Made by a program: the position numbers and the translations under genes. A stretch of DNA of 64,000 bases. Source: Pseudoxanthomonas suwonensis (lineage in GTDB: Bacteria > Pseudomonadota > Gammaproteobacteria > Xanthomonadales > Xanthomonadaceae). The DNA is taken from contig NZ_CP011144.1 in NCBI RefSeq assembly GCF_000972865.1, positions 310,001 to 374,000 on the forward strand, in the 5' to 3' direction. Below, in pieces: positions 1 through 64,000 of this stretch (the first letter of the stretch is position 1; the number at the start of each line of letters is the position of its first letter). Below the pieces are notes generated by a model. It was not told the origin of the DNA. It saw only the letters and a program-made list of their open reading frames with translations, and did no database searches.

Positions 1-357
1 CGCCTTGAACGAGCCGGTCGGGACGATGCCCTCGTCCTTCATCCACAGCCCGCCGATGCCCAGTTCGCGACCCAGACGCGGCAATGGCAGCAACGGCGTG
101 AAGCCTTCGCCGAGGCTGACCACGTGCGCCGGATCGCGCACCGGCAGCAGTTCGCGGTAGCGCCAGAGCGTGGGTTCGCGCCCGGCCAGGTCCGCCGGTC
201 GCCACGACCGCGCCAGCGACGCCAGGTCGTAGGCCGCCAGCAGCGGCGCGCCGATCCGGCTCAGCTGCTGGATCCGGTCGGCGTCGTAGCGCTCGCCGCT
301 CTTCGGGCAATACAGGTGCGAGAGATGGCTGCCGGTGCCGGAGGGCTGCGCTTGCAT
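1..357 (-). CDS. Threonine synthase-like PLP enzyme, N-terminal part (cut by window edge)
   Basis: The 119 residues present are the N-terminus of a fold-type II PLP enzyme. A short Cys-containing leader (HLYCPKSGERYDADRI, about residues 14-29) resembles the zinc-ribbon-like start of the archaeal/plant type of threonine synthase. It is followed by LGEGFTPLLPLPRLG (about residues 82-96) and ends in GSFKA, where the lysine is expected to hold PLP as a Schiff base. Threonine synthase converts O-phosphohomoserine to threonine. The ATG at 357 precedes the leader directly. Related families (cysteate synthase, threonine dehydratase-like) share these motifs, so the exact substrate is inferred. Same strand as folE2, 119 bp downstream of it. 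Confidence 0.8.
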   Translation of the reverse strand, partial: MQAQPSGTGSHLSHLYCPKSGERYDADRIQQLSRIGAPLLAAYDLASLARSWRPADLAGREPTLWRYRELLPVRDPAHVVSLGEGFTPLLPLPRLGRELGIGGLWMKDEGIVPTGSFKA

Positions 358-476
358 GGCGTGCGCCGCGGAGGGCGCCGCAGGATAGCACCGCCGGCGA
401 CGGCCGCCGGATCGTGCGACGACCCGGCGCGCATGGGCGTGACGTCGACTTCGCGCCGGCGGCTGCCGGCGGCGGA

Positions 477-1418
477 TCAGCGTGCCGGATTGGTCCCGCT
501 GACGCTGGCCACCGCGTCGTGCGGGTGCAGGCTCTCGAAGTGGGAGACGGTGGCCTCGTAGCGCTCGATGCGCGGGTCGGCCGACAGCACCGAGGCCACC
601 CGGCGGGCGGCGTCCTCGCAGAACATCAGGTTCTCGGCGTTGAGCATGGCGAAGGCCTGCTCGTCCTCGCGCTTGACCGCGGTCTGCACCGGCGTGCCCA
701 GCGCCGCCTCCAGCGCGTCGACCAGCGCCACCAGCGGCAGTTCGTCGAACTGCGGGCGCAGTTCGACCTTGACCCTGGCCTCGCTGCGCTGCGCGTGCGG
801 GGTGGCGGCCATGCCGCGCTCGGAGGCGAGCCAGTCGCGGACCACGCCGGTGGAGATCGGCCGTGCGTCGGCGAAATCCTCGGCGAAGCGTTCGGCGTTG
901 GCCTGCCGCGACAGCGCGGCCGAGCACGGGCAGGTGCTGGAGTATTCGACGCCGAAGCCGAGCACCAGCTTCAGGTGGCCGTGCTCGAGCACCGCCTCGA
1001 TCTCGACCGGGTAGCGCTTCCAGCCGGCGTTGTCGCTGCGCAGCGCGCGGCGCAGCAGCAGCGCCTCGTAGCGCAGGCGCAGGCGCGCACGGCTGGACAG
1101 GCCGGCCTGCGAATCGACGCTGCCCTGCAGGACGTGGCGCAGCCCGGCCGGGGTGACCTCGTTGCGGGCCAGTTCCTCCTGCAGCCGCAGGTACAGCCGC
1201 GACATGTGGATGCCGCGCTCGCCGGCCTGCTTCAGGTCGACCGACAGGTCCACCCGGGCGGCGACCTGGACGTGCCCGCCGGCGCCGTCGGACACGCGCA
1301 CCGGGAGGGCGATGCCTTCCATGCCGACCCAGTCCAGCGGGCGCGCCAGGGTGGCGGGCTGGTGGGCGACGTCGGGCAGCGAGGCGACGTGGGGGGCTGC
1401 GGGGGCGGGAACGGACAT
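477..1418 (-). CDS. folE2: GTP cyclohydrolase FolE2 (type IB)
   Basis: Converts GTP to 7,8-dihydroneopterin triphosphate, the first step of folate (and queuosine precursor) synthesis. It belongs to the FolE2 family, which can work with metals other than zinc. The 313-residue length is normal. Diagnostic stretches are GIHMSRLY (about 69-76), QGSVDSQAGLSS (about 98-109) and the Cys motif CPCSAALSR (163-171), whose first Cys is the expected metal ligand. The reading frame is open far upstream, but the family start and an ATG at 1418 agree; upstream residues are Arg/Pro-rich shadow sequence. A 248-bp leader precedes it and carries a perfect 8-2-8 palindrome. No second GTP cyclohydrolase (FolE) is seen in this window. 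Confidence 0.95.
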   Translation of the reverse strand: MSVPAPAAPHVASLPDVAHQPATLARPLDWVGMEGIALPVRVSDGAGGHVQVAARVDLSVDLKQAGERGIHMSRLYLRLQEELARNEVTPAGLRHVLQGSVDSQAGLSSRARLRLRYEALLLRRALRSDNAGWKRYPVEIEAVLEHGHLKLVLGFGVEYSSTCPCSAALSRQANAERFAEDFADARPISTGVVRDWLASERGMAATPHAQRSEARVKVELRPQFDELPLVALVDALEAALGTPVQTAVKREDEQAFAMLNAENLMFCEDAARRVASVLSADPRIERYEATVSHFESLHPHDAVASVSGTNPAR

Positions 1419-1482
1419 GGGGTCGACTGGAAACGGCGGGGAAGGCGGATCGGCTCGAGGGCCTGGCGATCCGGGAAATGAT

Positions 1483-1500
1483 CGAATCGGGACCGATTCG
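1483..1500. promoter_or_regulatory. Perfect 8-2-8 palindrome upstream of folE2
   Basis: CGAATCGG-GA-CCGATTCG lies 65 bp before the folE2 start, in the gap between folE2 and the upstream squalene/phytoene-synthase-like gene. The size and symmetry suit a dimeric repressor site. It does not match the Zur box known to control folE2 in some bacteria, so the regulator is unknown. The rest of this gap shows no gene. Confidence 0.35.
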
Positions 1501-1666
1501 GGTCGGATTGTAGCCGCTGCCGGCCGCACAGCTGCCGAACGGCGTGCAACGGACTGTCGCGCGGGGGGATGACGGCCATACGACGGGTGGGGGCGTGGGG
1601 ATGGGCGACGGCGCCGTGGCGCATCCGGGACGGCCGACGAAGATGGGCGCCGGCCCGGGACTCTCC

Positions 1667-2392
1667 CTACGCCCGCGCCGCGCGCCAGGCCTGCCAGAGC
1701 GTGCGCAGCGGGCGCCGGCCCGGCTGCGGCAGGTGGCCATCGGCGAACAGGCCCAGGCGATGGCGGGCGAAGGCCGACCACATCCGCCGCGCGGGTGCCC
1801 CGCCCGGCCGCGAGGGCCAGGCGTCGAGCAGTTCGCCGGCCCAGTCGCGCTGGGCGCGCTCGCGCGCGGCGGCGCCACCGGCCTCGTCCACTGGCCGGGC
1901 CAGCGGTACCGCCTCCAGCCCGGCTTCGGCCAGCCGCGTCGCCAGCACCTGCGCGGCCAGCGCCTGTGGCCAGGCCCGCGGCCCGCCCAGCACCGCCGCC
2001 TCGGCGTCGGCCACGGCATCGGCATAGGCCGCCAGCGACGCCAGCGCGGCGGCGCCGTCGACCGGCCGCCCGCGGGCGGGCACCAGGTCGGGCAGCGCAT
2101 CGGCCAGCCGCGCCCATGGCGCCTGGACCGGTTCGAGCAGGCGCCCGAGCGGATGCCGGGAACGATGCCCGGACCAGTCGCGCAGCTCGGTCGCCCACCA
2201 GCCGAGCTTGGCGTCGGCCGGCAGCGGGTCGCCAGCGACGTTGAGGATGTCGTCGAACTCCTGCAGCAGGGCGAACCAGGCCAGGGTCCGCGCACGCTGC
2301 CCTTCGGGAGCGAACACCTCGGCCACGGCCCATTCCGGCCAGCGGGCGCGCCATTTGTCGAGGAAGCTGTCGAGGGCGGTGGGGGTGGTCAT
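1667..2392 (-). CDS. Squalene/phytoene synthase family protein
   Basis: A 241-residue all-helical protein resembling the head-to-head prenyl synthase (SQS_PSY) family. The region LLQEFDDILNVAGD (about 42-55) resembles the first Asp-rich motif, and LGWWATELRDW with a following HPLGRLL (about 63-87) matches the conserved helix of phytoene synthases. A clear second Asp motif was not found and the protein is shorter than bona fide phytoene synthases (about 280-300 residues), so catalytic activity is uncertain. Short divergent homologues of this kind are common single-copy genes in Xanthomonads. It lies between folE2 and gph on the same strand, separated from gph by an intergenic palindrome. Confidence 0.7.
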   Translation of the reverse strand: MTTPTALDSFLDKWRARWPEWAVAEVFAPEGQRARTLAWFALLQEFDDILNVAGDPLPADAKLGWWATELRDWSGHRSRHPLGRLLEPVQAPWARLADALPDLVPARGRPVDGAAALASLAAYADAVADAEAAVLGGPRAWPQALAAQVLATRLAEAGLEAVPLARPVDEAGGAAARERAQRDWAGELLDAWPSRPGGAPARRMWSAFARHRLGLFADGHLPQPGRRPLRTLWQAWRAARA

Positions 2393-2420
2393 CGAAGGTC
2401 GTTGCGTCGCACTTGGCTGT

Positions 2421-2517
2421 TGTAGGAGCCGGGTTCAGCCGGCGACATGCCACGCCGGCACAGGCGACTCCTTCATGGTTCCGACACCCGTGTCGCCGGC
2501 TGAACCCGGCTCCTACA
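2421..2517. repeat. TGTAGGAGC palindromic element (REP-like)
   Basis: An inverted repeat with both ends of the GCCGG-GTTCAG-CCGGC hairpin type, bounded by TGTAGGAGC and its complement. It fills the gap between gph and the synthase gene. Its right end overlaps gph, and the complement of its TGTAG end is the gph TAG stop codon. Confidence 0.9.
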
Positions 2518-3196
2518 GGCGGCGGGGCCAGAGGGCGGGTTGCAGCAGTTCCGGCGGCCGGTGGGCGATGGCGTCGGCCTGCCAGGTCTCAGGGTCCTCC
2601 CCGTCGAGCCGGTAGCCCCACAGCACCGCGATCGAAGGCATGCCCGCGGCGCGCGCGGCGGCCACGTCGCGCTCGTCGTCGCCGACGTACACGCACGCGC
2701 CCGGGTCCGTGCCCAGTCGCGCCGCCGCCTCGGTCAGCGGCAGCGGGTGCGGCTTCTTCTCGGCCAGGGTGTCGCCGCCGATCAGCACCGCGCAGCGCGA
2801 TTGCCAGCCCAGCCCGGCGACCACGTCGCGGGCCAGGTATTCGGGCTTGTTGGTGACGATGCCCCAGCGCGCACCGTCGTCCTCAAGCGCCTGCAACATG
2901 TCCGCCACGCCGTCGAACAGCACGCTGTGCCGGCCCAGTTCCTCGCGGTAGATGGCCAGGAACTCGGGCACCAGCGCCTCGCGCCCCCCGGCATCCAGCT
3001 CAGGGAAGCTGGCCGCGATCATCGCCCGCGCACCCTTGGATACGTGCTGGCGCAGCATCGCCAGCGTGGTCGGCGCGCGGTCGCGGGTGGCGAGCATGCG
3101 GTTGGCGGTGGCCAGCATGTCCGGCGCGCTGTCCAGCAGGGTGCCGTCCAGGTCGAACAGAGCCACGCGCGGGAAGCGCGATACCGCGACGCCCAT
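2513..3196 (-). CDS. gph: Phosphoglycolate phosphatase, HAD family
   Basis: Hydrolyses 2-phosphoglycolate, a product of DNA 3'-phosphoglycolate repair, to glycolate. The 227-residue HAD enzyme shows motif I FDLDGT with nucleophile Asp15 and Asp17, motif II in IVTNKPEY (about 121-128), and motif IV VGDDERDVAAARAAGM (about 171-186). It starts 2 bp after the ubiG stop, the classical ubiG-gph pairing of gammaproteobacteria, so it is probably co-transcribed with ubiG. The HAD family is broad and some members near ubiG act as general sugar-phosphate phosphatases. The TAG stop lies inside the adjacent palindromic repeat, so the last residues are set by where the repeat joins. Confidence 0.9.
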   Translation of the reverse strand: MGVAVSRFPRVALFDLDGTLLDSAPDMLATANRMLATRDRAPTTLAMLRQHVSKGARAMIAASFPELDAGGREALVPEFLAIYREELGRHSVLFDGVADMLQALEDDGARWGIVTNKPEYLARDVVAGLGWQSRCAVLIGGDTLAEKKPHPLPLTEAAARLGTDPGACVYVGDDERDVAAARAAGMPSIAVLWGYRLDGEDPETWQADAIAHRPPELLQPALWPRRL

Positions 3197-3198
3197 GC

Positions 3199-3918
3199 TC
3201 AGGCCTCCGCCTTGACCGCGCAGGCCAGGTAGTTGACCTCGGTGCGCCTGGACAGGCTCGCGCGTTGGCGCAGCGGGTCGTAGAACAGGCCGCTGACGTC
3301 CTCGATCTGCAGGTCCGCCTCACGCAGCCAGGCCGCCAGTTCGGAGGGACGGATGAAGTCGGCGTAGCGGTGCGTGCCCCGGGGCAGCAGTCGCGCCACG
3401 TACTCGGCGCCGACGATCGCCAGCGCGAACGCGGCCGGCGTGCGGTTGAGCGTGGACAGGAACAGGCGCCCGCCCGGACGCAGCAGCGTGGCGCAGGCGG
3501 CGACGATCGCGCCCGGGTCCGGCACGTGCTCCAGCATCTCCATGCAGGTGATCGCGCCGAAGCTGCCGGGCCGCTCGGCGGCCAGCGCCTCCACCGCCTT
3601 GACCTGGTAGTCGACCTGCACGCCCGATTCGAGCGTGTGCAGGCGCGCGACCTTGACCAGTTCCGGGGCCAGGTCGATCGCGGTGACCTGGGCGCCGGCC
3701 CTGGCCAGCGCCTCGCTGAGCAGGCCGCCGCCGCAGCCCACGTCCAACACCGGCAGGCCGGGCAGCGCCACGCGCCGCCTCACGTAGTCCAGGCGCACGG
3801 GGTTGAGCACGTGCAGCGCGCGCTGCGGGCCGTCCGGGTCCCACCAGCGGTTGGCCAAGGCGGCGAACTTGTCCAGTTCGGCCTGGTGGTAGTTGTGGGT
3901 CGTTTCGGCGTGGGTCAT
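3199..3918 (-). CDS. ubiG: Ubiquinone biosynthesis O-methyltransferase UbiG
   Basis: Performs both O-methylations of ubiquinone synthesis using S-adenosylmethionine, probably peripherally on the inner membrane. The 239-residue sequence begins with the UbiG-type lead [18 protein letters not shown] (about 14-31), then SAM motif [17 protein letters not shown] (about 58-73) and [13 protein letters not shown] (about 121-133). Upstream on the same strand is mtaD, which deaminates S-adenosylhomocysteine, the by-product of this enzyme, so the neighbourhood makes metabolic sense. A repeat-rich gap of 144 bp separates them. Downstream gph starts 2 bp later. Confidence 0.95.
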
Positions 3919-3936
3919 GGCTGCATTCTCGCTATG

Positions 3937-4061
3937 CCGTCGTTCCCGCGAAGCGCTTCAACACAGCCGAATGGCTGGTCTCGCGGGAACCCAGCGACTT
4001 TCATCCAGATCGCGGTTGCGTCACGGAAGACACTGGGTTCCCGCCTGCGCGGGAACGACGG
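3937..4061. repeat. Inverted repeat with CGTTCCCGCG ends
   Basis: Perfect 14-bp arms CCGTCGTTCCCGCG at 3937-3950 and its complement at 4048-4061 enclose smaller CGGGAACCCAG repeats. The element fills the mtaD-ubiG gap, ending 1 bp before the mtaD stop codon. Related GTCGTTCCCGCG/GGGAACCCAGTGACTT fragments recur near 11880, 14811 and 56426. Confidence 0.75.
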
Positions 4062-4062
4062 A

Positions 4063-5406
4063 CTACTGGATGCGGATCGTAGCAATCCGCGTGCGCCACT
4101 GGCGTGCATTGGCGATCAACGCCGCGGTGTCGATGTCCACCAGTTCACGCTGGTCCAGCTTGCGGCGGCCGGCAATCCACACGTCGGTCACCTGCTGGCG
4201 CCCGCTGGCGTAGACCAGCTGCGACAGCACGTGGTGCAGCGGCTGGGTCTCCAGCACCGACAGGTCGACGCAGGCCAGGTCGGCCTCCTTGCCCGGCTCG
4301 ATCGAGCCGATCCGCTCGCCGAAACCCAACGCGCGCGCGCCGCCCAGGGTCGCCGCGCGCAGCGCGCTGGCCGCGTCCAGCGCGGTAGCGTCGTTGGCCA
4401 CGGCCTTGGCCAGCAGCGCGGCGGTGCGCAGCTCGCCGAACATGTCCAGGTCGTTGTTGCTGGCGCAGCCGTCGGTGCCGATGGCCAGGTTCACCCCTGC
4501 CCGCTGCAGCGCGCAGGCCGGGCAGAAGCCGGAGGCCAGCTTGAGGTTGGACTCGGCGCAGTGCGCCACATGCACGCCGCGCTCGGCGCACAGGTGGATC
4601 TCGGCCTCGGTCAGCTGGGTCATGTGCACCGCGATCAGGCGCTCGCTGACCAGGCCCAGCCGGTCCAGCCGCGCCAGCGGGCGCTGGCCGTGTTCCTTCA
4701 GCGAGTCGGCGATTTCCTGCGCGGTCTCGTGGGTGTGCAGGTGGACCTGCATGTCGAGCTGATCGGCCAGCATCCGCACCCGCTCGAAGTTGGCGTCGCT
4801 GACAGTGTACGGCGCGTGCGGTGCGAAGGCGGTGGCGATCAGCGGGTCGGCGCGCCAGGCGTCGTGCACCTCGCCGGCCTTGTCGAAGTATTCGTCGTCG
4901 CCGGCGGCCCAGGCGGTGGGGAAGTTGATCACCGGCAGGCCGACCAGGGCGCGGAAGCCGTGCCGCTTGTACACGGCGGCCTGCACGTCGGGAAAGAAGT
5001 AGTTCTCGTTGGCGCAGGTGGTGCCGCCGCGCAGCATCTCGGCGATGGCCAGGGCCACGCCGTCGGCGACGAACTCCGGCCCGATCACCGCCGCCTCGAC
5101 CGGCCAGATGTGCTGCTGCAGCCAGGTCATCAGCGGCAGATCGTCGGCCACCCCGCGCAGCAGGGTCATCGGGTTGTGGGTGTGGGCGTTGACCAGGCCG
5201 GGGATCAGCGCCGCATCCGGCCGCTGCACCACCTCGGCCGCAGCGAAACGCGCCCGCGCCTCGGCCACCGGCAGCACGGCGACGATCACGCCTCCGGAAA
5301 CGGCGACGGCGTGGTCCTCCAGGACCACGCCGTGCGGTTCGACCGGGATGACCCAGCCGGCTTCGATCAGGAGGTCGCAGGCTTCACGCAGGCCGGCTTC
5401 GCCCAT
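4063..5406 (-). CDS. mtaD: 5-methylthioadenosine/S-adenosylhomocysteine deaminase (TRZ/ATZ amidohydrolase)
   Basis: An amidohydrolase-superfamily deaminase of 447 residues. The metal site is visible as NAHTHN (about 72-77), HLHTHE (about 221-226), AHCAESN and the late IGTDGCASNNDLDMF, in the order expected for MtaD/SAH deaminases. The reaction converts methylthioadenosine and S-adenosylhomocysteine to their inosine forms, salvaging products of methyltransferases and polyamine synthesis. It starts 3 bp after the efp stop and precedes ubiG and gph, suggesting an efp-mtaD-ubiG-gph transcript. Other TRZ/ATZ enzymes (guanine, cytosine or chlorohydrolases) share the fold. The start ATG at 5406 fits the usual N-terminal beta-sandwich. 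Confidence 0.88.
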   Translation of the reverse strand: MGEAGLREACDLLIEAGWVIPVEPHGVVLEDHAVAVSGGVIVAVLPVAEARARFAAAEVVQRPDAALIPGLVNAHTHNPMTLLRGVADDLPLMTWLQQHIWPVEAAVIGPEFVADGVALAIAEMLRGGTTCANENYFFPDVQAAVYKRHGFRALVGLPVINFPTAWAAGDDEYFDKAGEVHDAWRADPLIATAFAPHAPYTVSDANFERVRMLADQLDMQVHLHTHETAQEIADSLKEHGQRPLARLDRLGLVSERLIAVHMTQLTEAEIHLCAERGVHVAHCAESNLKLASGFCPACALQRAGVNLAIGTDGCASNNDLDMFGELRTAALLAKAVANDATALDAASALRAATLGGARALGFGERIGSIEPGKEADLACVDLSVLETQPLHHVLSQLVYASGRQQVTDVWIAGRRKLDQRELVDIDTAALIANARQWRTRIATIRIQ

Positions 5407-5409
5407 GGC

Positions 5410-5976
5410 TCACTTGACCCGCGAGACGTATTCGCCGGAGCGGGTGTCGACCTTGATCACCTCGTCCTGGCCGACGAACAGCGGCACGCGGACCACCGCG
5501 CCGGTCTCCAGGGTGGCCGGCTTGCCGCCGCCGCCGGAGGTGTCGCCGCGCACGCCCGGGTCGGTCTCGGTGATCTTCAGCTCGACGAAGTTCGGCGGGG
5601 TGACCTGGATCGGGGTGCCGTTCCACAGCGTGACCACGCAGGGCTCCTCGCCCTTCAGCCACTTCTCGGCGCCGCCCATGCCGGCCTTGTCGGCCTGGAC
5701 CTGCTCGAAGGTCTCCTGCTGCATGAAGTGCCAGTACTCGCCGTCGGAGTACAGGTACTGCATGTCGGTGTCGACCACGTCGGCGGCCTCGACCGAGTCG
5801 GTCGACTTCATGGTGATTTCCTGCACGCGGCCGCTCTTGATCAGGCGGTACTTCACCCGGGTGAAGGCCTGGCCCTTGCCCGGCTTGACGTATTCGGTGT
5901 CGCTGATGATCGCCGGCTCGTTGTTGATCAGGATCTTCATCCCGTTCTTGACGTCGTTCATGCCGTAAGAGGCCAT
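5410..5976 (-). CDS. efp: Translation elongation factor P
   Basis: Rescues ribosomes stalled at polyproline stretches by binding between the P and E sites. The 188-residue length and three beta-barrel layout are typical. The modification loop reads KPGKGQA with Lys34 in the position that is beta-lysylated in gammaproteobacteria. The divergent neighbour epmB encodes the lysine 2,3-aminomutase that makes the (R)-beta-lysine donor, so Lys34 lysylation is strongly implied; the ligase gene epmA is not in this window. The intergenic region shared with epmB (about 100 bp) should hold both promoters. Confidence 0.98.
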
Positions 5977-6079
5977 GGGAACTCCTTGGGTATGGCAGGG
6001 CCGCCGCGGAAGACGGCGGCCGGGCAGTTAGAATGTGGGGAGCCGCCGGAGCCCGGCAGGCGTGTCTTCCAGGCCCCAC

Positions 6080-7126
<1,047 letters not shown>

Positions 7127-7195
7127 GCCGCCGTTGCCTTTGCGGCGACGGCTGTGCGGGAACGGGAGCAAGAGCAGAGGCGGGTGCTTCGGCTT

Positions 7196-7326
7196 CGGAG
7201 GGGGCCGCCGTGCCCAGGGGGTCTGGCGCATCGCTCCGCTGCGGCGTCCTGCCTCCGAGTCGCGACCGCAGCACATCCCTGTGCTGCTTGCGCCAGACCC
7301 CCTGGGCACGACGGCCTCGGGAGCTA
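7196..7326. repeat. Long palindrome, copy 1 of 2
   Basis: Arms of 28 bp at 7203-7230 and 7289-7316 are complementary with one mismatch and enclose an inner hairpin (7268-7287, 8-bp stem, TCCC loop). A near-identical copy lies at 12059-12189. No gene is supported here; the small reading frames through it are the same in both copies only because the DNA is. It opens the 819-bp gene-free stretch between epmB and the PstS-like gene, which contains only repeats and a terminator hairpin. Confidence 0.85.
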
Positions 7327-7440
7327 TTGGGGGGCGTGGCTTCGATCAGGAAGCAACAGCAACGGCTAAGGCCCTCTCCCCGTCCCTCCCCTTCGCCTGC
7401 GGCGAAAGGGAGGGACCAAGCCCTCGACGGCGCTGCTTTC

Positions 7441-7534
7441 TGTAGGAGCGGGCATGACCGCGACACGGGCGTCGGAATCACGGGGGCGTCGCCTGGGCCA
7501 ACGGCGTCGGGTCGCGGTCATGCCCGCTCCTACA
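7441..7534. repeat. TGTAGGAGC palindromic element
   Basis: Both ends are of the GCGG-GCATGA-CCGC type. It is preceded at 7391-7413 by a CCCTCCCC...GGGAGGG hairpin. The same succession (long palindrome, CCCTCC hairpin, TGTAGGAGC element) is seen again at 12059-12393. Confidence 0.85.
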
Positions 7535-7599
7535 AAAGCCGTGCGCTGCTCAACGCCTGAACGAAGCCGCGACGCCAAAGCTCCCGGAGACGTGGCGGG

Positions 7600-7686
7600 C
7601 CGGGAGTATTGCGGCAGCGGCCATGGATGGCCGCGTCGGCGAGTCGGCACATGGATGTGCCGCCGAGACGACCGCAATACTCCCGG
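7600..7686. repeat. Nested palindrome cluster with 15-bp perfect arms
   Basis: CCGGGAGTATTGCGG (7600-7614) pairs with CCGCAATACTCCCGG (7672-7686). Between the arms are two more hairpins, both with an ATGGAT loop (GGCC-ATGGAT-GGCC and GGCAC-ATGGAT-GTGCC). The second repeat block at 12.5 kb lacks this cluster. Confidence 0.8.
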
Positions 7687-7728
7687 CTCGCCGCGGCTCA
7701 GACCGAAGCCCACCACGCCCGGCGCTTT

Positions 7729-7830
<102 letters not shown>

Positions 7831-7874
7831 CATGCCGCCTCCAGCAGAGACAGCGGATCGGCCAAAGCCCGGAA

Positions 7875-7910
7875 AGCAGAACGCCACGGCCGGAGCCGTG
7901 GCGTTCTGCT
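7875..7910 (-). terminator. Strong hairpin after the PstS-like gene
   Basis: A perfect 16-bp stem (7875-7890 with 7895-7910) and a CGGA loop, 35 bp past the stop of the PstS-like gene. There is no long U-tract on the minus-strand side, so termination efficiency is inferred from stem strength alone. Confidence 0.6.
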
Positions 7911-7945
7911 GCGACTACCGGAGCGGGCGTACGGCCCGCACCGGC

Positions 7946-8353
7946 TCAGAACTTGAACAGCACCTTGACCGTGCCGTCCACCGCCGCGTCGTCGATATAG
8001 CCGACCGCGCCCGGGGTCGAGGCGACCTTGGCCTTGACCGCCGCGTCGCTGGACAACTCCTCCGGCGCCTTGGCCTTGCCGGTGAAGATCAGCTTGGACC
8101 AGTAGCCGGCCAGGTCGGCGCCGGAACGGCCTAGGACCTTGTCCTCGAACGCCTGCTTGGTCGCGCCGGCCTTCTGGTACACCACCACCGCCGGCTTGCC
8201 GCCGACCGTGGCCTCGCGGCCCAGGAACACGCGCTTGACCGCCTCGGCGTCCATCGCGCCGGCCGACGAATCGGCCCCCACCACCACCGAACCTGCCAGG
8301 CACGGGAAGCTCAGCGCGCACAGCGCCAGGCCCATGAAGAACTTGCGATTCAT
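7946..8353 (-). CDS. Small PstS-like phosphate ABC transporter substrate-binding protein
   Basis: A 135-residue secreted protein with a signal peptide (Lys/Arg start, hydrophobic LALCALSFPC, cleavage near residue 20). It then has SVVVGADSSAGAMDAEAVKRVFLG, the start of a PBP-like fold, and ends with GAVGYIDD, a phrase typical of PstS-like phosphate binders. It is far shorter than full PstS (about 330 residues), so it may not be a transporter component by itself. It follows a porin gene by 14 bp and is surely co-transcribed, suggesting a joint role in periplasmic anion or phosphate handling. No permease or ATPase genes are adjacent. Confidence 0.75.
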   Translation of the reverse strand: MNRKFFMGLALCALSFPCLAGSVVVGADSSAGAMDAEAVKRVFLGREATVGGKPAVVVYQKAGATKQAFEDKVLGRSGADLAGYWSKLIFTGKAKAPEELSSDAAVKAKVASTPGAVGYIDDAAVDGTVKVLFKF

Positions 8354-8367
8354 GATGTGCTCCCGGC

Positions 8368-9498
8368 TCAGAAGGTGAAGACGACGCCGGCCGCGACCAG
8401 GTCCGCATCGGAACCGGCAGCGACGGTGCTCTTGAAGCGGGTGTAGTCCGCCTTCACCGCGACGTTGGCGTTGACGTCGTAGCGCACGCCCACGCTGGTG
8501 TACTTCTTGTCGCCGCCCTGGCTGGCCAGCAGGCCGGCCACCATCTGGTACAGCGGGTGCGCCGGCGGCACCGGCAGCAGGCCCAGCACGGTCGCGTCCG
8601 GCTCGGTGCGGCTGCGCGACCAGCTGGCGTACGGAGTCCAGTCGCCAGCGCGGTAGGCGGCGTTGACCGCCACGGCCTTCTGCCCGCCGATGTAGTTGTC
8701 GCCGTAGTCGATGTCGGTGTACTCCACGCCGACCGTGGCGCCGCCGCGGTTGATCTCGGCGCTCAGGCCGAGGAAGGAGGCGTCATCGCGGTCGAAAGCC
8801 AGCGCCGCGCCGGCCCGCGGGCTGACCGCCATCACCGCCGCGATCAGCGGCTCGGCCGCGTCGACCTGCACCGAGGCTTCGCCGACCACGTAGCTGGCGC
8901 GCAGCGACAGCCATTCGTCGTACTGCGCCTCGAAGGTGGCGCCAGCCTGGTCGCGGACTTCCACGTGCAGGCCGTCCTGTTCCTCGTCGACGGTGCCATA
9001 GATCAGCTGGGTGCGCAGGCTCCACTTGTCGAAGTGGCGGCTGCCGATCAGGTTGACGCCGTTGTAGTTGCTGTACGGGAGGTTGTACACGCCCAGCGGC
9101 ACGCGCATGAACGGATAGGCGGCGCCCACTTCCAGATAGTCCGAATAGTGGAAGTACGGGGTGCGCTGGCGGCCGGCCTGCACCGACCACGAGGAGCTGA
9201 ACCGGTAGCGCAGGTAGGCCCAGGCGAACTCGGGCTCGTAGCCTTCGTCGCCGCGGGCGACCACCTGGGCGATCGCGTCGGCGCGGTCGCCGAGGGTGGC
9301 GGTGGCCTGCAGGGCGAACAGGGATTCGGGGTCGAAGCTGATGCGGTCGTCGTAGGACAGGCCGGACACGCGGCTGCCGTCGTCGAGCGTCGCGCCGGCG
9401 ACCACCTGGCCGAAGCCGTTGAAGGTCACCTCGGCCTGCGCGACCGGTGCCACGGCCAGCGCGAGCAGCGCGACCGCGGGGAAATGCTTGGTATTCAC
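8368..9498 (-). CDS. Outer-membrane porin
   Basis: 376 residues with a signal peptide ending ...VAQAEVTF, alternating hydrophobic/polar strands rich in Tyr and Trp, and a C-terminal Phe (VFTF), as needed for Bam recognition. GRQRTPYFHYSDYLEVGAAY (about 107-126) resembles the loop region of Gram-negative general or phosphate-type porins. It is a trimeric-porin-like beta-barrel by composition. The downstream PstS-like gene hints at phosphate or another anion as substrate, but nothing in the sequence fixes selectivity. A 195-bp leader separates it from the divergent chemoreceptor gene. Confidence 0.8.
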   Translation of the reverse strand: MNTKHFPAVALLALAVAPVAQAEVTFNGFGQVVAGATLDDGSRVSGLSYDDRISFDPESLFALQATATLGDRADAIAQVVARGDEGYEPEFAWAYLRYRFSSSWSVQAGRQRTPYFHYSDYLEVGAAYPFMRVPLGVYNLPYSNYNGVNLIGSRHFDKWSLRTQLIYGTVDEEQDGLHVEVRDQAGATFEAQYDEWLSLRASYVVGEASVQVDAAEPLIAAVMAVSPRAGAALAFDRDDASFLGLSAEINRGGATVGVEYTDIDYGDNYIGGQKAVAVNAAYRAGDWTPYASWSRSRTEPDATVLGLLPVPPAHPLYQMVAGLLASQGGDKKYTSVGVRYDVNANVAVKADYTRFKSTVAAGSDADLVAAGVVFTF

Positions 9499-9693
9499 TT
9501 CTGGGTTCCTGGGCTGGAGAGAGAGGGCCCCGGCGGGGCGTAACCCGGTATCGGCCCCCGCGCAGCCGCCTTTAACCTTTCGCTAACGGATTCCTGAACC
9601 CCTGGATTCAAGCCGGCGCCACCGCGGGCCGATAGCAACCGTGCCGGAGGTCGCACATTCCGCCCCGGCATCCCGCATGTCCGGAGTCGTCCC

Positions 9694-11862
9694 ATGTCGT
9701 CCGTCCGCGGAAGCCTGAACAAGCTTCCTGTCCCCAACCTCCGCGTCGCGCCCCTGGTCGCGTCCGCCTCCCGGCGTCTGCGCTACCTGTCGATCCGCAG
9801 CAAGATCCTGCTGCTGCCGGCGATCGCACTGGCCGGGCTGCTGGTCTACTTCGTCTACTCGGCGCTGGTGCTGCGCGCCAACACCGGCACCCTGGAAGGC
9901 TTCGCCGAGCGCACCCTGCCGGTGATGACCCTCGCCGCGCAGGCCAACCAGGGCCTGATCGAGACCCAGGGGCTGTTCACCCAGGCCCTGGGCGACCGCG
10001 ACGAATTCCTGATCGAGGACGCCAACACCCAGGCCGCGGCCACCCGCGAGCGCCTGCTGGCGATCAAGGCCACCGACCCGGCGTATGCCGAGCGCATGGA
10101 CCAGTTGGCCGCGCTGTGGGACCGCTACGTGGAGCGCAGCGGCACCGCGGTGGCCGGGATGATCGCCGGCGACGGCGACATGGAAACCTTCCAGGCGCTG
10201 GCCGCCGAGAAGCAGGCCGCGTTCGAGGAAGTGCACAACGAACTGGCGCAGCTGGCCCAGGACAGCGAGGCCTCATCGCAGGCCGCGCTGGCCGGCGCCA
10301 CCGCGCGCTCGCGCGGCGCGCTCAAGGTCGGCCTGGGCATCGTGCTGGTGCTGGCGCTGCTGGCGGTGGTGGCGGTGATCCTGGTCGACGCGGCCATCCG
10401 CCATCCGATCGAGCGCCTGGACCAGGCCATCGCCGAGGTCGCGCGCGGCAATTTCGGCGTGCGCGTGGAGGCCGAGGGCCGCGACGCGATCAGCGCCATG
10501 TGCCACTCCTTCAACGCGCTGCTGGCGGCGCTGAACTCGGCGATCGCCGAATCCAACGACGTGCTGGCCGCGGTCGGCCGCGGCGATTTCACCCGCCGCG
10601 TCGACGCCGACCTGCCCGGCGACCTGGCGCGCCTGAAGACCGGCGTCAACGCCAGTGCCGACAGCGTGCAGAAGACCATGGACGCGCTCGACGCGGTGAT
10701 GGACGCGATGGCGCGCGGCGACTTCTCCGCGCGCATGAGCGCCGAGGTCCAGGGCGAGTCGCGCGGCAAGGTCGACCGGGCCATGGGCCTGCTGCAGCAG
10801 TCGCTGGCGGCGCTGGAGCGCAGTCTCAGCGGCGCGGCGGCGGGCGACTTCACCCGCCGGATCGAGGCCGAACTGCCCGGCGAGCTGGACCAGCTCAAGC
10901 GCGCGGTGAACAGCGCGCTGTCGGCGCTGGAAACAGCCTTCGACGAGATCGGCGCCACCGCCCAGGCGCTGGCCGAGGGCGACCTGACCCGGCGCATCCG
11001 CAACGACTACGCCGGCACCCTGAAAACTCTGACCGAGGCGCTCAACAGCTCGCTCGACAGCGTCTCCCAGGTGATCCGCGAAAGCATGTTCAACGCCGAG
11101 GAAGTCGGCCTGGGCATCGAGGAGATCGCACGCGGCAACGCCGACCTGTCCGGCCGCACCGAGCGCCAGGCCAGCGCGCTGCAGGACAGCGCCGCCAGCA
11201 TCGAGCAGCTGCTGGCCGCCGCGCGCAACGCCGCCGACAACAGCCGTCAGACCAACGACCTGACCCATGGCGCGCTGGGCAATTCGCGCCAGGGCGTGGA
11301 CGTGGCCGGCCAGGCCAGCAACTCGATGGTATCGATCACCGAGGCCAGCCGCCGGATCGGCGAGATCATCTCGCTGATCGACTCGGTCGCCTTCCAGACC
11401 AACATCCTCGCGCTCAACGCCGCGGTCGAGGCCGCGCGTGCCGGCGAGCACGGCCGCGGCTTCGCCGTGGTCGCCACCGAGGTACGCAGCCTCGCCCACC
11501 GCACCGCGACCTCGGCCAAGGAGATCCGCGACCTGATCGCCGACGCCATCTCGCGCGTGGGCGAAGGCAGCGGCCTGGTCGACGAGTCGCGCCGGCAGCT
11601 GGAGGCGATCGCCCACTCCAACGAGACCATCGCCGGCCTGGCTCGCCAGGCCGCCGACTCGGCGCAGGAGCAGTCGCAGGGTCTGCAGCAGCTCAGCCGT
11701 TCGGTCGGCGACCTGGAGTCGGTCAACCAGCAGAACAGCGCGCTGGTGGAGGAAGTGGCCGCGGCCAGCGCCTCGCTGCGCGAACGCGCCCAGGCGCTGC
11801 GCGCGGCGATGGCGCAGTTCCGGTTGCAGCCGGAAGGCGGCGACGTGGTGCGGGCGGCCTGA
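9694..11862 (+). CDS. Methyl-accepting chemotaxis protein with several HAMP repeats
   Basis: 722 residues: cytoplasmic lead, TM1 about 33-55, a helical periplasmic domain about 60-205 of the four-helix-bundle type, TM2 about 213-233, then a chain of HAMP-like modules. Four recurring units with GDFTRR-like cores (about 297, 345, 387 and 430) follow the first HAMP near 240-290. The MCP signalling domain about 465-705 has the conserved hairpin tip [20 protein letters not shown] (about 566-585) and [15 protein letters not shown]. No C-terminal NWxxF-type pentapeptide is present. It is alone, without che genes, and divergent from the porin gene. Start ATG 9694 gives a normal N-terminus. Confidence 0.92.
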
Positions 11863-11873
11863 GAGCGCTTGCC

Positions 11874-11965
11874 ATCGTTCCCGCGTAGGCGGGAAGCGTT
11901 TTACAGCAGCCGAAACGCCTCACGACAGCCGAGGTGCCTTCACAACAGCCGCATGGCTGGTCGTG
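11874..11965. repeat. Fragmented GTTCCCGCG-type repeat
   Basis: Shows ATCGTTCCCGCGTAGGCGGGAAG followed by reiterated ACAGCCG phrases, related to the elements at 3937 and 14811. It begins the 780-bp gene-free stretch between the chemoreceptor and rlmD, which otherwise holds a long palindrome and two TGTAGGAGC elements. Confidence 0.55.
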
Positions 11966-12058
11966 GCTGATCGTCCAGTGACTTCCGCGTCTGATAGCGG
12001 AGCGTCGGCTCTGGACGCGCAGTCGCGACTCGTGGCCTTGGAGCAAGAGCGCTGACTC

Positions 12059-12189
12059 CGGAGGGGGCCGCCGTGCCCAGGGGGTCTGGCGCATCGCTCC
12101 GCTGCGGCGTCCTGCCTCCGAGTCGCGAACGCAGCACATCCCTGTGCTGCTTGCGCCAGACCCCCTGGGCACGACGGCCTCGGGAGCTT
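12059..12189. repeat. Long palindrome, copy 2 of 2
   Basis: Arms 12066-12093 and 12152-12179 with the same inner hairpin as the copy at 7196-7326; only a few bases differ. The copies are direct repeats 4.86 kb apart, flanking the PstS-like gene, porin and chemoreceptor. Confidence 0.85.
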
Positions 12190-12296
12190 TGGGGGCGTGG
12201 CTTCGATCCAGGAAGCAACAGCAAAGGCCCCCTCCCCGGCCCTCCCTCTTCGCCTGCGGCGAAAGGGAGGAGCAAACCCCATGCAGCACCACCTTC

Positions 12297-12513
12297 TGTA
12301 GGAGCCCAGCTTGCTGGCGACACGGGCGTCGGAATCACGAGGACGTCGCTTGGGCCGACGGCGTCGGGTCGCCGGCTGAACCCGGCTCCTACAACAGCCA
12401 CGGCGCGACCGATTTTCTGTAGGAGCTGACTTCAGTCGGCGACACGGGCGTCGAAACCACGAGGGCGTCGCCTGGGCCGACGGCGTCGGGTCGCGGTCAT
12501 GCCCGCTCCTACA
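12297..12513. repeat. Two TGTAGGAGC palindromic elements in tandem
   Basis: Element one (12297-12393) has a CCAGC-TT-GCTGG left hairpin and a GCCGG-type right hairpin. Element two (12418-12513) has a GACT-TC-AGTC left hairpin and a GCGG-GCATGA-CCGC right hairpin. The 121-bp step and the spacer (CAACAGCCACGGCGCGACC) match those of the arrays at 41.7 and 44.8 kb in reverse orientation. Confidence 0.85.
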
Positions 12514-12642
12514 AAAGCCGTGCGCTGCTCATCACCTGTGAACGAAGCCACGACCTGGAAGCTCCCGGCCCGCCGCGGCTCAGCCCGAAACCGACCACGC
12601 CCGGCGCTTTTGACCTCGCGGTTGCGGTTGCTTCCGCCAGAT

Positions 12643-13977
12643 TCAGCGCTCGAACAGCGCGATGCTCTCCACGTGCGCGGTGTGCGGGAACATGTCTATC
12701 ACCCCCGCCGATACCAGCCGGTAACCGCGCTCGTGCACCAGGAAGCCGGCGTCGCGGGCCAGCGAACCCGGGTGGCAACTCACGTAGACGACCCGCTCGA
12801 TGTCCTGCAGCGGCAGCTGCTTGAGCACCTCGTCGGCGCCCGAGCGTGGCGGGTCCAGCAGCAGACGGTCGAAGCCCTGGCGCATCCATGGCGTGCCGCG
12901 CTGGTCCTGGGTCAGGTCGGCGGAGAAGAACTGCGCGTTCTCCAGCCCGTTGCGCTGCGCATTGGCCCGCGCACGCGCCACCAGCCCGGCGTCACCCTCC
13001 ACCCCGACCACCTCGCGTACCTGCCGTGCCAGCGGCAGGGTGAAGTTGCCCAGCCCGCAGAACAGGTCCAGCACCCGCTGCTCCGGCCGGGCGTCGAGCA
13101 TCTCCAGCGCCAGCGCGATCATCTTCTCGTTGAGCCGCGCGTTGACCTGGATGAAGTCCGCCGGCTCGAACGCCAGTTCCACGTCCCACTGCGGCAGCCG
13201 GAACGACAGCGCCGGCGCCTCGCCCTCCAGCGGATGCACACTGTCGATGCCCTTGGGCTGCAGGAAGATCGCGAAACCGTGCTCGCGCCCGAACCCGGCC
13301 AGCGCGGCGCGGTCCGGCTCCGACAGCGGCACCAGATGGCGCACGGTCAGGGCGATGGCGTCGTCGCCGGCGATGAACTCGATCTGCGGGATGTGCTCGC
13401 GTGCCTGCAGGCCGTCGACCAGCGCGGCCAGCGCCTCGATCTTCATCCCGATTTCGGGAATGGTGGTGTGGCATTCGCGCAGGTCGGCGACGAAGCGCGG
13501 ATCCTGCTCGCGGAAGCCGACCAGGGTCTTGTCCTTCTTGTTGACCCGGCGCACCGAGAACCGGCCCTTGCGCCGGTAGCCCCAGCTGTCGGCGGTCAGC
13601 GGCGGCAGCACCCGCCCCGGGGCGACCTTGCCGATCCGTTCCAGGTTCTCCAGCAGCACCCGCTGCTTGGCCACGATCTGGCGGTCCTCGGCCAGGTGCT
13701 GCAGCACGCAGCCTCCGCAGGTGCCGAAGTGCGGGCAGCGCGGCGCCACCCGTTCGGGCGAGGCCGTGAGCACCTCCAGCGTGCGCGCCTCGTCGAAGCG
13801 GCGGCTGCGCGCGGTGGGCTCGGCAATGACCGTCTCACCGGGCAGCGCGCCGGCCACGAACACGGTCTTGCCGTCGTCGCGGCGGGCCACGCCGCGGCCG
13901 TCGTGGCTGAGGTCGAGGATGTCGGTCTGGAATGGAGTGCGGTCGAATCGGGCCACGTGGCGCAGGCTGCGGGGCAA
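12643..13977 (-). CDS. rlmD: 23S rRNA (uracil-1939-C5)-methyltransferase RlmD
   Basis: Methylates U1939 of 23S rRNA. The 444-residue enzyme has an N-terminal TRAM domain (about 8-70), a 4Fe-4S cluster motif CPHFGTCGGC (about 80-89) with a further Cys in RECHTT, and the SAM-binding LDLFCGLGNFTLPLA (about 300-314). The C-terminal catalytic motif is DPPRSG...VSCHPGSLARD. Most family members have SCNP; here the Asn is His, a mild deviation in the catalytic Cys loop. Monocistronic, divergent from the receiver-HPt gene and followed by the repeat block. Confidence 0.95.
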   Translation of the reverse strand: MPRSLRHVARFDRTPFQTDILDLSHDGRGVARRDDGKTVFVAGALPGETVIAEPTARSRRFDEARTLEVLTASPERVAPRCPHFGTCGGCVLQHLAEDRQIVAKQRVLLENLERIGKVAPGRVLPPLTADSWGYRRKGRFSVRRVNKKDKTLVGFREQDPRFVADLRECHTTIPEIGMKIEALAALVDGLQAREHIPQIEFIAGDDAIALTVRHLVPLSEPDRAALAGFGREHGFAIFLQPKGIDSVHPLEGEAPALSFRLPQWDVELAFEPADFIQVNARLNEKMIALALEMLDARPEQRVLDLFCGLGNFTLPLARQVREVVGVEGDAGLVARARANAQRNGLENAQFFSADLTQDQRGTPWMRQGFDRLLLDPPRSGADEVLKQLPLQDIERVVYVSCHPGSLARDAGFLVHERGYRLVSAGVIDMFPHTAHVESIALFER

Positions 13978-14107
13978 AAAGGCCGGCCATTGTCCCAGAT
14001 CGGCGCGGGCCGGCCCACCGCGGGCGCGGCCCGGGACCGTGACCTGCGCCCGTTGCCCCCGGGACTGGTAGCGCTAAGATGGCCCCAGCCGACATGGAGT
14101 CAGCCGC

Positions 14108-14806
14108 ATGGAACCCCGGGATCCCGCCCCGCTTCCTCCCGTGCCGAGGATCCTGCTGGTCGAGGACGACACGATCAGCCAGGCCTATTTCCGCGCCGTG
14201 CTCGAGGCGCTGCCCGCCGCGGTCGACACGGTCGCGACCCAGGCCTGCGCGCTGGCGCGGGCCGAATCCAGCCGCCACGACCTGTGGCTGATCGACCTGA
14301 CCCTGCCCGACGGCTCCGGCATCGACCTGCTGCGCCGGCTGCGGGCGCGCTGGCCGCAATCGCCGCCGGCGCTGGCGCATACCGCCGACGCCGACCCCGC
14401 CGTCCGCGCCCCGGCGCTGCACGCTGGGTTCCGCGAGGTGCTGGTCAAGCCGCTGGCGACCGCCGAACTGGCCGGCGCGGTGCGCAGCGCGCTGGCCGAA
14501 GCCGGTGGCCTGCCCGACTGGGACAACGCCGCCGCCGCGGTCGCGCTCAACCACGATCCGGCCAACATCCAGGCGCTGCGCCGGCTGTTTCTGGAGGAAC
14601 TGCCCGGCGCCCGCGACGAGGTGCTGCGCAGCGCGCGGCGCGGCGACGCTGGCGCCCTGCGCGCGCGCCTGCACCGGCTGCAGGCCGGCTGCGGCCTGGT
14701 CGGCGCGCGCCGGCTCGGCGCGGCGGTGGAACTGCTGCGGCGCACGCCGGAGTCGCGCACCGCGCTGGAGCGCTTCGACCACGCCGCGCGCGACCTGCTT
14801 GGCTGA
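14108..14806 (+). CDS. Orphan response regulator with C-terminal HPt-like domain
   Basis: 232 residues. A receiver domain (about 13-130) shows the acidic pocket LLVEDD (15-20), phospho-acceptor Asp in LWLIDLTLPDGSG and the conserved Lys in VLVKPLA. A second helical domain (about 145-230) contains LHRLQAGCGLVGARRLG, which fits the HPt phospho-His motif with His189; the usual following Lys is Gln192. There is no DNA-binding or enzymatic output domain. The order receiver-HPt without a kinase suggests a phosphate-relay intermediate or sink served by a hybrid kinase encoded elsewhere. The upstream neighbour rlmD is divergent; downstream is a repeat and convergent creD. Confidence 0.8.
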   Translation: MEPRDPAPLPPVPRILLVEDDTISQAYFRAVLEALPAAVDTVATQACALARAESSRHDLWLIDLTLPDGSGIDLLRRLRARWPQSPPALAHTADADPAVRAPALHAGFREVLVKPLATAELAGAVRSALAEAGGLPDWDNAAAAVALNHDPANIQALRRLFLEELPGARDEVLRSARRGDAGALRARLHRLQAGCGLVGARRLGAAVELLRRTPESRTALERFDHAARDLLG

Positions 14807-14810
14807 TACA

Positions 14811-14955
14811 GCCGTCGTTCCCGCGCAGGCGGGAACCCAGTGACTTTAAAGCCCGTGAAGCCGAAGGCACTGGATGATCAGCCATTGGGCTGCTGTGGAG
14901 CGCGTCCCGCCTACGCGGGGATGACGTCATTCCGGACGGTGCTACGCGGAAATGA
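14811..14955. repeat. GTCGTTCCCGCG/GGGAACCCAGTGACTT repeat cluster
   Basis: Begins with the hairpin TTCCCGCGCAGGCGGGAA and continues with degenerate copies (GTCCCGCCTACGCGGGGATGACGTC) in the gap between the convergent receiver-HPt and creD genes. Same family as 3937-4061 and 56426-56462. The hairpin may double as a bidirectional terminator. Confidence 0.65.
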
Positions 14956-14973
14956 CGTCGTCGAAGTTCGCGC

Positions 14974-16365
14974 TCACCCCAGACTCGCGGCACGCTCGTA
15001 CCAGTCCACCTTGCGGGTGATCCACATGATCCCGGCCAGCACGCCGAACAGCAGCAGCGAGCCCATCAGCAGCGCGTTGTCCTCCGACACCAGCAGGCTG
15101 TAGAGCGCGCCGTACAGCGCGGTCAGCATCGTCGCGAACAGCCCCGCCCGCCACCAGCTCTTCAGCACTCCCGACAGGTAGACGAACTGCAGGCCGATGC
15201 ACGCCGCCGCCGAGATCACGTAGGCCTTCCAGAACGCCATGTGCTCGGACAGGCCCAGCAGCAGCAGGAAGAAGATCGCCAGCGCCAGGCCGACCAGCAG
15301 GTACTGCAGCGGGTGGATGCGCAGTTGCTTGACCAGCTCGAACAGGGCGAAGCCGACGAAGGTCAGCAGCACGAACAGGATCCCGTACTTGCTGGCACGG
15401 TCGGCCTGGGTATAGACGTCGACCGGATCGACCAGGCTCAGCACCACGCTGTCCACCGCCGCCTCGCCCGCGTAGGCGCCCGCGCTTCCCGGGCGCACGG
15501 TCAGGCGCGGCGCGTGCGGATCGTGCAGCTGCGACTGTGCGGCGCTGGCCAGCGAGGAGATGTTCCAGGACGCGTCGAAGCCGTCGGCGCCGATGCTGCG
15601 CTGGTTGGGCAGGAAGCGGCCGCTGAACTGCGGATGCGGCCAGGCCGAACTCAGCGCGATGCGGTTGTCGTCGGCCACCGGCACGATCGCCAGCGACTGG
15701 GTGCCGGCGATCGCCATCGCCAGGCTCACCTGGCTGCCGGGCAGCGCGCGCACCGTCACCGGACCCTCGGCGTCGGTCGCGTCGGCGACCGGCGAAGGCA
15801 GCCGCGCATGCATGCCGTCCATGCGCGCGGCCATCGCGCCGGCGCCTGGCTGCAGTTCCAGCGTCCTGCCGTCCGCCTGCAGCACGGGCGTGCCGACCAG
15901 GCCGCGCACGTCGGCCAGGCCCAGCACCAGGTAGGGCTCGCCGTACTCGCGCCCGGCCACCGCCGGCACCGGCATCGGCGCGAACCGGGCCTGCACCTCG
16001 GCCTGCCACTGGAACACGCGCACGTCGTACAGGCCGATGCGGCGCACGTCCGGCTCGACCACGCCGCCGGCCTCCAGCTTTTCCGGGGTCTGCAACAGGT
16101 AGCCCTCGACCGTCTCCTCGCGCACTTCCAGGCGGCCATCGCGGCCGGCGGCGTTCACCCGGCGCGTTTCCTTCCACGGCAGCACGCGCAGCGGGCCGAC
16201 CAGCTGCTGCGGCCCGGCCATGCTCTGCGACACCCGCTCCACCGCCTGGCCGCGGTAGTGCGAGCGGTCGTGGATCAGCCCGCGGATCATCGACAGCGGG
16301 ATCAGCAGGAGCAGCACCAGCCCGCCGACGGTGAGGAAGCGCAACAGCAGTCTCAGCGATTTCAT
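14974..16365 (-). CDS. creD: CreD inner-membrane protein
   Basis: 463 residues: one N-terminal TM helix (about 11-28), a large periplasmic beta-rich domain (about 30-320), then five or so TM helices from about 327 to 450, ending WITRKVDWYERAASLG. This is the CreD/BlrD architecture. Its molecular role is poorly known; in E. coli and Stenotrophomonas/Aeromonas it is induced by CreBC and affects envelope integrity and beta-lactam response. It lies downstream of creB and creC on the same strand but is separated by a palindromic element. It has its own cre-tag-like site (16434-16449), so independent CreB activation is likely. Confidence 0.93.
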   Translation of the reverse strand: MKSLRLLLRFLTVGGLVLLLLIPLSMIRGLIHDRSHYRGQAVERVSQSMAGPQQLVGPLRVLPWKETRRVNAAGRDGRLEVREETVEGYLLQTPEKLEAGGVVEPDVRRIGLYDVRVFQWQAEVQARFAPMPVPAVAGREYGEPYLVLGLADVRGLVGTPVLQADGRTLELQPGAGAMAARMDGMHARLPSPVADATDAEGPVTVRALPGSQVSLAMAIAGTQSLAIVPVADDNRIALSSAWPHPQFSGRFLPNQRSIGADGFDASWNISSLASAAQSQLHDPHAPRLTVRPGSAGAYAGEAAVDSVVLSLVDPVDVYTQADRASKYGILFVLLTFVGFALFELVKQLRIHPLQYLLVGLALAIFFLLLLGLSEHMAFWKAYVISAAACIGLQFVYLSGVLKSWWRAGLFATMLTALYGALYSLLVSEDNALLMGSLLLFGVLAGIMWITRKVDWYERAASLG

Positions 16366-16433
16366 GGGTTCGCCCCGGATGGAATGACGGGGCGAAGCGT
16401 GGCGCGGCCGCGTGGGGCGGGCGTGGGCGTTGT

Positions 16434-16449
16434 TTGAAGCGGGGGTGAA
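16434..16449 (-). promoter_or_regulatory. Candidate CreB binding site (cre tag) before creD
   Basis: On the minus strand the site reads TTCAC-CCCCGC-TTCAA, matching the E. coli cre-tag TTCAC-N6-TTCAC at nine of ten defined bases. It is 69 bp upstream of the creD start and lies between the repeat element and creD, so the repeat does not separate it from its gene. Confidence 0.6.
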
Positions 16450-16477
16450 GTGCGAGCCGGCGGCGCGGCCGCTCTTC

Positions 16478-16573
16478 TGTAGGAGCCGACTTCAGTCGGC
16501 GACACGGGCGTCGGAACCACGAGGGCGTCGCCTGGGCCGACGGCGTCGGGTCGCGGTCATGCCCGCTCCTACA
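16478..16573. repeat. TGTAGGAGC palindromic element between creC and creD
   Basis: Left end hairpin GCCGACT-TC-AGTCGGC (perfect 7-bp stem), right end of the GCGG-GCATGA-CCGC type. Its right end supplies the creC TAG stop. Located inside an operon-like gene series, it could attenuate read-through from creBC into creD. Confidence 0.9.
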
Positions 16574-18002
16574 ACAGCGGGAGGGACAGGCCGGCTTCGG
16601 CGCCGCCGGCGTCGCGGTTGGCCAGCCAGGCTTCGCCGCCGTGCAGCCGCGCCACCTCGCGCACGAACGGCAGGCCCAGGCCGGAACTGCGCTGGCCACC
16701 GGGCCGGGCCAGCGAATAGAACCGCTCGAACACCCGCGCGGCCGCGTAGTCCGGCACGCCCGGCCCTTGGTCGAGCACCCGCACCCGGGCATGGCCATCG
16801 CCAGCCTCCAGCACCAGCGCGACCGTGCCGCCTGCCGGCGAGAACCCGACCGCGTTGTCGAGCAGGTTGGCGATCGCCTGGCGCAGCAGGAAGGTATCGC
16901 CCTGGACCCGTAACGGGCGCTCGGCACCCTCGATCCGCAGCTGCAGCCGCGCGCCCGCCAGCCGCGGCCCGATCGCCTCCGCCGCCTCGCCCAGCAGCGC
17001 GGCCAGGTCCACCGGCTCGCGCCGCTGCAGCCAGCCGTGCTGCTCCACCTCGGCCAGCGCCAGCAGCTTGTCGATGGTCTCGGTCAGGCGCTGCTGCTGC
17101 TCCTGGATGTTGCGCGCGAAGCGCTGGCGCTCGGCCTCCGGCAACGGCTCCTGCAGCAGCTCGGCCGCGCCGCGGATCGCCGCCAGCGGGCCCTTCATCT
17201 CGTGGGTCAGCGATTGCACGTACTGCTCGACGTAGGCCTTGCCCTCGAGCTTGCTGCGCATGTCCTCCAGCGCCCGGCCCAGGTCGCCGATCTCGTCGCG
17301 GCGCGGCGGCGGCGGCGGCACCGGCTCGCCGGCGGCGACCGCCTGCGCGTAGCGGTTCAGCCGCCCGATCCCGCGCATCAGCCACGCCGTCATCAGCACG
17401 CCCACCAGCGCCGACAGCCCGATCAGCCAGGCGCCCTGGCGCATGATGCTGCGCTGGCTGGCCTCGATGAACGGCTCGATGCTGTGGTTGGGCTTGGCCA
17501 CGGTCAGCACGCCGATAAGGGTGTCCGGCGCCTGCGGGTCGTGGATCGGCGCGGCCACGTGCATCACCGTGCGCTCGCTGTCTGGCGCCTCCGGACTGGA
17601 ACGGGCGCCGTACTCGCCGCGCAGGGTGCGGTAGACATCGTTCCAGCGCGAGTTGTCGCGGCCCAGCTCGCGCCCTTCCGAGTCGAACACCACGATCCCG
17701 CGCGCGTCGGTGACGGTGACCCGGTAGTCGATGCTGCGCTTGGGGAAGCTCCAGATCATCGCCCCGGGGTCGCGCTCCCTGACCCGGGCCAGGTCGGCGG
17801 CGAAGCGGCCGTCGGCGATGCGCCCGGCCTTCATGTCGTCGGCGGCCATCGCCGCCAGCACGTTGGCGGTGTCGACCAGGGTCGACTCCATCGCCTGGCG
17901 CACGCCCGGCTTGACCTCGTCGACGAACACCCGCATCACGAAGAACGCGGCCAGGCCGACGATCAGGAAGAAACCCAGGAACAGGCGCAGTCCCAGCCGC
18001 AC
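16569..18002 (-). CDS. creC: Two-component sensor histidine kinase CreC
   Basis: 477 residues: TM1 about 5-25, a periplasmic sensor domain to about 185 with VTDARGIVVFDSEGRELG, TM2 about 190-208 and HAMP about 210-260. The kinase core has H-box SLTHEMKGPLAAIRG (about 269-283), N-box NLLDNAVGFSP, DQGPGVPD and GLGLPFVREVARLHGG. These features and the adjoining creB and creD identify CreC. The start is GTG immediately after the creB TGA stop (TGAGTG), implying translational coupling. The final TAG stop is contributed by the palindromic element downstream. Confidence 0.93.
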   Translation of the reverse strand: MRLGLRLFLGFFLIVGLAAFFVMRVFVDEVKPGVRQAMESTLVDTANVLAAMAADDMKAGRIADGRFAADLARVRERDPGAMIWSFPKRSIDYRVTVTDARGIVVFDSEGRELGRDNSRWNDVYRTLRGEYGARSSPEAPDSERTVMHVAAPIHDPQAPDTLIGVLTVAKPNHSIEPFIEASQRSIMRQGAWLIGLSALVGVLMTAWLMRGIGRLNRYAQAVAAGEPVPPPPPRRDEIGDLGRALEDMRSKLEGKAYVEQYVQSLTHEMKGPLAAIRGAAELLQEPLPEAERQRFARNIQEQQQRLTETIDKLLALAEVEQHGWLQRREPVDLAALLGEAAEAIGPRLAGARLQLRIEGAERPLRVQGDTFLLRQAIANLLDNAVGFSPAGGTVALVLEAGDGHARVRVLDQGPGVPDYAAARVFERFYSLARPGGQRSSGLGLPFVREVARLHGGEAWLANRDAGGAEAGLSLPLL

Positions 18003-18707
18003 TCAGGCCTCGATCGCGTAGCCGACACCGCGGTGGGTGCGGATCGGGTCGGGTTCGGCGCCGGCTGCGCGCAGCTTGGCCCGCAGGGTCTTGATGTGGG
18101 TGTCCACGGTGCGGTCGCCGCTGTCGGCGTCACCGTCCCAGCCGCGGTCCATCAGCTGGGCGCGGCTGAGGATCGCGCCGGGACGCTGCAGCAGCGCTTC
18201 CAGCAGCGCGTATTCGTAGCGGGTCAGTTCCAGCGTGCGCCCGCGGTAGCGGACGCGGTGGCCGGCGCGGTCCACGGCGAAGTCGCCGCGCTCCACCCAG
18301 CCGTCGGCTGCCACCGCCGGAACCTGGCTGCGGCGCAGCCGGGCGCGGACCCGCGCGACCAGTTCGCGCGGCGAGAACGGCTTGGCCACGTAGTCGTCCG
18401 CGCCCAGTTCCAGGCCCAGCACCCGGTCGATCTCGTCGTTGCGCGCGGTCAGGAAGATCACCGGCACCTCGCTGAAGCCTCGCAGCCGGCGGCACACGTC
18501 GAAGCCGCTGAGGTCCGGCAGGCCCACGTCGAGCACCAGCACGTCGACGCCGCCGGCGCGCACCCGCTCCAGCGCCTGCCCGCCCAGCAGGCAGTGCTCG
18601 GCCGCCAGGCCCTCGCTTCGCAGCGCGTACAGCAGCGCGTCGGCGATGGCCGGTTCGTCTTCGGCGACCAGGATCAGCGGGGCGGACGGCATCGTGCTGG
18701 GCGGCAT
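18003..18707 (-). CDS. creB: Response regulator CreB (OmpR family)
   Basis: 234 residues: receiver domain with EDEPAIADAL (acidic pair near residue 16), phospho-acceptor Asp in LVLDVGLPDLSG (about 58-62) and KPFSPRELVARV. The C-terminal winged helix contains LTRYEYALLEALL and the recognition helix region DRTVDTHIKTLRAKLR. It activates cre-tag promoters such as creD. Two starts are close, MPPST at 18707 and MPSAP at 18692; the longer is listed. An open frame continues far upstream but is the antisense of rlmJ. Only 45 bp separate it from divergent rlmJ, so promoters overlap. Confidence 0.93.
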   Translation of the reverse strand: MPPSTMPSAPLILVAEDEPAIADALLYALRSEGLAAEHCLLGGQALERVRAGGVDVLVLDVGLPDLSGFDVCRRLRGFSEVPVIFLTARNDEIDRVLGLELGADDYVAKPFSPRELVARVRARLRRSQVPAVAADGWVERGDFAVDRAGHRVRYRGRTLELTRYEYALLEALLQRPGAILSRAQLMDRGWDGDADSGDRTVDTHIKTLRAKLRAAGAEPDPIRTHRGVGYAIEA

Positions 18708-18752
18708 CGCGCAAGCATAGTCCGCGCCCGTGGCGGCGGCTATGCTGCGCGC

Positions 18753-19613
18753 ATGAACTACCGCCACGGCTTCCATGCCGGCAACCACGCCGACGTGCTC
18801 AAGCACGTCGTCCTGCTCGCCCTGCTCGAAGCGCTGATGCGCAAGGACGCGCCGTTCTTCGTCCTCGACACGCACGCCGGGCGCGGGCGCTACCTGTTGC
18901 AGGGTGGCCAGGCCGGACGCACCGCCGAGGCCGCCACCGGCATCCTGCGGCTGGCCGGCGCGAAGAAGCCGCCCGCGGTCATCGCCCGCTACCTGCAAGC
19001 GGTGGCCGCGGACAATCCCGTGGACGCGCTGCTGGTCTACCCCGGCTCGCCGCTGCTCACCGCCCAGGCCATGCGCGCGCAGGATCGGCTGGCGGCCTGC
19101 GAGCTGCAGCCGGAGGAAGCGGCCGCGCTCAAGGACCTGTTCGCCCGCGACGCACGGGTGGCGGTGCATGCCCGCGACGGCTACGACGCCGTGCGCGCCC
19201 TGTTGCCGCCGCGGGTGGACGGGGTGCGCATCGCCCGCGGCCTGGTCCTGGTCGACCCGCCCTACGAGGCGCAGGACGAGGAGTACCCGCGCGTGGCCAG
19301 GGCGGTGCGCGAGGCGCTGGAGCGCTGGCCGCAGGCGACCTGCGCGATCTGGTATCCGATCAAGCAGCGGCGCAGCCTGCAGCCGTTCTTCCGCAAGCTC
19401 GAAGCGATCCCGGCGCGCTCGCTGCTGCTGGCCGAGCTGCTGGTCCGTCCCGACGACTCGCCGCTGCGTCTCAACGGCAGCGGCATGGCGATCCTCAATC
19501 CGCCGTGGAAGCTGGACGAGGCGATCGCCCCGGCGCTGCCGTTCCTGCAGCAGAAGCTGGGCGAAACCGGCGCCGCTACCCGGCTGGAGTGGCTCAAGCG
19601 CGACGTGGGCTGA
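18753..19613 (+). CDS. rlmJ: 23S rRNA (adenine-2030-N6)-methyltransferase RlmJ
   Basis: Methylates A2030 of 23S rRNA. The 286-residue protein starts MNYRHGFHAGNHADVLKHV, an almost invariant N-terminus in the family, and has FFVLDTHAGRGRYLL (about 36-50, SAM site) and LVLVDPPYEAQDEEYPR (about 165-181, catalytic DPPY). Upstream in-frame sequence is the antisense of creB/creC and is not coding. Divergent from creB; convergent with the serine hydrolase gene 27 bp away. Confidence 0.95.
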   Translation: MNYRHGFHAGNHADVLKHVVLLALLEALMRKDAPFFVLDTHAGRGRYLLQGGQAGRTAEAATGILRLAGAKKPPAVIARYLQAVAADNPVDALLVYPGSPLLTAQAMRAQDRLAACELQPEEAAALKDLFARDARVAVHARDGYDAVRALLPPRVDGVRIARGLVLVDPPYEAQDEEYPRVARAVREALERWPQATCAIWYPIKQRRSLQPFFRKLEAIPARSLLLAELLVRPDDSPLRLNGSGMAILNPPWKLDEAIAPALPFLQQKLGETGAATRLEWLKRDVG

Positions 19614-19640
19614 GCAACGGCCCGATCGGGCACTCGCGAG

Positions 19641-21155
19641 CTATTCATCGCCCGGCAGCCGGCGCCCGGTCTCTCCGTACAGCTGCAACGTCGTGTCCGC
19701 GCCGTCGCCATCGAAGCGGGCGCGCACGCCGGTATCCGGGTGGATGAACTCGCGCGGCGCGCCGACGATCGGCGTCATCACGTAGCGGTCGCCATTGGGG
19801 AACAGCAGGGTCAGCGCATCCCGCTCGTACGCCACCGCGACCACCGGCCCGTCCCCGAAGCCGTAGCGGCCCGCCAGCGATTCGAGCACGTGCGCCGGTT
19901 GCGGCGCGGCCCGCTCCACGCGCGCCGGGCGGAACCCCGGCCAGCCGTAGGCGTCGGACACGGCGCCGAGGAACTCGCGGCCCAGGGCCGAGCCGTTGTC
20001 GGAATTGCTCAGGTACACCGCGCCGTTGCCGGTACGGAGGTTGATCGTCATGCCGGCGCGGTAGCCGACCGTGCCGCCATAGTGGGTCATGAACACCTGG
20101 TCGCCTTCGCCGATCAGGCGGAAGCCGTAGGCGTGACCGTGGATGGGATCGGCCAGCAGCTCGCGGATGCTGTCCTGGCCGAAGACGGCGCTGCGGCCTT
20201 GCCAGCCCTTGCGGATCTCGATGAGGAAAGCGGCCAGGTCGCTGGCCGTCGCCCACAGGCCGGCGGCGGCCTGTTCGGGGTGGTTGTGCCAGCCTCCCGG
20301 AACGGGGCTGCCGTCCGCCTGGTGGCCATGCGCCGTATGCCCTTCACTCGACCCAGGCGGCGGCTGGGTGAAATCCGCCTGCCTCATGCCGACCGGCGCG
20401 GTCAGCCAGGTGTGCATGATCCGCTCGAACGGTTGCTGCAGCCGGTCCTGCAGGGCGATTTCCGCCACCGTGTAGCCGCCTCCGGAGTACCGCAGCGAGG
20501 TTCCCGGCGCTTCCAGCACCTCGACCTTGCGGCCGTTGGCCGGCGCTTCCGCCTGCACCGTCTGCCGGTCGCTGGGCATGGGCGCCTCCCGCGCATACCC
20601 CTCGTAGCCGCCAGCGGTGATGCCGGCCGTGTGCGTGAACAGGTTGCGCAACGTGACCGGATTGTCGTCCGTCTGCGCGCCGGCCGGCAGCTGCCACGAG
20701 GAGAGGTAGGTGTCGATGTCTGCGTCGAGGTCGATGATTCCCTGCTGCTGCATGCGCAGCGCGGCGAGCACCGTCGCCGGCTTGGCCAGGGAGCCGGCCT
20801 GGAACAGGCTGTCGCACTCGGCCGCCGCGCCGCCTGCGTGCAGGCTTCCCCAGGCCGCGCTCCAGTCCAGTTCGCCGTCGCGGATCACCGCCACCGCCAG
20901 CGCCGGGATCTTGTGCACGTCCATGCGCTCCTGGACTGCGGCCGGCCGGGTTTCGCCCAGGAACGCGACCACGGGCAACAGGTTGCGCTCGACCTGCTGC
21001 TGCCGCTCAAGCGCACCGTCAGCCGTGTGGCAGGTCCATCGCTGTTGCGGGGCGGCCGAAGCGTCGCCGCCATCCGACGGCTGCAGCGCCAGCACGGCAA
21101 AGGAGCCGCCGGCGATGCCGCAGAACAGCAGGGCCGGCGCGATCTTCCTGGGCAT
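19641..21155 (-). CDS. Beta-lactamase-fold serine hydrolase (class C-related), exported
   Basis: 504 residues with an N-terminal signal sequence (KIAPALLFCGIAGGSFAVLAL). The SxxK motif is GSLAKPA (about 135-141), the second motif YSGGGY (Tyr-Ser-Gly, about 214-219), and the third region MTHYGGTVGYRAGM takes the place of KTG. These place it in the large beta-lactamase/D-aminopeptidase/esterase family (PF00144). A C-terminal lipocalin-like extension (LLFPNGDRYVMTPI) is common in such proteins. The substrate (peptide, ester or beta-lactam) cannot be set from sequence. Starts at 21155 or 21182 are both possible. Proximity to creBCD is suggestive only. Confidence 0.82.
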   Translation of the reverse strand: MPRKIAPALLFCGIAGGSFAVLALQPSDGGDASAAPQQRWTCHTADGALERQQQVERNLLPVVAFLGETRPAAVQERMDVHKIPALAVAVIRDGELDWSAAWGSLHAGGAAAECDSLFQAGSLAKPATVLAALRMQQQGIIDLDADIDTYLSSWQLPAGAQTDDNPVTLRNLFTHTAGITAGGYEGYAREAPMPSDRQTVQAEAPANGRKVEVLEAPGTSLRYSGGGYTVAEIALQDRLQQPFERIMHTWLTAPVGMRQADFTQPPPGSSEGHTAHGHQADGSPVPGGWHNHPEQAAAGLWATASDLAAFLIEIRKGWQGRSAVFGQDSIRELLADPIHGHAYGFRLIGEGDQVFMTHYGGTVGYRAGMTINLRTGNGAVYLSNSDNGSALGREFLGAVSDAYGWPGFRPARVERAAPQPAHVLESLAGRYGFGDGPVVAVAYERDALTLLFPNGDRYVMTPIVGAPREFIHPDTGVRARFDGDGADTTLQLYGETGRRLPGDE

Positions 21156-21220
21156 GGATTGCACGGCACACCTTGTCGGCATCGAGTCGCGGGATGCTAC
21201 CGGAAATCCCCGCGATCCCG

Positions 21221-22141
21221 TCACGCCGGATCCGCCTCCACGCCCTCCGGCTCGAAGAAGCTCCAGCGCACCACCGGGAACTGCTGCTTGAGGGCGCGCT
21301 CGACCTGGTCGATGTCGCGCAGCATCGCCTCGCCGTCGTGGACCCGGCGCATGCGCGCGTGGATCGAGACCAGCGCCTCGTTGCCCTGCTGCAGCGTGAT
21401 CACGTGCAGCACCTCGGCGATCTCCGGCCGCGTGGCGAGGAACTCGCCGATCTGGGCCTGCAGGAATGGATCCACGCTCTGCCCGATCAGCATCGCCTTC
21501 ACCTCGACCGCCACCATCACCGCGATCACGATCAGCAGCAGGCCGATGGCGATGGTGCCCAGCGCGTCCCAGAACGGATTGCCGGTGGCCACTGCCAGCA
21601 CCACCGCCACCAGCGCGAAGACCAGGCCCAGCAGCGCGGCCAGGTCCTCGCCGAAGATCACCACCAGCTCGGCCTGGCGGCTCTCGCGGAACCACTGCCA
21701 CAGGCTGCGCGAACCGCGCGCCTTGTCGACCTCCTGCAGGCAGGCGCGCATCGAGACGGCTTCGGCCACGATCGCGAACACCAGCACGCCCACCGCCCAC
21801 CACCACTGTTGCAGCGGCTCGGGATGGCGCAGCTTGTGCACGCCCTCGTAGATCGAGAACATGCCGCCGACGCTGAACAGCATCACCGCCACCAGGAACG
21901 ACCAGAAGTAGATCGCGCGGCCGTGGCCGAGCGGGTGTTCGGGACTGGCCGGCCGCTTGGCCTGACGCAGGCCCAGCAGCAACAGGAGCTGGTTGCCGCA
22001 GTCGGCCAGCGAGTGCACGGTCTCGGCGAGCATCGCCCCCGAGCCGGTGACGTAGGCGGCCACGCCCTTGGCCACGGCGATGGCGAAATTGGCGCCGAGG
22101 GCGAAGAAGATCGCACGGACCGAATCGCCGCTGCCTGCCAT
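21221..22141 (-). CDS. Cation diffusion facilitator family transporter
   Basis: 306 residues with six predicted TM helices and a C-terminal cytoplasmic domain (about 225-300). TM2 carries HSLADCGNQLLLLLG, giving the HxxxD metal motif. TM5, however, has FGEDLAALLGL, with Glu-Asp where zinc-type CDF proteins carry a second HxxxD/DxxxD, resembling the ZnT9-like branch. The predicted role is proton-coupled efflux of a divalent metal; selectivity may differ from zinc. ATG 22141 follows a GAGGAGC ribosome-binding site. It is divergent from the GNAT gene. Confidence 0.85.
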   Translation of the reverse strand: MAGSGDSVRAIFFALGANFAIAVAKGVAAYVTGSGAMLAETVHSLADCGNQLLLLLGLRQAKRPASPEHPLGHGRAIYFWSFLVAVMLFSVGGMFSIYEGVHKLRHPEPLQQWWWAVGVLVFAIVAEAVSMRACLQEVDKARGSRSLWQWFRESRQAELVVIFGEDLAALLGLVFALVAVVLAVATGNPFWDALGTIAIGLLLIVIAVMVAVEVKAMLIGQSVDPFLQAQIGEFLATRPEIAEVLHVITLQQGNEALVSIHARMRRVHDGEAMLRDIDQVERALKQQFPVVRWSFFEPEGVEADPA

Positions 22142-22197
22142 CGCATGCGCTCCTCAGCCTGGGCCGAGCGGAGTCTAGCAACCCGCGGCAGGCCGCG

Positions 22198-22752
22198 ATG
22201 TGGGAATATCCCCCCATGCCGCGCAACCGCCTCCCCCCCTGGCACGAGGAGTTCGTCCTGCCCAACCGGCGGACGATCCTGATCCGTCCGGTCCGGCCGG
22301 AGGACGCCGCGCCGCTGCGGGGCGTGTTCGGGATGCTCGGGCCTGTGGAGGTCCGCGGCGGCTTCACCGAGGGCCACGACGAACTGGACGACGCGGTCGC
22401 CGCGCGCCTGTGCCGTCCGGACCCGAAGGCCGAACTGGTCCTGGTCGGCGCCGAACCGCTGCCGCCGGGCGAGGCGATGATCGCCGGCCTGGCCCGTGCC
22501 CGGATCGTGCCGGGCACCCGCGAGGCCGAGTACGCGATCCTGCTCGGCAACTACGTCGCCGGCCTGGGCCTGGGCCGGCACCTGATGCAGAAGCTGGTGA
22601 AGTGGTCGCGCGGGCGCTACCTGGACCGCCTCTACGGCGACACGCCCGACAGCAATGCGCCGATGCTCGACCTGGCCGCCTCGATGGGCTTCCGCCCCAG
22701 CCTCGAAGCCGGCGTCCCGCCCGGCCTGACCCGCCTGGTCCTCGACTTGTAG
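22198..22752 (+). CDS. GNAT family N-acetyltransferase
   Basis: 184 residues with IRPVRPEDAAPLRGVF (about 29-44) as the first strand and helix, and the acetyl-CoA P-loop in LLGNYVAGLGLGRHLMQKLV (about 120-139) matching Q/RxxGxG/A. The C-terminal DSNAPMLDLAASMGFRP is the usual end helix and strand. Such domains also occur at the end of acyl-CoA synthetase-type protein acetyltransferases (Pat), which the sequence resembles, but here it stands alone. Alternative start ATG 22216 (MPRNRLPPW) is equally plausible. The TAG stop is part of the TGTAGGAGCC repeat that follows. Confidence 0.8.
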   Translation: MWEYPPMPRNRLPPWHEEFVLPNRRTILIRPVRPEDAAPLRGVFGMLGPVEVRGGFTEGHDELDDAVAARLCRPDPKAELVLVGAEPLPPGEAMIAGLARARIVPGTREAEYAILLGNYVAGLGLGRHLMQKLVKWSRGRYLDRLYGDTPDSNAPMLDLAASMGFRPSLEAGVPPGLTRLVLDL

Positions 22753-22985
22753 GAGCCGGGTTCAGCCGGCGACAAGGGCGTCGGAGTCACGAGGACGTCG
22801 CCTGTGCCAACGGCATCGTGTCACGCGCAAGCCCGGAAGCCGTGGCACCCGATCCCCGTCGTCCCGGCGTTCGCCGGGACGACGGGTGGATGTAGGAGCA
22901 CAGCTTGCTGGCGACACGGGCGTCATCCGCCAGGACGTCGCCTGTGCCGACGGCATCGCGTCGCCGGCTGAACCCGGCTCCTACA
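22748..22985. repeat. Two TGTAGGAGC elements, the first interrupted
   Basis: The first (from 22748) has a GCCGG-type left end but lacks its right half; a GTCGTCCCGGCGTTCGCCGGGACGACG hairpin fills that place. The second (22891-22985) is complete, with a CAGC-TT-GCTG left end and a GCCGG-type right end, and stops about 48 bp before mfd. Confidence 0.8.
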
Positions 22986-23032
22986 AAAAGCGCGCAGGCC
23001 GTTTAGGGCGGCCCGGCTACAATGCGCAGTCC

Positions 23033-26000
23033 ATGCCGTCCGCTTCCTCCTCCCCCGTGTCCCCCGCCCCCCCGTTGCCCAAGCGCGGCCAGGCCCGCGC
23101 CTGGTGGCGCGCACCCGCATCGCCCTCGGCCCTGGCCTGGCACCTGGCCCAGGCCGCGCGCGCGCATCCCGGCCCGCTGCTGTTCGTGGCCCGCGACAAC
23201 CAGTCCGCGCACCAGGTCGAGTCGGACCTGCACACCCTGCTAGGCGACGACGCCTCGCTGCCGGTGGTGCCGTTCCCGGACTGGGAGACCCTGCCCTACG
23301 ACCGCTTCAGCCCGCACCCGGACATCATCAGCCAGCGCCTGGCCGCGCTGCAGCGGCTGCCGCAGCTCGAGCGCGGGATCGTGGTGGTGCCGGTGCAGAC
23401 CCTGCTGCAGCGGCTGCCGCCGCTGCGCTACATCGCCGGCGGCAGCTTCGACCTGGCCACCGGCCAGCGCCTGGACCTGGACGCCGAGAAGCGGCGGCTG
23501 GAAAGCGCCGGCTACCGCAACGTGCCGCAGGTGCTGGACCCGGGCGACTTCGCCGTGCGCGGCGGCCTGCTCGACGTGTATCCGATGGGCGCCGACGCGC
23601 CGCTGCGGATCGAACTGCTGGACGACGAGATCGACTCGATCCGCCGCTTCGATCCGGAAAGCCAGCGCTCGCTCGACCGCATCGACGCGGTGCGGATGCT
23701 GCCCGGCCGCGAGCTGCCGATGGACGAGGCCAGCATTGCCCGCGTGCTCGACGCGCTGCGCGAACGCTTCGACGTCGACACCCGGCGCAGTGCGCTGTAC
23801 CAGGACCTGAAAGCCGGGCTGGCACCGGCCGGCATCGAGTACTACCTGCCGCTGTTCTTCCCGCCGACGCGCGACGGACAGGATACGACCGCCACGCTGT
23901 TCGACTACCTGCCGGTCAGCGCGCTGCCGGTGCTGGCCGACGGCGCCAATGGCGCCGCCGACGCGTTCTGGCAGCAGACCCGCAACCGCCATGAGCAGCG
24001 CCGCCACGACGTCGAGCATCCGGTGCTCGCGCCCGAAGAGTTGTACCTGCCGCCCGATGCGCTGCGCGAGCGGCTGAACCTGGGCATCCGCGTCGAGGTC
24101 TGCGGCGCGGAGCACGCGCGCGCCGCCGAGGCCACGCCGCTGGGCGACCAGCCGGCGCCATCGCTGCCGGTGGCCGGCCGCGACCACCACGTCGCCGGCG
24201 AGGCGTTGCGCTCGTTCCTGGGCAGCTACCCGGGACGGGTGCTGGTGGCCGCCGATTCGCCGGGGCGGCGCGAGGCATTGCTGGAGGTGCTGCAGGCGGC
24301 GGAGCTGCGGCCGGAGGTACTGCCCGATTTCCCTGCGTTCCTCAACCGTCGTCCCGGCGGCGCGGGGGTTGGGCGCGGCGACGCGGTGCGGTTCGCGCTG
24401 GCCGTCGCCCCGCTGGAAGACGGCTTTGCGATCGACGATCCCGCGTTCGTAGTCCTCACCGAGCGCCAGCTGTTCCCCGAGCGCGCCACCCAGCCGCGCC
24501 GCGCCCGCCGCGCCGGGCGCGAACCCGAAGCGATCATCCGCGACCTGGGCGAGCTCACCGAAGGCGCGCCGATTGTCCACGAGGACCACGGCGTGGGCCG
24601 TTATCGGGGACTCGTCGCGATGGACATCGGCGGCATGCCCGGCGAGTTCCTCGACATCGAGTACGCCAAGGGCGACCGCCTGTACGTGCCGGTGGCGCAG
24701 CTGCACCTGGTCAGCCGCTACTCCGGCGCCTCGCCGGAGACCGCGCCGCTGCATTCGCTCGGCGGCGAGCAGTGGACCAAGGCCAAGCGCAAGGCGCAGG
24801 AGAAGGTCCGCGACGTGGCTGCCGAACTGCTGGAGATCCAGGCCCGCCGGCAGGCCCGCGCCGGCCTGGCCCTGGACATCGACCGGCCGATGTACGAGAG
24901 CTTCGCCGCCGGCTTCCCGTTCGAGGAGACCCCCGACCAGCACGCCTCGATCGAGGCGGTGCTGCGCGACCTGCAGTCCAGCCAGCCGATGGACCGGGTG
25001 GTGTGCGGCGACGTCGGCTTCGGCAAGACCGAGGTCGCGGTGCGCGCCGCCTTCGCCGCGGCCAGCGCCGGCCGCCAGGTCGCGGTGCTGGTGCCGACCA
25101 CCCTGCTGGCCGAGCAGCACTATCGCAACTTCCACGACCGCTTCGCCGACTGGCCGCTGAAGGTCGAGGTGCTGTCGCGCTTCAAGACCAAGAAGGAGAT
25201 CGAACTCGAGCTGCAGAAGGTGAGCGAAGGCGGGATCGACGTGATCGTCGGCACCCACCGCCTGCTGCAGGCGGACGTGAAGTTCAAGGACCTGGGCCTG
25301 GTCATCGTCGACGAGGAGCAGCGCTTCGGCGTGCGCCAGAAGGAGGCGCTGAAGGCGCTGCGCGCCAACGTGCACCTGCTGACCCTCACCGCTACCCCGA
25401 TCCCGCGCACCCTGAACATGGCCATGGCCGGGCTGCGCGACCTGTCGATCATCGCCACTCCGCCGCCCAACCGGCTGGCGGTGCAGACCTTCGTCGTGCC
25501 CTGGGACGATGCGCAGCTGCGCGAGGCGTTCCAGCGCGAACTGGCCCGCGGCGGCCAGCTGTACTTCCTGCACAACGACGTGGAGAGCATCGGCCGCATG
25601 CAGCGCCAGCTGGCCGAACTGGTGCCGGAGGCGCGCATCGGCATCGCCCACGGGCAGATGCCCGAGCGCGAGCTGGAACGGGTGATGCTCGACTTCCAGA
25701 AGCAGCGCTTCAACGTGCTGCTGTCGACCACGATCATCGAATCGGGCATCGACATCCCCAACGCCAATACCATCGTCATCAACCGCGCCGACCGCTTCGG
25801 CCTGGCCCAGCTGCACCAGCTGCGCGGACGCGTCGGCCGCTCGCATCACCGCGCCTACGCCTACCTACTGGTGCCGCCGGACCGGCGCTCGATGACCCCC
25901 GACGCGGAGAAGCGGCTGGAAGCGATCGCCTCGATGGACGAACTGGGCGCCGGCTTCACCCTGGCCACCCACGACCTGGAGATCCGCGGCGCCGGCGAGC

Positions 26001-26569
26001 TGCTGGGCGAGGACCAGAGCGGGCAGATGGCCGAGGTCGGCTTCAGCCTGTACACCGAGCTGCTCGAGCGCGCGGTGCGCAGCATCCGCCAGGGCAAGCT
26101 GCCGGACCTGGACGCCGGCCAGGAGGCGCGCGGCGCCGAGGTCGAGCTGCACGTGCCGGCGCTGATCCCGGAGGACTACCTGCCGGACGTGCACGCCCGC
26201 CTGACCCTGTACAAGCGGATCAGTTCGGCGCGCGACAGTGACGCGCTGCGCGAGCTGCAGGTGGAGATGATCGACCGCTTCGGCCTGCTGCCGGACCCGG
26301 TCAAGCACCTGTTCGCGGTGGCCGAGCTGAAGCTGCAGGCCAACGCGCTGGGCATCCGCAAGCTGGAGCTGGGCGAGAGCGGCGGCCGGATCGTGTTCGA
26401 GGCCAAGCCGAACGTCGACCCGATGTCGGTGATCCGGATGATCCAGCAGCAGCCGAAGCTGTACGCGATGGACGGCCCGGACAAGCTGCGGATCCGCCAT
26501 CCGCTGCCGGAGCCGGGTGACCGCTTCAACGCTGCGCGCGCGCTGCTGACGACGCTGGCGCCGGGCTGA
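23033..26569 (+). CDS. mfd: Transcription-repair coupling factor Mfd
   Basis: 1178 residues. Removes RNA polymerase stalled at DNA lesions and recruits UvrA. Seen in order: UvrB-like N-terminal module with PDWETLPYDRFSPH (about 83-96), CarD-like RNA-polymerase interaction domain starting EGAPIVHEDHGVGRYRGL (about 511-528), and a RecG-type translocase with Walker A GDVGFGKTEVAVR (about 659-671). VDEEQRFGVRQKEALKALR (DEEQ box) and RADRFGLAQLHQLRGRVGRS (motif VI) follow, then the C-terminal TRCF domain from about 1030. ATG 23033 lies after the repeat; the frame is open 147 bp earlier but that part reads through repeat DNA. Confidence 0.97.
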   Translation: MPSASSSPVSPAPPLPKRGQARAWWRAPASPSALAWHLAQAARAHPGPLLFVARDNQSAHQVESDLHTLLGDDASLPVVPFPDWETLPYDRFSPHPDIISQRLAALQRLPQLERGIVVVPVQTLLQRLPPLRYIAGGSFDLATGQRLDLDAEKRRLESAGYRNVPQVLDPGDFAVRGGLLDVYPMGADAPLRIELLDDEIDSIRRFDPESQRSLDRIDAVRMLPGRELPMDEASIARVLDALRERFDVDTRRSALYQDLKAGLAPAGIEYYLPLFFPPTRDGQDTTATLFDYLPVSALPVLADGANGAADAFWQQTRNRHEQRRHDVEHPVLAPEELYLPPDALRERLNLGIRVEVCGAEHARAAEATPLGDQPAPSLPVAGRDHHVAGEALRSFLGSYPGRVLVAADSPGRREALLEVLQAAELRPEVLPDFPAFLNRRPGGAGVGRGDAVRFALAVAPLEDGFAIDDPAFVVLTERQLFPERATQPRRARRAGREPEAIIRDLGELTEGAPIVHEDHGVGRYRGLVAMDIGGMPGEFLDIEYAKGDRLYVPVAQLHLVSRYSGASPETAPLHSLGGEQWTKAKRKAQEKVRDVAAELLEIQARRQARAGLALDIDRPMYESFAAGFPFEETPDQHASIEAVLRDLQSSQPMDRVVCGDVGFGKTEVAVRAAFAAASAGRQVAVLVPTTLLAEQHYRNFHDRFADWPLKVEVLSRFKTKKEIELELQKVSEGGIDVIVGTHRLLQADVKFKDLGLVIVDEEQRFGVRQKEALKALRANVHLLTLTATPIPRTLNMAMAGLRDLSIIATPPPNRLAVQTFVVPWDDAQLREAFQRELARGGQLYFLHNDVESIGRMQRQLAELVPEARIGIAHGQMPERELERVMLDFQKQRFNVLLSTTIIESGIDIPNANTIVINRADRFGLAQLHQLRGRVGRSHHRAYAYLLVPPDRRSMTPDAEKRLEAIASMDELGAGFTLATHDLEIRGAGELLGEDQSGQMAEVGFSLYTELLERAVRSIRQGKLPDLDAGQEARGAEVELHVPALIPEDYLPDVHARLTLYKRISSARDSDALRELQVEMIDRFGLLPDPVKHLFAVAELKLQANALGIRKLELGESGGRIVFEAKPNVDPMSVIRMIQQQPKLYAMDGPDKLRIRHPLPEPGDRFNAARALLTTLAPG

Positions 26570-26571
26570 GC

Positions 26572-27134
26572 CGGCACCGGCGACATCGCGCAGACGCGTC
26601 GGAACCACGAGGGCGTTGACTCGGCAGACGGCGTCGGGTCGCGGTCATGCCCGCTCCTACAAGAAGGGCACGGCGTGGCGGTTCTCCTGTAGGAGCGGAC
26701 TTCCGTCCGCGACACGGGTGTCGGGATCACGAGGGCGTCGCCTGGGCCGACGGCGTCGGGTCGCGGTCATGCCCGCTCCTACAAGAAGGGCACGGCGTGG
26801 CGGTTCTCCTGTAGGAGCGGACTTCCGTCCGCGACACGGGTGTCGGGATCACGAGGGCGTCGCCTGGGCCGACGGCGTCGGGTCGCGGTCATGCCCGCTC
26901 CTACAAGAAGGGCACGGCGTGGCGGCTCTCCTGTAGGAGCGGACTTCAGTCCGCGACACGGGCGTCGGGATCACGAGGGCGTCGCCTGGGCCGACGGCGT
27001 CGGGTCGCGGTCATGCCCGCTCCTACAACAGCAGCGGCGCGCCTCTTCTGTAGGAGCTGACTTCAGTCGGCGACACGGGCATCGGAAACACGAGGGTGTC
27101 ACCTGGGCCGACGACGTCGGGTCGCGGTCATGCC
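26572..27134. repeat. Array of TGTAGGAGC elements with 122-bp period
   Basis: Starts with a degenerate element ending at 26661, then units at 26688, 26810 and 26932 spaced exactly 122 bp, and a diverged unit at 27049-27134. The first three share GCGGAC-TTCC-GTCCGC or GCGGACT-TC-AGTCCGC left hairpins, a GCGG-GCATGA-CCGC right end and the spacer AAGAAGGGCACGGCGTGGCG. The 609-bp mfd-permease interval holds nothing else recognisable. Confidence 0.95.
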
Positions 27135-27178
27135 CGCTCCTGCAACGGCGGACGCGTCGGTGGCGTGGTCGGTGCCGG

Positions 27179-29002
27179 CTACATCCCGAACACGATCGGC
27201 ACCAGCAGCACCACCAGCAGCAGGGTCAGCACCGCCAGCGGCGTGCCGACCTTGACGAAGTCGCCGAAGCTGTAGCCGCCGGGGCCGACCACCAGCGCGT
27301 TCACCGGCGAGGACACCGGGGTCATGAACGCCGCCGAGGCGGCCAGGGCCACGGTCATCGCGAACGGATACGGCGACATGCCCAGGTACTGGGCAACCGC
27401 CAGCGCCACCGGCGCCATCAGCACGGCGATGGCGGTGTTGGAGATGAACATGCCGAACAGCGCGGTGACCGCGAAGATCGCCGCCAGCACCACCCGCGGC
27501 CCGGCATCGCCGACCGCCTCCAGCAGCAGGCTGGCGGCCAGGTCCACGCCGCCTGTGCGCTGCAGCGCCAGCGAGAACGGCAGCATGCCCACGATCAGCA
27601 CCAGGCTCGGCCAGTGGATCGAGCGGTAGGCGCTGCGCAGGTCGACGCAGCCGGTTAGGCCCATCAGCAGGCAGCCGATCAGCGCCGCGTGCACGTTGGG
27701 CACGATGCCCGAGACCATCAGGCCGATGGTCAACAGCAGGCAGGCCAGCGCGAACGGCGCGCGCGGCGCGGCCGGCGCCACCTCCTCCGACTCCGACGGC
27801 AGGTGCAGCAGGATCAGCCCGTCCGGGCCCGAACCCAGCGCGCGGATCGCCGGCCACGGTCCGGCGACCAGCAGGGTGTCGCCCACTTCCAGCTTCTCCT
27901 CGGCCAGGTCGCTGACCTCGGCGGTGCGGCCGTGGCGCAGCCCGATCAGCGCCAGGTCGTGGCGGTCCTGCAGCCGCGCCCGGTTCGCGCTCACCCCGGC
28001 CAGCGGCGAATTGACCGCGACCATCATCTCGGCCATGCCGATGTCGTTGGCGTAGCCGGAGAAGTAGGCGCCTTCCAGCGGCAGCGCCTCCAGCCGCAGC
28101 GCCTCGAACCGGGCGGCGGCATCGACGCCCGGATCGTGCAGGTCCAGCAGCAGCGCGTCGCCAGGCAGCAGGCGCCGGCCCTGCGGCGACAGCAGCAGGC
28201 GCTGGCCGAAGCGGCCGAGCTGCTCGATGGCCAGCACGTTCATCCCGGCCAGTTCGCCCTCCTCCAGCGCCGAGGCGACGCGCCCGGCCAGCGGCGAGTC
28301 GGCCAGCACGCGCACGCGGAAAGCGCGGTCGCCGAGCCGGTACTCGCGGATCCAGTCCTCCAGCCGCGGCGCGCGCGTCGATGCAGCCGGGGCGCCGCCG
28401 GTCAGCCAGCGCCGCGCAAACAGCATGTAGCCGATCGCCAGCGCCAGCACCGGCGCGCCGAACGGCAGGAAGTCGAAGAAGGCGAAGCCGGTATAGCCGT
28501 CGCGCAGCAGCTCGCCGTGCACGACCAGGTTGGGCGCGGTGGCCACCAGGGTCATCATCCCGCTGCACAGCGCGGCCACGCTCAACGGCATCATCAGCCG
28601 CCCCGGCGCGATCCGGCTGCTGCGGGCGATCCGCAGCACGATCGGGATGAAGATGGCGACCACCCCGGTGGAGCTCATCACCGAGCCCATCACTCCGACC
28701 GAGAGCATCAGCGCCACCACCAGCATGGTCTCGTCGCCGCGGGCCACGCGCAGGATCAAGGCGCTGATCCTCTGCGCCAAACCCGTGCGCACCAGCCCTT
28801 CGCCGATCACGAACAGCAGCGCGATCAGCACCACGCTCGGGTCGGCGAAGCCGGCGATCGCCTCGGACACGTCGATCACGCCGGTGAACGGCAGTGCCGC
28901 CACCATCAGCAGGGCGACCACGTCGGCGCGCGGCCGGCCCAGCGAGAACAGGGCGATGGCCACGCCCAGCAGGCACAGGACGAGGAGGAGTTCGTGGCTC
29001 AT
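27179..29002 (-). CDS. SLC13-type anion permease with two RCK_C domains
   Basis: 607 residues: about five TM helices (5-195), a soluble middle part (about 210-385) with two TrkA-C (RCK_C) ligand domains (for example GMNVLAIEQLGRF and LIGLRHGRTAEVSDLAEEKL), then six or so TM helices to the end. GVMGSVMSSTGVVAIFIP and GMFISNTAIAVLMAPVALAV are the paired hairpin motifs of the SLC13/DASS/ArsB superfamily (SNT and STG signatures). Likely a Na+-coupled carrier for sulfate, di/tricarboxylate or another anion; substrate not determinable. Starts 42 bp after the DUF4105 gene stop and is probably co-transcribed. Confidence 0.88.
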   Translation of the reverse strand: MSHELLLVLCLLGVAIALFSLGRPRADVVALLMVAALPFTGVIDVSEAIAGFADPSVVLIALLFVIGEGLVRTGLAQRISALILRVARGDETMLVVALMLSVGVMGSVMSSTGVVAIFIPIVLRIARSSRIAPGRLMMPLSVAALCSGMMTLVATAPNLVVHGELLRDGYTGFAFFDFLPFGAPVLALAIGYMLFARRWLTGGAPAASTRAPRLEDWIREYRLGDRAFRVRVLADSPLAGRVASALEEGELAGMNVLAIEQLGRFGQRLLLSPQGRRLLPGDALLLDLHDPGVDAAARFEALRLEALPLEGAYFSGYANDIGMAEMMVAVNSPLAGVSANRARLQDRHDLALIGLRHGRTAEVSDLAEEKLEVGDTLLVAGPWPAIRALGSGPDGLILLHLPSESEEVAPAAPRAPFALACLLLTIGLMVSGIVPNVHAALIGCLLMGLTGCVDLRSAYRSIHWPSLVLIVGMLPFSLALQRTGGVDLAASLLLEAVGDAGPRVVLAAIFAVTALFGMFISNTAIAVLMAPVALAVAQYLGMSPYPFAMTVALAASAAFMTPVSSPVNALVVGPGGYSFGDFVKVGTPLAVLTLLLVVLLVPIVFGM

Positions 29003-29044
29003 CGGCGGCGGTAGGCGGTCATCCGGCTCGGCGAATCGGTCGGC

Positions 29045-30091
29045 TCAGTCGGTCGCGGCGGGCACCGGGCGTCCCTCGCGGATGATCCGCGCGAACGCGG
29101 GATCCCCGTCGGCGGCGGCCGCGGCGGCGTTGACCTGCGAGCGGGCGCGCAGCTCGGCGAACGGCATCGAGGTGTCGATGAGGCCGGCGTCGTACAGGTA
29201 GCGGTCGCTCCAGCCGTTGAGCAGGTGGCGGAGGTCCCAGCGCCCCACCCGCCCGATGCGGTTGGCGTAGCGCACGATGTTGACCGTGCAGTTGTTGCTG
29301 ACCACGTTGTAGAACTCCGGCGCGTCGGCCAGCGCGTTGATCCGCTCCGCGTACACCAGGAACAGCCGGCGCGCGGCCTCGGCCGATACCCGGGTGCGGT
29401 ACAGGAACACCTCCTCGTCGCGGTGGTTGCTGCGCACGCCGACGATGTCGCGCTCGTCGCCGACCACGTAGACCAGCTCGAAATGCCGGAAGAACCCCGG
29501 CAGCGGGTGGAAGCCCTCGCCCACTTCCGGCCGGATCTCGATCGAGATCGCCACCGGGTCGGCGCCGGCGACGTCGAAGCTCAGGAAGGTATGCGCGATC
29601 GGCCCGTCCGGGTTCCAGTACGAGACGATGAAATCCACGCCCTGCAGGTCCGACAGGCGCAGTTCGCGCTGCTCCCAGCGCTCGCTGAAATCGTCGCGGC
29701 TGCGGTACTCGAAGTTGCGGTAGCCGCTGATGCGGACGCGGTCGCCGTCGATCGCGATCCGCGGCATCACCGCCACCTCCGGGCGCCAGGGCCGGTCGTG
29801 CGATGGCCGGACCAGGCTCCATCCGGCCAGCAGCGCCGCGAACAGCAGCGCGGTGGCCAGGATCGGCCAGCGCCGCGGCGAGAACCACAGCGCCCAGCCC
29901 GCGAACGCGGCGAACCCCAGCGCCAGCGCGGACGCGCCGGGCAGCTCCACCGGCGCCCAGGCGATCGCCAGCGCGCCCCACAGCAGCGGCAAGGTGAGCA
30001 GCAGGCCGAGCAGCCAGCGCAGCGGTCGCGGCAGGCCCGCCCGCAACCAGGGCAGCGGGCTTCGCGTCGGGACCGCCTGCGGATCCTGCAT
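29045..30091 (-). CDS. DUF4105 domain membrane protein
   Basis: 348 residues: two or three N-terminal TM helices (about 25-95) and a C-terminal extracytoplasmic domain with WNPDGPIAHTFLSFDV and VVSNNCTVNIVRYANR (about 271-286). The Asn-Asn-Cys-Thr motif is the hallmark of DUF4105, and such Cys plus nearby His residues suggest a papain-like or NlpC/P60-like hydrolase; this is inference. Start ATG 30091 is preceded by GGAGGAGAAGCG, an excellent ribosome-binding site, preferred over the longer frame at 30127. It sits between a PLD-type enzyme and an anion permease on the same strand. Confidence 0.8.
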   Translation of the reverse strand: MQDPQAVPTRSPLPWLRAGLPRPLRWLLGLLLTLPLLWGALAIAWAPVELPGASALALGFAAFAGWALWFSPRRWPILATALLFAALLAGWSLVRPSHDRPWRPEVAVMPRIAIDGDRVRISGYRNFEYRSRDDFSERWEQRELRLSDLQGVDFIVSYWNPDGPIAHTFLSFDVAGADPVAISIEIRPEVGEGFHPLPGFFRHFELVYVVGDERDIVGVRSNHRDEEVFLYRTRVSAEAARRLFLVYAERINALADAPEFYNVVSNNCTVNIVRYANRIGRVGRWDLRHLLNGWSDRYLYDAGLIDTSMPFAELRARSQVNAAAAAADGDPAFARIIREGRPVPAATD

Positions 30092-30214
30092 CGCTTCTCC
30101 TCCCGGCATGCCAGCGCACGGACCCACACCGTCCCGGCATCCTTATCCGCGTTCCGGCAAAGCGCAAGCGTCCGGGATCGCGCCGGGCCGGCCGGGCCGG
30201 TCCCGGTCCAGCCG

Positions 30215-31780
30215 CTACAGCTGCGATTCGACCGGCAGCCAGCCGATCGCGCGGGCGATCGCGCGGCTCCAGAAGCCGGCCTCCGGCTCGCGGTCCCAGA
30301 CCGTCGGCGGCTGCGCTTCGTCGTCGTGCCAGCGCAGCCCGCCATCGGCCAGTTCCAGCCGGTAGCTGGTGTGCGCCGAAGTCTTCATCCCGTACAGCGC
30401 CTCCAGCTCGGCGGCCGCGTCCGGGCATTCGAACAGCAGCCCCATCTCGGTGTTGAGGTTCATCGAGCGCGGGTCCAGGTTGAACGAACCGATGAAGCCG
30501 TGCGCCCCGTCGACGACGAAGGCCTTGGTGTGCAGGCTGGCGCCGCTGGAGCCGAACACGCTGGCCCTGCCACCACCGCTGCCCTGTGGCTTGAGCTCGA
30601 ACAGGGACACGCCCGACTCCAGCAGCGGCGCGCGGTAGCCCGCGTAGCCGCCGTGCACCGCCAGCACGTCGTTGGCCGCCAGCGAGTTGGTCAGGATGCT
30701 CACCTCCACGCCGCGCCGGCGCAGGCCGTCGAGCCAGCGCACGCCGTCCTCGCCGGGCACGAAGTACGGCGAGATCACCTTCAGGTCGCGCTGCACGCGC
30801 GAGGCGCTTTCCAGCAGCAGCGGCGTCATCCAGTCCGGCTCCGGCGTCGCTCCCTCCGCCTTCTCCGGCGGGTCGGACACGATCGCCGCGTCGCGCGTCC
30901 AGTGGATCCGGCGCCGCCCCTCGAGCAGCTCGCGCACGCCCTGCGAGCCCTGCAGCCGGCGCGCGTAGGGGCCGGCGCGGTCGGCCTGCAGGCCGGCGTC
31001 GATGCTGCCGCGCAGCCGGTCCAGCGCCCCGGGCTTGGCTTCGACCAGCGCCTCCAGCGGGATGGCGGAGACGCTGTTCCAGTAGGCGTCGAAGATCTGC
31101 TCGGCCTGGCGCACCGGCGGCCCGACCACCGCCACGTCGGTGTCCATGAAGTTCACGTCGGCAGCGGCGTCGAAGTACTCGTCGCCGACGTTGCGCCCGC
31201 CGACCACCGCGATCCGCCCGTCGGCGAGCCAGGTCTTGTTGTGCATGCGCCGGTTCACGCTGAAGAAGCGCAGCAGCAGTTCGGCGCCGCGCACCAGCGT
31301 GCCCTCGCGGGCGCGGGTGGGATTGAACAGGCGCACCTCGATCTGCGGATGCGTGTCCAGCGCGGCCAGCACCGAATGGCTGCCGTGCACGTTCATGTCG
31401 TCCAGCAGCAGGCGCACGCGCACGCCGCGATCGGCGGCGCGCAGCAGTTCGTTGTAGAGCAGGTTGCCGGTGAGGTCCGGGTGCCAGATGTAGTACTGCA
31501 GGTCCAGGCTGCGGCCGGCCGCGCGCGCGGTGGAGGCGCGGATCGCGAATGCGTCGAGGTTGTCGGACAGGATCACCAGGCCGGCCTCCCCGGGCCGGTC
31601 GGCGGTGAGCGATTCGACCACCCGGTCGATCGGGGTGGGTTCGCCGGCGATCGGCAGCGCGTGCCCTTCCGGACCGCGCGCACTCTCGGCGAAGCGCCCG
31701 TAGGCGTAGAGCGACAACAGCGAGGCGACCGCGAACGCGGCCAGGGCGATGCCGATCCACATGAACGTCTTCCTCTTCAT
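30215..31780 (-). CDS. Phospholipase D-like protein (cardiolipin synthase family)
   Basis: 521 residues with an N-terminal TM anchor (about 6-28) and two HKD half-sites: MHNKTWLADGRIAVVGGRN (about 187-205) and LHTKAFVVDGAHGFIGSFN (about 413-431), each with HxKxxxxD and a trailing Gly-Gly/Ser-Phe-Asn. The spacing and the phrase LDLQYYIWHPDLTG match ClsC/YmdC-like cardiolipin synthases, which form cardiolipin from phospholipids at the inner membrane. Nuclease or toxin-type PLD is less likely given the anchor and context. The start at 31780 gives the TM segment directly; upstream frame is repeat DNA. Confidence 0.87.
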   Translation of the reverse strand: MKRKTFMWIGIALAAFAVASLLSLYAYGRFAESARGPEGHALPIAGEPTPIDRVVESLTADRPGEAGLVILSDNLDAFAIRASTARAAGRSLDLQYYIWHPDLTGNLLYNELLRAADRGVRVRLLLDDMNVHGSHSVLAALDTHPQIEVRLFNPTRAREGTLVRGAELLLRFFSVNRRMHNKTWLADGRIAVVGGRNVGDEYFDAAADVNFMDTDVAVVGPPVRQAEQIFDAYWNSVSAIPLEALVEAKPGALDRLRGSIDAGLQADRAGPYARRLQGSQGVRELLEGRRRIHWTRDAAIVSDPPEKAEGATPEPDWMTPLLLESASRVQRDLKVISPYFVPGEDGVRWLDGLRRRGVEVSILTNSLAANDVLAVHGGYAGYRAPLLESGVSLFELKPQGSGGGRASVFGSSGASLHTKAFVVDGAHGFIGSFNLDPRSMNLNTEMGLLFECPDAAAELEALYGMKTSAHTSYRLELADGGLRWHDDEAQPPTVWDREPEAGFWSRAIARAIGWLPVESQL

Positions 31781-31868
31781 GGCGGTCCCGTGCGTGCACC
31801 GGTCGATCCCGGGCCAGTCGATTGTAGGCGCCCGGCGCGATGGCCATGTGGGCGCCCCACCACCCCCC

Positions 31869-31963
31869 TGCAGGAGCGGGCATGACCGCGACACGGGCGC
31901 CGGAACCACGAGGGCATCGCCTGTGCCGACGGCGTCGGGGTCGCGGTCATGCCCGCTCCTACA
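31869..31963. repeat. TGTAGGAGC palindromic element
   Basis: Both ends GCGG-GCATGA-CCGC type; the left terminus reads TGCAGGAGC instead of TGTAGGAGC. It lies upstream of the PLD gene and beyond the end of the M13 peptidase gene. Confidence 0.8.
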
Positions 31964-31984
31964 ACGGCAGCCCGCCGCAAACGG

Positions 31985-32008
31985 AAAAGGCCCGGCATCC
32001 GCCGGGCC
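31985..32008 (-). terminator. Rho-independent terminator of the M13 peptidase gene
   Basis: GGCCCGGC-ATCC-GCCGGGCC (8-bp perfect stem) with a run of four U on the minus-strand exit side, 28 bp after the stop codon. Confidence 0.75.
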
Positions 32009-32036
32009 CTCCCCTATCCACAGCGGCCTTGCGCTC

Positions 32037-34121
32037 TTACCAGATCACGATGCGCTCGCCCTCGCCGCGCACCATCGGATCGCCCGCCTTGCACTCGAAC
32101 GCCGCGGCGAACGCCGGCATGTTCGACGGCGCGCCGACGGCGCGGAAGTTGGCCGGCGCATGCGAATCGGTCTCCAGGCGCACGCGCAGCTCGCCGTCGG
32201 TGAAGTTGCGACGCCACACCGTGGCCCAGTTGGCGAAGAAGCGCTGGTCCTGGGACAGGCCGTCGACCCTCAGGCCCGCGGACTCGGGGTTCTCCTTCAG
32301 CGCCATCTGCAGCGCGTCGTAGGCCACGGTCAGGCCGCCCAGGTCGCCGATGTTCTCGCCCAGGGTCAGCCGGCCCTTCACGTTCTTGCCGGGAATGGCC
32401 TCGTAACCGTCGAACTGCGCCACCAGCTGGTCGGCGCGCTGGTCGAACAGCTGGCGGTCGTCGGCGGTCCACCAGCTGTCGAGGTTGCCCTTGGCGTCGA
32501 ACTGGCTGCCGGAGTCGTCGTAGCCGTGCATCATCTCGTGGCCGATCACCGCACCAATGCCGCCGTAGTTCAGCGCCGGATCGGCTTCGGGGTCGAAGAA
32601 CGGCGGCTGCAGGATCGCCGCCGGGAACACGATCTCGTTCTTGGTCGCGTTGTAGTAGGCGTTGACCGTCTGCGGGCTCATGCCCCACTCGGTGCGGTCC
32701 ACCGGCTTGCCGATCTTGTCCAGCACGTAGCGGTAGTTGAACGCGCGCGCGGCCTGCATGTTGGCCAGGTAGCTGTCGCCGCCGGTCTGCAGGCCGTCCC
32801 ATTCGCGCCACTTGTCCGGGTAGCCGATCTTCGGGGTGAAGCTGGCCCACTTCTCCAGCGCGCGCTGCTTGGTCTCGTCGCCCATCCAGTCCAGGTTCTC
32901 CAGGCGCACCTTCAGCGCCGCCGACAGGTTGTCGACCAGGTGCTGCATCTGCGCCTTGGACTCGGCCGGGAACGCGGCCTGCACGTACAGCTGGCCCAGC
33001 GCCTCGCCCATGCCGCTGTTGACCGAGCCGAGCACGCGCTTCCAGCGCGGCAGCATTTCCTTCTGCCCGCGCAGGGTCTGGCTGTAGAAGCCGAAGTTGG
33101 CCTGCTCGAACTGCGCGGCCAGGTACGGCGCGGCGTCGTCGATGGCGTGGAAGCGCAGGTAGGCCTGCCAGGCCTCCACCGGGGTGTCGGCCAGCATCCG
33201 GTCGAGCTCGGCGAAGAAGCCGGGCTGGGCCAGCGAGAACTTGTCGGCCGCCGGCACCTGCAGAGTGTCGAAGAACGCGTTCCAGTCGAAGTTCGGGGTG
33301 ATCGCGTTGGCCTCGGCCGCGCTGACCGGGTTGTAGCGCAGGGCCGGGTTGCGCAGCTCGATCCGCGACAGCGAGGCCTTGGCCAGGCGGGTCTCGAAGT
33401 CCAGCACCGCCTGCGCCTGGGTCGCGGCTTCGGCGGACTCGACGCCCGACAGCTCCAGCAACTGGGCGATGTAGGCCACGTAGGCCTCGCGGATCGGCGC
33501 CTTGTCGGCGTCGAAGTAGTAGCCCTTCTCCGGCAGGCCCAGCCCACCCTGCCCGGCGTAGGCGATGACGTTCTCCGAATCCTTGAAGTCGGCGTTGGCG
33601 AAGAACGAGAACAGCGGCCCCTGGCCGACGGCGTACTGGCCGCGCAGCCATTCGGCGACCGCAGCACCGTCGTTTAGGCCGGCGATGGCGTCCAGGGTCG
33701 GCTGCAGCGGCGCCAGCCCGGCCGCGTCGATCGCGGCCTGGTCCATGCCGGTGCGCCAGATGTCGGCGATCTTGGCCTCGATCGAACCGGCAGCCGGCTG
33801 CGCCGCGGCGACCTGCTCGACGATCGCGTGCTGGATCGCCAGCGAGCGCTCGCCCAGCACCTCGAAGCTGCCCCAGCTGGTGCGGTCGCCCGGCACCGGG
33901 TTGGCCGCCAGCCACTTGCCGTTGACGTGGCCGTTGAGGTCGACGCAGGCGGCGACGGACGGATCCAGGTCGGCCACGCTGAAGGCGATTCCGGGGGCAT
34001 CGACCTGCGACAGGTCGAACTTCACCGCGGCATCGGCCGGGCCTTCGGTCTTGCCGCAGGCGGCGAGCGACGCGGCGACGGCCACCGCCAGGGACAGCGG
34101 GGCGAGCTTGTACAGGGACAT
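32037..34121 (-). CDS. M13 family zinc metallopeptidase (neprilysin-like), lipoprotein
   Basis: 694 residues. The N-terminus MSLYKLAPLSLAVAVAASLAAC ends in a lipobox (LAAC, Cys about 22), so it is probably a membrane-anchored periplasmic lipoprotein. Catalytic parts are NAYYNATKNEIVFPAAIL, then the zinc motif GHEMMHGYDDSG (about 530-541) and the second signature ENIGDLGGLTVAYDAL, all classical M13. The C-terminus ends RIVIW as in the family. It hydrolyses short peptides. The frame is open to 34550 but the lipoprotein start at 34121 is clear. A terminator follows. Confidence 0.95.
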   Translation of the reverse strand: MSLYKLAPLSLAVAVAASLAACGKTEGPADAAVKFDLSQVDAPGIAFSVADLDPSVAACVDLNGHVNGKWLAANPVPGDRTSWGSFEVLGERSLAIQHAIVEQVAAAQPAAGSIEAKIADIWRTGMDQAAIDAAGLAPLQPTLDAIAGLNDGAAVAEWLRGQYAVGQGPLFSFFANADFKDSENVIAYAGQGGLGLPEKGYYFDADKAPIREAYVAYIAQLLELSGVESAEAATQAQAVLDFETRLAKASLSRIELRNPALRYNPVSAAEANAITPNFDWNAFFDTLQVPAADKFSLAQPGFFAELDRMLADTPVEAWQAYLRFHAIDDAAPYLAAQFEQANFGFYSQTLRGQKEMLPRWKRVLGSVNSGMGEALGQLYVQAAFPAESKAQMQHLVDNLSAALKVRLENLDWMGDETKQRALEKWASFTPKIGYPDKWREWDGLQTGGDSYLANMQAARAFNYRYVLDKIGKPVDRTEWGMSPQTVNAYYNATKNEIVFPAAILQPPFFDPEADPALNYGGIGAVIGHEMMHGYDDSGSQFDAKGNLDSWWTADDRQLFDQRADQLVAQFDGYEAIPGKNVKGRLTLGENIGDLGGLTVAYDALQMALKENPESAGLRVDGLSQDQRFFANWATVWRRNFTDGELRVRLETDSHAPANFRAVGAPSNMPAFAAAFECKAGDPMVRGEGERIVIW

Positions 34122-34276
34122 CGGGAACTCCAGGGCGCGGGACACCAGACCGCGGACGAGGTGCCAATCGGCCAGCCTAGGCGATCGCGCCGGGGTGGAT
34201 GTAGGCCAGAAGTCACGGGTGAAACGATTGCGCCCTGCCCGCTGGGCCGGCCTGCGCGGGCAGCGACGGCCTCCGT

Positions 34277-34657
34277 TCAGCGCGCGCCGCGCCCATCCTG
34301 CCGTTGCGGCAGCGGCTCCTGGCGCGCCTGTGGCGCCTGCCTCCAAGGGGCGAGGACCCGCAGCCAATGTGGCCGCCAGGCCAGGGCGAACGCGACGGTC
34401 AACGCCGCCGCCGCCAGCGCCATCGCCCATACCAGGACCGCCATCGAGGCATGGTCGGCCGCCAGGCACAGCGCCAGCGAGGCGGCCAGCCCCAGCGCGC
34501 CCAGCACGCGCAGGATCCGTGCCGTCGCCCGCGGTACCGGTGCGCCCCACACCTGCTGCGCGTGGCCCGGCATCGCCAGCGCCAGCCAGCCCACGCCGGC
34601 CGTGCAGGCGAGCAATGCCCCGCCGAGCAGCCAGGCGGCGTGCACGGACTCAGGCAT
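34277..34657 (-). CDS. DUF3325 small membrane protein of iron-uptake operon
   Basis: 126 residues with four predicted TM helices (MPESVHAAWLLGGALLACTA as the first) and a charged C-terminal tail. It is the DUF3325 type, found next to PepSY proteins in siderophore-receptor clusters. Its ATG overlaps the PepSY gene stop (ATGCCTGA), so translation is coupled. Function unknown; regulated with the upstream receptor by inference. Confidence 0.75.
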   Translation of the reverse strand: MPESVHAAWLLGGALLACTAGVGWLALAMPGHAQQVWGAPVPRATARILRVLGALGLAASLALCLAADHASMAVLVWAMALAAAALTVAFALAWRPHWLRVLAPWRQAPQARQEPLPQRQDGRGAR

Positions 34658-36338
34658 GCGCGGCCTCCCCGCTGCTCGCGGTCGCGGCCGCCTGCTGCCC
34701 GGCGCGGCGGCCGAGGCGGCGCGCGGCGCCGGCGGCGATCGCGGCGACGGCCAGCAGCGCCAGGTCGACGCCGGCCACCGGCCAGTAGCCGGCGGCCAGC
34801 GTGCGCAGCAGGTGGTCGCCGGTGCTGATCCAGTTCGCCAGCACCGCGGCCGGCGCCAGCACGGCGATCGCCCAGCACTGCTCGCGCCAGGCCGGATTGG
34901 GCAGCCCCTGCGCGACCGGTGCGCTGCGCCAGGCCGCATGCAGCAGCGCCAGGATCCACGCCCCCCAGAACGCATAGCGTTCCCAGTCGCCCCGCGCCGG
35001 CAGGTCTTCCGGCAGCAGGCGGTTGGCGACCAGGATCGACAGCGCCGCGACGACCATGCCGGTCACCGCGGCCACCGCCAGCGCATCGACGATGCGCGCG
35101 CCCTGGCTGCCCTGGCGGGCGTGCTGGCGCTTGCGCTTCTCGACGAAAAAGACGAAGCCGGTGGCGATGCAGACCGCGCCCAGCAACCCGCCCAGCACGT
35201 ACAGCCAGCGCAGCAGCCAGTGGCGGAAGTGCTGCAGGTGCAGGCCGGTGAGGAACTCGGCGATGCGGCCGACCGGCGTGGCCGGCGGATCCTCGCGGAT
35301 CAGCTCGCCGGTGGCGGCCTGGAAGTGGATGCCGTCACCGACCAGGGCGATACGGTCGGTGCCGGCGCGGTAGACGCTGACGTAGCCGTTGGCGTCGCCC
35401 ACGTGCTGCAGCACCAGGAACCCGACCTCGCCGGCCTTGCCGTGGGCCTCCCAGCGCCGCTGCGCCTCGGCGACCATCGCGTCGACGTCGGCCAGCCCGG
35501 CCGGCACGCCGGCGCGTTCGTGCGGCAGGCCGGTCTCCTGCGCCTCCACCTGCGCGTGCAGGTCGTGCAGGTCGTGCAGCTGGGTGTGGCCGACCGGGAA
35601 GTAATAGGCGGCGGCGAAAATCAGCAGGCCGGTGAAGGCGAAGAAGAAGTGGAACGGCAGCGCGACCACCCCGGTGAGGTTGTGCAGGTCCAGCACGCTG
35701 CGCAGGCGCGCCTTCTCCGGGCGGAAGGTGAAGATCTCGCGGAACAGCTTGCGGTGCATGACCACGCCGCTGACCAGCGCGGCCAGCATCACCAGCGCCG
35801 ACAGGCCGACGATCCAGAAGCCGAGGTTCTTCCAGTCCAGGGTCAGGCTGTAGTGCATCGGGTAGAAGAACCCGCTGCCGACCTTCAGCCGGTCGTCCGG
35901 CAGCGGCGTGCCGTCGCGCGGATCGATGGTGGCGTAGGCCCAGATCTGCTCCTCCGGGTCCTTCGCCTTCGGCACCAGGTAGCCGGCGTACAGGGCCAGC
36001 ACCGGATCGCGATGGGTGGTGTAGGCGCTCCAGCTGCCGACGCTATCGAAGCGTTCGGGCATCGGCCCGTCGACCCGCGGCGCCATCGCCGCCACCGCCG
36101 CCGGCAGCGGCTGCATGCGCTCGAACGCCGGCCGCAGGATCTTCTCGTACGAGGGCATCGGCTGCGGCTCGAAGCGTGTGGACGGGATCGCCCAGCGGTC
36201 GATCTCGCGGTCGAACACCGACAGCGCGCCGAAGAAGAATGCGGCCATCAGCACGAAGCCCAGTACCAGGCCGAACCAGGTGTGCAGCCAGGCCATGGCC
36301 TGGCGGAAACTGGAGAACACGGCGTTGCCCGCGCTCAT
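34650..36338 (-). CDS. PepSY domain-containing iron-uptake membrane protein
   Basis: 562 residues. TM1 WLHTWFGLVLGFVLMAAFFF (about 17-36) opens a PepSY_TM-type protein, with further TM pairs near 185, 240, 390, 430 and 500, and periplasmic segments with HLQHFRHW (His-rich). Homologues near TonB receptors are thought to reduce Fe(III) or heme/siderophore iron at the inner membrane; conserved His residues in the TM helices could bind heme, which is inference. Start ATG overlaps the DUF3649 stop by ATGA and its own stop overlaps DUF3325. Confidence 0.85.
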   Translation of the reverse strand: MSAGNAVFSSFRQAMAWLHTWFGLVLGFVLMAAFFFGALSVFDREIDRWAIPSTRFEPQPMPSYEKILRPAFERMQPLPAAVAAMAPRVDGPMPERFDSVGSWSAYTTHRDPVLALYAGYLVPKAKDPEEQIWAYATIDPRDGTPLPDDRLKVGSGFFYPMHYSLTLDWKNLGFWIVGLSALVMLAALVSGVVMHRKLFREIFTFRPEKARLRSVLDLHNLTGVVALPFHFFFAFTGLLIFAAAYYFPVGHTQLHDLHDLHAQVEAQETGLPHERAGVPAGLADVDAMVAEAQRRWEAHGKAGEVGFLVLQHVGDANGYVSVYRAGTDRIALVGDGIHFQAATGELIREDPPATPVGRIAEFLTGLHLQHFRHWLLRWLYVLGGLLGAVCIATGFVFFVEKRKRQHARQGSQGARIVDALAVAAVTGMVVAALSILVANRLLPEDLPARGDWERYAFWGAWILALLHAAWRSAPVAQGLPNPAWREQCWAIAVLAPAAVLANWISTGDHLLRTLAAGYWPVAGVDLALLAVAAIAAGAARRLGRRAGQQAAATASSGEAAHA

Positions 36339-36652
36339 GCCAGCGCCGCCTGCACCGCCGAGGCGGCGGCGGCCATCAGCGCGCCGCCGCCGAGCAGCAC
36401 CAGCCAGCACCGGCCCGGCCGCGGCGTGGCAACCGCCCACAGGAACGCGACCAGGTAGGCCAGGATGCCGATCATGCTGGCGAGGAACTCGGCGTCGTGG
36501 AAGCCCATGCCGGCGGCGAACAGCGCGGCCGCGCCCAGGGCGACCACGCCCCAGGCGAAGGCGTAGCCGCCGAGCACCGCGGCTGCCACGCGCGCGGCGA
36601 GATGCAGGCGCGGGGTACGGGAAGGATCGAGAGCGGAAAACGTGCGGGACAT
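36335..36652 (-). CDS. DUF3649 small iron-uptake membrane protein
   Basis: 105 residues with three TM helices (VAAAVLGGYAFAWGVVALGA about 22-41). The family is defined by this position between a TonB-dependent siderophore receptor and a PepSY protein. Starts 38 bp after the receptor stop and overlaps the next gene by ATGA. Role in iron uptake is inferred from context only. Confidence 0.78.
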   Translation of the reverse strand: MSRTFSALDPSRTPRLHLAARVAAAVLGGYAFAWGVVALGAAALFAAGMGFHDAEFLASMIGILAYLVAFLWAVATPRPGRCWLVLLGGGALMAAAASAVQAALA

Positions 36653-36690
36653 GGCGGCGGCTGGTGTCTCTGCGGGGGCGGGCGCGGCGA

Positions 36691-38865
36691 TCAGAACCGC
36701 CAGTTGAGGGTGACGGTGTAGTTGCTCGGCGCGCCGTAGTAGCCGCTGTAGCGCAGGGTGTTGATGTACTTCTCGTTGAACAGGTTGTTGACGTTCAGCC
36801 GGACGCTGGCGTTCTCGACGAAATCCCAGCCGATGAAGCCGTTGAGCACGGCGTAGCTGCCCTGGCGTACGGTGAAGCCGCTGCTCTCGGTGTTGGAGAT
36901 CCCGCTCTGCCAGCGCCCGCCGATGCCATACGACAGCGCGGCGTAGCCCGGCGCTCGCGCGCTCAGGATCAGGTTGGCGCTGCGGCGCGGCACCCACGGA
37001 TAGGTGTCCTCGCCATTCAGGCCGTCCATCTTCAGCGCGGTGTAGCCGACCACCAGGTCCAGGTTGTCGGTGAGCCTGCCGACCGCCTCGAGTTCGACGC
37101 CCTTGGACTTCACGTCCACCGGCGCGTAGATGGTCTGGCCGTACTGGTTGTACTGGCCGGTCGGCGTGGCCAGCCCCTGCTGGTCGGCCTTGAACACCGC
37201 CAGCGTGGTCAGCAGGCGCTGGTCCAGCCACTCGGCCTTGATGCCGGCCTCGTAGTTCACGCCCTTGCTGGGATCGAGGTAGCGGTCGTTCGCGTCGACC
37301 TGGTCCTGCGGCTGGTAGATGTCCGAATAGCTGACGTAGCCGAGGACGTTGTCGGTGAAATCGAAGGTCAGGCCGGCATAGGGACTGGTGTGGCTGGTGG
37401 TCTGGTCGAAGGTCAGCGCATAGGACTTGCCGTCGCGGCGGTACTGGGCGTAGTTGGCGCCGACGATCGCGTTGAGGCGCTCGCCGAGCGAGATCCGGGT
37501 GGCACCGAACACGCGCTTGAGCCGCTGGTTCAGCACCGAGTAGAGCGAAGGATCGCTCCAGGCCGGCTCGGGGATGGCGTCGGTCGGATACGGGAACGGC
37601 GGCAGCGGGCCCCAGGCCGGCGAGGAGAAGTCGGCGCTGCGCTCCCAGCTGTTGCCTTCGGCGCGGGACAGGCTGGCGCCCAGCATCGCCTGCTGCTCGC
37701 GGCCGAACAGTTCGAAGCGGCCGTCGAGGGTGACCGCGCCCAGGTGCGCGCTGGACTCGTCGTTGCCCCCCCACGGATAGCCGGCCAGGCCCAGGCCGGT
37801 GTCCGGATCCAGGCCGGTGCCCAGCCCGTCATAGGCGTAGAACATCCGTTCGTCGCCTTCGGCGCGGCGGTAGTTGTACGACGCCTTGAGCTGCCAGTCC
37901 GCGCCGAGCTGGTGGGTGTACTCGACGAAGGCGGTCTGGTCGGTGGTGTTCCAGTACGTCCAGTCCTGGGTGGTCGTGGCATCGCGCGGCCATTCGTTCT
38001 GGGTGCCGTCGCTGTTCATGAACACCAGTGCGCCCCACATGATGCCGTCGGACTTGGCCCGCTGGTACGAATAGCCGAACGCCAGGGTGCCGTTCTCGCC
38101 GACCTGGCCATCGATCACGCCATATGCGTAGTTGCGGCTGTTCTCGTTGGCCTGGAGCCAGGACTCGCCGTCCTCGTGCGCGGCGACCACGCGCCCGGCC
38201 CAGGTGCCGTCGTCGGTGAACGGGGTCGAATAATCGGCTTCGGCGCGCACGGTGTTCCAAGAGCCGTAGCTGAGGCCGAAAGCCCCATGCGCCTCGTTGG
38301 TCGGGCGCTTGCGCACGTAGTTGATCGTGCCGGCGGCGTTGCCGACGCCAGTGAGCAGGCCGTTGGCACCGCGGATCACCTCCACCTTCTCGAAACCGAA
38401 GGTGTCCATCGCGCCGGTGGCGATGCCCCAGCTGTTGGGCATGCCGACGCCGTCGATCTGGGTGTTCAGGATGTCGAAACCGCGCGCACTGTAGCTGGTG
38501 CGGTTGGTCTCCCACTCGTCGACCCGCACGCCGGTGGCCAGGCGCAGGGCATCGTTGACGCTGTTGGCGCCGAACTGGCGCATGTGCTCGCCGCTCACCA
38601 CGCTGATCGACTGCGGGGTGTCCTTGATGTCCAGATCCAGGTTGGTCGCGCCGTTGCTGACCCGGTTGGCGCGCTGGGCGACGACCAGGACCGCGTCCAG
38701 CTCGGTGGCGGTGTCGGCGCCGCCAGCCTGGCCTTCGGCGGCCGCGGACTGCGGTGCGGACAGCGCCAGGCCCGGCATGCAGGACAGGGCCAGTGCGATC
38801 GCGAGCGGCAGGTTGCCGCCGGCCGGCGTGCGGGCGGCCGGGCGGGAAGGACGGATCGGGGACAT
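36691..38865 (-). CDS. TonB-dependent siderophore receptor
   Basis: 724 residues: signal sequence (about 1-37), plug domain with LDAVLVVAQRANRVSNGATN, IKDTPQSISVVSGEHM (about 82-97) and VEVIRGANGLLTGVGNAAGT (about 164-183), then a 22-strand barrel ending YTVTLNWRF with C-terminal Phe. DTPQSISVV is diagnostic for ferrisiderophore (FhuE/FpvA-like) receptors, so the ligand is probably a ferric siderophore. No signalling N-terminal extension is present. Start 38865 is chosen because the next in-frame ATG (39000) lies inside the promoter next to the Fur box. First gene of the receptor-DUF3649-PepSY-DUF3325 operon. Confidence 0.95.
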   Translation of the reverse strand: MSPIRPSRPAARTPAGGNLPLAIALALSCMPGLALSAPQSAAAEGQAGGADTATELDAVLVVAQRANRVSNGATNLDLDIKDTPQSISVVSGEHMRQFGANSVNDALRLATGVRVDEWETNRTSYSARGFDILNTQIDGVGMPNSWGIATGAMDTFGFEKVEVIRGANGLLTGVGNAAGTINYVRKRPTNEAHGAFGLSYGSWNTVRAEADYSTPFTDDGTWAGRVVAAHEDGESWLQANENSRNYAYGVIDGQVGENGTLAFGYSYQRAKSDGIMWGALVFMNSDGTQNEWPRDATTTQDWTYWNTTDQTAFVEYTHQLGADWQLKASYNYRRAEGDERMFYAYDGLGTGLDPDTGLGLAGYPWGGNDESSAHLGAVTLDGRFELFGREQQAMLGASLSRAEGNSWERSADFSSPAWGPLPPFPYPTDAIPEPAWSDPSLYSVLNQRLKRVFGATRISLGERLNAIVGANYAQYRRDGKSYALTFDQTTSHTSPYAGLTFDFTDNVLGYVSYSDIYQPQDQVDANDRYLDPSKGVNYEAGIKAEWLDQRLLTTLAVFKADQQGLATPTGQYNQYGQTIYAPVDVKSKGVELEAVGRLTDNLDLVVGYTALKMDGLNGEDTYPWVPRRSANLILSARAPGYAALSYGIGGRWQSGISNTESSGFTVRQGSYAVLNGFIGWDFVENASVRLNVNNLFNEKYINTLRYSGYYGAPSNYTVTLNWRF

Positions 38866-39000
38866 CGGGTGAGGCGCCTGTTCGTAGGGGGAGGTCGAAG
38901 GGACGAAGCGATCGGAACCGTTCCGATCGCCCGTCCGGGTCGGTGCCGCCGTGCCGCGTCCAGGCCTGGGGGACCGGATGGGATGCGGAATCGCCGGCAT

Positions 39001-39029
39001 ATTAAATGCGAATCAATCTCATTCCACAA
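39001..39029 (-). promoter_or_regulatory. Fur box within a promoter upstream of the siderophore receptor
   Basis: The stretch 39005-39023 matches the Fur-box form AATGAGAATCATTCTCATT at 17 of 19 positions. On the minus strand a -35 (TTGTGG, 39024-39029) and -10 (TTTAAT, 39001-39006) flank it with 17-bp spacing, so Fur would directly block polymerase. The implied 5' leader is about 130 nt. Confidence 0.85.
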
Positions 39030-39068
39030 GGACCTTGCACGGGCACCGGGCTGTGCCCATGGGCATGG

Positions 39069-39380
39069 CGACACCCGGCCGGAGCCGGGTGTTGTTCGAC
39101 GCATCGCAGCTATCCGGCATGGCACCTGCTTCGCCTTGCCTTGGTTGGCCACGGCTTCGGCAGTCCCCTTCGCCGCCTCGAAGTCGCCGAGGTAGCGGCA
39201 TGCCGGGCGGATGTTGGGCTCCGGGATCTCTCCCCGGCACACGTCGCCCAGGTACTTGATACAGCGCGCGCAGGGAGTTGCCGCGGCCGACCATCAGCAC
39301 GCTCCTGCCGTCATTCGGCGCCATGGCGAGGGCGTAGTGTCCGTATGGCAGCAGTCACTCCAGGGCGGTGGCCAGCGATA
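39069..39380 (-). pseudogene. Decayed 3' half of gpmA, with its terminator
   Basis: Aligns by eye to the 3' half of the intact gpmA at 40252-41001: the shared segments include ATCGCTGGCCACC, GGCAACTCSCTGCGCGCGCTGTA and GGCGAAGGGGAC..GCCGTGGCCAACCA. It has an early TGA, an insertion after the TGTA motif, a deletion of about 40 bp, and has lost the stop (AAGCAG for AAATAA). The ACACCCGG/CCGGGTGT hairpin that follows gpmA is preserved at 39069-39091. It is a partial duplicate of the neighbouring gene, not expressed as a mutase. Confidence 0.85.
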
Positions 39381-39441
39381 ATGCCGATGCGCCTGCCGCA
39401 CGCGTTCCATCGCCACCATGCCCCCCCCGGAGATGCATTCG

Positions 39442-39897
39442 ATGAGCCTGCGCCACCTGCCGTTCGCCCTTGCCTTGATCGCCACCGCCGCATCCGCGCC
39501 TGCCTCCGAACGTGCCGCGCCCGTGGACGATGACCTGTCGGCCATCCGGAGCGCCGCGCTCGACTACGCCGAAGGCTGGTACAGCGGAGATCGCGAACGC
39601 ATGGCGCGCTCGTTGCACGAGTCGCTGGCCAAACGCGCCTATCTGCCCGATGCCGCAGGCAAACGGATGTTGAACGGGATGGACAAGGACGAACTGCTTG
39701 CCGCGAATCGCCCCGCGAACCTGGAACGCTACCGCGATGCGCCGAGGCAGGCGGAAGTGGAGATACTCGACCGCTACGGCAATGCCGCTTCGGTCCGACT
39801 GAAGATGGATGGATGGGTGGACTATTTGCACGTCGTACGCGACGACCAGGGTCAATGGCGCATCATCAACGTGCTGTGGGAACTCGATCCTGCGTGA
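39442..39897 (+). CDS. Secreted NTF2-like protein (putative lumazine-binding type)
   Basis: 151 residues: signal peptide MSLRHLPFALALIATAASAP, then a SnoaL/NTF2-like fold from about residue 30 (IRSAALDYAEGWYSGDRERM, LHESLAKRAY) ending DDQGQWRIINVLWELDP. Members of this family often act as small binding or enzymatic domains; no catalytic residues are obvious. A GGAG site at 39429-39432 lies 9 bp before ATG 39442; ATGs at 39418 and 39433 are alternatives. It sits between the gpmA ghost and intact gpmA. Base composition is slightly less G+C-rich than its neighbours. Confidence 0.72.
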   Translation: MSLRHLPFALALIATAASAPASERAAPVDDDLSAIRSAALDYAEGWYSGDRERMARSLHESLAKRAYLPDAAGKRMLNGMDKDELLAANRPANLERYRDAPRQAEVEILDRYGNAASVRLKMDGWVDYLHVVRDDQGQWRIINVLWELDPA

Positions 39898-40011
39898 TGG
39901 AGGCGTGAGAAGCAGGGGCCCGGTCGAGTTGCCGGGTGGGCATTCTCTGGCGACGTCCCGCTGCGCCCCCGGACGTGCCATGCTCCAGCGTCACCACCGG
40001 AGGGCACGGCA

Positions 40012-40128
40012 ATGGCCAAGGGCCTGGACAAGAAGAAAGAGCAGAAGAAGAAGCCCGCCAAGACGATGAAGGAAAAGCGGGCTGAGAAGAACGAGAAGAA
40101 GGCCACGCGCAGCTTCATGCCGACCTGA
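40012..40128 (+). CDS. 38-residue lysine-rich small protein
   Basis: MAKGLDKKKEQKKKPAKTMK begins a 38-residue, Lys/Glu-rich peptide (15 Lys) ending ATRSFMPT. A GGAGG ribosome-binding site at 39999-40003 is at correct distance (8 bp). Short proteins of this MAKG-KKK-KPAKTLKEKRAEK type are widespread in Xanthomonads and Pseudomonads and unannotated in many genomes; function unknown. A charged helix binding nucleic acid or the ribosome is a guess. Convergent with gpmA. Confidence 0.7.
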   Translation: MAKGLDKKKEQKKKPAKTMKEKRAEKNEKKATRSFMPT

Positions 40129-40196
40129 TGCGGCCTGCTTCCGCTCGCCGGAGAGGCGCCCCGCCCTCCCGCGGTTTTCCCGATGCCTGAACGAAG

Positions 40197-40218
40197 ACAC
40201 CCGGCCTGAGCCGGGTGT
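40197..40218 (-). terminator. Hairpin following gpmA
   Basis: ACACCCGG-CCTGAG-CCGGGTGT, 8-bp perfect stem 34 bp past the gpmA stop. The same hairpin is retained in the gpmA ghost upstream. No U-tract, so it may act with Rho or as an mRNA 3' stabiliser. Confidence 0.55.
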
Positions 40219-40251
40219 CGTTCGACGCGATGCGGCTGCCCGACGCGGTGC

Positions 40252-41001
40252 TTATTTCGCCTTGCCCTGGTTGGCCACCGCCTCGGCCGCGCGCTTCGCC
40301 GCTTCCGGATCGCCCAGGTAGCGGTACGACTGCACCTTCAGCTCGTCGTCCAGCTCGAACAGCAGCGGGATGCCGGTGGGGATGTTGAGCTCCAGGATCT
40401 CTTCCCGCGAAACGTCGTTGAGGTACTTGTACAGCGCGCGCAGCGAGTTGCCGTGCGCGGCCACCAGCACGTCCTTGCCCTCCTTCAGCGCCGGGGCGAT
40501 GGCGTCATGCCAGTACGGCAGCACCCGGTCCAGGGTGGTGGCCAGCGATTCGGTCGACGGCAGCGCGTTGCGGTCCAGCCCGGCGTAGCGCGGGTCGTTG
40601 GCCGGGTGGCCCGGATCGTCCAGCGCCATCGGCGGCGGCGGGATGTCGTAGGAACGGCGCCAGATCTTGACCTGCTCCTCGCCGTGCTTGGCCGCGGTCT
40701 CGGCCTTGTCCAGGCCCTGCAGCGCGCCGTAGTGGCGCTCGTTGAGGCGCCAGCTCTTGTGCACCGGGAGCCAGTCCTGGTCCAGCTCGCCCAGCGCCAG
40801 ATTGAGGGTGCGGATCGCGCGCTTGAGCGTGGAGGTATAGGCCACGTCGAAGTGCAGGCCCTCCTCGCGCATCAGCCGGCCGCCGGCGGCGGCCTCGGCG
40901 CGGCCCTGCTCGGTCAGGTCGACGTCGACCCACCCGGTGAAGCGGTTCTCGAGGTTCCACTGGCTCTGGCCGTGGCGCAGCAGGACGAGCTTGCGGGTCA
41001 C
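40252..41001 (-). CDS. gpmA: 2,3-bisphosphoglycerate-dependent phosphoglycerate mutase
   Basis: Interconverts 3- and 2-phosphoglycerate in glycolysis via a phospho-His. The 249-residue sequence has [20 protein letters not shown] (His10 in RHG, about 5-24), [15 protein letters not shown] (about 83-97) and the second His in [15 protein letters not shown] (about 181-195). Length and C-terminus (VANQGKAK) are normal for dPGM. Monocistronic, divergent from the lipoprotein gene at 41170. A degenerate partial copy lies 0.9 kb away. Confidence 0.97.
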
Positions 41002-41169
41002 TGTGGGGGCTCCCTATCGGCGGTGAAAAGGCGGACCGGGATTGTACCCGTGCCGCCCGCGGCCGCCGCGTGCGGTATCTTCGCCGGCGACTACCGCCCC
41101 GCCGCGACCGCACGGCCCGGTCGCCGCGCTCCGGGGCTTCTTCCGCAGGCCGCACCTGGGGAGATTCCC

Positions 41170-41625
41170 ATGAAGACCTGTCCGCTTGCCGTCTGCGTCC
41201 TGGCGCTCGCCGCCTGCGGCGCGCAGTCCCCTGCCGGCGCGACGACCGATGCGCCGTCGCCCGCCGCCAGCGTGGTCGACCGTCTGCCGCTGGAACGCGG
41301 CTTCTTCGTGCGCGACGGGACCCCGTGCGCGCAGGCCTCCAACGCCACCCTGCTGCTCCACGGCCGCGCCGGCATCAATGGCGCGCGCGAGGCCTGCGAG
41401 TTCACCCGCATCGAGCAGACCGGACCGGCCACTTTCGTGGCCACCCAGGCCTGCCGCGACATCATGGGCGGCGACAGCGAAGACACCACGCTGACCTACG
41501 AGATCGCCAGCCCCACCGCCTTCACCGCCCGCCACGAGGAATACGGCTGGCAGTACACCGCCGAGCATTGCCCGCAGTCGGCCCTGCCGGATCCGTGGCG
41601 CGACAACGACATCAGCGACCTTTGA
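41170..41625 (+). CDS. Putative lipoprotein, hypothetical
   Basis: 151 residues with signal LAVCVLALAACGAQ (lipobox LAAC, Cys about 16), so exported and lipid-anchored. The mature part has Cys pairs in TPCAQASNATLL, REACEFTRIEQ, TQACRDIMGG and AEHCPQSA (four Cys, possibly two disulfides), and is otherwise without a recognised domain. ATG 41170 follows GGGGAGATTCCC. Not assigned to a family; it precedes a repeat array and has no operon partner. Confidence 0.75.
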   Translation: MKTCPLAVCVLALAACGAQSPAGATTDAPSPAASVVDRLPLERGFFVRDGTPCAQASNATLLLHGRAGINGAREACEFTRIEQTGPATFVATQACRDIMGGDSEDTTLTYEIASPTAFTARHEEYGWQYTAEHCPQSALPDPWRDNDISDL

Positions 41626-41672
41626 CGTGGCCGCCGGCCGGGGTTCCATCCGGACTGCGCGACCGCCGCCGT

Positions 41673-42099
41673 TGTAGGAGCCGGGTTCAGCCGGCGACAC
41701 GACGACCTCGGCGCAGGCGACGCCCTCATGTTCCCGACGCCCGTGTCGCCGACTGAAGTCAGCTCCTACAGAAAAGCGGCCGCGCCGCGGCTGTTGTAGG
41801 AGCCGGGTTCAGCCGGCGACACGACGCCCTCGGCGCAGGCGACGCCCTCGTATTCCCGACGCCCGTGTCGCCGACTGAAGTCAGCTCCTACAAAGAGCGG
41901 CCGCGCCGTGGCTGTTGTAGGAGCCGGGTTCAGCCGGCGACACGACGCCCTCGGCACAGGCGACGCCCTCATGTTCCCGACGCCCGTGTCGCCGACTGAA
42001 GTCAGCTCCTGCCGGGTTCAGCCGGCGACACGACGCCCTCGGCACAGGCAACGCCCTCATGGCTCCGACGCCCGTGTCGCCAGCAAGCTGGCTCCTACA
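41673..42099. repeat. Tandem TGTAGGAGC elements (about 122-bp step)
   Basis: Units begin at 41673, 41795 and 41916, each with a GCCGG-type left end and a GCCGACT/AGTC-type right end, separated by AAAGCGGCCGCGCCGCGGCTGTTG-like spacer of which up to 20 bases are shared. The third is fused, by loss of the TACA end, to a fourth whose right end is GCCAGCAAGCTGGC type. The 597-bp lipoprotein-nfi interval contains nothing else evident. Confidence 0.95.
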
Positions 42100-42222
42100 G
42101 AAGACCGGGGCGTCGGTGTGCATTTCGCGCGGCGACGGACTCCCTGGGCAGGCACTCCTCGCCGCCCGGCTGGCGGCGACCCATCGCGCCGGCATCACCG
42201 AACCGGCGGCGATAATCCCGGC

Positions 42223-42909
42223 ATGACGGCCGACGCATCCTCCCCCTTCCCCGGCTGGGACGGCAGCATCGCCGGCGCGCGCGCGTTGCAGGCGCAGCTG
42301 GCCGCGCAGGTATCGCTGCAGGACGCCTTCGCCGAACCGCTGCGCACCGTCGCCGGCTTCGACGTCGGCTTCGAGGACCAGGGCGAGACCACCCGCGCCG
42401 CGGTGGTGCTGCTCGACGCCGGGACCCGGCAACCGCTCGAATCGCACGTGGCGCGGCTGCCGACCTCGATGCCCTACGTGCCCGGCCTGCTCAGCTTCCG
42501 CGAACTGCCGGCGCTGCTGCAGGCACTGGCGATGCTGTCGCGGCCGCCGGACCTGGCGATGGTCGATGGCCAGGGCATCGCCCATCCGCGCCGGCTGGGG
42601 ATCGCCGCGCACCTGGGCGTCGCCACCGGCCTGCCCAGCCTGGGCGTGGCCAAGACCCTGCTCGCCGGCCGCTTCGACGAACCCGGACCGGAACGCGGCG
42701 ACCGCAACCCGATCCTGCACCGCGGCGAACTGGTCGGCTACGCACTGCGCAGCAAGCCGCGCTGCAATCCGCTGATCGTTTCGCCCGGGCACCGCGTTTC
42801 GCTGGAGACGGCGGTCGCGCTCACCTTGCGCTTCCTCGCCGGTTACCGGCTGCCCGAGCCCACCCGCCTGGCCGATCGCCTGGCCTCGCGCCGCGACGCC
42901 GCGGCCTGA
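42223..42909 (+). CDS. nfi: Endonuclease V
   Basis: Cleaves the second phosphodiester 3' of deoxyinosine. The 228-residue protein has [10 protein letters not shown] (first catalytic Asp about 46), the strand [16 protein letters not shown] (wedge Tyr-Val-Pro-Gly, about 79-94) and [20 protein letters not shown] (second Asp about 108), followed by GVAKTLL. All core motifs are present. The start at 42223 is the first ATG after the repeat; an open frame upstream reads through repeat DNA. The pirin gene follows after 89 bp. Confidence 0.95.
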
Positions 42910-42998
42910 GCGCGCGCAACGGTTTGTCGCAACCGCGTGCCATGCTGGCGGCGGCATCCATGCGATCCTGCGCCCAGCCCGCCAGCCAGGAGAGCGAC

Positions 42999-43862
42999 AT
43001 GACCACAATCATCGAACCCCGCGTGCACGACCTCGGCGAAGGCTTCCTGGTGCGGCGCGCGGTGCCCTCGATCCAGGCGCGCAGCGTCGGCCCGTTCGTG
43101 TTCGTCGACCACATGGGCCCGGTGGTGTTCGAGGGCGGGCGCGGCCTGGACGTGCGCCCGCACCCGCACATCGGCCTGGCCACGGTGACCTTCCTCTGGG
43201 CCGGTGCGATCAACCACCGCGACACGCTCGGCTCCGAGCAGGTGATCCGCCCCGGCGACGTAAACTGGATGACCGCCGGCCGCGGCATTGCCCACTCCGA
43301 ACGCACGCCCACCGCCGAGCGCGCCGCCGGCAGCGAGGCGCACGGCATGCAGACCTGGGTGGCGCTGCCGCAGGCGCACGAGGAGACCGACCCGGCCTTC
43401 TACCACCACCCCGCCGCGACCCTGCCGCAGCAACGCCGCGACGGCGCCTGGCTGCGGGTGATTGCCGGACGCGGCTACGGCGAGGAGTCGCCGGTGAAGG
43501 TGTTTGCCGACACCCTCAACGTGGCCCTGGACCTGGAACCGGACGCGGAGCTGGTGCTGGACGACGGCCACGTCGAGCGCGCGCTCTACATCCTCGACGG
43601 CGAGGCGCAGCTGGACGGCGTGGACATCCCCGCCCGCCACCTGGTCATTCCCGACCGCGGCACCCGGCCGAAGCTGCGCGCCAAGACCCCGCTGAAGGCC
43701 ATGCTGCTGGGCGGCGAACCGCTGGACGGCCATCGCCACCTGTGGTGGAACTTCGTCTCCAGCTCCAAGGAACGGATCGAGCAGGCCAAGCAGGACTGGG
43801 TCGACGGCCGTTTCGGCAGGATCGAGGGCGACGACGAGTTCATCCCGCTGCCGCAGCGCTGA
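42999..43862 (+). CDS. Pirin family protein
   Basis: 287-residue bicupin. The N-terminal metal site is visible as RPHPHIGLATVTFLWAGAI (His about 57, 59), a third His in INHRDTLGSE and Glu in GRGIAHSERT (His-x-Glu, about 100-103). Bacterial pirins include quercetin dioxygenases and regulators of pyruvate dehydrogenase; the actual role here is not evident. A clear AGGAGAGCGAC site precedes ATG 42999. Length is normal and the C-terminal cupin is intact. Confidence 0.92.
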   Translation: MTTIIEPRVHDLGEGFLVRRAVPSIQARSVGPFVFVDHMGPVVFEGGRGLDVRPHPHIGLATVTFLWAGAINHRDTLGSEQVIRPGDVNWMTAGRGIAHSERTPTAERAAGSEAHGMQTWVALPQAHEETDPAFYHHPAATLPQQRRDGAWLRVIAGRGYGEESPVKVFADTLNVALDLEPDAELVLDDGHVERALYILDGEAQLDGVDIPARHLVIPDRGTRPKLRAKTPLKAMLLGGEPLDGHRHLWWNFVSSSKERIEQAKQDWVDGRFGRIEGDDEFIPLPQR

Positions 43863-43994
43863 GCCGCCAGCCCCCCGGGTCCCCGGGACCGCCCCCGAGC
43901 CGCCGACGCCGTTTAACCGGAATGCAACGCCGGCGCGCGCGCGGAGGCGTACGCTCGGCCGGCCCATTCCCGGGCGTCAAGGACGGGGACGACG

Positions 43995-44717
43995 ATGACT
44001 CTCACGAAGCGATTGGCGGCCGAGTTCCTCGGCACGTTGTGGCTGGTGCTGGGTGGTTGCGGCAGCGCGGTGCTGGCGGCGAATTTCGGCGGCGACGGCA
44101 ATCCCTTGGGCATCGGCCTGCTCGGCGTGTCGCTGGCCTTCGGCCTGACCGTGCTGACCGGCGCGTTCGCGCTGGGCCACATCTCCGGCGGCCATTTCAA
44201 CCCGGCGGTCAGCCTGGGCCTGTGGGCCGGCGGCCGCTTCTCGGCCAAGGACCTGGCACCGTACGTCGTCGCCCAGGTGCTGGGCGCGATCGCCGCCGGC
44301 TTCATCCTGCTGCAGATCGCCCGCGGCGGCGGCGGCTTCAGCATCGACCCGACCGCGGCGGGCACCTTCGCCACCAACGGCTACGGCGTACTCTCGCCCG
44401 GCGGCTACACCCTGGCCGCCGCCTTCCTGTGCGAGGTCGTGCTGACCGCGTTCTTCCTGGTCGTGATCATGGGCGCCACCCACGGCAAGGCCTCGGCCGC
44501 GTTCGCACCGATCGCCATCGGCCTGGCCCTGACCCTGATCCACCTGATCAGCATCCCGGTCACCAACACCTCGGTGAACCCGGCCCGTTCCACCGGCGTG
44601 GCCGTGTTCGCCGGCTCCGGCGCGCTGGGCCAGCTGTGGCTGTTCTGGGTCGCCCCGCTGGTCGGCGGCGCCCTGGGCGGCATCGTCTACGCCTGGCTGC
44701 GGCCGAACAACGAATAG
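43995..44717 (+). CDS. aqpZ: Aquaporin Z
   Basis: 240 residues with six TM helices and two half-helices. NPA motifs are [13 protein letters not shown] (about 59-71) and [13 protein letters not shown] (about 193-205); Arg after the second NPA and His in the 5th helix ([19 protein letters not shown]) form the selectivity filter of water-selective AqpZ. It moves water across the inner membrane. Lone gene with a strong terminator hairpin after it. Confidence 0.95.
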
Positions 44718-44723
44718 CCCATT

Positions 44724-44758
44724 GCCTGGCCGCGCCCCGATGGCGGGCGCGGCCAGGC
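44724..44758 (+). terminator. Terminator hairpin after aqpZ
   Basis: A 14-bp perfect G+C-rich stem (44724-44737 with 44745-44758) and 7-nt loop, beginning 7 bp after the stop codon. No U-run follows. Confidence 0.65.
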
Positions 44759-44774
44759 GATCCACCCGTATGTG

Positions 44775-44993
44775 TGTAGGAGCCGGGCTTGCCCGCGACG
44801 CGACGTCGTCGGCACAGGCGACGCCCTCGGGATTCCGACGCCCGTGTCGCCGACTGAAGTCAGCTCCTACAAAGAGCGGTCGCGTCGTGGCTGTGTTGTA
44901 GGAGCCGGGTTCAGCCGGCGACCCGACGCCGTCGGCCCAGGCGATGCCTTCCTGATTCCGACGCCCATGTCGCCAGCAAGCTGGGCTCCTACA
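44775..44993. repeat. Two tandem TGTAGGAGC elements, 122-bp step
   Basis: Units 44775-44871 (left GGGC-TT-GCCC, right AGTC type) and 44897-44993 (left GCCGG type, right CCAGC-AA-GCTGG type), with the same AAGAGCGGTCGCGTCGTGG spacer as the array at 41.7 kb. It occupies most of the 400-bp aqpZ-phaZ interval; about 120 bp before phaZ remain without a recognised feature. Confidence 0.92.
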
Positions 44994-45117
44994 CAGGAAG
45001 CGGGCCAGCGGGTCATGGCATCCGTCTCAGCTCCTCCTGCGATGCATTGATTTCCCCTTCCGCGAATCCGGTTAGTATGTTGCGATGCAACAGCCCAGCC
45101 CGAAGCGTGGCCCTTCC

Positions 45118-46362
45118 ATGCTCTACCAGCTCCACGAACTCAACCGCGCGATGATGGCCCCCTGGGTCCACTTGGCAGAAGCCAACTCGCGCATCTTCTC
45201 CGACCCGTCCAGCTGGGCCTCCTCGCTGCCCGGCGCCGAGCGCATCGCCGCCGGCAACGAACTGGTGCACCGGCTCGGCAAGGACTACGAGAAGCCGCCG
45301 TGGGGCATCCACGAGGTCGAGGTCGCCGGCCGCAAGGTCCCGGTGCTGGAGCAGGAGGAACTGCGCAAGCCGTTCTGCCGGCTGGTCCGCTTCAAGCGCT
45401 ACAGCGACGACGCGGCCACCATCGCCGCGCTCAAGGACGATCCGGTGGTACTGGTGGTGGCGCCGCTGTCCGGCCACCACGCCACCCTGCTGCGCGACAC
45501 CGTGCGCACCCTGCTGCGCGACCACAAGGTCTACGTCACCGACTGGATCGACGCGCGCATGGTCCCGGCGGAGGACGGTGCCTTCGGCCTGGACGACTAC
45601 GTCGCCTACATCGAGGCCTTCATCCGCCACATCGGCGCGGCCCACCTCAATGTCATCAGCGTCTGCCAGCCGACCGTGCCGGTGCTGGCGGCGGTGTCGC
45701 TGATGGCCGCGCGCGGCGAGCCGGTGCCGCGCTCGCTGGTGATGATGGGCGGGCCGATCGACGCGCGCCGCAGCCCGACCGCGGTCAACAGCCTGGCCAC
45801 GCGCAACCCGCTGTCGTGGTTCGAGAACAACGTGATCCACAGCGTGCCGCAGCCGTATCCGGGCCAGGGCCGCGAGGTCTACCCCGGTTTCCTGCAGCAC
45901 GCCGGCTTCCTCGCCATGAATCCCAGCCGCCATTTCATGTCGCACTGGGACTTCTACTCGGACCTGGTCAAGGGCGACCTGCTGGACGCCGAAGGCCACC
46001 GCCGCTTCTACGACGAGTACAACGCGGTGCTGGACATGCCGGCCGAGTACTACCTGGACACGATCCGCACCGTGTTCCAGGAATTCCTGCTGCCGCGCGG
46101 CAAGTGGAAGGTCAACGGCGAGCTGGTCAAGCCGGCGGCGATCAAGGGCACCGCGCTGATGACCATCGAGGGCGAACTGGACGACATCTCCGGCCTCGGC
46201 CAGACCCAGGCCGCGCACGACCTGTGCACCGGCATCCCCAAGACCCGGCAGCGGCACCTGACCGTCGAGGGCGCCGGCCACTACGGCATCTTCAGCGGCC
46301 GCCGCTGGCGCGAGAACGTCTACCCGCAGGTACGCGAGTTCATCGCCAGATACGCCGGCTGA
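45118..46362 (+). CDS. phaZ: Intracellular polyhydroxyalkanoate depolymerase PhaZ
   Basis: 414 residues, alpha/beta-hydrolase with the PHB_depo C-terminal domain. The nucleophile is Cys in VISVCQPTVPVLAAVS (about 180-195), as in Ralstonia-type intracellular PHB depolymerases, and a late His in VEGAGHYGIFSGRRW completes the triad. It degrades stored PHB granules. MLYQLHELNRAMMAPW is the family N-terminus, so 45118 is preferred to the in-frame ATG at 45085. No pha synthesis genes lie nearby. A rho-independent terminator follows directly. Confidence 0.9.
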   Translation: MLYQLHELNRAMMAPWVHLAEANSRIFSDPSSWASSLPGAERIAAGNELVHRLGKDYEKPPWGIHEVEVAGRKVPVLEQEELRKPFCRLVRFKRYSDDAATIAALKDDPVVLVVAPLSGHHATLLRDTVRTLLRDHKVYVTDWIDARMVPAEDGAFGLDDYVAYIEAFIRHIGAAHLNVISVCQPTVPVLAAVSLMAARGEPVPRSLVMMGGPIDARRSPTAVNSLATRNPLSWFENNVIHSVPQPYPGQGREVYPGFLQHAGFLAMNPSRHFMSHWDFYSDLVKGDLLDAEGHRRFYDEYNAVLDMPAEYYLDTIRTVFQEFLLPRGKWKVNGELVKPAAIKGTALMTIEGELDDISGLGQTQAAHDLCTGIPKTRQRHLTVEGAGHYGIFSGRRWRENVYPQVREFIARYAG

Positions 46363-46380
46363 TACCCCAGGCCGGAAAGA

Positions 46381-46414
46381 CGAAAGCCCCGCAGATGCGG
46401 GGCTTTCGCTTTTT
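46381..46414 (+). terminator. Rho-independent terminator after phaZ
   Basis: CGAAAGCCCCGC-AGAT-GCGGGGCTTTCG, 12-bp perfect stem with CTTTTT immediately after on the plus strand, 18 bp past the phaZ stop. It also stands at the end of the convergent HAAS protein gene. Confidence 0.92.
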
Positions 46415-46432
46415 CGAAGCGGCGGTCGCGAC

Positions 46433-47365
46433 TCACACCACCGGGTCGCGCACCAGCAGGTGCTTGGCCAACCAGCCGTGGAAGTGGCCGACGAAGCGCG
46501 CCAGGTGCAGGGTCGCGAACAGCAGCAGCACGCCGGCGGCGAAACACAGCGGCCACAGCCAGGGTGCGCTCGGCGTGATGTCGACCCCATCCAGCGAGAC
46601 CACGCCGGTCGCGCCCAGCGCCAGCGCCACCGGCGCTGCGATCAGGCCTGCCGACAATGCCACCAGGGTGACCACGGCGCTGAAATAGGCGGTCCCCAGC
46701 GGCAGCATCAGCAGCAGGTAGCCCATCGCCGTCCAGGTGCGCCAGTCGGTGAACAGCTCCCCGAGCCGGGTCAGCCACGGCTTGTCGCGCTGGGTGTACA
46801 GCGGCCGGCGCGGCATGCGCACGCCCAGCAGCACCTCGACGATGCGTCCTTCCACCAGCGACAGCAGCCGCACCGACATCAGGAACAGCAGCAGCAGCGG
46901 GATGCCGATGATCAGCACCATCAGGCCCAGCGACAGGCTGGCGCCGGTGACCACCCAGCTGAAGTAGAAGACGCCGGTGGCCATCGCCAGCAGCATGTAG
47001 AACAGCGAGCCGTAGGTGTACGGATCGGCGACCACGCCGAAGAAGCGGCCGGCCAGCGAGCGCCGCTTCGGCGGCCGCGGCGGCCGCAGCGCGCGGTTCA
47101 CCGTGACCTCGGTCTCGCGGTAGATCTCGGCGACCTCTTCCGGCGCGCCGTAGCTGCCGGCGACCGCGGCGATCACCTCGGCCTCGCTCTTGCCGCTCTG
47201 CTCGGCCAGTTCCGAGCGCAGGTATTCCTCGGCGTCGTAGAGCGCGTCCTGGATCATGGCCGAGTCGGCACCCTTTAGCGCCTCGCGCAGCTGCGCCAGG
47301 TATTCGGGGATGGTGGTCGGCAGGGGCCGCGGGTTCGACGGCTGCGCGGATGTGGTGGCGTTCAT
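46433..47365 (-). CDS. HAAS-domain integral membrane protein (PadR partner)
   Basis: 310 residues. The N-terminal cytosolic part (about 18-80: IPEYLAQLREALKGADSAM, ALYDAEEYLRSELAEQSGKS, VIAAVAGSYGAPEEVAEIY) is a HAAS/DUF1700-type helical domain. It is followed by six TM helices in two sets (about 115-175 and 220-300), resembling a sensor-domain PF13796 protein. HAAS domains typically pair with PadR regulators encoded just upstream, as here, with an ATGA overlap. The probable role is membrane sequestration or signal-controlled release of the PadR protein, an inference from family context. Confidence 0.82.
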   Translation of the reverse strand: MNATTSAQPSNPRPLPTTIPEYLAQLREALKGADSAMIQDALYDAEEYLRSELAEQSGKSEAEVIAAVAGSYGAPEEVAEIYRETEVTVNRALRPPRPPKRRSLAGRFFGVVADPYTYGSLFYMLLAMATGVFYFSWVVTGASLSLGLMVLIIGIPLLLLFLMSVRLLSLVEGRIVEVLLGVRMPRRPLYTQRDKPWLTRLGELFTDWRTWTAMGYLLLMLPLGTAYFSAVVTLVALSAGLIAAPVALALGATGVVSLDGVDITPSAPWLWPLCFAAGVLLLFATLHLARFVGHFHGWLAKHLLVRDPVV

Positions 47366-47727
47366 GCGGATACTCCCTCCAGCACGGAATCGACGGAATC
47401 TCGGGTGGCGCGCCAGGCGGCGGTCCATTGGCCGAGGGCCTCGCGACCCTCGCCGGTGATGTGGTAGTAGCGGCGCGGCGGGCCGGATACCGAGGGCTCG
47501 ACGTGGCTTTCCAGCAGCCCCGCCCCCTCCAGGTTGCGCAGCACCGGATACAGCGCACTCTGCTTGCCGCTCAGCACGCCCTCGCCGACCTGCTCCAGGC
47601 GCTTGGCGATCAGGTAGCCGTACAGCGGCTCAGGCGCCTGCGCCAGGACCGCCAGCAGCGCCAGCGACACCGTGCCGGCGCTGAGCTCCTTCTGGAACTT
47701 CTTCAGTTGCGCTTCGATCTCGCCCAT
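47362..47727 (-). CDS. PadR family transcriptional regulator
   Basis: 121 residues with a winged helix: [20 protein letters not shown] (about 21-40), [20 protein letters not shown] and [20 protein letters not shown], then [20 protein letters not shown]. This is the standard PadR fold with a short C-terminal dimer helix. It overlaps the HAAS membrane gene (ATGA) and both probably form an autoregulated unit. Start 47727 follows GGGAGACGCCG and fits PadR length; the open frame upstream is not PadR-like. Confidence 0.9.
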
Positions 47728-47924
47728 CGCGGCGTCTCCCCCTAGCGTCAGGTTCGCTAGGCTGGAGACCAATCTATCCTCAACTTCGGTATAGCGTATG
47801 TGCCGGTAGTCATGCCGGCCAGGGACCGTGTCTGGTGGCCGCATTCGCCGGTTCCGGCCGCCGACGCTTGGCGGCCGCGCGGAGCGCGGCGAGAATCGGC
47901 CAACCTTCGCTGCCTGCCCACGCC

Positions 47925-48830
47925 ATGACCCTGCGCCCCGTCCTGCTCGCCTGCCTGCTGGCCTCCGTCCCGCTGGCAGCGTCCGCCGCCACCCCCTACC
48001 GCAGCATGCAGCAGATCCTCGACGCCTCCCCGGCGGCGGACTGGCGCACCCCGGATCCGGCCAGCACCCTGTACCTGGAGCTGGAGGCGGGCCGGGTGGT
48101 GATCGAACTGGCGCCGGGCTTCGCCCCGGAGCACGTGGCCAACATCCGCACCCTGGCCCGCGCGGGTTTCTGGGACGGGACCAGCATCTACCGGGTGCAG
48201 GACAACTTCGTGGCCCAGTTCGGCGACGCCGAGGCCGACGACCCTGCCAAAGCGAAGCCGCTGGGCACGGCCAGGCACAAGCTGCCGGCCGAATTCGAGC
48301 GCGACGCGGAAGGACTGGCGTTCGAGGTGCTGGCGGACGTGGACGGCTGGGCGCCGCAGGTCGGCTTCGCCGACGGCTTCGCCGCCGGGCGCGACCCGGC
48401 TTCAGGCAAGGCGTGGATGGCACACTGCTACGGCGTGCTCGGCGCCGGCCGCAACCTGGAGGCCGACAGCAGCATCGGCGCCGAACTGTACGTGGTCATC
48501 GGCCAGTCGCCGCGCCAGCTGGACCGCAACATCACCCAGGTCGGCCGCGTGATCCAGGGCATCGAGCTGCTCAGCGCGCTGCCGCGCGGTCCCGAACCGA
48601 TGGGCTTCTACCAGGACCCGGCACAGCGCACGCCGATCCGCGCGATCCTCCTGGCCAGCGAAGTGCCCGAGGCCGAGCGCACCCGCCTGCAGCTGCTGCG
48701 CACCGACACGCAGAGCTTCCGCGACGTGGTCGAGGCCCGCCGCAACCGCCGCGACGACTTCTACAAGCGCCCGGCCGGCCACATCGACCTGTGCAACGTG
48801 CCGCTGCCGGTACGCGCGGCCAGGGACTGA
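47925..48830 (+). CDS. Cyclophilin-type peptidyl-prolyl isomerase, periplasmic
   Basis: 301 residues with a signal peptide ([20 protein letters not shown]). The cyclophilin domain has [20 protein letters not shown] (about 58-77), [20 protein letters not shown] (about 81-100) and the late [20 protein letters not shown]; the family FxGLxFHR motif reads [10 protein letters not shown] and catalytic Arg is present. It is longer than single-domain PPIases because of inserts near 115-150 and a C-terminal tail. It assists folding of envelope proteins, inferred from export. Divergent from padR. Confidence 0.85.
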
Positions 48831-48836
48831 CCGGGT

Positions 48837-49745
48837 TCAGGGCCCGCGCTGGCTGATCGCCACGCTGCCCAGGATCAGTCCGCCCGCCAGCAACATCTTC
48901 ACCGTCACCGGCTCGTCCAGCAGCAGCCAGGCGAACAGCGCGCCGAACAGCGGGATCAGGTAGGTCACCGTGGAGGTGCGCGCCGCGCCGATGCGGTGGA
49001 TCAGCCGGTAGAAGTAGATGAAGGCCAGGCCGGTGCACAGCACGCCCAGGGCCACGGCCGCGGCCCAGGCCAGCGGCGGCACCGGGCCGGCCGGCCAGTG
49101 GACCACCGCCAGCGGCAGCAGCAGCACCGCCGAGCAGCCCAGGGTCACCGCCGCCGAGGCGGCCGGCGGCAGTCCCACCATGTAGCGCTTCACCAGGTTC
49201 AGGCCGACGCCGTAAAGCAGCGCCGCGGCCGAGCCGGCCAGCACCGCCGGGCCCAGGCTCAGGCCCGAGACCTTGGCGGTGGCCAGCACCACCACCCCGG
49301 CGAAACCGGTCAACAGCGCTAGCGCGCGGCGCACGCCGATGCGCTCGCCGAACACCAGGAAGGCGACCAGCGCGGCGAACAGCACGGTCATCGCATTGCA
49401 GATCGCGCCGATCGCGGCCGGCGCGCGCTGCGCGGCCCAGGCGAACAGCAGGAACGGCAGCGCCGAATTGACCACCCCGATCGCCGCCAGGCGCGGCCAC
49501 AGCCGCAGCGGGAACTGCGCGCGCGCCAGCCACAGGAACGGCAGCAGGACCAGCGCGCCCAGCGCCAGGCGCAGCTCGACCAGCGCGTACGGGCCGAACA
49601 CCGGCGCGGCCACCCGCATGAACAGGAACGAGCCGCCCCATACCGCGCCCAGGACCAGCAGTTCCAGCGGCGTGCGCCAGTCGCGCGTCGCCGCCATCGC
49701 CGGCACACCGGCGTCCCGTTCCAGACATCGTTCCATGTCGCTCAT
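48837..49745 (-). CDS. EamA/DMT family transporter
   Basis: 302 residues with ten TM helices in two EamA repeats. Repeat one starts LGAVWGGSFLFMRVAAPVFG (about 32-51) and contains AAIGAICNAMTVLFAALVAF; repeat two has AALLYGVGLNLVKRYMVGLP and RTSTVTYLIPLFGALFAWLL. DMT exporters move amino acids, metabolites or drugs; substrate unknown. Its ATG overlaps the upstream 84-residue gene by ATGA. MAATRDW at 49697 is a possible shorter start. Confidence 0.88.
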   Translation of the reverse strand: MSDMERCLERDAGVPAMAATRDWRTPLELLVLGAVWGGSFLFMRVAAPVFGPYALVELRLALGALVLLPFLWLARAQFPLRLWPRLAAIGVVNSALPFLLFAWAAQRAPAAIGAICNAMTVLFAALVAFLVFGERIGVRRALALLTGFAGVVVLATAKVSGLSLGPAVLAGSAAALLYGVGLNLVKRYMVGLPPAASAAVTLGCSAVLLLPLAVVHWPAGPVPPLAWAAAVALGVLCTGLAFIYFYRLIHRIGAARTSTVTYLIPLFGALFAWLLLDEPVTVKMLLAGGLILGSVAISQRGP

Positions 49746-49996
49746 TGCCGCAGCTCTCCTTCGTGGGCAGCCGCCGCCGGCCGCTTGTGCGGCTCGGCCA
49801 CGATCCGCTTGTTGCGCACGCGCACCGTTTCGACCATCAGCAGGCGCAGGTCGTCGACCAGCCGCCGCGCCAGCGCCGCGTCGTCGATGTCGCGACCCTC
49901 GATGTCCAGGCGGAAGTCGCGTCCGCGCAGGTCGCCGCCGTTGCCGAAGCCGATCTCGAAATCGAACACCACCCGATGCTGTGCCGTGGGGTCCAT
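49742..49996 (-). CDS. Conserved hypothetical protein, 84 residues
   Basis: MDPTAQHRVVFDFEIGFGNG opens a soluble protein with DFRLDIEGRDIDDAALARRL and LLMVETVRVRNKRIVAEPHK. It looks like a small alpha/beta protein; similar ORFs are seen in Xanthomonads and often sit near cyclase-type genes. Overlaps the EamA gene (ATGA) and is divergent from the LysR regulator, which may control both. Function unknown. Confidence 0.65.
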   Translation of the reverse strand: MDPTAQHRVVFDFEIGFGNGGDLRGRDFRLDIEGRDIDDAALARRLVDDLRLLMVETVRVRNKRIVAEPHKRPAAAAHEGELRQ

Positions 49997-50139
49997 CCTG
50001 CCTCCGTTTCCTTTGCGGTACCGGCCGTTTTCGGACATCTCATCCGGGTAGTAGCCGGGAGCGCAGCATCCTCCCCGCGCCCGCCTGCGACAAGCGCGTA
50101 GTATCCATGCGAGCCACAAATCTGATTCATGCCTGGACC

Positions 50140-51099
50140 ATGAACCTGCGCCCCACCCTGCTGCCCGCCCTGGGCGTGTTCGCCGCCGCCGCGCGCCACC
50201 AGAACTTCGCCCACGCCGCCGAGGAATTGCACCTGACCGCCAGTGCGGTCAGCCACCACGTGCGCAAGCTCGAGTCGCTGCTCGGCGCGCGCTTGTTCCT
50301 GCGCCATGCGCGCGGGGTCTCGCTCACGCCCGAAGGACGCCAGCTCGCCGACGCCGCCTCGGCCGCGCTGGCCGACGTGGCCGCGGTCGCCGGCAACCTG
50401 CAGCCAGTCGCGGGCATCTCGGTGCTGCGGATCAGTACCCTGCATTCGCTTGCCTACTGCTGGCTGCTGCCGCGGCTGCCGGCGTTCTTCGCGGCGCATC
50501 CGCACGTGCGCCTGGAGGTGGACGCCAGTCCGGCGCTGGCCCGTTTCGAGGAAGGCGGGCCTGACCTGGCGATCCGCTACGGGCCCGGCCATTGGCCGCG
50601 GCTCACCGCGCACCACCTGATGGACGACGAACTGTTCCCGGTCGCCTCGCCCGCGCTGCCCGGCCTGGCCGGGACCAGGACCCCGCGCGACATCGCCGCG
50701 CTGCCGCTGGTCTCGGACATGGGCCTGCAGGGCTGGCGCGACTGGTTCCAGGCCGCCGGCGTGCGCGGGCTGTCGCTGCCGCCGATGCACACCTTCTGCG
50801 ACAGCACCGACGCGATGCGCGCGGCGGTGTACGGCATCGGCGCGGTCCTGGCGCGCACCCACGTCGCCCAGCCCTACCTGCAACGCTACGAACTGGTGCG
50901 CCTGCCCGGCCCGGCGCTGAAGGCGCGCTTCGCCTACTACGCGGTGCATCCGTCGCACCGCGCGCCAAGCCCGGCAGCGATGCTGTTCCTGGACTGGCTC
51001 AAGCAGCAGGCGCTGGAGCCGCGCACGCCGCTGCCGGAGACTCCGCACCGGGCGCGGCCGGCCGCTTCCTCTGCCCCGCGCAGCCATCGCCACGCCTGA
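50140..51099 (+). CDS. LysR family transcriptional regulator (GcvA-like)
   Basis: 319 residues. The N-terminal HTH is LGVFAAAARHQNFAHAAEEL (about 8-27) and HLTASAVSHHVRKLESLLGA; the effector domain follows from about 92 (VLRISTLHSLAYCWLLPRLP). It resembles the GcvA/AmpR branch. Divergent from the 84-residue gene and EamA exporter over about 140 bp, the classical position of a LysR activator, so it probably controls that pair. ATG 50140 gives an N-terminus of usual length; ATG 50107 would add 11 residues. Confidence 0.9.
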   Translation: MNLRPTLLPALGVFAAAARHQNFAHAAEELHLTASAVSHHVRKLESLLGARLFLRHARGVSLTPEGRQLADAASAALADVAAVAGNLQPVAGISVLRISTLHSLAYCWLLPRLPAFFAAHPHVRLEVDASPALARFEEGGPDLAIRYGPGHWPRLTAHHLMDDELFPVASPALPGLAGTRTPRDIAALPLVSDMGLQGWRDWFQAAGVRGLSLPPMHTFCDSTDAMRAAVYGIGAVLARTHVAQPYLQRYELVRLPGPALKARFAYYAVHPSHRAPSPAAMLFLDWLKQQALEPRTPLPETPHRARPAASSAPRSHRHA

Positions 51100-51179
51100 C
51101 CGCCGCAGCCACGTACGCCATCACCCGTCCTTGATCGCGACGGCGGCAGGCTGGTCGCGTCCCGCACGGAACCGACGCC

Positions 51180-51473
51180 ATGCCCCAGCTCCGAATCCGC
51201 ATCACCGGCAGCGACGACGACCTGCGCGCGGTGGCCGACCTGCTGCAGAGCGTGGAAGGCATCGAGCATGTGGAGGAAGTGGCCGACCTGATGCCGCGCA
51301 TGGACGACGACGATTCCAGTTCGGCCGGGCTGTCGGACGACATCGGCCCGGGCACCCACGAACTGGAAGTGGACGCGCCCAACGAATACACCGCCGGGCG
51401 CGTGCGCGAGGCGGTCGAGGAACTGGCGATCCGCCTGGGCCTGGTGGTGGAGTTCGAGACCGACGAGGAGTGA
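51180..51473 (+). CDS. Acidic conserved hypothetical protein, 97 residues
   Basis: A small acidic protein with two ACT-like beta-alpha-beta halves: MPQLRIRITGSDDDLRAVAD and GTHELEVDAPNEYTAGRVRE, joined by a linker DDDDSSSAG. No catalytic motif. Codon use and a good ATG suggest a real gene. Function unknown; no operon with the convergent GFA gene 19 bp away. Confidence 0.62.
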   Translation: MPQLRIRITGSDDDLRAVADLLQSVEGIEHVEEVADLMPRMDDDDSSSAGLSDDIGPGTHELEVDAPNEYTAGRVREAVEELAIRLGLVVEFETDEE

Positions 51474-51492
51474 CCCTGGCTCGGCCGGCGCC

Positions 51493-51849
51493 TCAGAAGC
51501 TGGCGCCGTCCACCGGCACGATCTTCAGCGTCGCCAGGTCCACGTCCGGCAGGCAGCGCACGTTGACCGCGACCGTCTTCGCCCCGCTCTCCGGATCGAC
51601 GCCCTCGCTGAACGGCGCGATGCCGCAGGCCGTGCAGTAGTGGTGGTCGATGTGGTGGCGGTTGAAGCGGTAGGTGGCGACGTCCTCCGGCAGGGAGACC
51701 AGGTTCAGCGCGTCGCGCGTGCCGAACCAGAGCAGGCCGCCGCGGCGCCGGCACATCGAGCAGTTGCAGTCGTAGGCCTCGGCGATCGGTTCGCCGGTTT
51801 CCAGTTCGAAGGCGATGCGGCCGCAATGGCAGCTTCCCGCGTACTTCAT
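51493..51849 (-). CDS. GFA family (glutathione-dependent formaldehyde-activating-like) protein
   Basis: 118 residues with the zinc-binding Cys set of the GFA fold: GSCHCGRIAFE (about 6-16), YDCNCSMCRRRG (about 26-37) and YCTACGIAPFSEG (about 70-82), seven Cys in the usual spacing. The family binds zinc and, in a few cases, S-hydroxymethylglutathione; most members have unknown substrates. The start 51849 (MKYAGSCHCG) is the family start. Divergent from the DUF885 lipoprotein gene. Confidence 0.88.
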   Translation of the reverse strand: MKYAGSCHCGRIAFELETGEPIAEAYDCNCSMCRRRGGLLWFGTRDALNLVSLPEDVATYRFNRHHIDHHYCTACGIAPFSEGVDPESGAKTVAVNVRCLPDVDLATLKIVPVDGASF

Positions 51850-51977
51850 GGCTGTGCTCCGTGGCCGGGCGCACAGGGTAACCGCTTCGCGTCCGCGCAC
51901 CAGTCCCTTCCCCCGGCACGTGCGCGGGGTCGCCGCCGCGGCCTATGCTTGGCGCTTTCCGTCCGCTGGAACCACCC

Positions 51978-53783
51978 ATGCGCCACACCCTGCTCGCCGT
52001 CGCCCTCCTCGCCAGCCTGGCCGCCTGCCAGAAGGCCGAGTCGCCTACCGCGCCCGCCGGCACCAGCACGGTGGCCGCCGCCGACACCGCCGCCGACGCC
52101 GCCTTCGCCGACCTGTCGCAGCGCGCGCTCGACGGCTGGCTGCGGTCCTCGCCGGTCCGCGCCACCCGGATCGGCGAGCACCGTTACGACAGCGAACTGG
52201 ACGACCTCGGCGACGACAGCCGGCGCGAGCGCCTGGCGTTCGCCCGCACGATCCTCGCCGAGCTGGAGGCGATGGACATCGCCGGGCTGTCGCGCGAGAA
52301 CCAGGTCGACGCCACAATCCTGCGCAACCAACTGCGCTACGAGCTGTGGATCGGCGAGACCCTGCAGAGCTGGGCCACCGACCCGCAGATCTACAACAGC
52401 CTGGCCGGCAGCGCGATCTACGGCCTGATGGCGCGCGAGTTCGCGCCGCTGCCCGAGCGGCTGCAGTCGGCGACCGCGCGCATGGAGAAGATCCCCGCGC
52501 TGCTGGCGCAGGCGCGCGCCAACCTCGATCCGGCGCGCGTGCCGAAGGTCCATGCCGAGACCGTGGCCAGGCAGAACGCCGGCATCCTGCGCATCGTCGA
52601 CAACTACATCACCCCGAACCTGGACCAGTTGGGCGACGCCGACCGGCAGCGGGCGGATGCGGCGATCGAAGGCCTGAAACAGGCGGTGGCCGAGCACCAG
52701 CAATGGCTGGACGGGACCCTGGTGCCCAATGCCAGGGGCGAGTTCCGCATCGGTGCCGAGCTGTACGACCAGAAGCTGCAGTTCGCCCTGCTGTCCTCGC
52801 TGTCGCGCGCGGAGATCAAGCAGCGCGCCGAGGCCGAACTGGCGCGCGTGCGCGGGGAGATGTACGGCATCGCCCAGCAGGTGCTGGCCGGCAGGCCGGA
52901 CGCGCCCGAACTGCCCGGGAACCCCACCCCCGCGCAGCAGCAGGCGGCGATCGAGGCGGCGCTGGAACTGGCCTACGCCGAGCGCCCGGCGCGCGACCGG
53001 GTCGTGGCCGACGCCCAGGCCGCCCTTGATCGCGCCACCGAGTTCGTCCGCGCCAAGGATCTGGTGACCTTGCCCGACGCGCCGGTGGAGATCATCGAGA
53101 TGCCCGAGTTCCAGCGTGGCGTGGCGGTGGCCTATGCCGACTCGCCCGGGCCGCTGGACAAGAACCTGAAGACCTTCTACGCGGTCTCGCCGATTCCGGA
53201 GGACTGGAGCCAGGCGCAGGTCGACTCGTTCCTGCGCGAATACAACTCGCGCATGATCGAACTGCTGAGCATCCACGAGGGCACCCCGGGCCACTACCTG
53301 GAAGGCTGGCACTCGGCCAAGTTCCCCTCGACTCTGCGCGCGGTGCTGCGCTCGGGCATGTTCGCCGAGGGCTGGGCGGTCTACACCGAGAAGATGATGG
53401 CCGACGCCGGCTACCTGGACAACGACCCGCTGTTCCGCCTGGTGCAGCTGAAGTTCTACCTGCGCACGATCGCCAACGCGATCCTCGACCAGGGCGTGCA
53501 CGTGGACGGCTGGACCCGCGAGCAGGCGATGGACCTGATGGTCAACCAGACCTTCCAGCAGGAGAGCGAGGCGGCCGGCAAGTGGACCCGCGCGCAGCTC
53601 ACCTCCGCGCAGCTGCCGACCTACTTCGTCGGCGTGCAGGAGCACTTCGACACGCGCGCGGCGGTCGAGCAGAAACTGGGCGCGGACTTCGACCTGAAGG
53701 CCTACCACGACCAGGTGCTGTCCTACGGCGCCCCGCCGGTGCGCTTCGTGCGCCAGCTGATGCTGGACGAGCCGATCAAGTAG
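51978..53783 (+). CDS. DUF885 lipoprotein (putative metallohydrolase)
   Basis: 601 residues with a lipobox signal (LLAVALLASLAACQK, Cys about 17), so an exported lipoprotein. The DUF885 zinc-peptidase-like motif is SIHEGTPGHYLEGWHS (HExxxxH, about 436-451), with the later FAEGWAVYTEKMM and YLRTIANAILDQGVH blocks also conserved. Such proteins resemble M3/M32-type helical peptidases and may hydrolyse peptides in the periplasm; catalytic activity is inferred. The N-terminal 30 residues after the lipobox are low-complexity Ala/Thr. ATG 51978 chosen over 51945 because it yields the signal directly. Confidence 0.85.
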   Translation: MRHTLLAVALLASLAACQKAESPTAPAGTSTVAAADTAADAAFADLSQRALDGWLRSSPVRATRIGEHRYDSELDDLGDDSRRERLAFARTILAELEAMDIAGLSRENQVDATILRNQLRYELWIGETLQSWATDPQIYNSLAGSAIYGLMAREFAPLPERLQSATARMEKIPALLAQARANLDPARVPKVHAETVARQNAGILRIVDNYITPNLDQLGDADRQRADAAIEGLKQAVAEHQQWLDGTLVPNARGEFRIGAELYDQKLQFALLSSLSRAEIKQRAEAELARVRGEMYGIAQQVLAGRPDAPELPGNPTPAQQQAAIEAALELAYAERPARDRVVADAQAALDRATEFVRAKDLVTLPDAPVEIIEMPEFQRGVAVAYADSPGPLDKNLKTFYAVSPIPEDWSQAQVDSFLREYNSRMIELLSIHEGTPGHYLEGWHSAKFPSTLRAVLRSGMFAEGWAVYTEKMMADAGYLDNDPLFRLVQLKFYLRTIANAILDQGVHVDGWTREQAMDLMVNQTFQQESEAAGKWTRAQLTSAQLPTYFVGVQEHFDTRAAVEQKLGADFDLKAYHDQVLSYGAPPVRFVRQLMLDEPIK

Positions 53784-53898
53784 GCATTGATGGTGCCGGC
53801 CTGGATGCCGGCAGACGGGATCCCTGGTTCGGGCGGCCCGGCGGAAATTCCGCCGGGTCGTTTCCCTTGGCCACTCCCCGCGCTTCTGCGTCGGTTTC

Positions 53899-53996
53899 TG
53901 TAGGAGCTGACTTCAGTCGGCGACACGGGCGTCGGGACCATGAGGGAGTCGCCTGTGCCGACGGCGTCGCGTCGCCGACTGAAGTCAGCTCCTACA
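53899..53996. repeat. TGTAGGAGC palindromic element
   Basis: Both ends of the GACT-TC-AGTC hairpin type, between the DUF885 gene and the convergent serine hydrolase gene, ending 25 bp from the latter's stop. Confidence 0.88.
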
Positions 53997-54020
53997 TGAA
54001 GAGCAATCGCGCCGGCAACC

Positions 54021-55649
54021 TCAGCGCACCGGCTTCAGCACCAGGTCGTGGAAGTCGAAGCTGAAGTCGGTCAGGTCCGAGGCCGCCTCCATCCGTGCCT
54101 CGCGCACCTTGCCGTCGGCGTCGAGCACGAAGGTGACGAAGGCGTCGCCATTGAGCGTGCGGTCGTCCCACTTCACCAGGAAGGTGTCGTGCTGCCAGTG
54201 CTGCATCGTGCCGGCGAGCAGCGGGCTGGGCTTGAACCGCATCCGCAGCCGGGAACCGTCCTGCGCCACTTCCACGTCGCCGTACCAGGCGTCGCGGTAG
54301 GTCCCCGCATATCCGGACAGCGGCAGCGACGGCTTCGAGCGCGGGTCACGCGCGGCCACGCGCTCCTGCCATGCGGCATCGGCCTTCGCCCTGGTCTTCG
54401 CGGCCGATGCGGCATAGGCGGCAATCCAGTCGGTGCGCTGCGCCGGCTGCAGGAACGCGTCGAGGATCTGCAGGGTCAGCGCGTTGAACGCACCGCCGAC
54501 CTCCTGGTTGGTCAGCACCACGATGCCCAGGTCGCGGCCGGGCACCAGGGTGACCCGCGAGACCATGCCCGGCCAGCCGCCGGTGTGCCAGACCAGCTTC
54601 TCGCCGCGGAAGGTCGAGGTGATCCAGCCCTCGCCGTAGCCGAGGAAGTCCGGCCTGGCCGGCGCCAGTTCCGGCACCGACGGCTCGGGGATGTTCATCG
54701 GCGAGTGCAACGACCACATCGCCTTGTGCCGCTGCGGCGAGAACAGGCGCTGCTCGCGTCCCTGCGCGTCGGTGTAGCTGCCGCCGGCCAGCTGCGCCTG
54801 CATCCAGCGGGTCATGTCGTGCACGCTGGAGTACAGGCCGCCGGCGCCGGCGGCGTTGTGCCAGGTCAGCGGGAAGGTCGTGCGCAGGTCGGTGAAGTCG
54901 GCCCTGGCGTGCCCGGTGGCCGCGTTGTCGCCCGGCCGCAGCGCGTCGGCGTTGAAGCGGGTATCGGCCATGCCCAGCGGGTCGAAGAAGCGCTGCTGCA
55001 GGAACTGCGCGTAGGACTGGCCCGAGGCCTGCTCGATCACCAGGGTGGCGGCCGCGTAGAGGATGTTGTCGTAGGCGTAGCGCTCGCGCAGTCCGGTCTT
55101 CAGCGGCACGTCCTTCAGCCGTTGCACCACCTCCTCGGTGCTGTAGCCGCTGCCTGGCCAGAACAGCAGGTCGCCGGCGCCCAAGCCCAGGCCGCTGCGG
55201 TGGGTCAGCAGGTCGCGGAGGCGCATCTCCCGGGTCACGTACGGGTCCGACATGCGAAACCACGGCAGGTGGTCGACCACCCGGTCGTCCAGTGACAGCT
55301 TGCCCTCGTCGGCCAGGATCGACAGCGACGCGGCGGTGAAGGCCTTGGTGTTGGAAGCGATCGCGAACAGGGTGCGCTCGTCCACCGGCGCCGGCCTGCC
55401 CAGTTCGCGCACGCCCCAGCCGCGCTCCAGCAGCACCTGGCCGTCCTTGACCACGGCTATCGCGATGCCCGGCACCTCGAAGCGCTCGCGCACCTGTTCG
55501 ACCCAGGCGTCCAGTTCGGCCGGATCGAGCGCGGCGGCATCCGACGCTGCAACGGTCGCCGGCGTATCGGCTGCGATGCCCGGCAATGGCGCCAGCAGGG
55601 ACAGGCCGAGCACGAGCAGGCAGCGGAACGACGGGGAAGGCAGGCGCAT
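54021..55649 (-). CDS. Serine hydrolase, beta-lactamase family, exported
   Basis: 542 residues: signal peptide (FRCLLVLGLSLLAPLPGIAA), then a PF00144 domain with SxxK in AIASNTKAFTAA (about 105-116), Tyr-x-Asn in RYAYDNILYAAA (about 193-204) and HTGGWPGMVSRV (about 382-393) as third motif. A C-terminal DUF3471-type beta domain follows about residue 440 (LPLSGYAGTYRDAWYGDVEV). Similar proteins act as D-amino-acid peptidases, esterases or beta-lactamase-like enzymes on peptide-like substrates. ATG 55649 is used; ATG 55670 adds seven residues. Unrelated in detail to the hydrolase at 19.6 kb. Confidence 0.87.
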   Translation of the reverse strand: MRLPSPSFRCLLVLGLSLLAPLPGIAADTPATVAASDAAALDPAELDAWVEQVRERFEVPGIAIAVVKDGQVLLERGWGVRELGRPAPVDERTLFAIASNTKAFTAASLSILADEGKLSLDDRVVDHLPWFRMSDPYVTREMRLRDLLTHRSGLGLGAGDLLFWPGSGYSTEEVVQRLKDVPLKTGLRERYAYDNILYAAATLVIEQASGQSYAQFLQQRFFDPLGMADTRFNADALRPGDNAATGHARADFTDLRTTFPLTWHNAAGAGGLYSSVHDMTRWMQAQLAGGSYTDAQGREQRLFSPQRHKAMWSLHSPMNIPEPSVPELAPARPDFLGYGEGWITSTFRGEKLVWHTGGWPGMVSRVTLVPGRDLGIVVLTNQEVGGAFNALTLQILDAFLQPAQRTDWIAAYAASAAKTRAKADAAWQERVAARDPRSKPSLPLSGYAGTYRDAWYGDVEVAQDGSRLRMRFKPSPLLAGTMQHWQHDTFLVKWDDRTLNGDAFVTFVLDADGKVREARMEAASDLTDFSFDFHDLVLKPVR

Positions 55650-55834
55650 GGGGCGGGATCCGGAAGGCATGAAGGGCCGATTCTAGGGGCTGCGCAACGG
55701 GACGACGCAGTGACGGAAGCCGGGACCCTCCGGCCGGCATCCGGGCCGCCCGTCCCTCCGGCTCACCGCCGCTTTACACGGTGCCGCCCACGCTGGCCCC
55801 CGTCCTGTTCCCGACCGCCTGCGGAGATCGACCC

Positions 55835-56260
55835 ATGCCCCTTCCGGCCACGACCAGCAGCACCATCATCCCCTGCCTGCGCTACCGCGACGCCCACGCC
55901 GCCATCGAATGGCTGTGCCGCGCCTTCGGCTTCGAGAAGCACGCCGTCTACGCCGACGGCGACACCGTCCACCACGCGCAGCTGACCTGGGGCAACGGCA
56001 TGCTCATGCTCGGCTCGGCCCACACCGTCAGCGAATGGAGCGAACAGATCGTCCAGCCCGACGAGATCGGGATGCGCGAGACGCAGAGCCCCTGCGTGAT
56101 CGTCGCCGACGCCGACGCGCATTACGCCCGGGCGAAGGCCGCCGGCGCCGCCATCGTCCAGGACATCGCCGACCAGGACTATGGCGGGCGCGGGTACTCG
56201 TGCCGGGATGTGGAAGGGCATCTTTGGTGGTTCGGCAGCTATGACCCATGGAAGGATTGA
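55835..56260 (+). CDS. VOC family protein (glyoxalase/bleomycin-resistance fold)
   Basis: 141 residues: beta-alpha-beta-beta-beta units starting SSTIIPCLRYRDAHAAIEWL (about 6-25) and VIVADADAHYARAKAAGAAI (about 90-109), ending YSCRDVEGHLWWFGSYDPW. The PhnB-like/AraC-associated glyoxalase layout is clear; the C-terminal Glu before GHLWW is a usual metal ligand. Substrate unknown. ATG 55835 follows GGAGATCGACCC. A decayed copy of its 3' end follows in tandem. Confidence 0.87.
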   Translation: MPLPATTSSTIIPCLRYRDAHAAIEWLCRAFGFEKHAVYADGDTVHHAQLTWGNGMLMLGSAHTVSEWSEQIVQPDEIGMRETQSPCVIVADADAHYARAKAAGAAIVQDIADQDYGGRGYSCRDVEGHLWWFGSYDPWKD

Positions 56261-56330
56261 AGCCACGCCAGCCAACGATTTCCGCAGCGCGCGGCGGCGC
56301 GTTCTTCCGCACTGGCCACTCAGACCACAT

Positions 56331-56416
56331 CAGGGCACGGTTCGACAGCCATGCCCCCTGGAAGGACTGAGATCGCGCCGGTTACCTGATTCCGCAGCGC
56401 ATGGCGGCGCGTTCCT
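56331..56416 (+). pseudogene. Tandem remnant of the VOC gene 3' end
   Basis: The segment ending CCCCTGGAAGGACTGA (TGA at 56368-56370) corresponds to the intact gene's last codons (TGACCCATGGAAGGATTGA, TGA at 56258-56260). The next stretch, ATTCCGCAGCGC-GGCGGCGCGTTC, matches 56279-56308. The step is about 110 bp. It is too short to code and represents a duplicated tail. The 315-bp VOC-DUF72 interval otherwise holds only the CCCCGCGAAGGCGGGG repeat. Confidence 0.65.
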
Positions 56417-56425
56417 CTCACTCTT

Positions 56426-56462
56426 GCCGTCATCCCCGCGAAGGCGGGGATCCAGTGACTTC
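56426..56462. repeat. CCCCGCG hairpin repeat with CCAGTGACTT tail
   Basis: CATCCCCGCGAAGGCGGGGA followed by TCCAGTGACTT, the same family as at 3937, 11874 and 14811. Confidence 0.7.
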
Positions 56463-56575
56463 AGGCCATTGCAGGCGAATCACTCTGCAACCGCCATCCG
56501 GACCACATGATGGCGCGACAGGGCGCGCGCCACGGCGGCTATGATCCGCGACAGGAAAGTCGATAGCGACCACCC

Positions 56576-57403
56576 ATGCACGACCTGTTCGCCCCCGCTC
56601 CCTCCACCGCTCCCGCCACGCGCATCCACGTCGGCATCGGCGGCTGGACCTATGCGCCATGGCGCGGCGGCGCGTTCTATCCGCCCGGGCTGGTGCAACG
56701 CCGCGAGCTGGAGTACGCCAGCCGCCAGCTGACCGCGATCGAGATCAATGGCACCTACTACGGCACGCAGAAGCCGGACACGTACGCGAAATGGCGCGAC
56801 GAAACTCCGGCCGGCTTCATGTTCACCGCCAAGGCGCCGAAGCGGATCATGGCCAGCCGCAGCCTGGCCGGCACCGGCGCGCAGATCGACGACTTCGTCG
56901 GCGGCATCGCCACGCTTGGCGACCGGCTCGGTGCGCTGCTGTGGCAGTTCGACCGCGGCCAGGCGCCGGCGCTGGACCAGCTGGCCGCGTTCCTGCAACT
57001 GCTGCCCGCACAGGCGGATGGGCGGCGCCTGCGCCACGCACTGGAGCTGCGCGACCCGGCCGTGTTCGACCGCGACCTGCTGGCGCTGCTGCGCGAGCGC
57101 AACGTGTCGCTGGTGTTCGCCGGCTCGGACGAACATCCTTCCTTCGACGACCTCACCGCCGACTTCGTCTATGCGCGCCTGATGCGCGCCCGGACCGGGC
57201 TGGCGCAGGGCTACCCGGACGCGGAACTGGACGCCTGGGCGCGCCGCGCCCGCGACTGGGCCGAGGGCGGCGATCCGGACGACCTGCCGCACGTGGCCAC
57301 CCCGCAACCGGACGCGAAGGCACGCGAAGTGTTCGTGTTCTTCATCGCCAGCGCGAAGGAGCGCAACCCCGCCGCAGCCCAGGCGCTGATCCAGCGTCTG
57401 TAG
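56576..57403 (+). CDS. DUF72 family TIM-barrel protein
   Basis: 275 residues. Conserved DUF72 features are IHVGIGGWTYAPWRGGAFYP (about 17-36), TAIEINGTYYGTQKPDTYAK (about 53-72) and FMFTAKAPKRIM (about 81-92), with the late EVFVFFIASAKERNPAAAQA. The fold is a TIM barrel (YecE-like) of unknown activity. The TAG stop is supplied by the adjacent TGTAGGAGC element. No operon partner. Confidence 0.9.
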   Translation: MHDLFAPAPSTAPATRIHVGIGGWTYAPWRGGAFYPPGLVQRRELEYASRQLTAIEINGTYYGTQKPDTYAKWRDETPAGFMFTAKAPKRIMASRSLAGTGAQIDDFVGGIATLGDRLGALLWQFDRGQAPALDQLAAFLQLLPAQADGRRLRHALELRDPAVFDRDLLALLRERNVSLVFAGSDEHPSFDDLTADFVYARLMRARTGLAQGYPDAELDAWARRARDWAEGGDPDDLPHVATPQPDAKAREVFVFFIASAKERNPAAAQALIQRL

Positions 57404-57616
57404 GAGCACAGCTTGCTGGCGACACGGGCGTCGGAAACATGCGGACGTCACCTGGGTCGACGGCGTCGGGTCGCCGGCTGAACCCGGCTCCTACAACAAC
57501 CACGGCGCCGCCGCTCTTCTGTAGGAGCTGACTTCAGTCGGCGACACGGGCGTCGGAATCATGAAGGCGTCGCCTGAGCCGACGGCGTCGCGTCGCGGGC
57601 AAGCCCGGCTCCTACA
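57399..57616. repeat. Two tandem TGTAGGAGC elements, 121-bp step
   Basis: 57399-57495 (CAGC-TT-GCTG left, GCCGG-type right) and 57520-57616 (AGTC-type left, GGGCAAGCCC-type right), with a CAACCACGGCGCCGCCGCTC spacer. The first one contributes the stop codon of the DUF72 gene. Confidence 0.92.
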
Positions 57617-57646
57617 GAAAGCGGGATTCCGTGCGAGGATGCGGCC

Positions 57647-58297
57647 ATGGCCGACGGATTCCGGCGCACGCCCGCCTCCTCCCGCTATGCGCTGGTCCTG
57701 CTCGGCCTGTTCGCCGCGGTCTGGATCGCGCTGGCGATCTCGCCCTGGTACCGCCAGGACTGGGCACTGGAGAACGTGCTGGTGGTGGTGGCCGTGCCGG
57801 TGCTGGCTTGGGGCTGGCGCCGGATGCCGCTGACCCGGCTCAGCTACACTTGCCTGTTCGTGTTCGGCGTGCTGCACGAGATCGGCGCGCACTACACCTA
57901 CGCCGAAGTGCCCTACGACGCCTTCTTCCAGAGCACCTTCTGGTTCTCACTGGACGCCGCGCTCGGTCTTGAGCGCAACTCCTTCGACCGGCTGGTGCAT
58001 TTCCTCTATGGCGCGCTGGTGACTCCGGCCTGCATCGAACTGCTCGACCGGGTCGCGCCGCCGCGGGGGATCTGGCGCTACGTGCTGCCGGTCAGTTTCA
58101 TCATGTCGCACTCGCTGCTGTTCGAGATGTTCGAGTGGCTGGCCGCCAGCGTGTTCGGCGGCGACCTTGGCCAGGCCTACCTCGGCACCCAGGGCGATGA
58201 ATGGGACGCGCAGAAGGACATGCTGATGGCCACCCTCGGCTCGGCGCTTACGGTATGCGTGCTGGGCATGCGCGGCTGGCTCGCGCCGCGCGTGTAG
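57647..58297 (+). CDS. DUF2238 membrane protein (YjdF-like)
   Basis: 216 residues with about six TM helices (first YALVLLGLFAAVWIALAISP, about 14-33). The family blocks HEIGAHYTYAEVPYD (about 81-95) and ERNSFDRLVHFLYGALVTPA are present, ending GDEWDAQKDMLMATLGSALT. Function unknown in all members; the conserved Glu/His/Asp on the TM faces could bind a metal. TAG stop lies in the TGTAGGAGCC repeat end. Confidence 0.9.
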   Translation: MADGFRRTPASSRYALVLLGLFAAVWIALAISPWYRQDWALENVLVVVAVPVLAWGWRRMPLTRLSYTCLFVFGVLHEIGAHYTYAEVPYDAFFQSTFWFSLDAALGLERNSFDRLVHFLYGALVTPACIELLDRVAPPRGIWRYVLPVSFIMSHSLLFEMFEWLAASVFGGDLGQAYLGTQGDEWDAQKDMLMATLGSALTVCVLGMRGWLAPRV

Positions 58298-58497
58298 GAG
58301 CCGGGCCTGCCCGCGACGCGACGCCGTCGGCGCAGGCGACGCCCCCGCGGCTCCCAAAATGGGGTCAGGTTCATTTTTCCGCGACTTTCCGACACGGCCA
58401 TTGGGACGGGAAAATGAACCTGACCCCATTTTGGCGGGCACGGGCGAAAACCCATCTGGTTCCGACGCCCGTGTCGCCAGCAAGCTGGGCTCCTACG
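58293..58497. repeat. TGTAGGAGC element split by a second palindrome
   Basis: Outer halves form a usual element (GGGC-CT-GCCC left end, CCAGC-AA-GCTGG right end). Its middle is interrupted by about 110 bp containing another inverted repeat at 58354-58444. It fills most of the 309-bp DUF2238-EamA interval; the remaining 110 bp before the EamA start show no further feature. Confidence 0.9.
58354..58444. repeat. Perfect 24-bp-arm inverted repeat (MITE/REP-like insertion)
   Basis: Arms 58354-58377 and 58421-58444 are perfect complements containing GGGGTCAGGTTCATTTT and its reverse, around a 43-bp centre. This sequence type recurs across Xanthomonad genomes as REP-like elements (from memory). It lies nested in the TGTAGGAGC element, so it arrived later. 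Confidence 0.92.
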
Positions 58498-58606
58498 AAT
58501 GCGGCATCAGGGTGCGCGCGGCTTCGTACGCGTCATGGCCGTACGCGGCCACCCATGCTGACGAGCCCACGCACGCAACCCGCCGGCGCCGGGCGATAAT
58601 GCGCCC

Positions 58607-59572
58607 ATGCCGATGACCGACCGCGCCCGCGCGCAACTCCAGATCCATTTCTGCGTCCTGTTGTGGGGCTTTACCGCGATCCTCGGCAAGCTGATCAGCC
58701 TGGCGGCGCTGCCGCTGGTGTGGTGGCGCATGCTGCTGGTGGTCGCGGCGCTGGCGCTGGTGCCGCGGGTATGGCGCGGTCTGAGCACCCTGCCGCCGCG
58801 GCTGGCGCTGGCCTACGCCGGGATCGGCGTGCTGGTCGCGCTGCACTGGCTGACCTTCTACGGCGCGATCAAGCTGGCCAACGCCTCGGTGGCCGCCACC
58901 TGCATCGCGCTGGCCCCGGTGTTCACCGCGGTGATCGAGCCGTGGGTGGCGCGACGCCCGTTCCGCCTGCGCGAACTGGTGCTGGGCGTGGCGGTGCTGC
59001 CGGGCGTGGCGCTGGTGGTGGGCGGGGTGCCCGACGGCATGCGCCTGGGCGTGGCGGTGGGTGCGCTGTCGGCGTTGCTGGTGGCGGTGTTCGGCTCGCT
59101 CAACAAGCGCCTGGTCGAACACGCCGACCCGCTGACCGTGACCGCGGTCGAGCTCGGCGCCGGCACCCTGGCCCTGACCGCGCTGGCACCGCTGATGCCG
59201 CTGCTGCTGCCGGCCTTCGCCGGCGACCTGCTGGTACTGCCCGGGCTGCGCGACGGCGCGTTGCTGCTGGTGCTGGCGCTGGGCTGCACGCTGCTGCCGT
59301 TCGTGCTTGGGCTGGTCGCGCTCCGCCACCTCAGCGCCTACACGGTGCAGCTGGCGACCAACCTGGAGCCGGTCTACGCGATCGTGCTGGCCGCGGTGCT
59401 GCTGGGCGAGCAGCGTGAATTGACCCCGCTGTTCTACCTGGGCGTGGCGGTCATCCTGTTCGCGGTGTTCCTCGACCCGTTGCTGGCCCAGCGCGGACGC
59501 CGACCGCCCACGGACGAGGTGCAGCATCCGGAGGTACTGGGCACCTCCGAGGCCAAGCAACTGGTGGACTGA
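58607..59572 (+). CDS. EamA/DMT family transporter
   Basis: 321 residues, ten TM helices: first FCVLLWGFTAILGKLISLAA (about 15-34), the VAATCIALAPVFTAVIEPWV block (about 96-115) and second repeat LNKRLVEHADPLTVTAVELG and HLSAYTVQLATNLEPVYAIV. The C-terminal tail is short and charged. It is only distantly similar to the EamA protein at 48.8 kb. A metabolite exporter by family; substrate unknown. Start could also be ATG 58613. Confidence 0.88.
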   Translation: MPMTDRARAQLQIHFCVLLWGFTAILGKLISLAALPLVWWRMLLVVAALALVPRVWRGLSTLPPRLALAYAGIGVLVALHWLTFYGAIKLANASVAATCIALAPVFTAVIEPWVARRPFRLRELVLGVAVLPGVALVVGGVPDGMRLGVAVGALSALLVAVFGSLNKRLVEHADPLTVTAVELGAGTLALTALAPLMPLLLPAFAGDLLVLPGLRDGALLLVLALGCTLLPFVLGLVALRHLSAYTVQLATNLEPVYAIVLAAVLLGEQRELTPLFYLGVAVILFAVFLDPLLAQRGRRPPTDEVQHPEVLGTSEAKQLVD

Positions 59573-59600
59573 GCCGAAGGCCTCGTGCCGAACGGCGTGC

Positions 59601-60671
59601 TCAGTCCGCGGCCTCGACCCGGTCGCGTCCGCCGCGCTTGGCCCGGTACAGCGCCTCGTCGGCGCGCGCGATCGCCTCGCCCGCCGTCTCGCCCGGCCGG
59701 TACTGGGCGACGCCCAGGCTGCCGCTGACCACGATCCCCACCGGCAGCACCGCGATGCCCTGGCGCAGGAACTCGCACTGCAGCCGCGCCTGGTCGAGCG
59801 CGGTATCGGGCATCAGCACCGCGAACTCCTCGCCGCCGTAGCGCGCGGCCATGCCGGCCGCGGCGAAGTGCGATTTCAGCAGCGTGGCGACTTCGGCCAG
59901 CACGCGGTCGCCCTCGGCGTGCCCGTTGACGTCGTTGATCGTCTTGAAGTGGTCCAGGTCCAGCAGCGCCACCGACAGCGGCAGGCCCTCGCGGTCGGCG
60001 CGCTCGATCGCCGCGCCCAGGGCCACAGTGAAGGCACGCCGGTTCGGCAGGCCGGTCAGCGGGTCGGTGCGGGTCTGCTCGGCCAGGTCCGCGTTCTGCT
60101 GCTCCAGCAGGTCCGAGTATTGCGCCAGCTGCTGCTCGTACCAGTCGCGGTCGCGCATGTGCCGGTCCAGCGCGCGGGTGGCGCCGCGCAACTCGATCAG
60201 GTGCGCGGCCTGCCGCGCCAGCGCGCGCAGCGCGTCGGCCTGGGCCTCGCTCAGCGTGCCAGGCCGGCTGTCGAACACGCACAGGCTGCCCAGCGCCATG
60301 CCGTCACCGTCCAGCAGCGGGATACCGGCGTAGAAGCGCACGCCCAGCTCGCCGGTGACCGCCGGATGGCCGGCGAAACGCGTGTCCTGCAGGGTGTCCT
60401 CGACCAGCATGAGCCGCTGCGGCTCGAGGATGGCATGCGCGCAGAAGGACTCCTCGCGCGGGGTCTCCATGAGGTCGAAGCCCTGCCGGGCTTTGAACCA
60501 CTGCCGGTCCTCGTCGACCAGCGTCACCGCGCCCATGGCGGTGCCGGAGACGGAGGTGGCCAGCTTCACCAGATCGTCGAAGGCCTGCTCGCGCGGCGTG
60601 TCCAGTAGACGGGTCGCGCGCAGCGCGGCCAGGCGTTCGGATTCGTTGTCCGGTTTGGCGGGTCTGAGCAT
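59601..60671 (-). CDS. GAF-GGDEF diguanylate cyclase
   Basis: 356 residues: GAF sensor (about 25-165; TAMGAVTLVDEDRQWFKARQ, RFYAGIPLLDGDGMALGSLC), a coiled coil (about 165-192) and a GGDEF domain with active site ARYGGEEFAVLMPD (about 278-291). GGEEF and the upstream DLDHFKTINDVNGHAEGD are intact, so c-di-GMP synthesis is expected. No RxxD inhibitory I-site is seen at the usual place just before the GGEEF loop. The small-molecule ligand of the GAF domain is unknown. ATG 60671 gives the usual short N-terminus; the open frame upstream is unrelated. Confidence 0.92.
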   Translation of the reverse strand: MLRPAKPDNESERLAALRATRLLDTPREQAFDDLVKLATSVSGTAMGAVTLVDEDRQWFKARQGFDLMETPREESFCAHAILEPQRLMLVEDTLQDTRFAGHPAVTGELGVRFYAGIPLLDGDGMALGSLCVFDSRPGTLSEAQADALRALARQAAHLIELRGATRALDRHMRDRDWYEQQLAQYSDLLEQQNADLAEQTRTDPLTGLPNRRAFTVALGAAIERADREGLPLSVALLDLDHFKTINDVNGHAEGDRVLAEVATLLKSHFAAAGMAARYGGEEFAVLMPDTALDQARLQCEFLRQGIAVLPVGIVVSGSLGVAQYRPGETAGEAIARADEALYRAKRGGRDRVEAAD

Positions 60672-60867
60672 GCGTGCCCCGGGATGGTCGGCGACAGTAT
60701 GCCCGCGTCCTCCCGGCTTCCGGTACCGGCCGCCGTGCCACGGCGGTTCGACGCGGAAGCCGTGGCGTGGCATCGCCGGCCGGAAAGGCACCGGCCGTCC
60801 TCGCGACGCCGGAAACTGCGAATCGCGCGCACCACCGGCCACCTGTGGCGGCCGGCATCGCGCCGGC

Positions 60868-61290
60868 TCAATGGACCACCAGCACCGGCACCGGGCTCAG
60901 GGCGATGACCTTCTGTGTCACCGAACCGATCAGCAGGCTCTTCAGTGCGCCCTTGCCGTGGCTGCCGATCACGATCAGGTCGGCCTTCACCGCCTTGGCC
61001 TCGGCCAGCAGGGTCGGCGCGACCTCGCCGACCGCCTTGCGCTCCTCGAACGCCAGGCGGGTACGGGCGAGCAGCGGACGCAGCGGTTCCAGCGCCAGCT
61101 CCGACTGGCGGTCGTAGTAGCGCCCAGGGCCGGCCTTGCCGAACTCCTTCTCCGCCGCCTTCGACAGCCGCGGAGCCACATGCACCACGTACAGCTCCGG
61201 CGTGGCCTTCAGTTGCTTGGCCAGCTTCGCCACGCGACGGACCACCGCCGCACCCACCGCACTGTCGTCCACCGCCAGCAGGATCTTCAT
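60868..61290 (-). CDS. Universal stress protein (UspA family)
   Basis: 140 residues: MKILLAVDDSAVGAAVVRRV start, and ATP-binding G2xG9xG(S/T) motif in GSHGKGALKSLLIGSVTQKV (about 110-129), so it is of the ATP-binding class. Length normal. Such proteins help survival under starvation or oxidative stress. Alone on the minus strand between the GGDEF gene and rluF; no clear operon. Confidence 0.92.
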   Translation of the reverse strand: MKILLAVDDSAVGAAVVRRVAKLAKQLKATPELYVVHVAPRLSKAAEKEFGKAGPGRYYDRQSELALEPLRPLLARTRLAFEERKAVGEVAPTLLAEAKAVKADLIVIGSHGKGALKSLLIGSVTQKVIALSPVPVLVVH

Positions 61291-61381
61291 CGCGTCGCCT
61301 CCGGTTCCATCGTTGCCTGTGCGAGACGATGGTAATGCCGCCGCGGGCGGCCTGGAATGATCCGGATCAATCCGGCGGCGG

Positions 61382-62101
61382 TTACCAGTCCCGGTGCTCG
61401 GGCAGCAGGCCGCGCAGCTCGGCGTCGGTCAGGTTGCGCCACTGGCCGGGCTTGAGCGCGCCCAGCTTGATGTTGTCGATCCGCACCCGGCGCAACTGGG
61501 TCACGCGGTAGTCGAAGGCCGCGGCCATCAGCCGGATCTGCCGGTTCAGGCCTTGCTCCAGGACGATGCGGAAGCCGAACCTGGCGATCCGCGCGGTGCG
61601 GCACGGCAGGGTCGTCTGGCCGTGGATGCGCACGCCGCGGGCCATGCCGCGCAGGAACTCGTCGCTGACCGGCTTGCTGACCGCGACCAGGTATTCCTTC
61701 TGGTGGCGATTCTCCGCGCGCAGGATCTGGTTGACGATGTCGCCGTTGCTGGTCAGCAGGATCAGGCCTTCCGACTCCTTGTCCAGGCGCCCGATCGGGA
61801 AGATCCGCTGCTCGTGGCCGACGAAGTCGACGATGTTGCCGTCCACCGCCGACTCGGTGGTGCAGGTGATGCCGACCGGCTTGTTCAGCGCGATGTAGAC
61901 GTGGCGGCGCCTGCCGGCCTTGGCCGTGCGCGCCTTCAGCGGCTGGCCGTCGACCAGCACCGTATCGCCCTCGCCCACCACCGCGCCCATCCCGGCCGGC
62001 TGGCCGTTGACGGTGACGCGGCGCTCGGCGATCAGGCGGTCGGCCTCGCGGCGGGAACAGAAGCCGGATTCGGCGATGTGCTTGTTGAGGCGGACGGTCA
62101 T
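61382..62101 (-). CDS. rluF: 23S rRNA pseudouridine-2604 synthase RluF
   Basis: 239 residues: N-terminal S4 RNA-binding domain (about 3-62; RLNKHIAESGFCSRREADRL), then the catalytic RsuA-type domain with ITCTTES (about 79-85) and GRLDKESEGLILLTSNGD (catalytic Asp about 106). The C-terminal EQGLNRQIRLMAAAFDYRVT is conserved. The ITCTTES phrase separates RluF from RluB/RluE. It makes pseudouridine 2604. Short for E. coli RluF (290), lacking the basic tail, as usual in Xanthomonads. Confidence 0.9.
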   Translation of the reverse strand: MTVRLNKHIAESGFCSRREADRLIAERRVTVNGQPAGMGAVVGEGDTVLVDGQPLKARTAKAGRRRHVYIALNKPVGITCTTESAVDGNIVDFVGHEQRIFPIGRLDKESEGLILLTSNGDIVNQILRAENRHQKEYLVAVSKPVSDEFLRGMARGVRIHGQTTLPCRTARIARFGFRIVLEQGLNRQIRLMAAAFDYRVTQLRRVRIDNIKLGALKPGQWRNLTDAELRGLLPEHRDW

Positions 62102-62156
62102 GGCGCCATTATCGGCGACGGACGCGCCCTGCGTCCGCAGGACGCGCCGGGGCGGC

Positions 62157-62471
62157 TCAGCCGGCAGTCTTCTTCGCGCGCCGCGACTCGCGCTTGAGCG
62201 GCCCGCCGACCGGGCAGATCTCGAAGGCGAACTGGGTCAGGGTATTGACCAGGCTGTCGGGCACCAGCCGGTAGACCACGTACTGGCCGCGGCGCTCGCT
62301 GGCGACCAGCCCGGCGTTCTCGAGCACGGCCAGGTGCCGCGACACCGCCGGCGCGCTCATCTCGAAGCGCGCGGCGATGTCGCCTGCCGGCAACTCCTGC
62401 TCGGACAGGTAGGCCAGGATCTGCCGGCGCGGGCCGGAGGCGAGGGCTTCGAAGATCTTGTCGGTGCTCAT
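62157..62471 (-). CDS. ArsR family winged-helix repressor
   Basis: 104 residues, HTH motif LPAGDIAARFEMSAPAVSRH (about 27-46) followed by LAVLENAGLVASERRGQYVV, the classic ArsR/SmtB fold, closest to the SdpR-like autorepressor group by eye. No Cys cluster for metal binding except a single Cys near the C-terminus, so it is probably not metal-sensing by the ArsR Cys site. Third gene of a three-gene minus-strand operon with two membrane proteins. The operator-like palindrome at 63553-63568 is the probable target. Confidence 0.9.
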   Translation of the reverse strand: MSTDKIFEALASGPRRQILAYLSEQELPAGDIAARFEMSAPAVSRHLAVLENAGLVASERRGQYVVYRLVPDSLVNTLTQFAFEICPVGGPLKRESRRAKKTAG

Positions 62472-62475
62472 CGGT

Positions 62476-63072
62476 TCACTGCGCGGGGTGCCCTGGCTGG
62501 CGCGGGAGGAAGCCGCGTTGCCGCCGGGCATCCGCCTGCCGTTGAAAGTATCGCCAGCCGTACCAGAACGCCAGCGCACTGGCGATCCCGACCAGACCGA
62601 AGACCGCCACCGATTCCAGCCACGACAGCCAGCCGTAGAGGGTCGGCACGCCGTCGCGCTGCATTTCCACGAAGCGGCCGTGCCAGCTGGTCGAGTACGA
62701 CGACCCGGGCGCGCCGCCGCGCCACGGCCAGCCGGCCATGCCGACCAGCAACGCCCCGGCCACGAAGCCGGCGACGGACAGGGTCCTGGCGGACAGCCAC
62801 CCGAACCGGCGCAGCAGCAGGAACGCGGGCAGGCCGAGCAGCAGCGCATGCAGGAAGGTCACGAGGACCGATATCCCCAGCACCACCAGCATTCCCTCCA
62901 CCTGCGCCGCTGCCGTGGGGACTTCACCGCTTCCGATCAGGAACACCAGCAGCAGCACCGGGAATACCAGCGCCGACGCCAGCAGGCCGGCGAACACGGC
63001 CGGCCAGTGCAGGCGGCCGGCCGCGCCTTGTGCCACGGCCGACTGCTTCACCCGGGTGCCGGGCCGCCCCAC
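62476..63072 (-). CDS. Hypothetical membrane protein (middle of ArsR-linked operon)
   Basis: 198 residues with four TM helices (about 24-48, 60-90, 98-118 and 155-175) and a periplasmic or cytoplasmic segment (about 118-150). No recognised family. It starts with GTG directly after the previous gene's TGA (TGAGTG), the same coupling as creB-creC, and ends 4 bp before the ArsR start. Perhaps an immunity-like or stress membrane protein, by analogy with SdpI/SdpR pairs; that is speculation. Confidence 0.72.
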   Translation of the reverse strand: MGRPGTRVKQSAVAQGAAGRLHWPAVFAGLLASALVFPVLLLVFLIGSGEVPTAAAQVEGMLVVLGISVLVTFLHALLLGLPAFLLLRRFGWLSARTLSVAGFVAGALLVGMAGWPWRGGAPGSSYSTSWHGRFVEMQRDGVPTLYGWLSWLESVAVFGLVGIASALAFWYGWRYFQRQADARRQRGFLPRQPGHPAQ

Positions 63073-63492
63073 TCAGCGTCCCTCGCGCGGCAGCGGCGGC
63101 ATCGCGGCCGGCAGCGGCAGGGCCTGGACGGCTTCCTGGTCCTGCGCCCAGTGGGCGACCGTGCGGCCGTAGCGAGCGATCATCGCCATGTTGAAGAAGT
63201 GCATCGCGCCCAGCACCAGCACCGACAGGCCGACCTTGCCGGCCACGTACGGGATCATCGAGGCCATCGCCTTCTGCTCGTTCCAGCCGTCCATGCGCAG
63301 GGCGATGAAGCCGATGTTGACCAGATAGAAGCCGACCACCAGCAGGTGGTTGGTCGACTTGGCCAGTTGCGCGTCCTGGCCGAAGCACTTGACCAGGAAC
63401 ACCTCGCCGTTCTTCGACAGGGTGCGCGCCACCCAGACGGTCATGGCGATGGAAATGCCCAGGTACAGCAGGTAACCGAGTTCCAGGATCAT
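63073..63492 (-). CDS. Hypothetical membrane protein, first gene of ArsR-linked operon
   Basis: 139 residues with three or four TM helices (LELGYLLYLGISIAMTVWVA about 3-22; HLLVVGFYLVNIGFIALRM; AGKVGLSVLVLGAMHFFNMA). Conserved Trp/Asp/Asn (MDGWNEQK) between helices two and three. Found as an unnamed family in Xanthomonads and actinobacteria (from memory). ATG 63492 follows AAGGAGCGTCGCC. Promoter with palindromic operator upstream. Confidence 0.75.
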   Translation of the reverse strand: MILELGYLLYLGISIAMTVWVARTLSKNGEVFLVKCFGQDAQLAKSTNHLLVVGFYLVNIGFIALRMDGWNEQKAMASMIPYVAGKVGLSVLVLGAMHFFNMAMIARYGRTVAHWAQDQEAVQALPLPAAMPPLPREGR

Positions 63493-63545
63493 GGCGACGC
63501 TCCTTCAGGTTGGCTTCGGGTTGAATGTTTGCTTATTTAACTAAA

Positions 63546-63573
63546 ATGCTAATTGCTTAATTGAGCAAGTCAA
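63546..63573 (-). promoter_or_regulatory. Promoter with ArsR-type palindrome in its spacer
   Basis: The A+T-rich stretch reads, on the minus strand, -35 TTGACT (63568-63573), a 16-bp spacer and -10 TAGCAT (63546-63551). The spacer is almost exactly the imperfect palindrome TTGCTTAATTGAGCAA (63553-63568, 14 of 16 symmetric). The ArsR-type repressor of this operon would block the promoter there. Confidence 0.65.
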
Positions 63574-63614
63574 GCCCCGCCTGCCAGCTGGCCGACGAAC
63601 GGCAGGATCCGGTG

Positions 63615-63650
63615 GAAAAAAAAGCAGGCCGGCCCCTGGGGGCCGGCCTG
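63615..63650 (-). terminator. Rho-independent terminator of the DEAD-box helicase gene
   Basis: A perfect 12-bp stem (63625-63636 with 63639-63650) with a 2-nt loop and eight U on the minus-strand exit side; 40 bp after the helicase stop codon. Clear intrinsic terminator. Confidence 0.95.
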
Positions 63651-63690
63651 TGGGAAGCATTGCCGGATGCGGCCGGCAGGCGATGCCGGA

Positions 63691-64000
63691 TCAGCCGTGC
63701 GGCTTCGGCGGTCCCTTGCGGTGCGGCTTGGCGGGGCCACCCGGCTTGCCGCCGAACTTGCCCGGACGGGCGCCGCCATGCGGCCGGAACTTGCCCTTCG
63801 GCGCCTGCGCCGAGGGCGCGTGGCTGCCGTCCCAGCGGCTGATCCGCAGCTGCTGGCCGACCACCCAGGCCTTCTGCAGGTGGATCATGATTTCCGGCGG
63901 CATGCCCTCGGGCAGGTCGAGGATCGAGTGGTCGTCATGGATGTCGATGCGGCCGATGAAGCGGCTTTCCAGTCCGGCCTCGTTGGCGATCGCGCCGACG
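63691..64000 (-). CDS. DEAD-box RNA helicase, C-terminal part (cut by window edge)
   Basis: The 102 complete codons seen belong to the end of a DeaD/CsdA-type helicase: the DbpA-like RNA-binding domain (GAIANEAGLESRFIGRIDIH, LPEGMPPEIMIHLQKAWV), followed by a Gly/Lys/Pro-rich basic tail (KFRPHGGARPGKFGGKPGGP) that likely binds RNA nonspecifically. The helicase core lies beyond the window. Role in ribosome assembly and cold response is expected from the family. Followed by an intrinsic terminator. Confidence 0.88.
   Translation of the reverse strand, partial: VGAIANEAGLESRFIGRIDIHDDHSILDLPEGMPPEIMIHLQKAWVVGQQLRISRWDGSHAPSAQAPKGKFRPHGGARPGKFGGKPGGPAKPHRKGPPKPHG

Follow-up and report, generated by a model that had tools for sequence, protein, structure and literature searches.

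In the Pseudoxanthomonas chromosome studied here, a short, non-coding mobile element is present in hundreds of copies. It belongs to a known kind, the REPIN, in which an inverted pair of GTAG-kind REP sequences surrounds a conserved asymmetric body. A single body of ~56 bp carries about nine types of end hairpin, mostly specific to the left (L) or right (R) side, and a few L/R combinations dominate. The hairpins vary in sequence and keep their base pairing, and the resident transposase apparently reads the folded ends. We consider it probable that these REPINs are non-autonomous and RAYT-mobilised, and that their ends have been switched separately on one body by the process known as 'orthoswitch'.

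Anatomy and distribution of the elements

In the window, the whole stretch of 64,000 nucleotides analysed, 50 occurrences of TGTAGGAGC with at most one mismatch were counted, whereas shuffled sequence gave 8.05 on average (0 of 100 shuffles reached 50). Exact ends number 39 (20 on the plus and 19 on the minus strand) and form 12 clusters; the family described in the initial annotation, which put it at about 14 sites, is real. Sixteen complete elements with two exact ends, 94–98 bp long, are present besides one 184-bp composite. The features are as follows, the strand being the direction of the asymmetric body from L end to R end.

2421..2517, minus strand: REPIN A/A (CGGGTTCAGCCG at both ends)
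7441..7534, plus strand: REPIN C/C (GGGCATGACC at both ends)
12297..12393, plus strand: REPIN E/A (CCAGCTTGCTG / CGGGTTCAGCCG)
12418..12513, plus strand: REPIN B/C (TGACTTCAGTCG / GGGCATGACC), in tandem with 12297..12393
16478..16573, plus strand: REPIN B/C
22748..22756, plus strand: REP end of type A, partner end degenerate
22891..22985, plus strand: REPIN E/A; the same gap in G004 has E and a D-like end
26653..26661, minus strand: REP end of type C, without exact partner end
26688..26783, plus strand: REPIN G/C (GGACTTCCGTCC / GGGCATGACC), tandem array
26810..26905, plus strand: REPIN G/C, tandem copy 122 bp on from 26688..26783
26932..27027, plus strand: REPIN G/C (GGACTTCAGTCC), tandem copy
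27049..27144, plus strand: REPIN with one end of type B, opposite end TGCAGGAGC
31869..31963, plus strand: REPIN C/C, left end TGCAGGAGC
41673..41770, minus strand: REPIN B/A
41795..41892, minus strand: REPIN B/A, tandem copy
41916..42099, minus strand: composite of 184 bp, looks like two fused elements
44775..44871, minus strand: REPIN B/D (TGACTTCAGTCG / CGGGCTTGCCC)
44897..44993, minus strand: REPIN E/A
53899..53996, plus strand: REPIN B/B
57399..57495, plus strand: REPIN E/A
57520..57616, plus strand: REPIN B/D
58293..58497, no strand assigned: REP end CGGGCCTGCCC and a distant mutated partner end (CGTAGGAGC)

Genome-wide, the pattern TGTAGGAGCN{64,94}GCTCCTACA retrieved 478 complete elements, mostly 94–98 bp long, and the reversed control pattern none. 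Two inverted REPs in ~100 bp, high copy number and a mainly extragenic location are as known for REPINs; 196 of 263 elements lay outside gene calls, 46 partly and 21 mostly inside, the gene calls being crude. The body consensus (55–56 bp) is nearly identical among hairpin-type groups. In the tabulated types the ends read GTAG-GA-stem-GAC, in line with GTAG-1 or GTAG-2 REPs, two families not separable here, which the available part of their description defines by a GTAG tag, an unpaired dinucleotide, a paired stem and a conserved trinucleotide beyond it (PMC3733652). The TAG of the REP serves as a stop codon at 45 of 676 ends, compared with 98 of 1320 other TGTAG sites; as REP-supplied stop codons are no commoner than elsewhere, they were dropped as a notable feature.

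All six hairpin types listed in the initial annotation (GCCGG/CCGGC, GCCGACT/AGTCGGC, CCAGC/GCTGG, GCGGAC/GTCCGC, GGGC/GCCC and GCGG/CCGC) are present, and its remark that the ends of one element are often unlike holds for 13 of the 16 complete elements in the window; the ends are alike in three (2421, 7441 and 53899). Its further suggestion that ends are freely interchangeable does not survive. Among 676 ends from 43% of the genome, L:R counts are 149:6 for B, 0:29 for D, 33:1 for E, 20:0 for F, 9:0 for C2, 43:188 for A and 10:22 for A2. Type C comes closest to balance (34:44), and G (3:1) is too rare to reveal a preference. This side bias, together with the association of L with R types and the dominance of a few combinations, rules out free interchange, although P (1e-31) is inflated by the inclusion of tandem copies in both tables.

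Conserved pairing and the resident RAYT

Compensatory change, taken in the initial annotation as a sign that folded structure is under selection, was borne out. In 62 distinct REPs from RAYT neighbourhoods in several genera, gathered by their flanks alone (62 of 63, one 24-mer with an N being left out), 97.3% of cells were paired, against 82.9% after shuffling (0 of 500 shuffles) and at most 48.9% in slid controls. Covariation is strong within the genome too, with rare unpaired singletons. As DNA, isolated 30-base end hairpins folded no better than shuffles (five tested, z −1.60 to 1.28), and four whole elements folded better (z from −10.36 to −2.60); for single ends, it is therefore covariation and not fold energy that is evidence for structure.

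The RAYT gene anticipated in the initial annotation is present. One clear copy (L009) lies near 2.795 Mb, with elements adjoining both sides; it scores 129.6 bits against NF047646 REP_Tyr_transpos (cut-off 80) and also matches TnpArep 4er8 (E 6.2e-5). By inspection its protein contains DHVH and ARYIIANP, giving an HUH motif and a tyrosine that, as in the family, would be the catalytic one. An IS200/IS605 transposase proper was rejected (NF033573, 32.7 bits, below the cut-off of 55), as was a second Y1 gene, L010, as mobiliser (72.7 bits, below cut-off, no such REPs adjoining). Among 17 genomes of the genus, a RAYT match above cut-off occurs in all 6 that carry elements and in 4 of the 11 that lack them (Fisher P 0.035), an association that argues for mobilisation of the elements by the RAYT.

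The RAYT lies between the same genes in G000, G003 and G004, and its flanking hairpins differ by species in these genomes and likewise in G002 and G005. Species-specific hairpins at RAYTs in the same place are the published 'orthoswitch', here at each end separately.

Origin of the unlike ends

Most likely, REPINs are copied as single-stranded DNA by the RAYT near 2.795 Mb, which probably recognises GTAGGAGC...GCGAY and a correctly paired hairpin while tolerating many stem sequences. Were the source-copy REPs beside the RAYT to change class, the new class would spread and the old one linger; separate switching of left and right ends on one body would produce heterodimers. Newer copies have probably also taken the place of older ones or converted them in situ, and the sites include both body-keeping and body-changing cases. 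Several observations fit this orthoswitch reading poorly. The RAYT is flanked on both sides by types A2/A, not by all genome types; among abundant types only A occurs there, and none of B, C, D and E lies beside a RAYT in this genome. In G003 the RAYT sits in opposite orientation between the same neighbours and may thus be a re-insertion, and in G005 its flanking hairpin is not the common one among the elements.

It is also conceivable, though we lean against it, that end types have passed from one resident copy to another, through gene conversion, template switching or an end swap catalysed by the RAYT, so that hairpins are rewritten on old insertions and do not come with new copies. All four combinations of B or C at L with C or D at R exist (C/D once), and hairpins are only weakly linked to bodies, as mixing would give: the nearest body shares the L type in 0.41 of copies, against 0.285 after shuffling (193 of the 247 L/R elements, the subset whose bodies have 46 bases). 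Of the two routes to mixing named in the initial annotation, a structure-reading RAYT agrees with the RAYT association and this weak linkage, but recombination between ends is only suggested, and much of the pattern could stem from source copies being replaced through orthoswitch.

Sites in related species bear on the same question. Of 89 sites compared, 47 had no exact GTAGGAGC in the relative; occupied sites are over-represented in this count, as the relatives' stretches were picked around listed elements. In a looser comparison, 18 of 62 occupied rows were a repeated low-identity match to one G004 locus (C11 near 514431); in later comparisons each locus of a relative was counted once and the flank criteria were tightened. 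Only six element pairs then had flanks whose similarity exceeded the maximum among 3000 random pairs (L104 by its left flank alone). Facing hairpins differ in five of these, but in two the relative's body matches better flipped, so that there the element may have re-inserted instead of switching its ends. L080 (junctions 0.81 and 0.62 similar) is A/A here and has CGATTCATCG at both ends in G004; its body is 0.80 identical in the same orientation, a value reached by 4% of G004 null bodies, its own included. L092 (junctions 0.76 and 0.92) is C/C here and has CGATTCATCG twice in G004, but its body is no closer than unrelated ones (26% of the null as high). At 22891..22985, G004 keeps the E left end and has a D-like right end, and in the copy here the A hairpin adjoins a G, as is usual for D (20 of 27); however, A hairpins in general vary widely at this base (A 57, C 54, G 21, T 1), and the junctions are not alike beyond chance (0.50, 0.54). 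Where both species have full elements (23 sites), best body identity averaged 0.730 against a null of 0.701 (reached by 8 of 200 with random orientation). The gap of 16478..16573 has no exact REP end in G003, G004, G005 or G006 and five REP ends in G002; that of 31869..31963 has none in G005; that of 53899..53996 holds B/B in G005 and D/E in G004, at junctions not demonstrably identical.

Selection for unlike ends is a more doubtful proposal: lacking end-to-end pairing, each end would stay folded as a RAYT substrate, or cruciform nucleases would be evaded. The computed cost of folding the ends separately is 14.8 kcal/mol for 144 heterotypic and 28.8 for 54 homotypic elements, a halving that might account for the frequency of heterodimers but is no proof, and heterotypic REPs alternate beside RAYTs in other genera (e.g. 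L146, L148, L165, L195). The energy difference, however, follows from the sequences and is no sign of selection. Homotypic pairs exceed independence (54 against 24.0 expected of 198 elements), chiefly as C/C (23 against 3.9), an excess that argues against mixed ends being advantageous in general; these fold and pair tables cover 198 of 263 elements, 'o' types and those not read as L/R being left out. Moreover, in 36 listed of the 74 elements of G003 the ends match or lie one or two bases apart, and like REPs flank many RAYTs in the multi-genus set.

A broader scheme combining these ideas seems unlikely to us. REPIN ends would be exchangeable modules, rewritten singly in resident copies by the RAYT system or by recombination it provokes; the population would change recognition class in concert while sites and bodies stay, and heterotypic ends would be kept since they prevent end-to-end pairing and leave a transposase-competent fold.

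We regard it as quite improbable that the structures are kept for a role in RNA at the ends of genes, where they would serve as bidirectional terminators, attenuators or mRNA stabilisers, with mobility incidental. Elements are enriched between convergent genes (98 of 215, compared with 139 of 526 among gaps of at least 100 bp) and scarce between divergent ones (14 of 215 compared with 89 of 526), counting each tandem copy and using crude gene calls; avoidance of promoter regions alone, though, would yield an equal bias. No Rfam family matched at gathering score in the window, and neither a GTAGGA conserved outside the stem nor side-specific asymmetric ends would be expected of terminators. Neutral drift of a single ancestral end into chance variants, an outcome that the initial annotation had set against its own reading, deserves almost no credence despite the rare unpaired singletons, since pairing is kept far above shuffles in the genome and in the 62 REPs, and the types are discrete, abundant and mostly side-specific.

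Relation to known systems

With a single body, about nine end hairpins, one RAYT and several candidate orthologous sites, this genome and its relatives lend themselves to biochemical and strain-level tests. The REPINs of Pseudomonas fluorescens SBW25 are reportedly similar in copy number and extragenic location. They likewise consist of inverted REPs, occur in tandem clusters and share their genome with a RAYT, and compensatory change was reported on either side of their hairpin, but in the available text (Bertels and Rainey 2011, PMC3116915) they differ from the present elements, where about nine REP stem types sit on one body with ends often unlike. The GTAG-1 (or GTAG-2) REPs of Di Nocera et al. 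2013 (PMC3733652) share with ours the tag, the unpaired dinucleotide before the stem, the conserved trinucleotide after it, complementary stem changes, heterodimers and head-to-head dimers; that paper states that no obvious reason accounts for the preference for heterodimers, and side-specificity of end types relative to a body distinguishes our elements from those it describes. In orthoswitch as set out in the accessible part of Nunvar et al. 2013 (PMC3686654), syntenic RAYTs have different REP classes and old classes persist, as here, whereas in our elements each end of a REPIN appears to switch on its own with the body kept. In vitro, TnpAREP reads GTAG and a folded single-stranded hairpin, partly tolerating stem sequence but depending on bases in the loop or bulge (Corneloup et al. 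2021, PMC8266576), and the RAYT described here would read its ends in like manner; the enzymes in the sections available were from E. coli, S. maltophilia and Marinomonas, not the Pseudoxanthomonas clade, and those sections do not treat unlike ends of one element.

Abundance, anatomy and genomic surroundings of the elements

A REPIN family with its own RAYT is genuine and abundant in this genome, a single contig of 3.89 Mb. Exact TGTAGGAGC ends number 39 in the window and form 12 clusters (50 ends with one mismatch, against 8.05 expected); 16 elements, of 94–98 bp, are complete. Genome-wide, the complete-element pattern was found 478 times and a reversed control pattern not once. The layout is TGTAGGA-GC-hairpin-GC-GAC, a body, and the same end inverted. 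The body is asymmetric, with GCGACACGGGCGTCGG on the left (L) side and mostly GCGAC[A/C/G]CGACGCCG on the right (R). No Rfam match was found within the window, and a search for Pseudoxanthomonas with 'repetitive extragenic palindrom', from which subscription journals were mostly out of reach, returned no article on these elements by title.

End types were assigned in the window together with 80 further stretches, a sample of 1.664 Mb or 43% of the genome; it yielded 676 ends, and 263 elements in it were complete. A crude gene call based on GC3 places 196 of these elements in extragenic DNA, 46 partly within a gene and 21 mostly within one. With the same call, and each tandem copy counted, elements are over-represented in convergent gaps (98 of 215 elements vs 139 of 526 gaps) and under-represented in divergent ones (14/215 vs 89/526). 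At window positions 26688–27027 and 41673–42099, and at other loci, elements recur in tandem about every 122 bp. The outer flanks of sampled elements share a consensus, CCGCtCTTC ahead of the L end and ACAGCcgCGgCGCGgCcGC beyond the R end, which suggests that the unit being duplicated is larger than the REPIN. The TAG of the GTAG tag also serves as the stop codon of the RAYT (L009:1915–1917) and of coding-like window ORFs at 22198–22752, 56576–57403, 57647–58297, 16569–18002 and 2513–3196; such stops are not commoner at REPs (45/676) than at other TGTAG sites (98/1320).

Compensatory change and modular ends

The initial annotation held that the two stem halves change together, and this was borne out both within the genome and among REPs near RAYT genes elsewhere, measured against shuffles that leave relatedness among sequences in place. 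Among distinct hairpins of the genome, 124 of 148 cells were paired in the 12-base class (0.838 vs 0.670 shuffled; 0/2000 as high), 90 of 108 in the 11-base class (vs 0.699; 0/2000) and 11 of 12 in the six 10-base hairpins (vs 0.569; 9/2000). Clear double changes separate C from C2 (outer pair G-C to C-G, loop unchanged) and F, B and G, which place CC/GG, CG/CG and GG/CC around an identical AC-TTCA-GT core. In other genomes, 63 different 24-mers close to RAYT genes were picked at 50 of 80 loci by their flanks only, pairing not being required. For the 62 that were analysed, pairing held in 97.3% of 372 cells (82.9% shuffled), both sides had changed in 43 cells (8.6 shuffled), and pairing was at most 48.9% once partners were slid. 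Less striking were further pair types (9 vs 8.4; 241/500) and pairs changed on both sides (4 vs 2.3; 14/500).

Hairpin types and their L:R counts (43% sample)
A: CGGGTTYAGCCG; 43:188
A2: YGGCTTCAGCCG; 10:22
B: YGACTTCAGTCG; 149:6
C: GGGCATGACC; 34:44
C2: CGGCATGACG; 9:0
D: CGGGCTTGCCC; 0:29
E: xCAGCTTGCTG; 33:1
F: CCACTTCAGTGG; 20:0
G: GGACTTCMGTCC; 3:1
Other: 28:44; a further 12 ends unassigned

The commonest named combinations (L/R, n=263) are B/A (55), B/D (25), C/C (23), A/A (21), E/A (20) and F/A (12). Given these counts and side preferences, the ends, though modular, do not interchange freely, which corrects the earlier description of them as interchangeable. In a first, 22% sample, the main combinations have almost the same consensus body (55–56 bases), A/A and A2/A2 having a variant R arm, and bodies of different combinations are often no further apart than those of one combination (C/C to B/C 0.076; within C/C 0.091). 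With neighbours closer than 1.5 kb excluded, the nearest body shares the L type at 0.41 (0.285 shuffled) and the R type at 0.459 (0.354 shuffled). Since this is modestly above shuffles, hairpin and body are linked, if weakly; part of the weakness may come from the low resolution that 46 bases of body allow.

A passage in Bertels and Rainey (PMC3116915) proposes that RAYTs are unlikely to recognise the long hairpin and likely to recognise a 'clover'. Unlike ends would favour the clover fold: the calculated cost of folding the ends separately in single-stranded DNA is 14.8 kcal/mol for heterotypic elements (n=144) and 28.8 for homotypic ones (n=54). Against such a reason for unlike ends, the 54 homotypic pairs exceed the 24.0 predicted by independence (n=198), and in another genome searched, G003, ends match or nearly match among the 36 of 74 elements listed.

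Element sites across species

Among 89 unique site comparisons, exact GTAGGAGC was missing from the relative at 47 and present at 42; the share of occupied sites is biased upwards because stretches of G002 and G004, genomes of the same genus, were mostly chosen around elements. Six element pairs exceeded the maximum summed flank similarity of 3000 random pairs (1.33).

Element pairs with similar flanks (summed flank similarity; better body orientation, identity)
L092: 1.68; same, 0.75
L083: 1.56; flipped
Window REPIN 16478..16573 vs G002: 1.44; same, 0.72
L080: 1.43; same, 0.80
L104: 1.42, left flank only; flipped
L028-18716: 1.40; same, 0.88

Only L028-18716 kept its hairpins, C/C in both species with one base different. 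Facing hairpins were unlike in the other five, although the window REPIN and its G002 counterpart each have a C end. Where both species have full elements (23 sites), mean best body identity was 0.730 (random-orientation null 0.701; 8/200 as high). The ends may therefore have changed in place, or elements may have inserted anew at the old position. A published parallel comes from two Xanthomonas species, whose recB genes carry unlike REPs at nearly one position (PMC3733652). Most worth following are the apparent separate switching of L and R ends, with the body kept, and the candidate changes in place.

RAYT genes and their REPs

Y1_Tnp matched twice in the genome. The locus near 2.795 Mb (L009) encodes a RAYT above cut-off, with HUH and tyrosine motifs, TnpArep (4er8) as solved relative, and P. 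daejeonensis (85% identical) and P. kaohsiungensis (80%) proteins as nearest named RAYTs. A2/A-type elements lie in tandem on both sides, confirming the suspicion that a RAYT gene adjoins such elements. Elements are present in 6 of 17 genus genomes (478, 39, 74, 98, 11 and 2 copies); NF047646 scored above cut-off in all six and in 4 of the 11 others (Fisher P 0.035), four genomes that may carry other REP classes.

The RAYT lies between the same neighbour genes, which on inspection we take to be a PilB/GspE-like ATPase and a TolQ-like gene, in P. suwonensis (G000), G003 and G004. In G003 (L054, contig C11), with REPINs on both sides, it is opposite in orientation to the other two, and therefore an inversion or re-insertion took place there. 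The G005 contig begins just upstream of its RAYT, and the downstream YbgC-like neighbour is shared.

RAYT-flanking hairpins
G000: TGGCTTCAGCCG and CGGGTTCAGCCG, plus rare variants
G002: GGACTTCAGKCC and GGGCAYGACC
G003: CGGTCTTGCCG
G004: mainly CCATCYTCATGG and CGATTCATCG
G005: CCACTTCAGGGG

RAYT-flanking hairpins predominate among the elements listed for G003 and G004; in G005, 10 of 11 complete elements have B- or C-like hairpins, not the RAYT-flanking one. The term 'orthoswitch', for a change of REP class at orthologous RAYTs, appeared, among 18 papers of a literature search that mostly stopped short of subscription journals, in PMC3686654 only.

RAYTs of several other genera have alternating unlike REPs alongside, and many others like REPs; heterodimers are therefore not special to Pseudoxanthomonas. 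One RAYT of G008 (L058, contig C23) has a pair of unlike REPs as its flanks, TGTAGGAGGCC...GGCCGAC with TGTAGGAGCGGC...GCCGCGAC, and Xanthomonas sp. XNM01 has that pair next to a RAYT as well (L130). A second RAYT-like protein of G008 (L068, contig C22) may, judged from its sequence, have lost the catalytic tyrosine, as ARAIVANP replaces the ARYI/VANP of the other five aligned proteins. The second Y1 gene of P. suwonensis (L010:1165–1872, near 2.490 Mb) is under the RAYT cut-off, and no REPs of this family were found beside it. One AAATGAACCTGACCCC repeat lies on each side of it, in inverse orientation, an arrangement resembling the TIR-flanked relatives described in PMC3733652.
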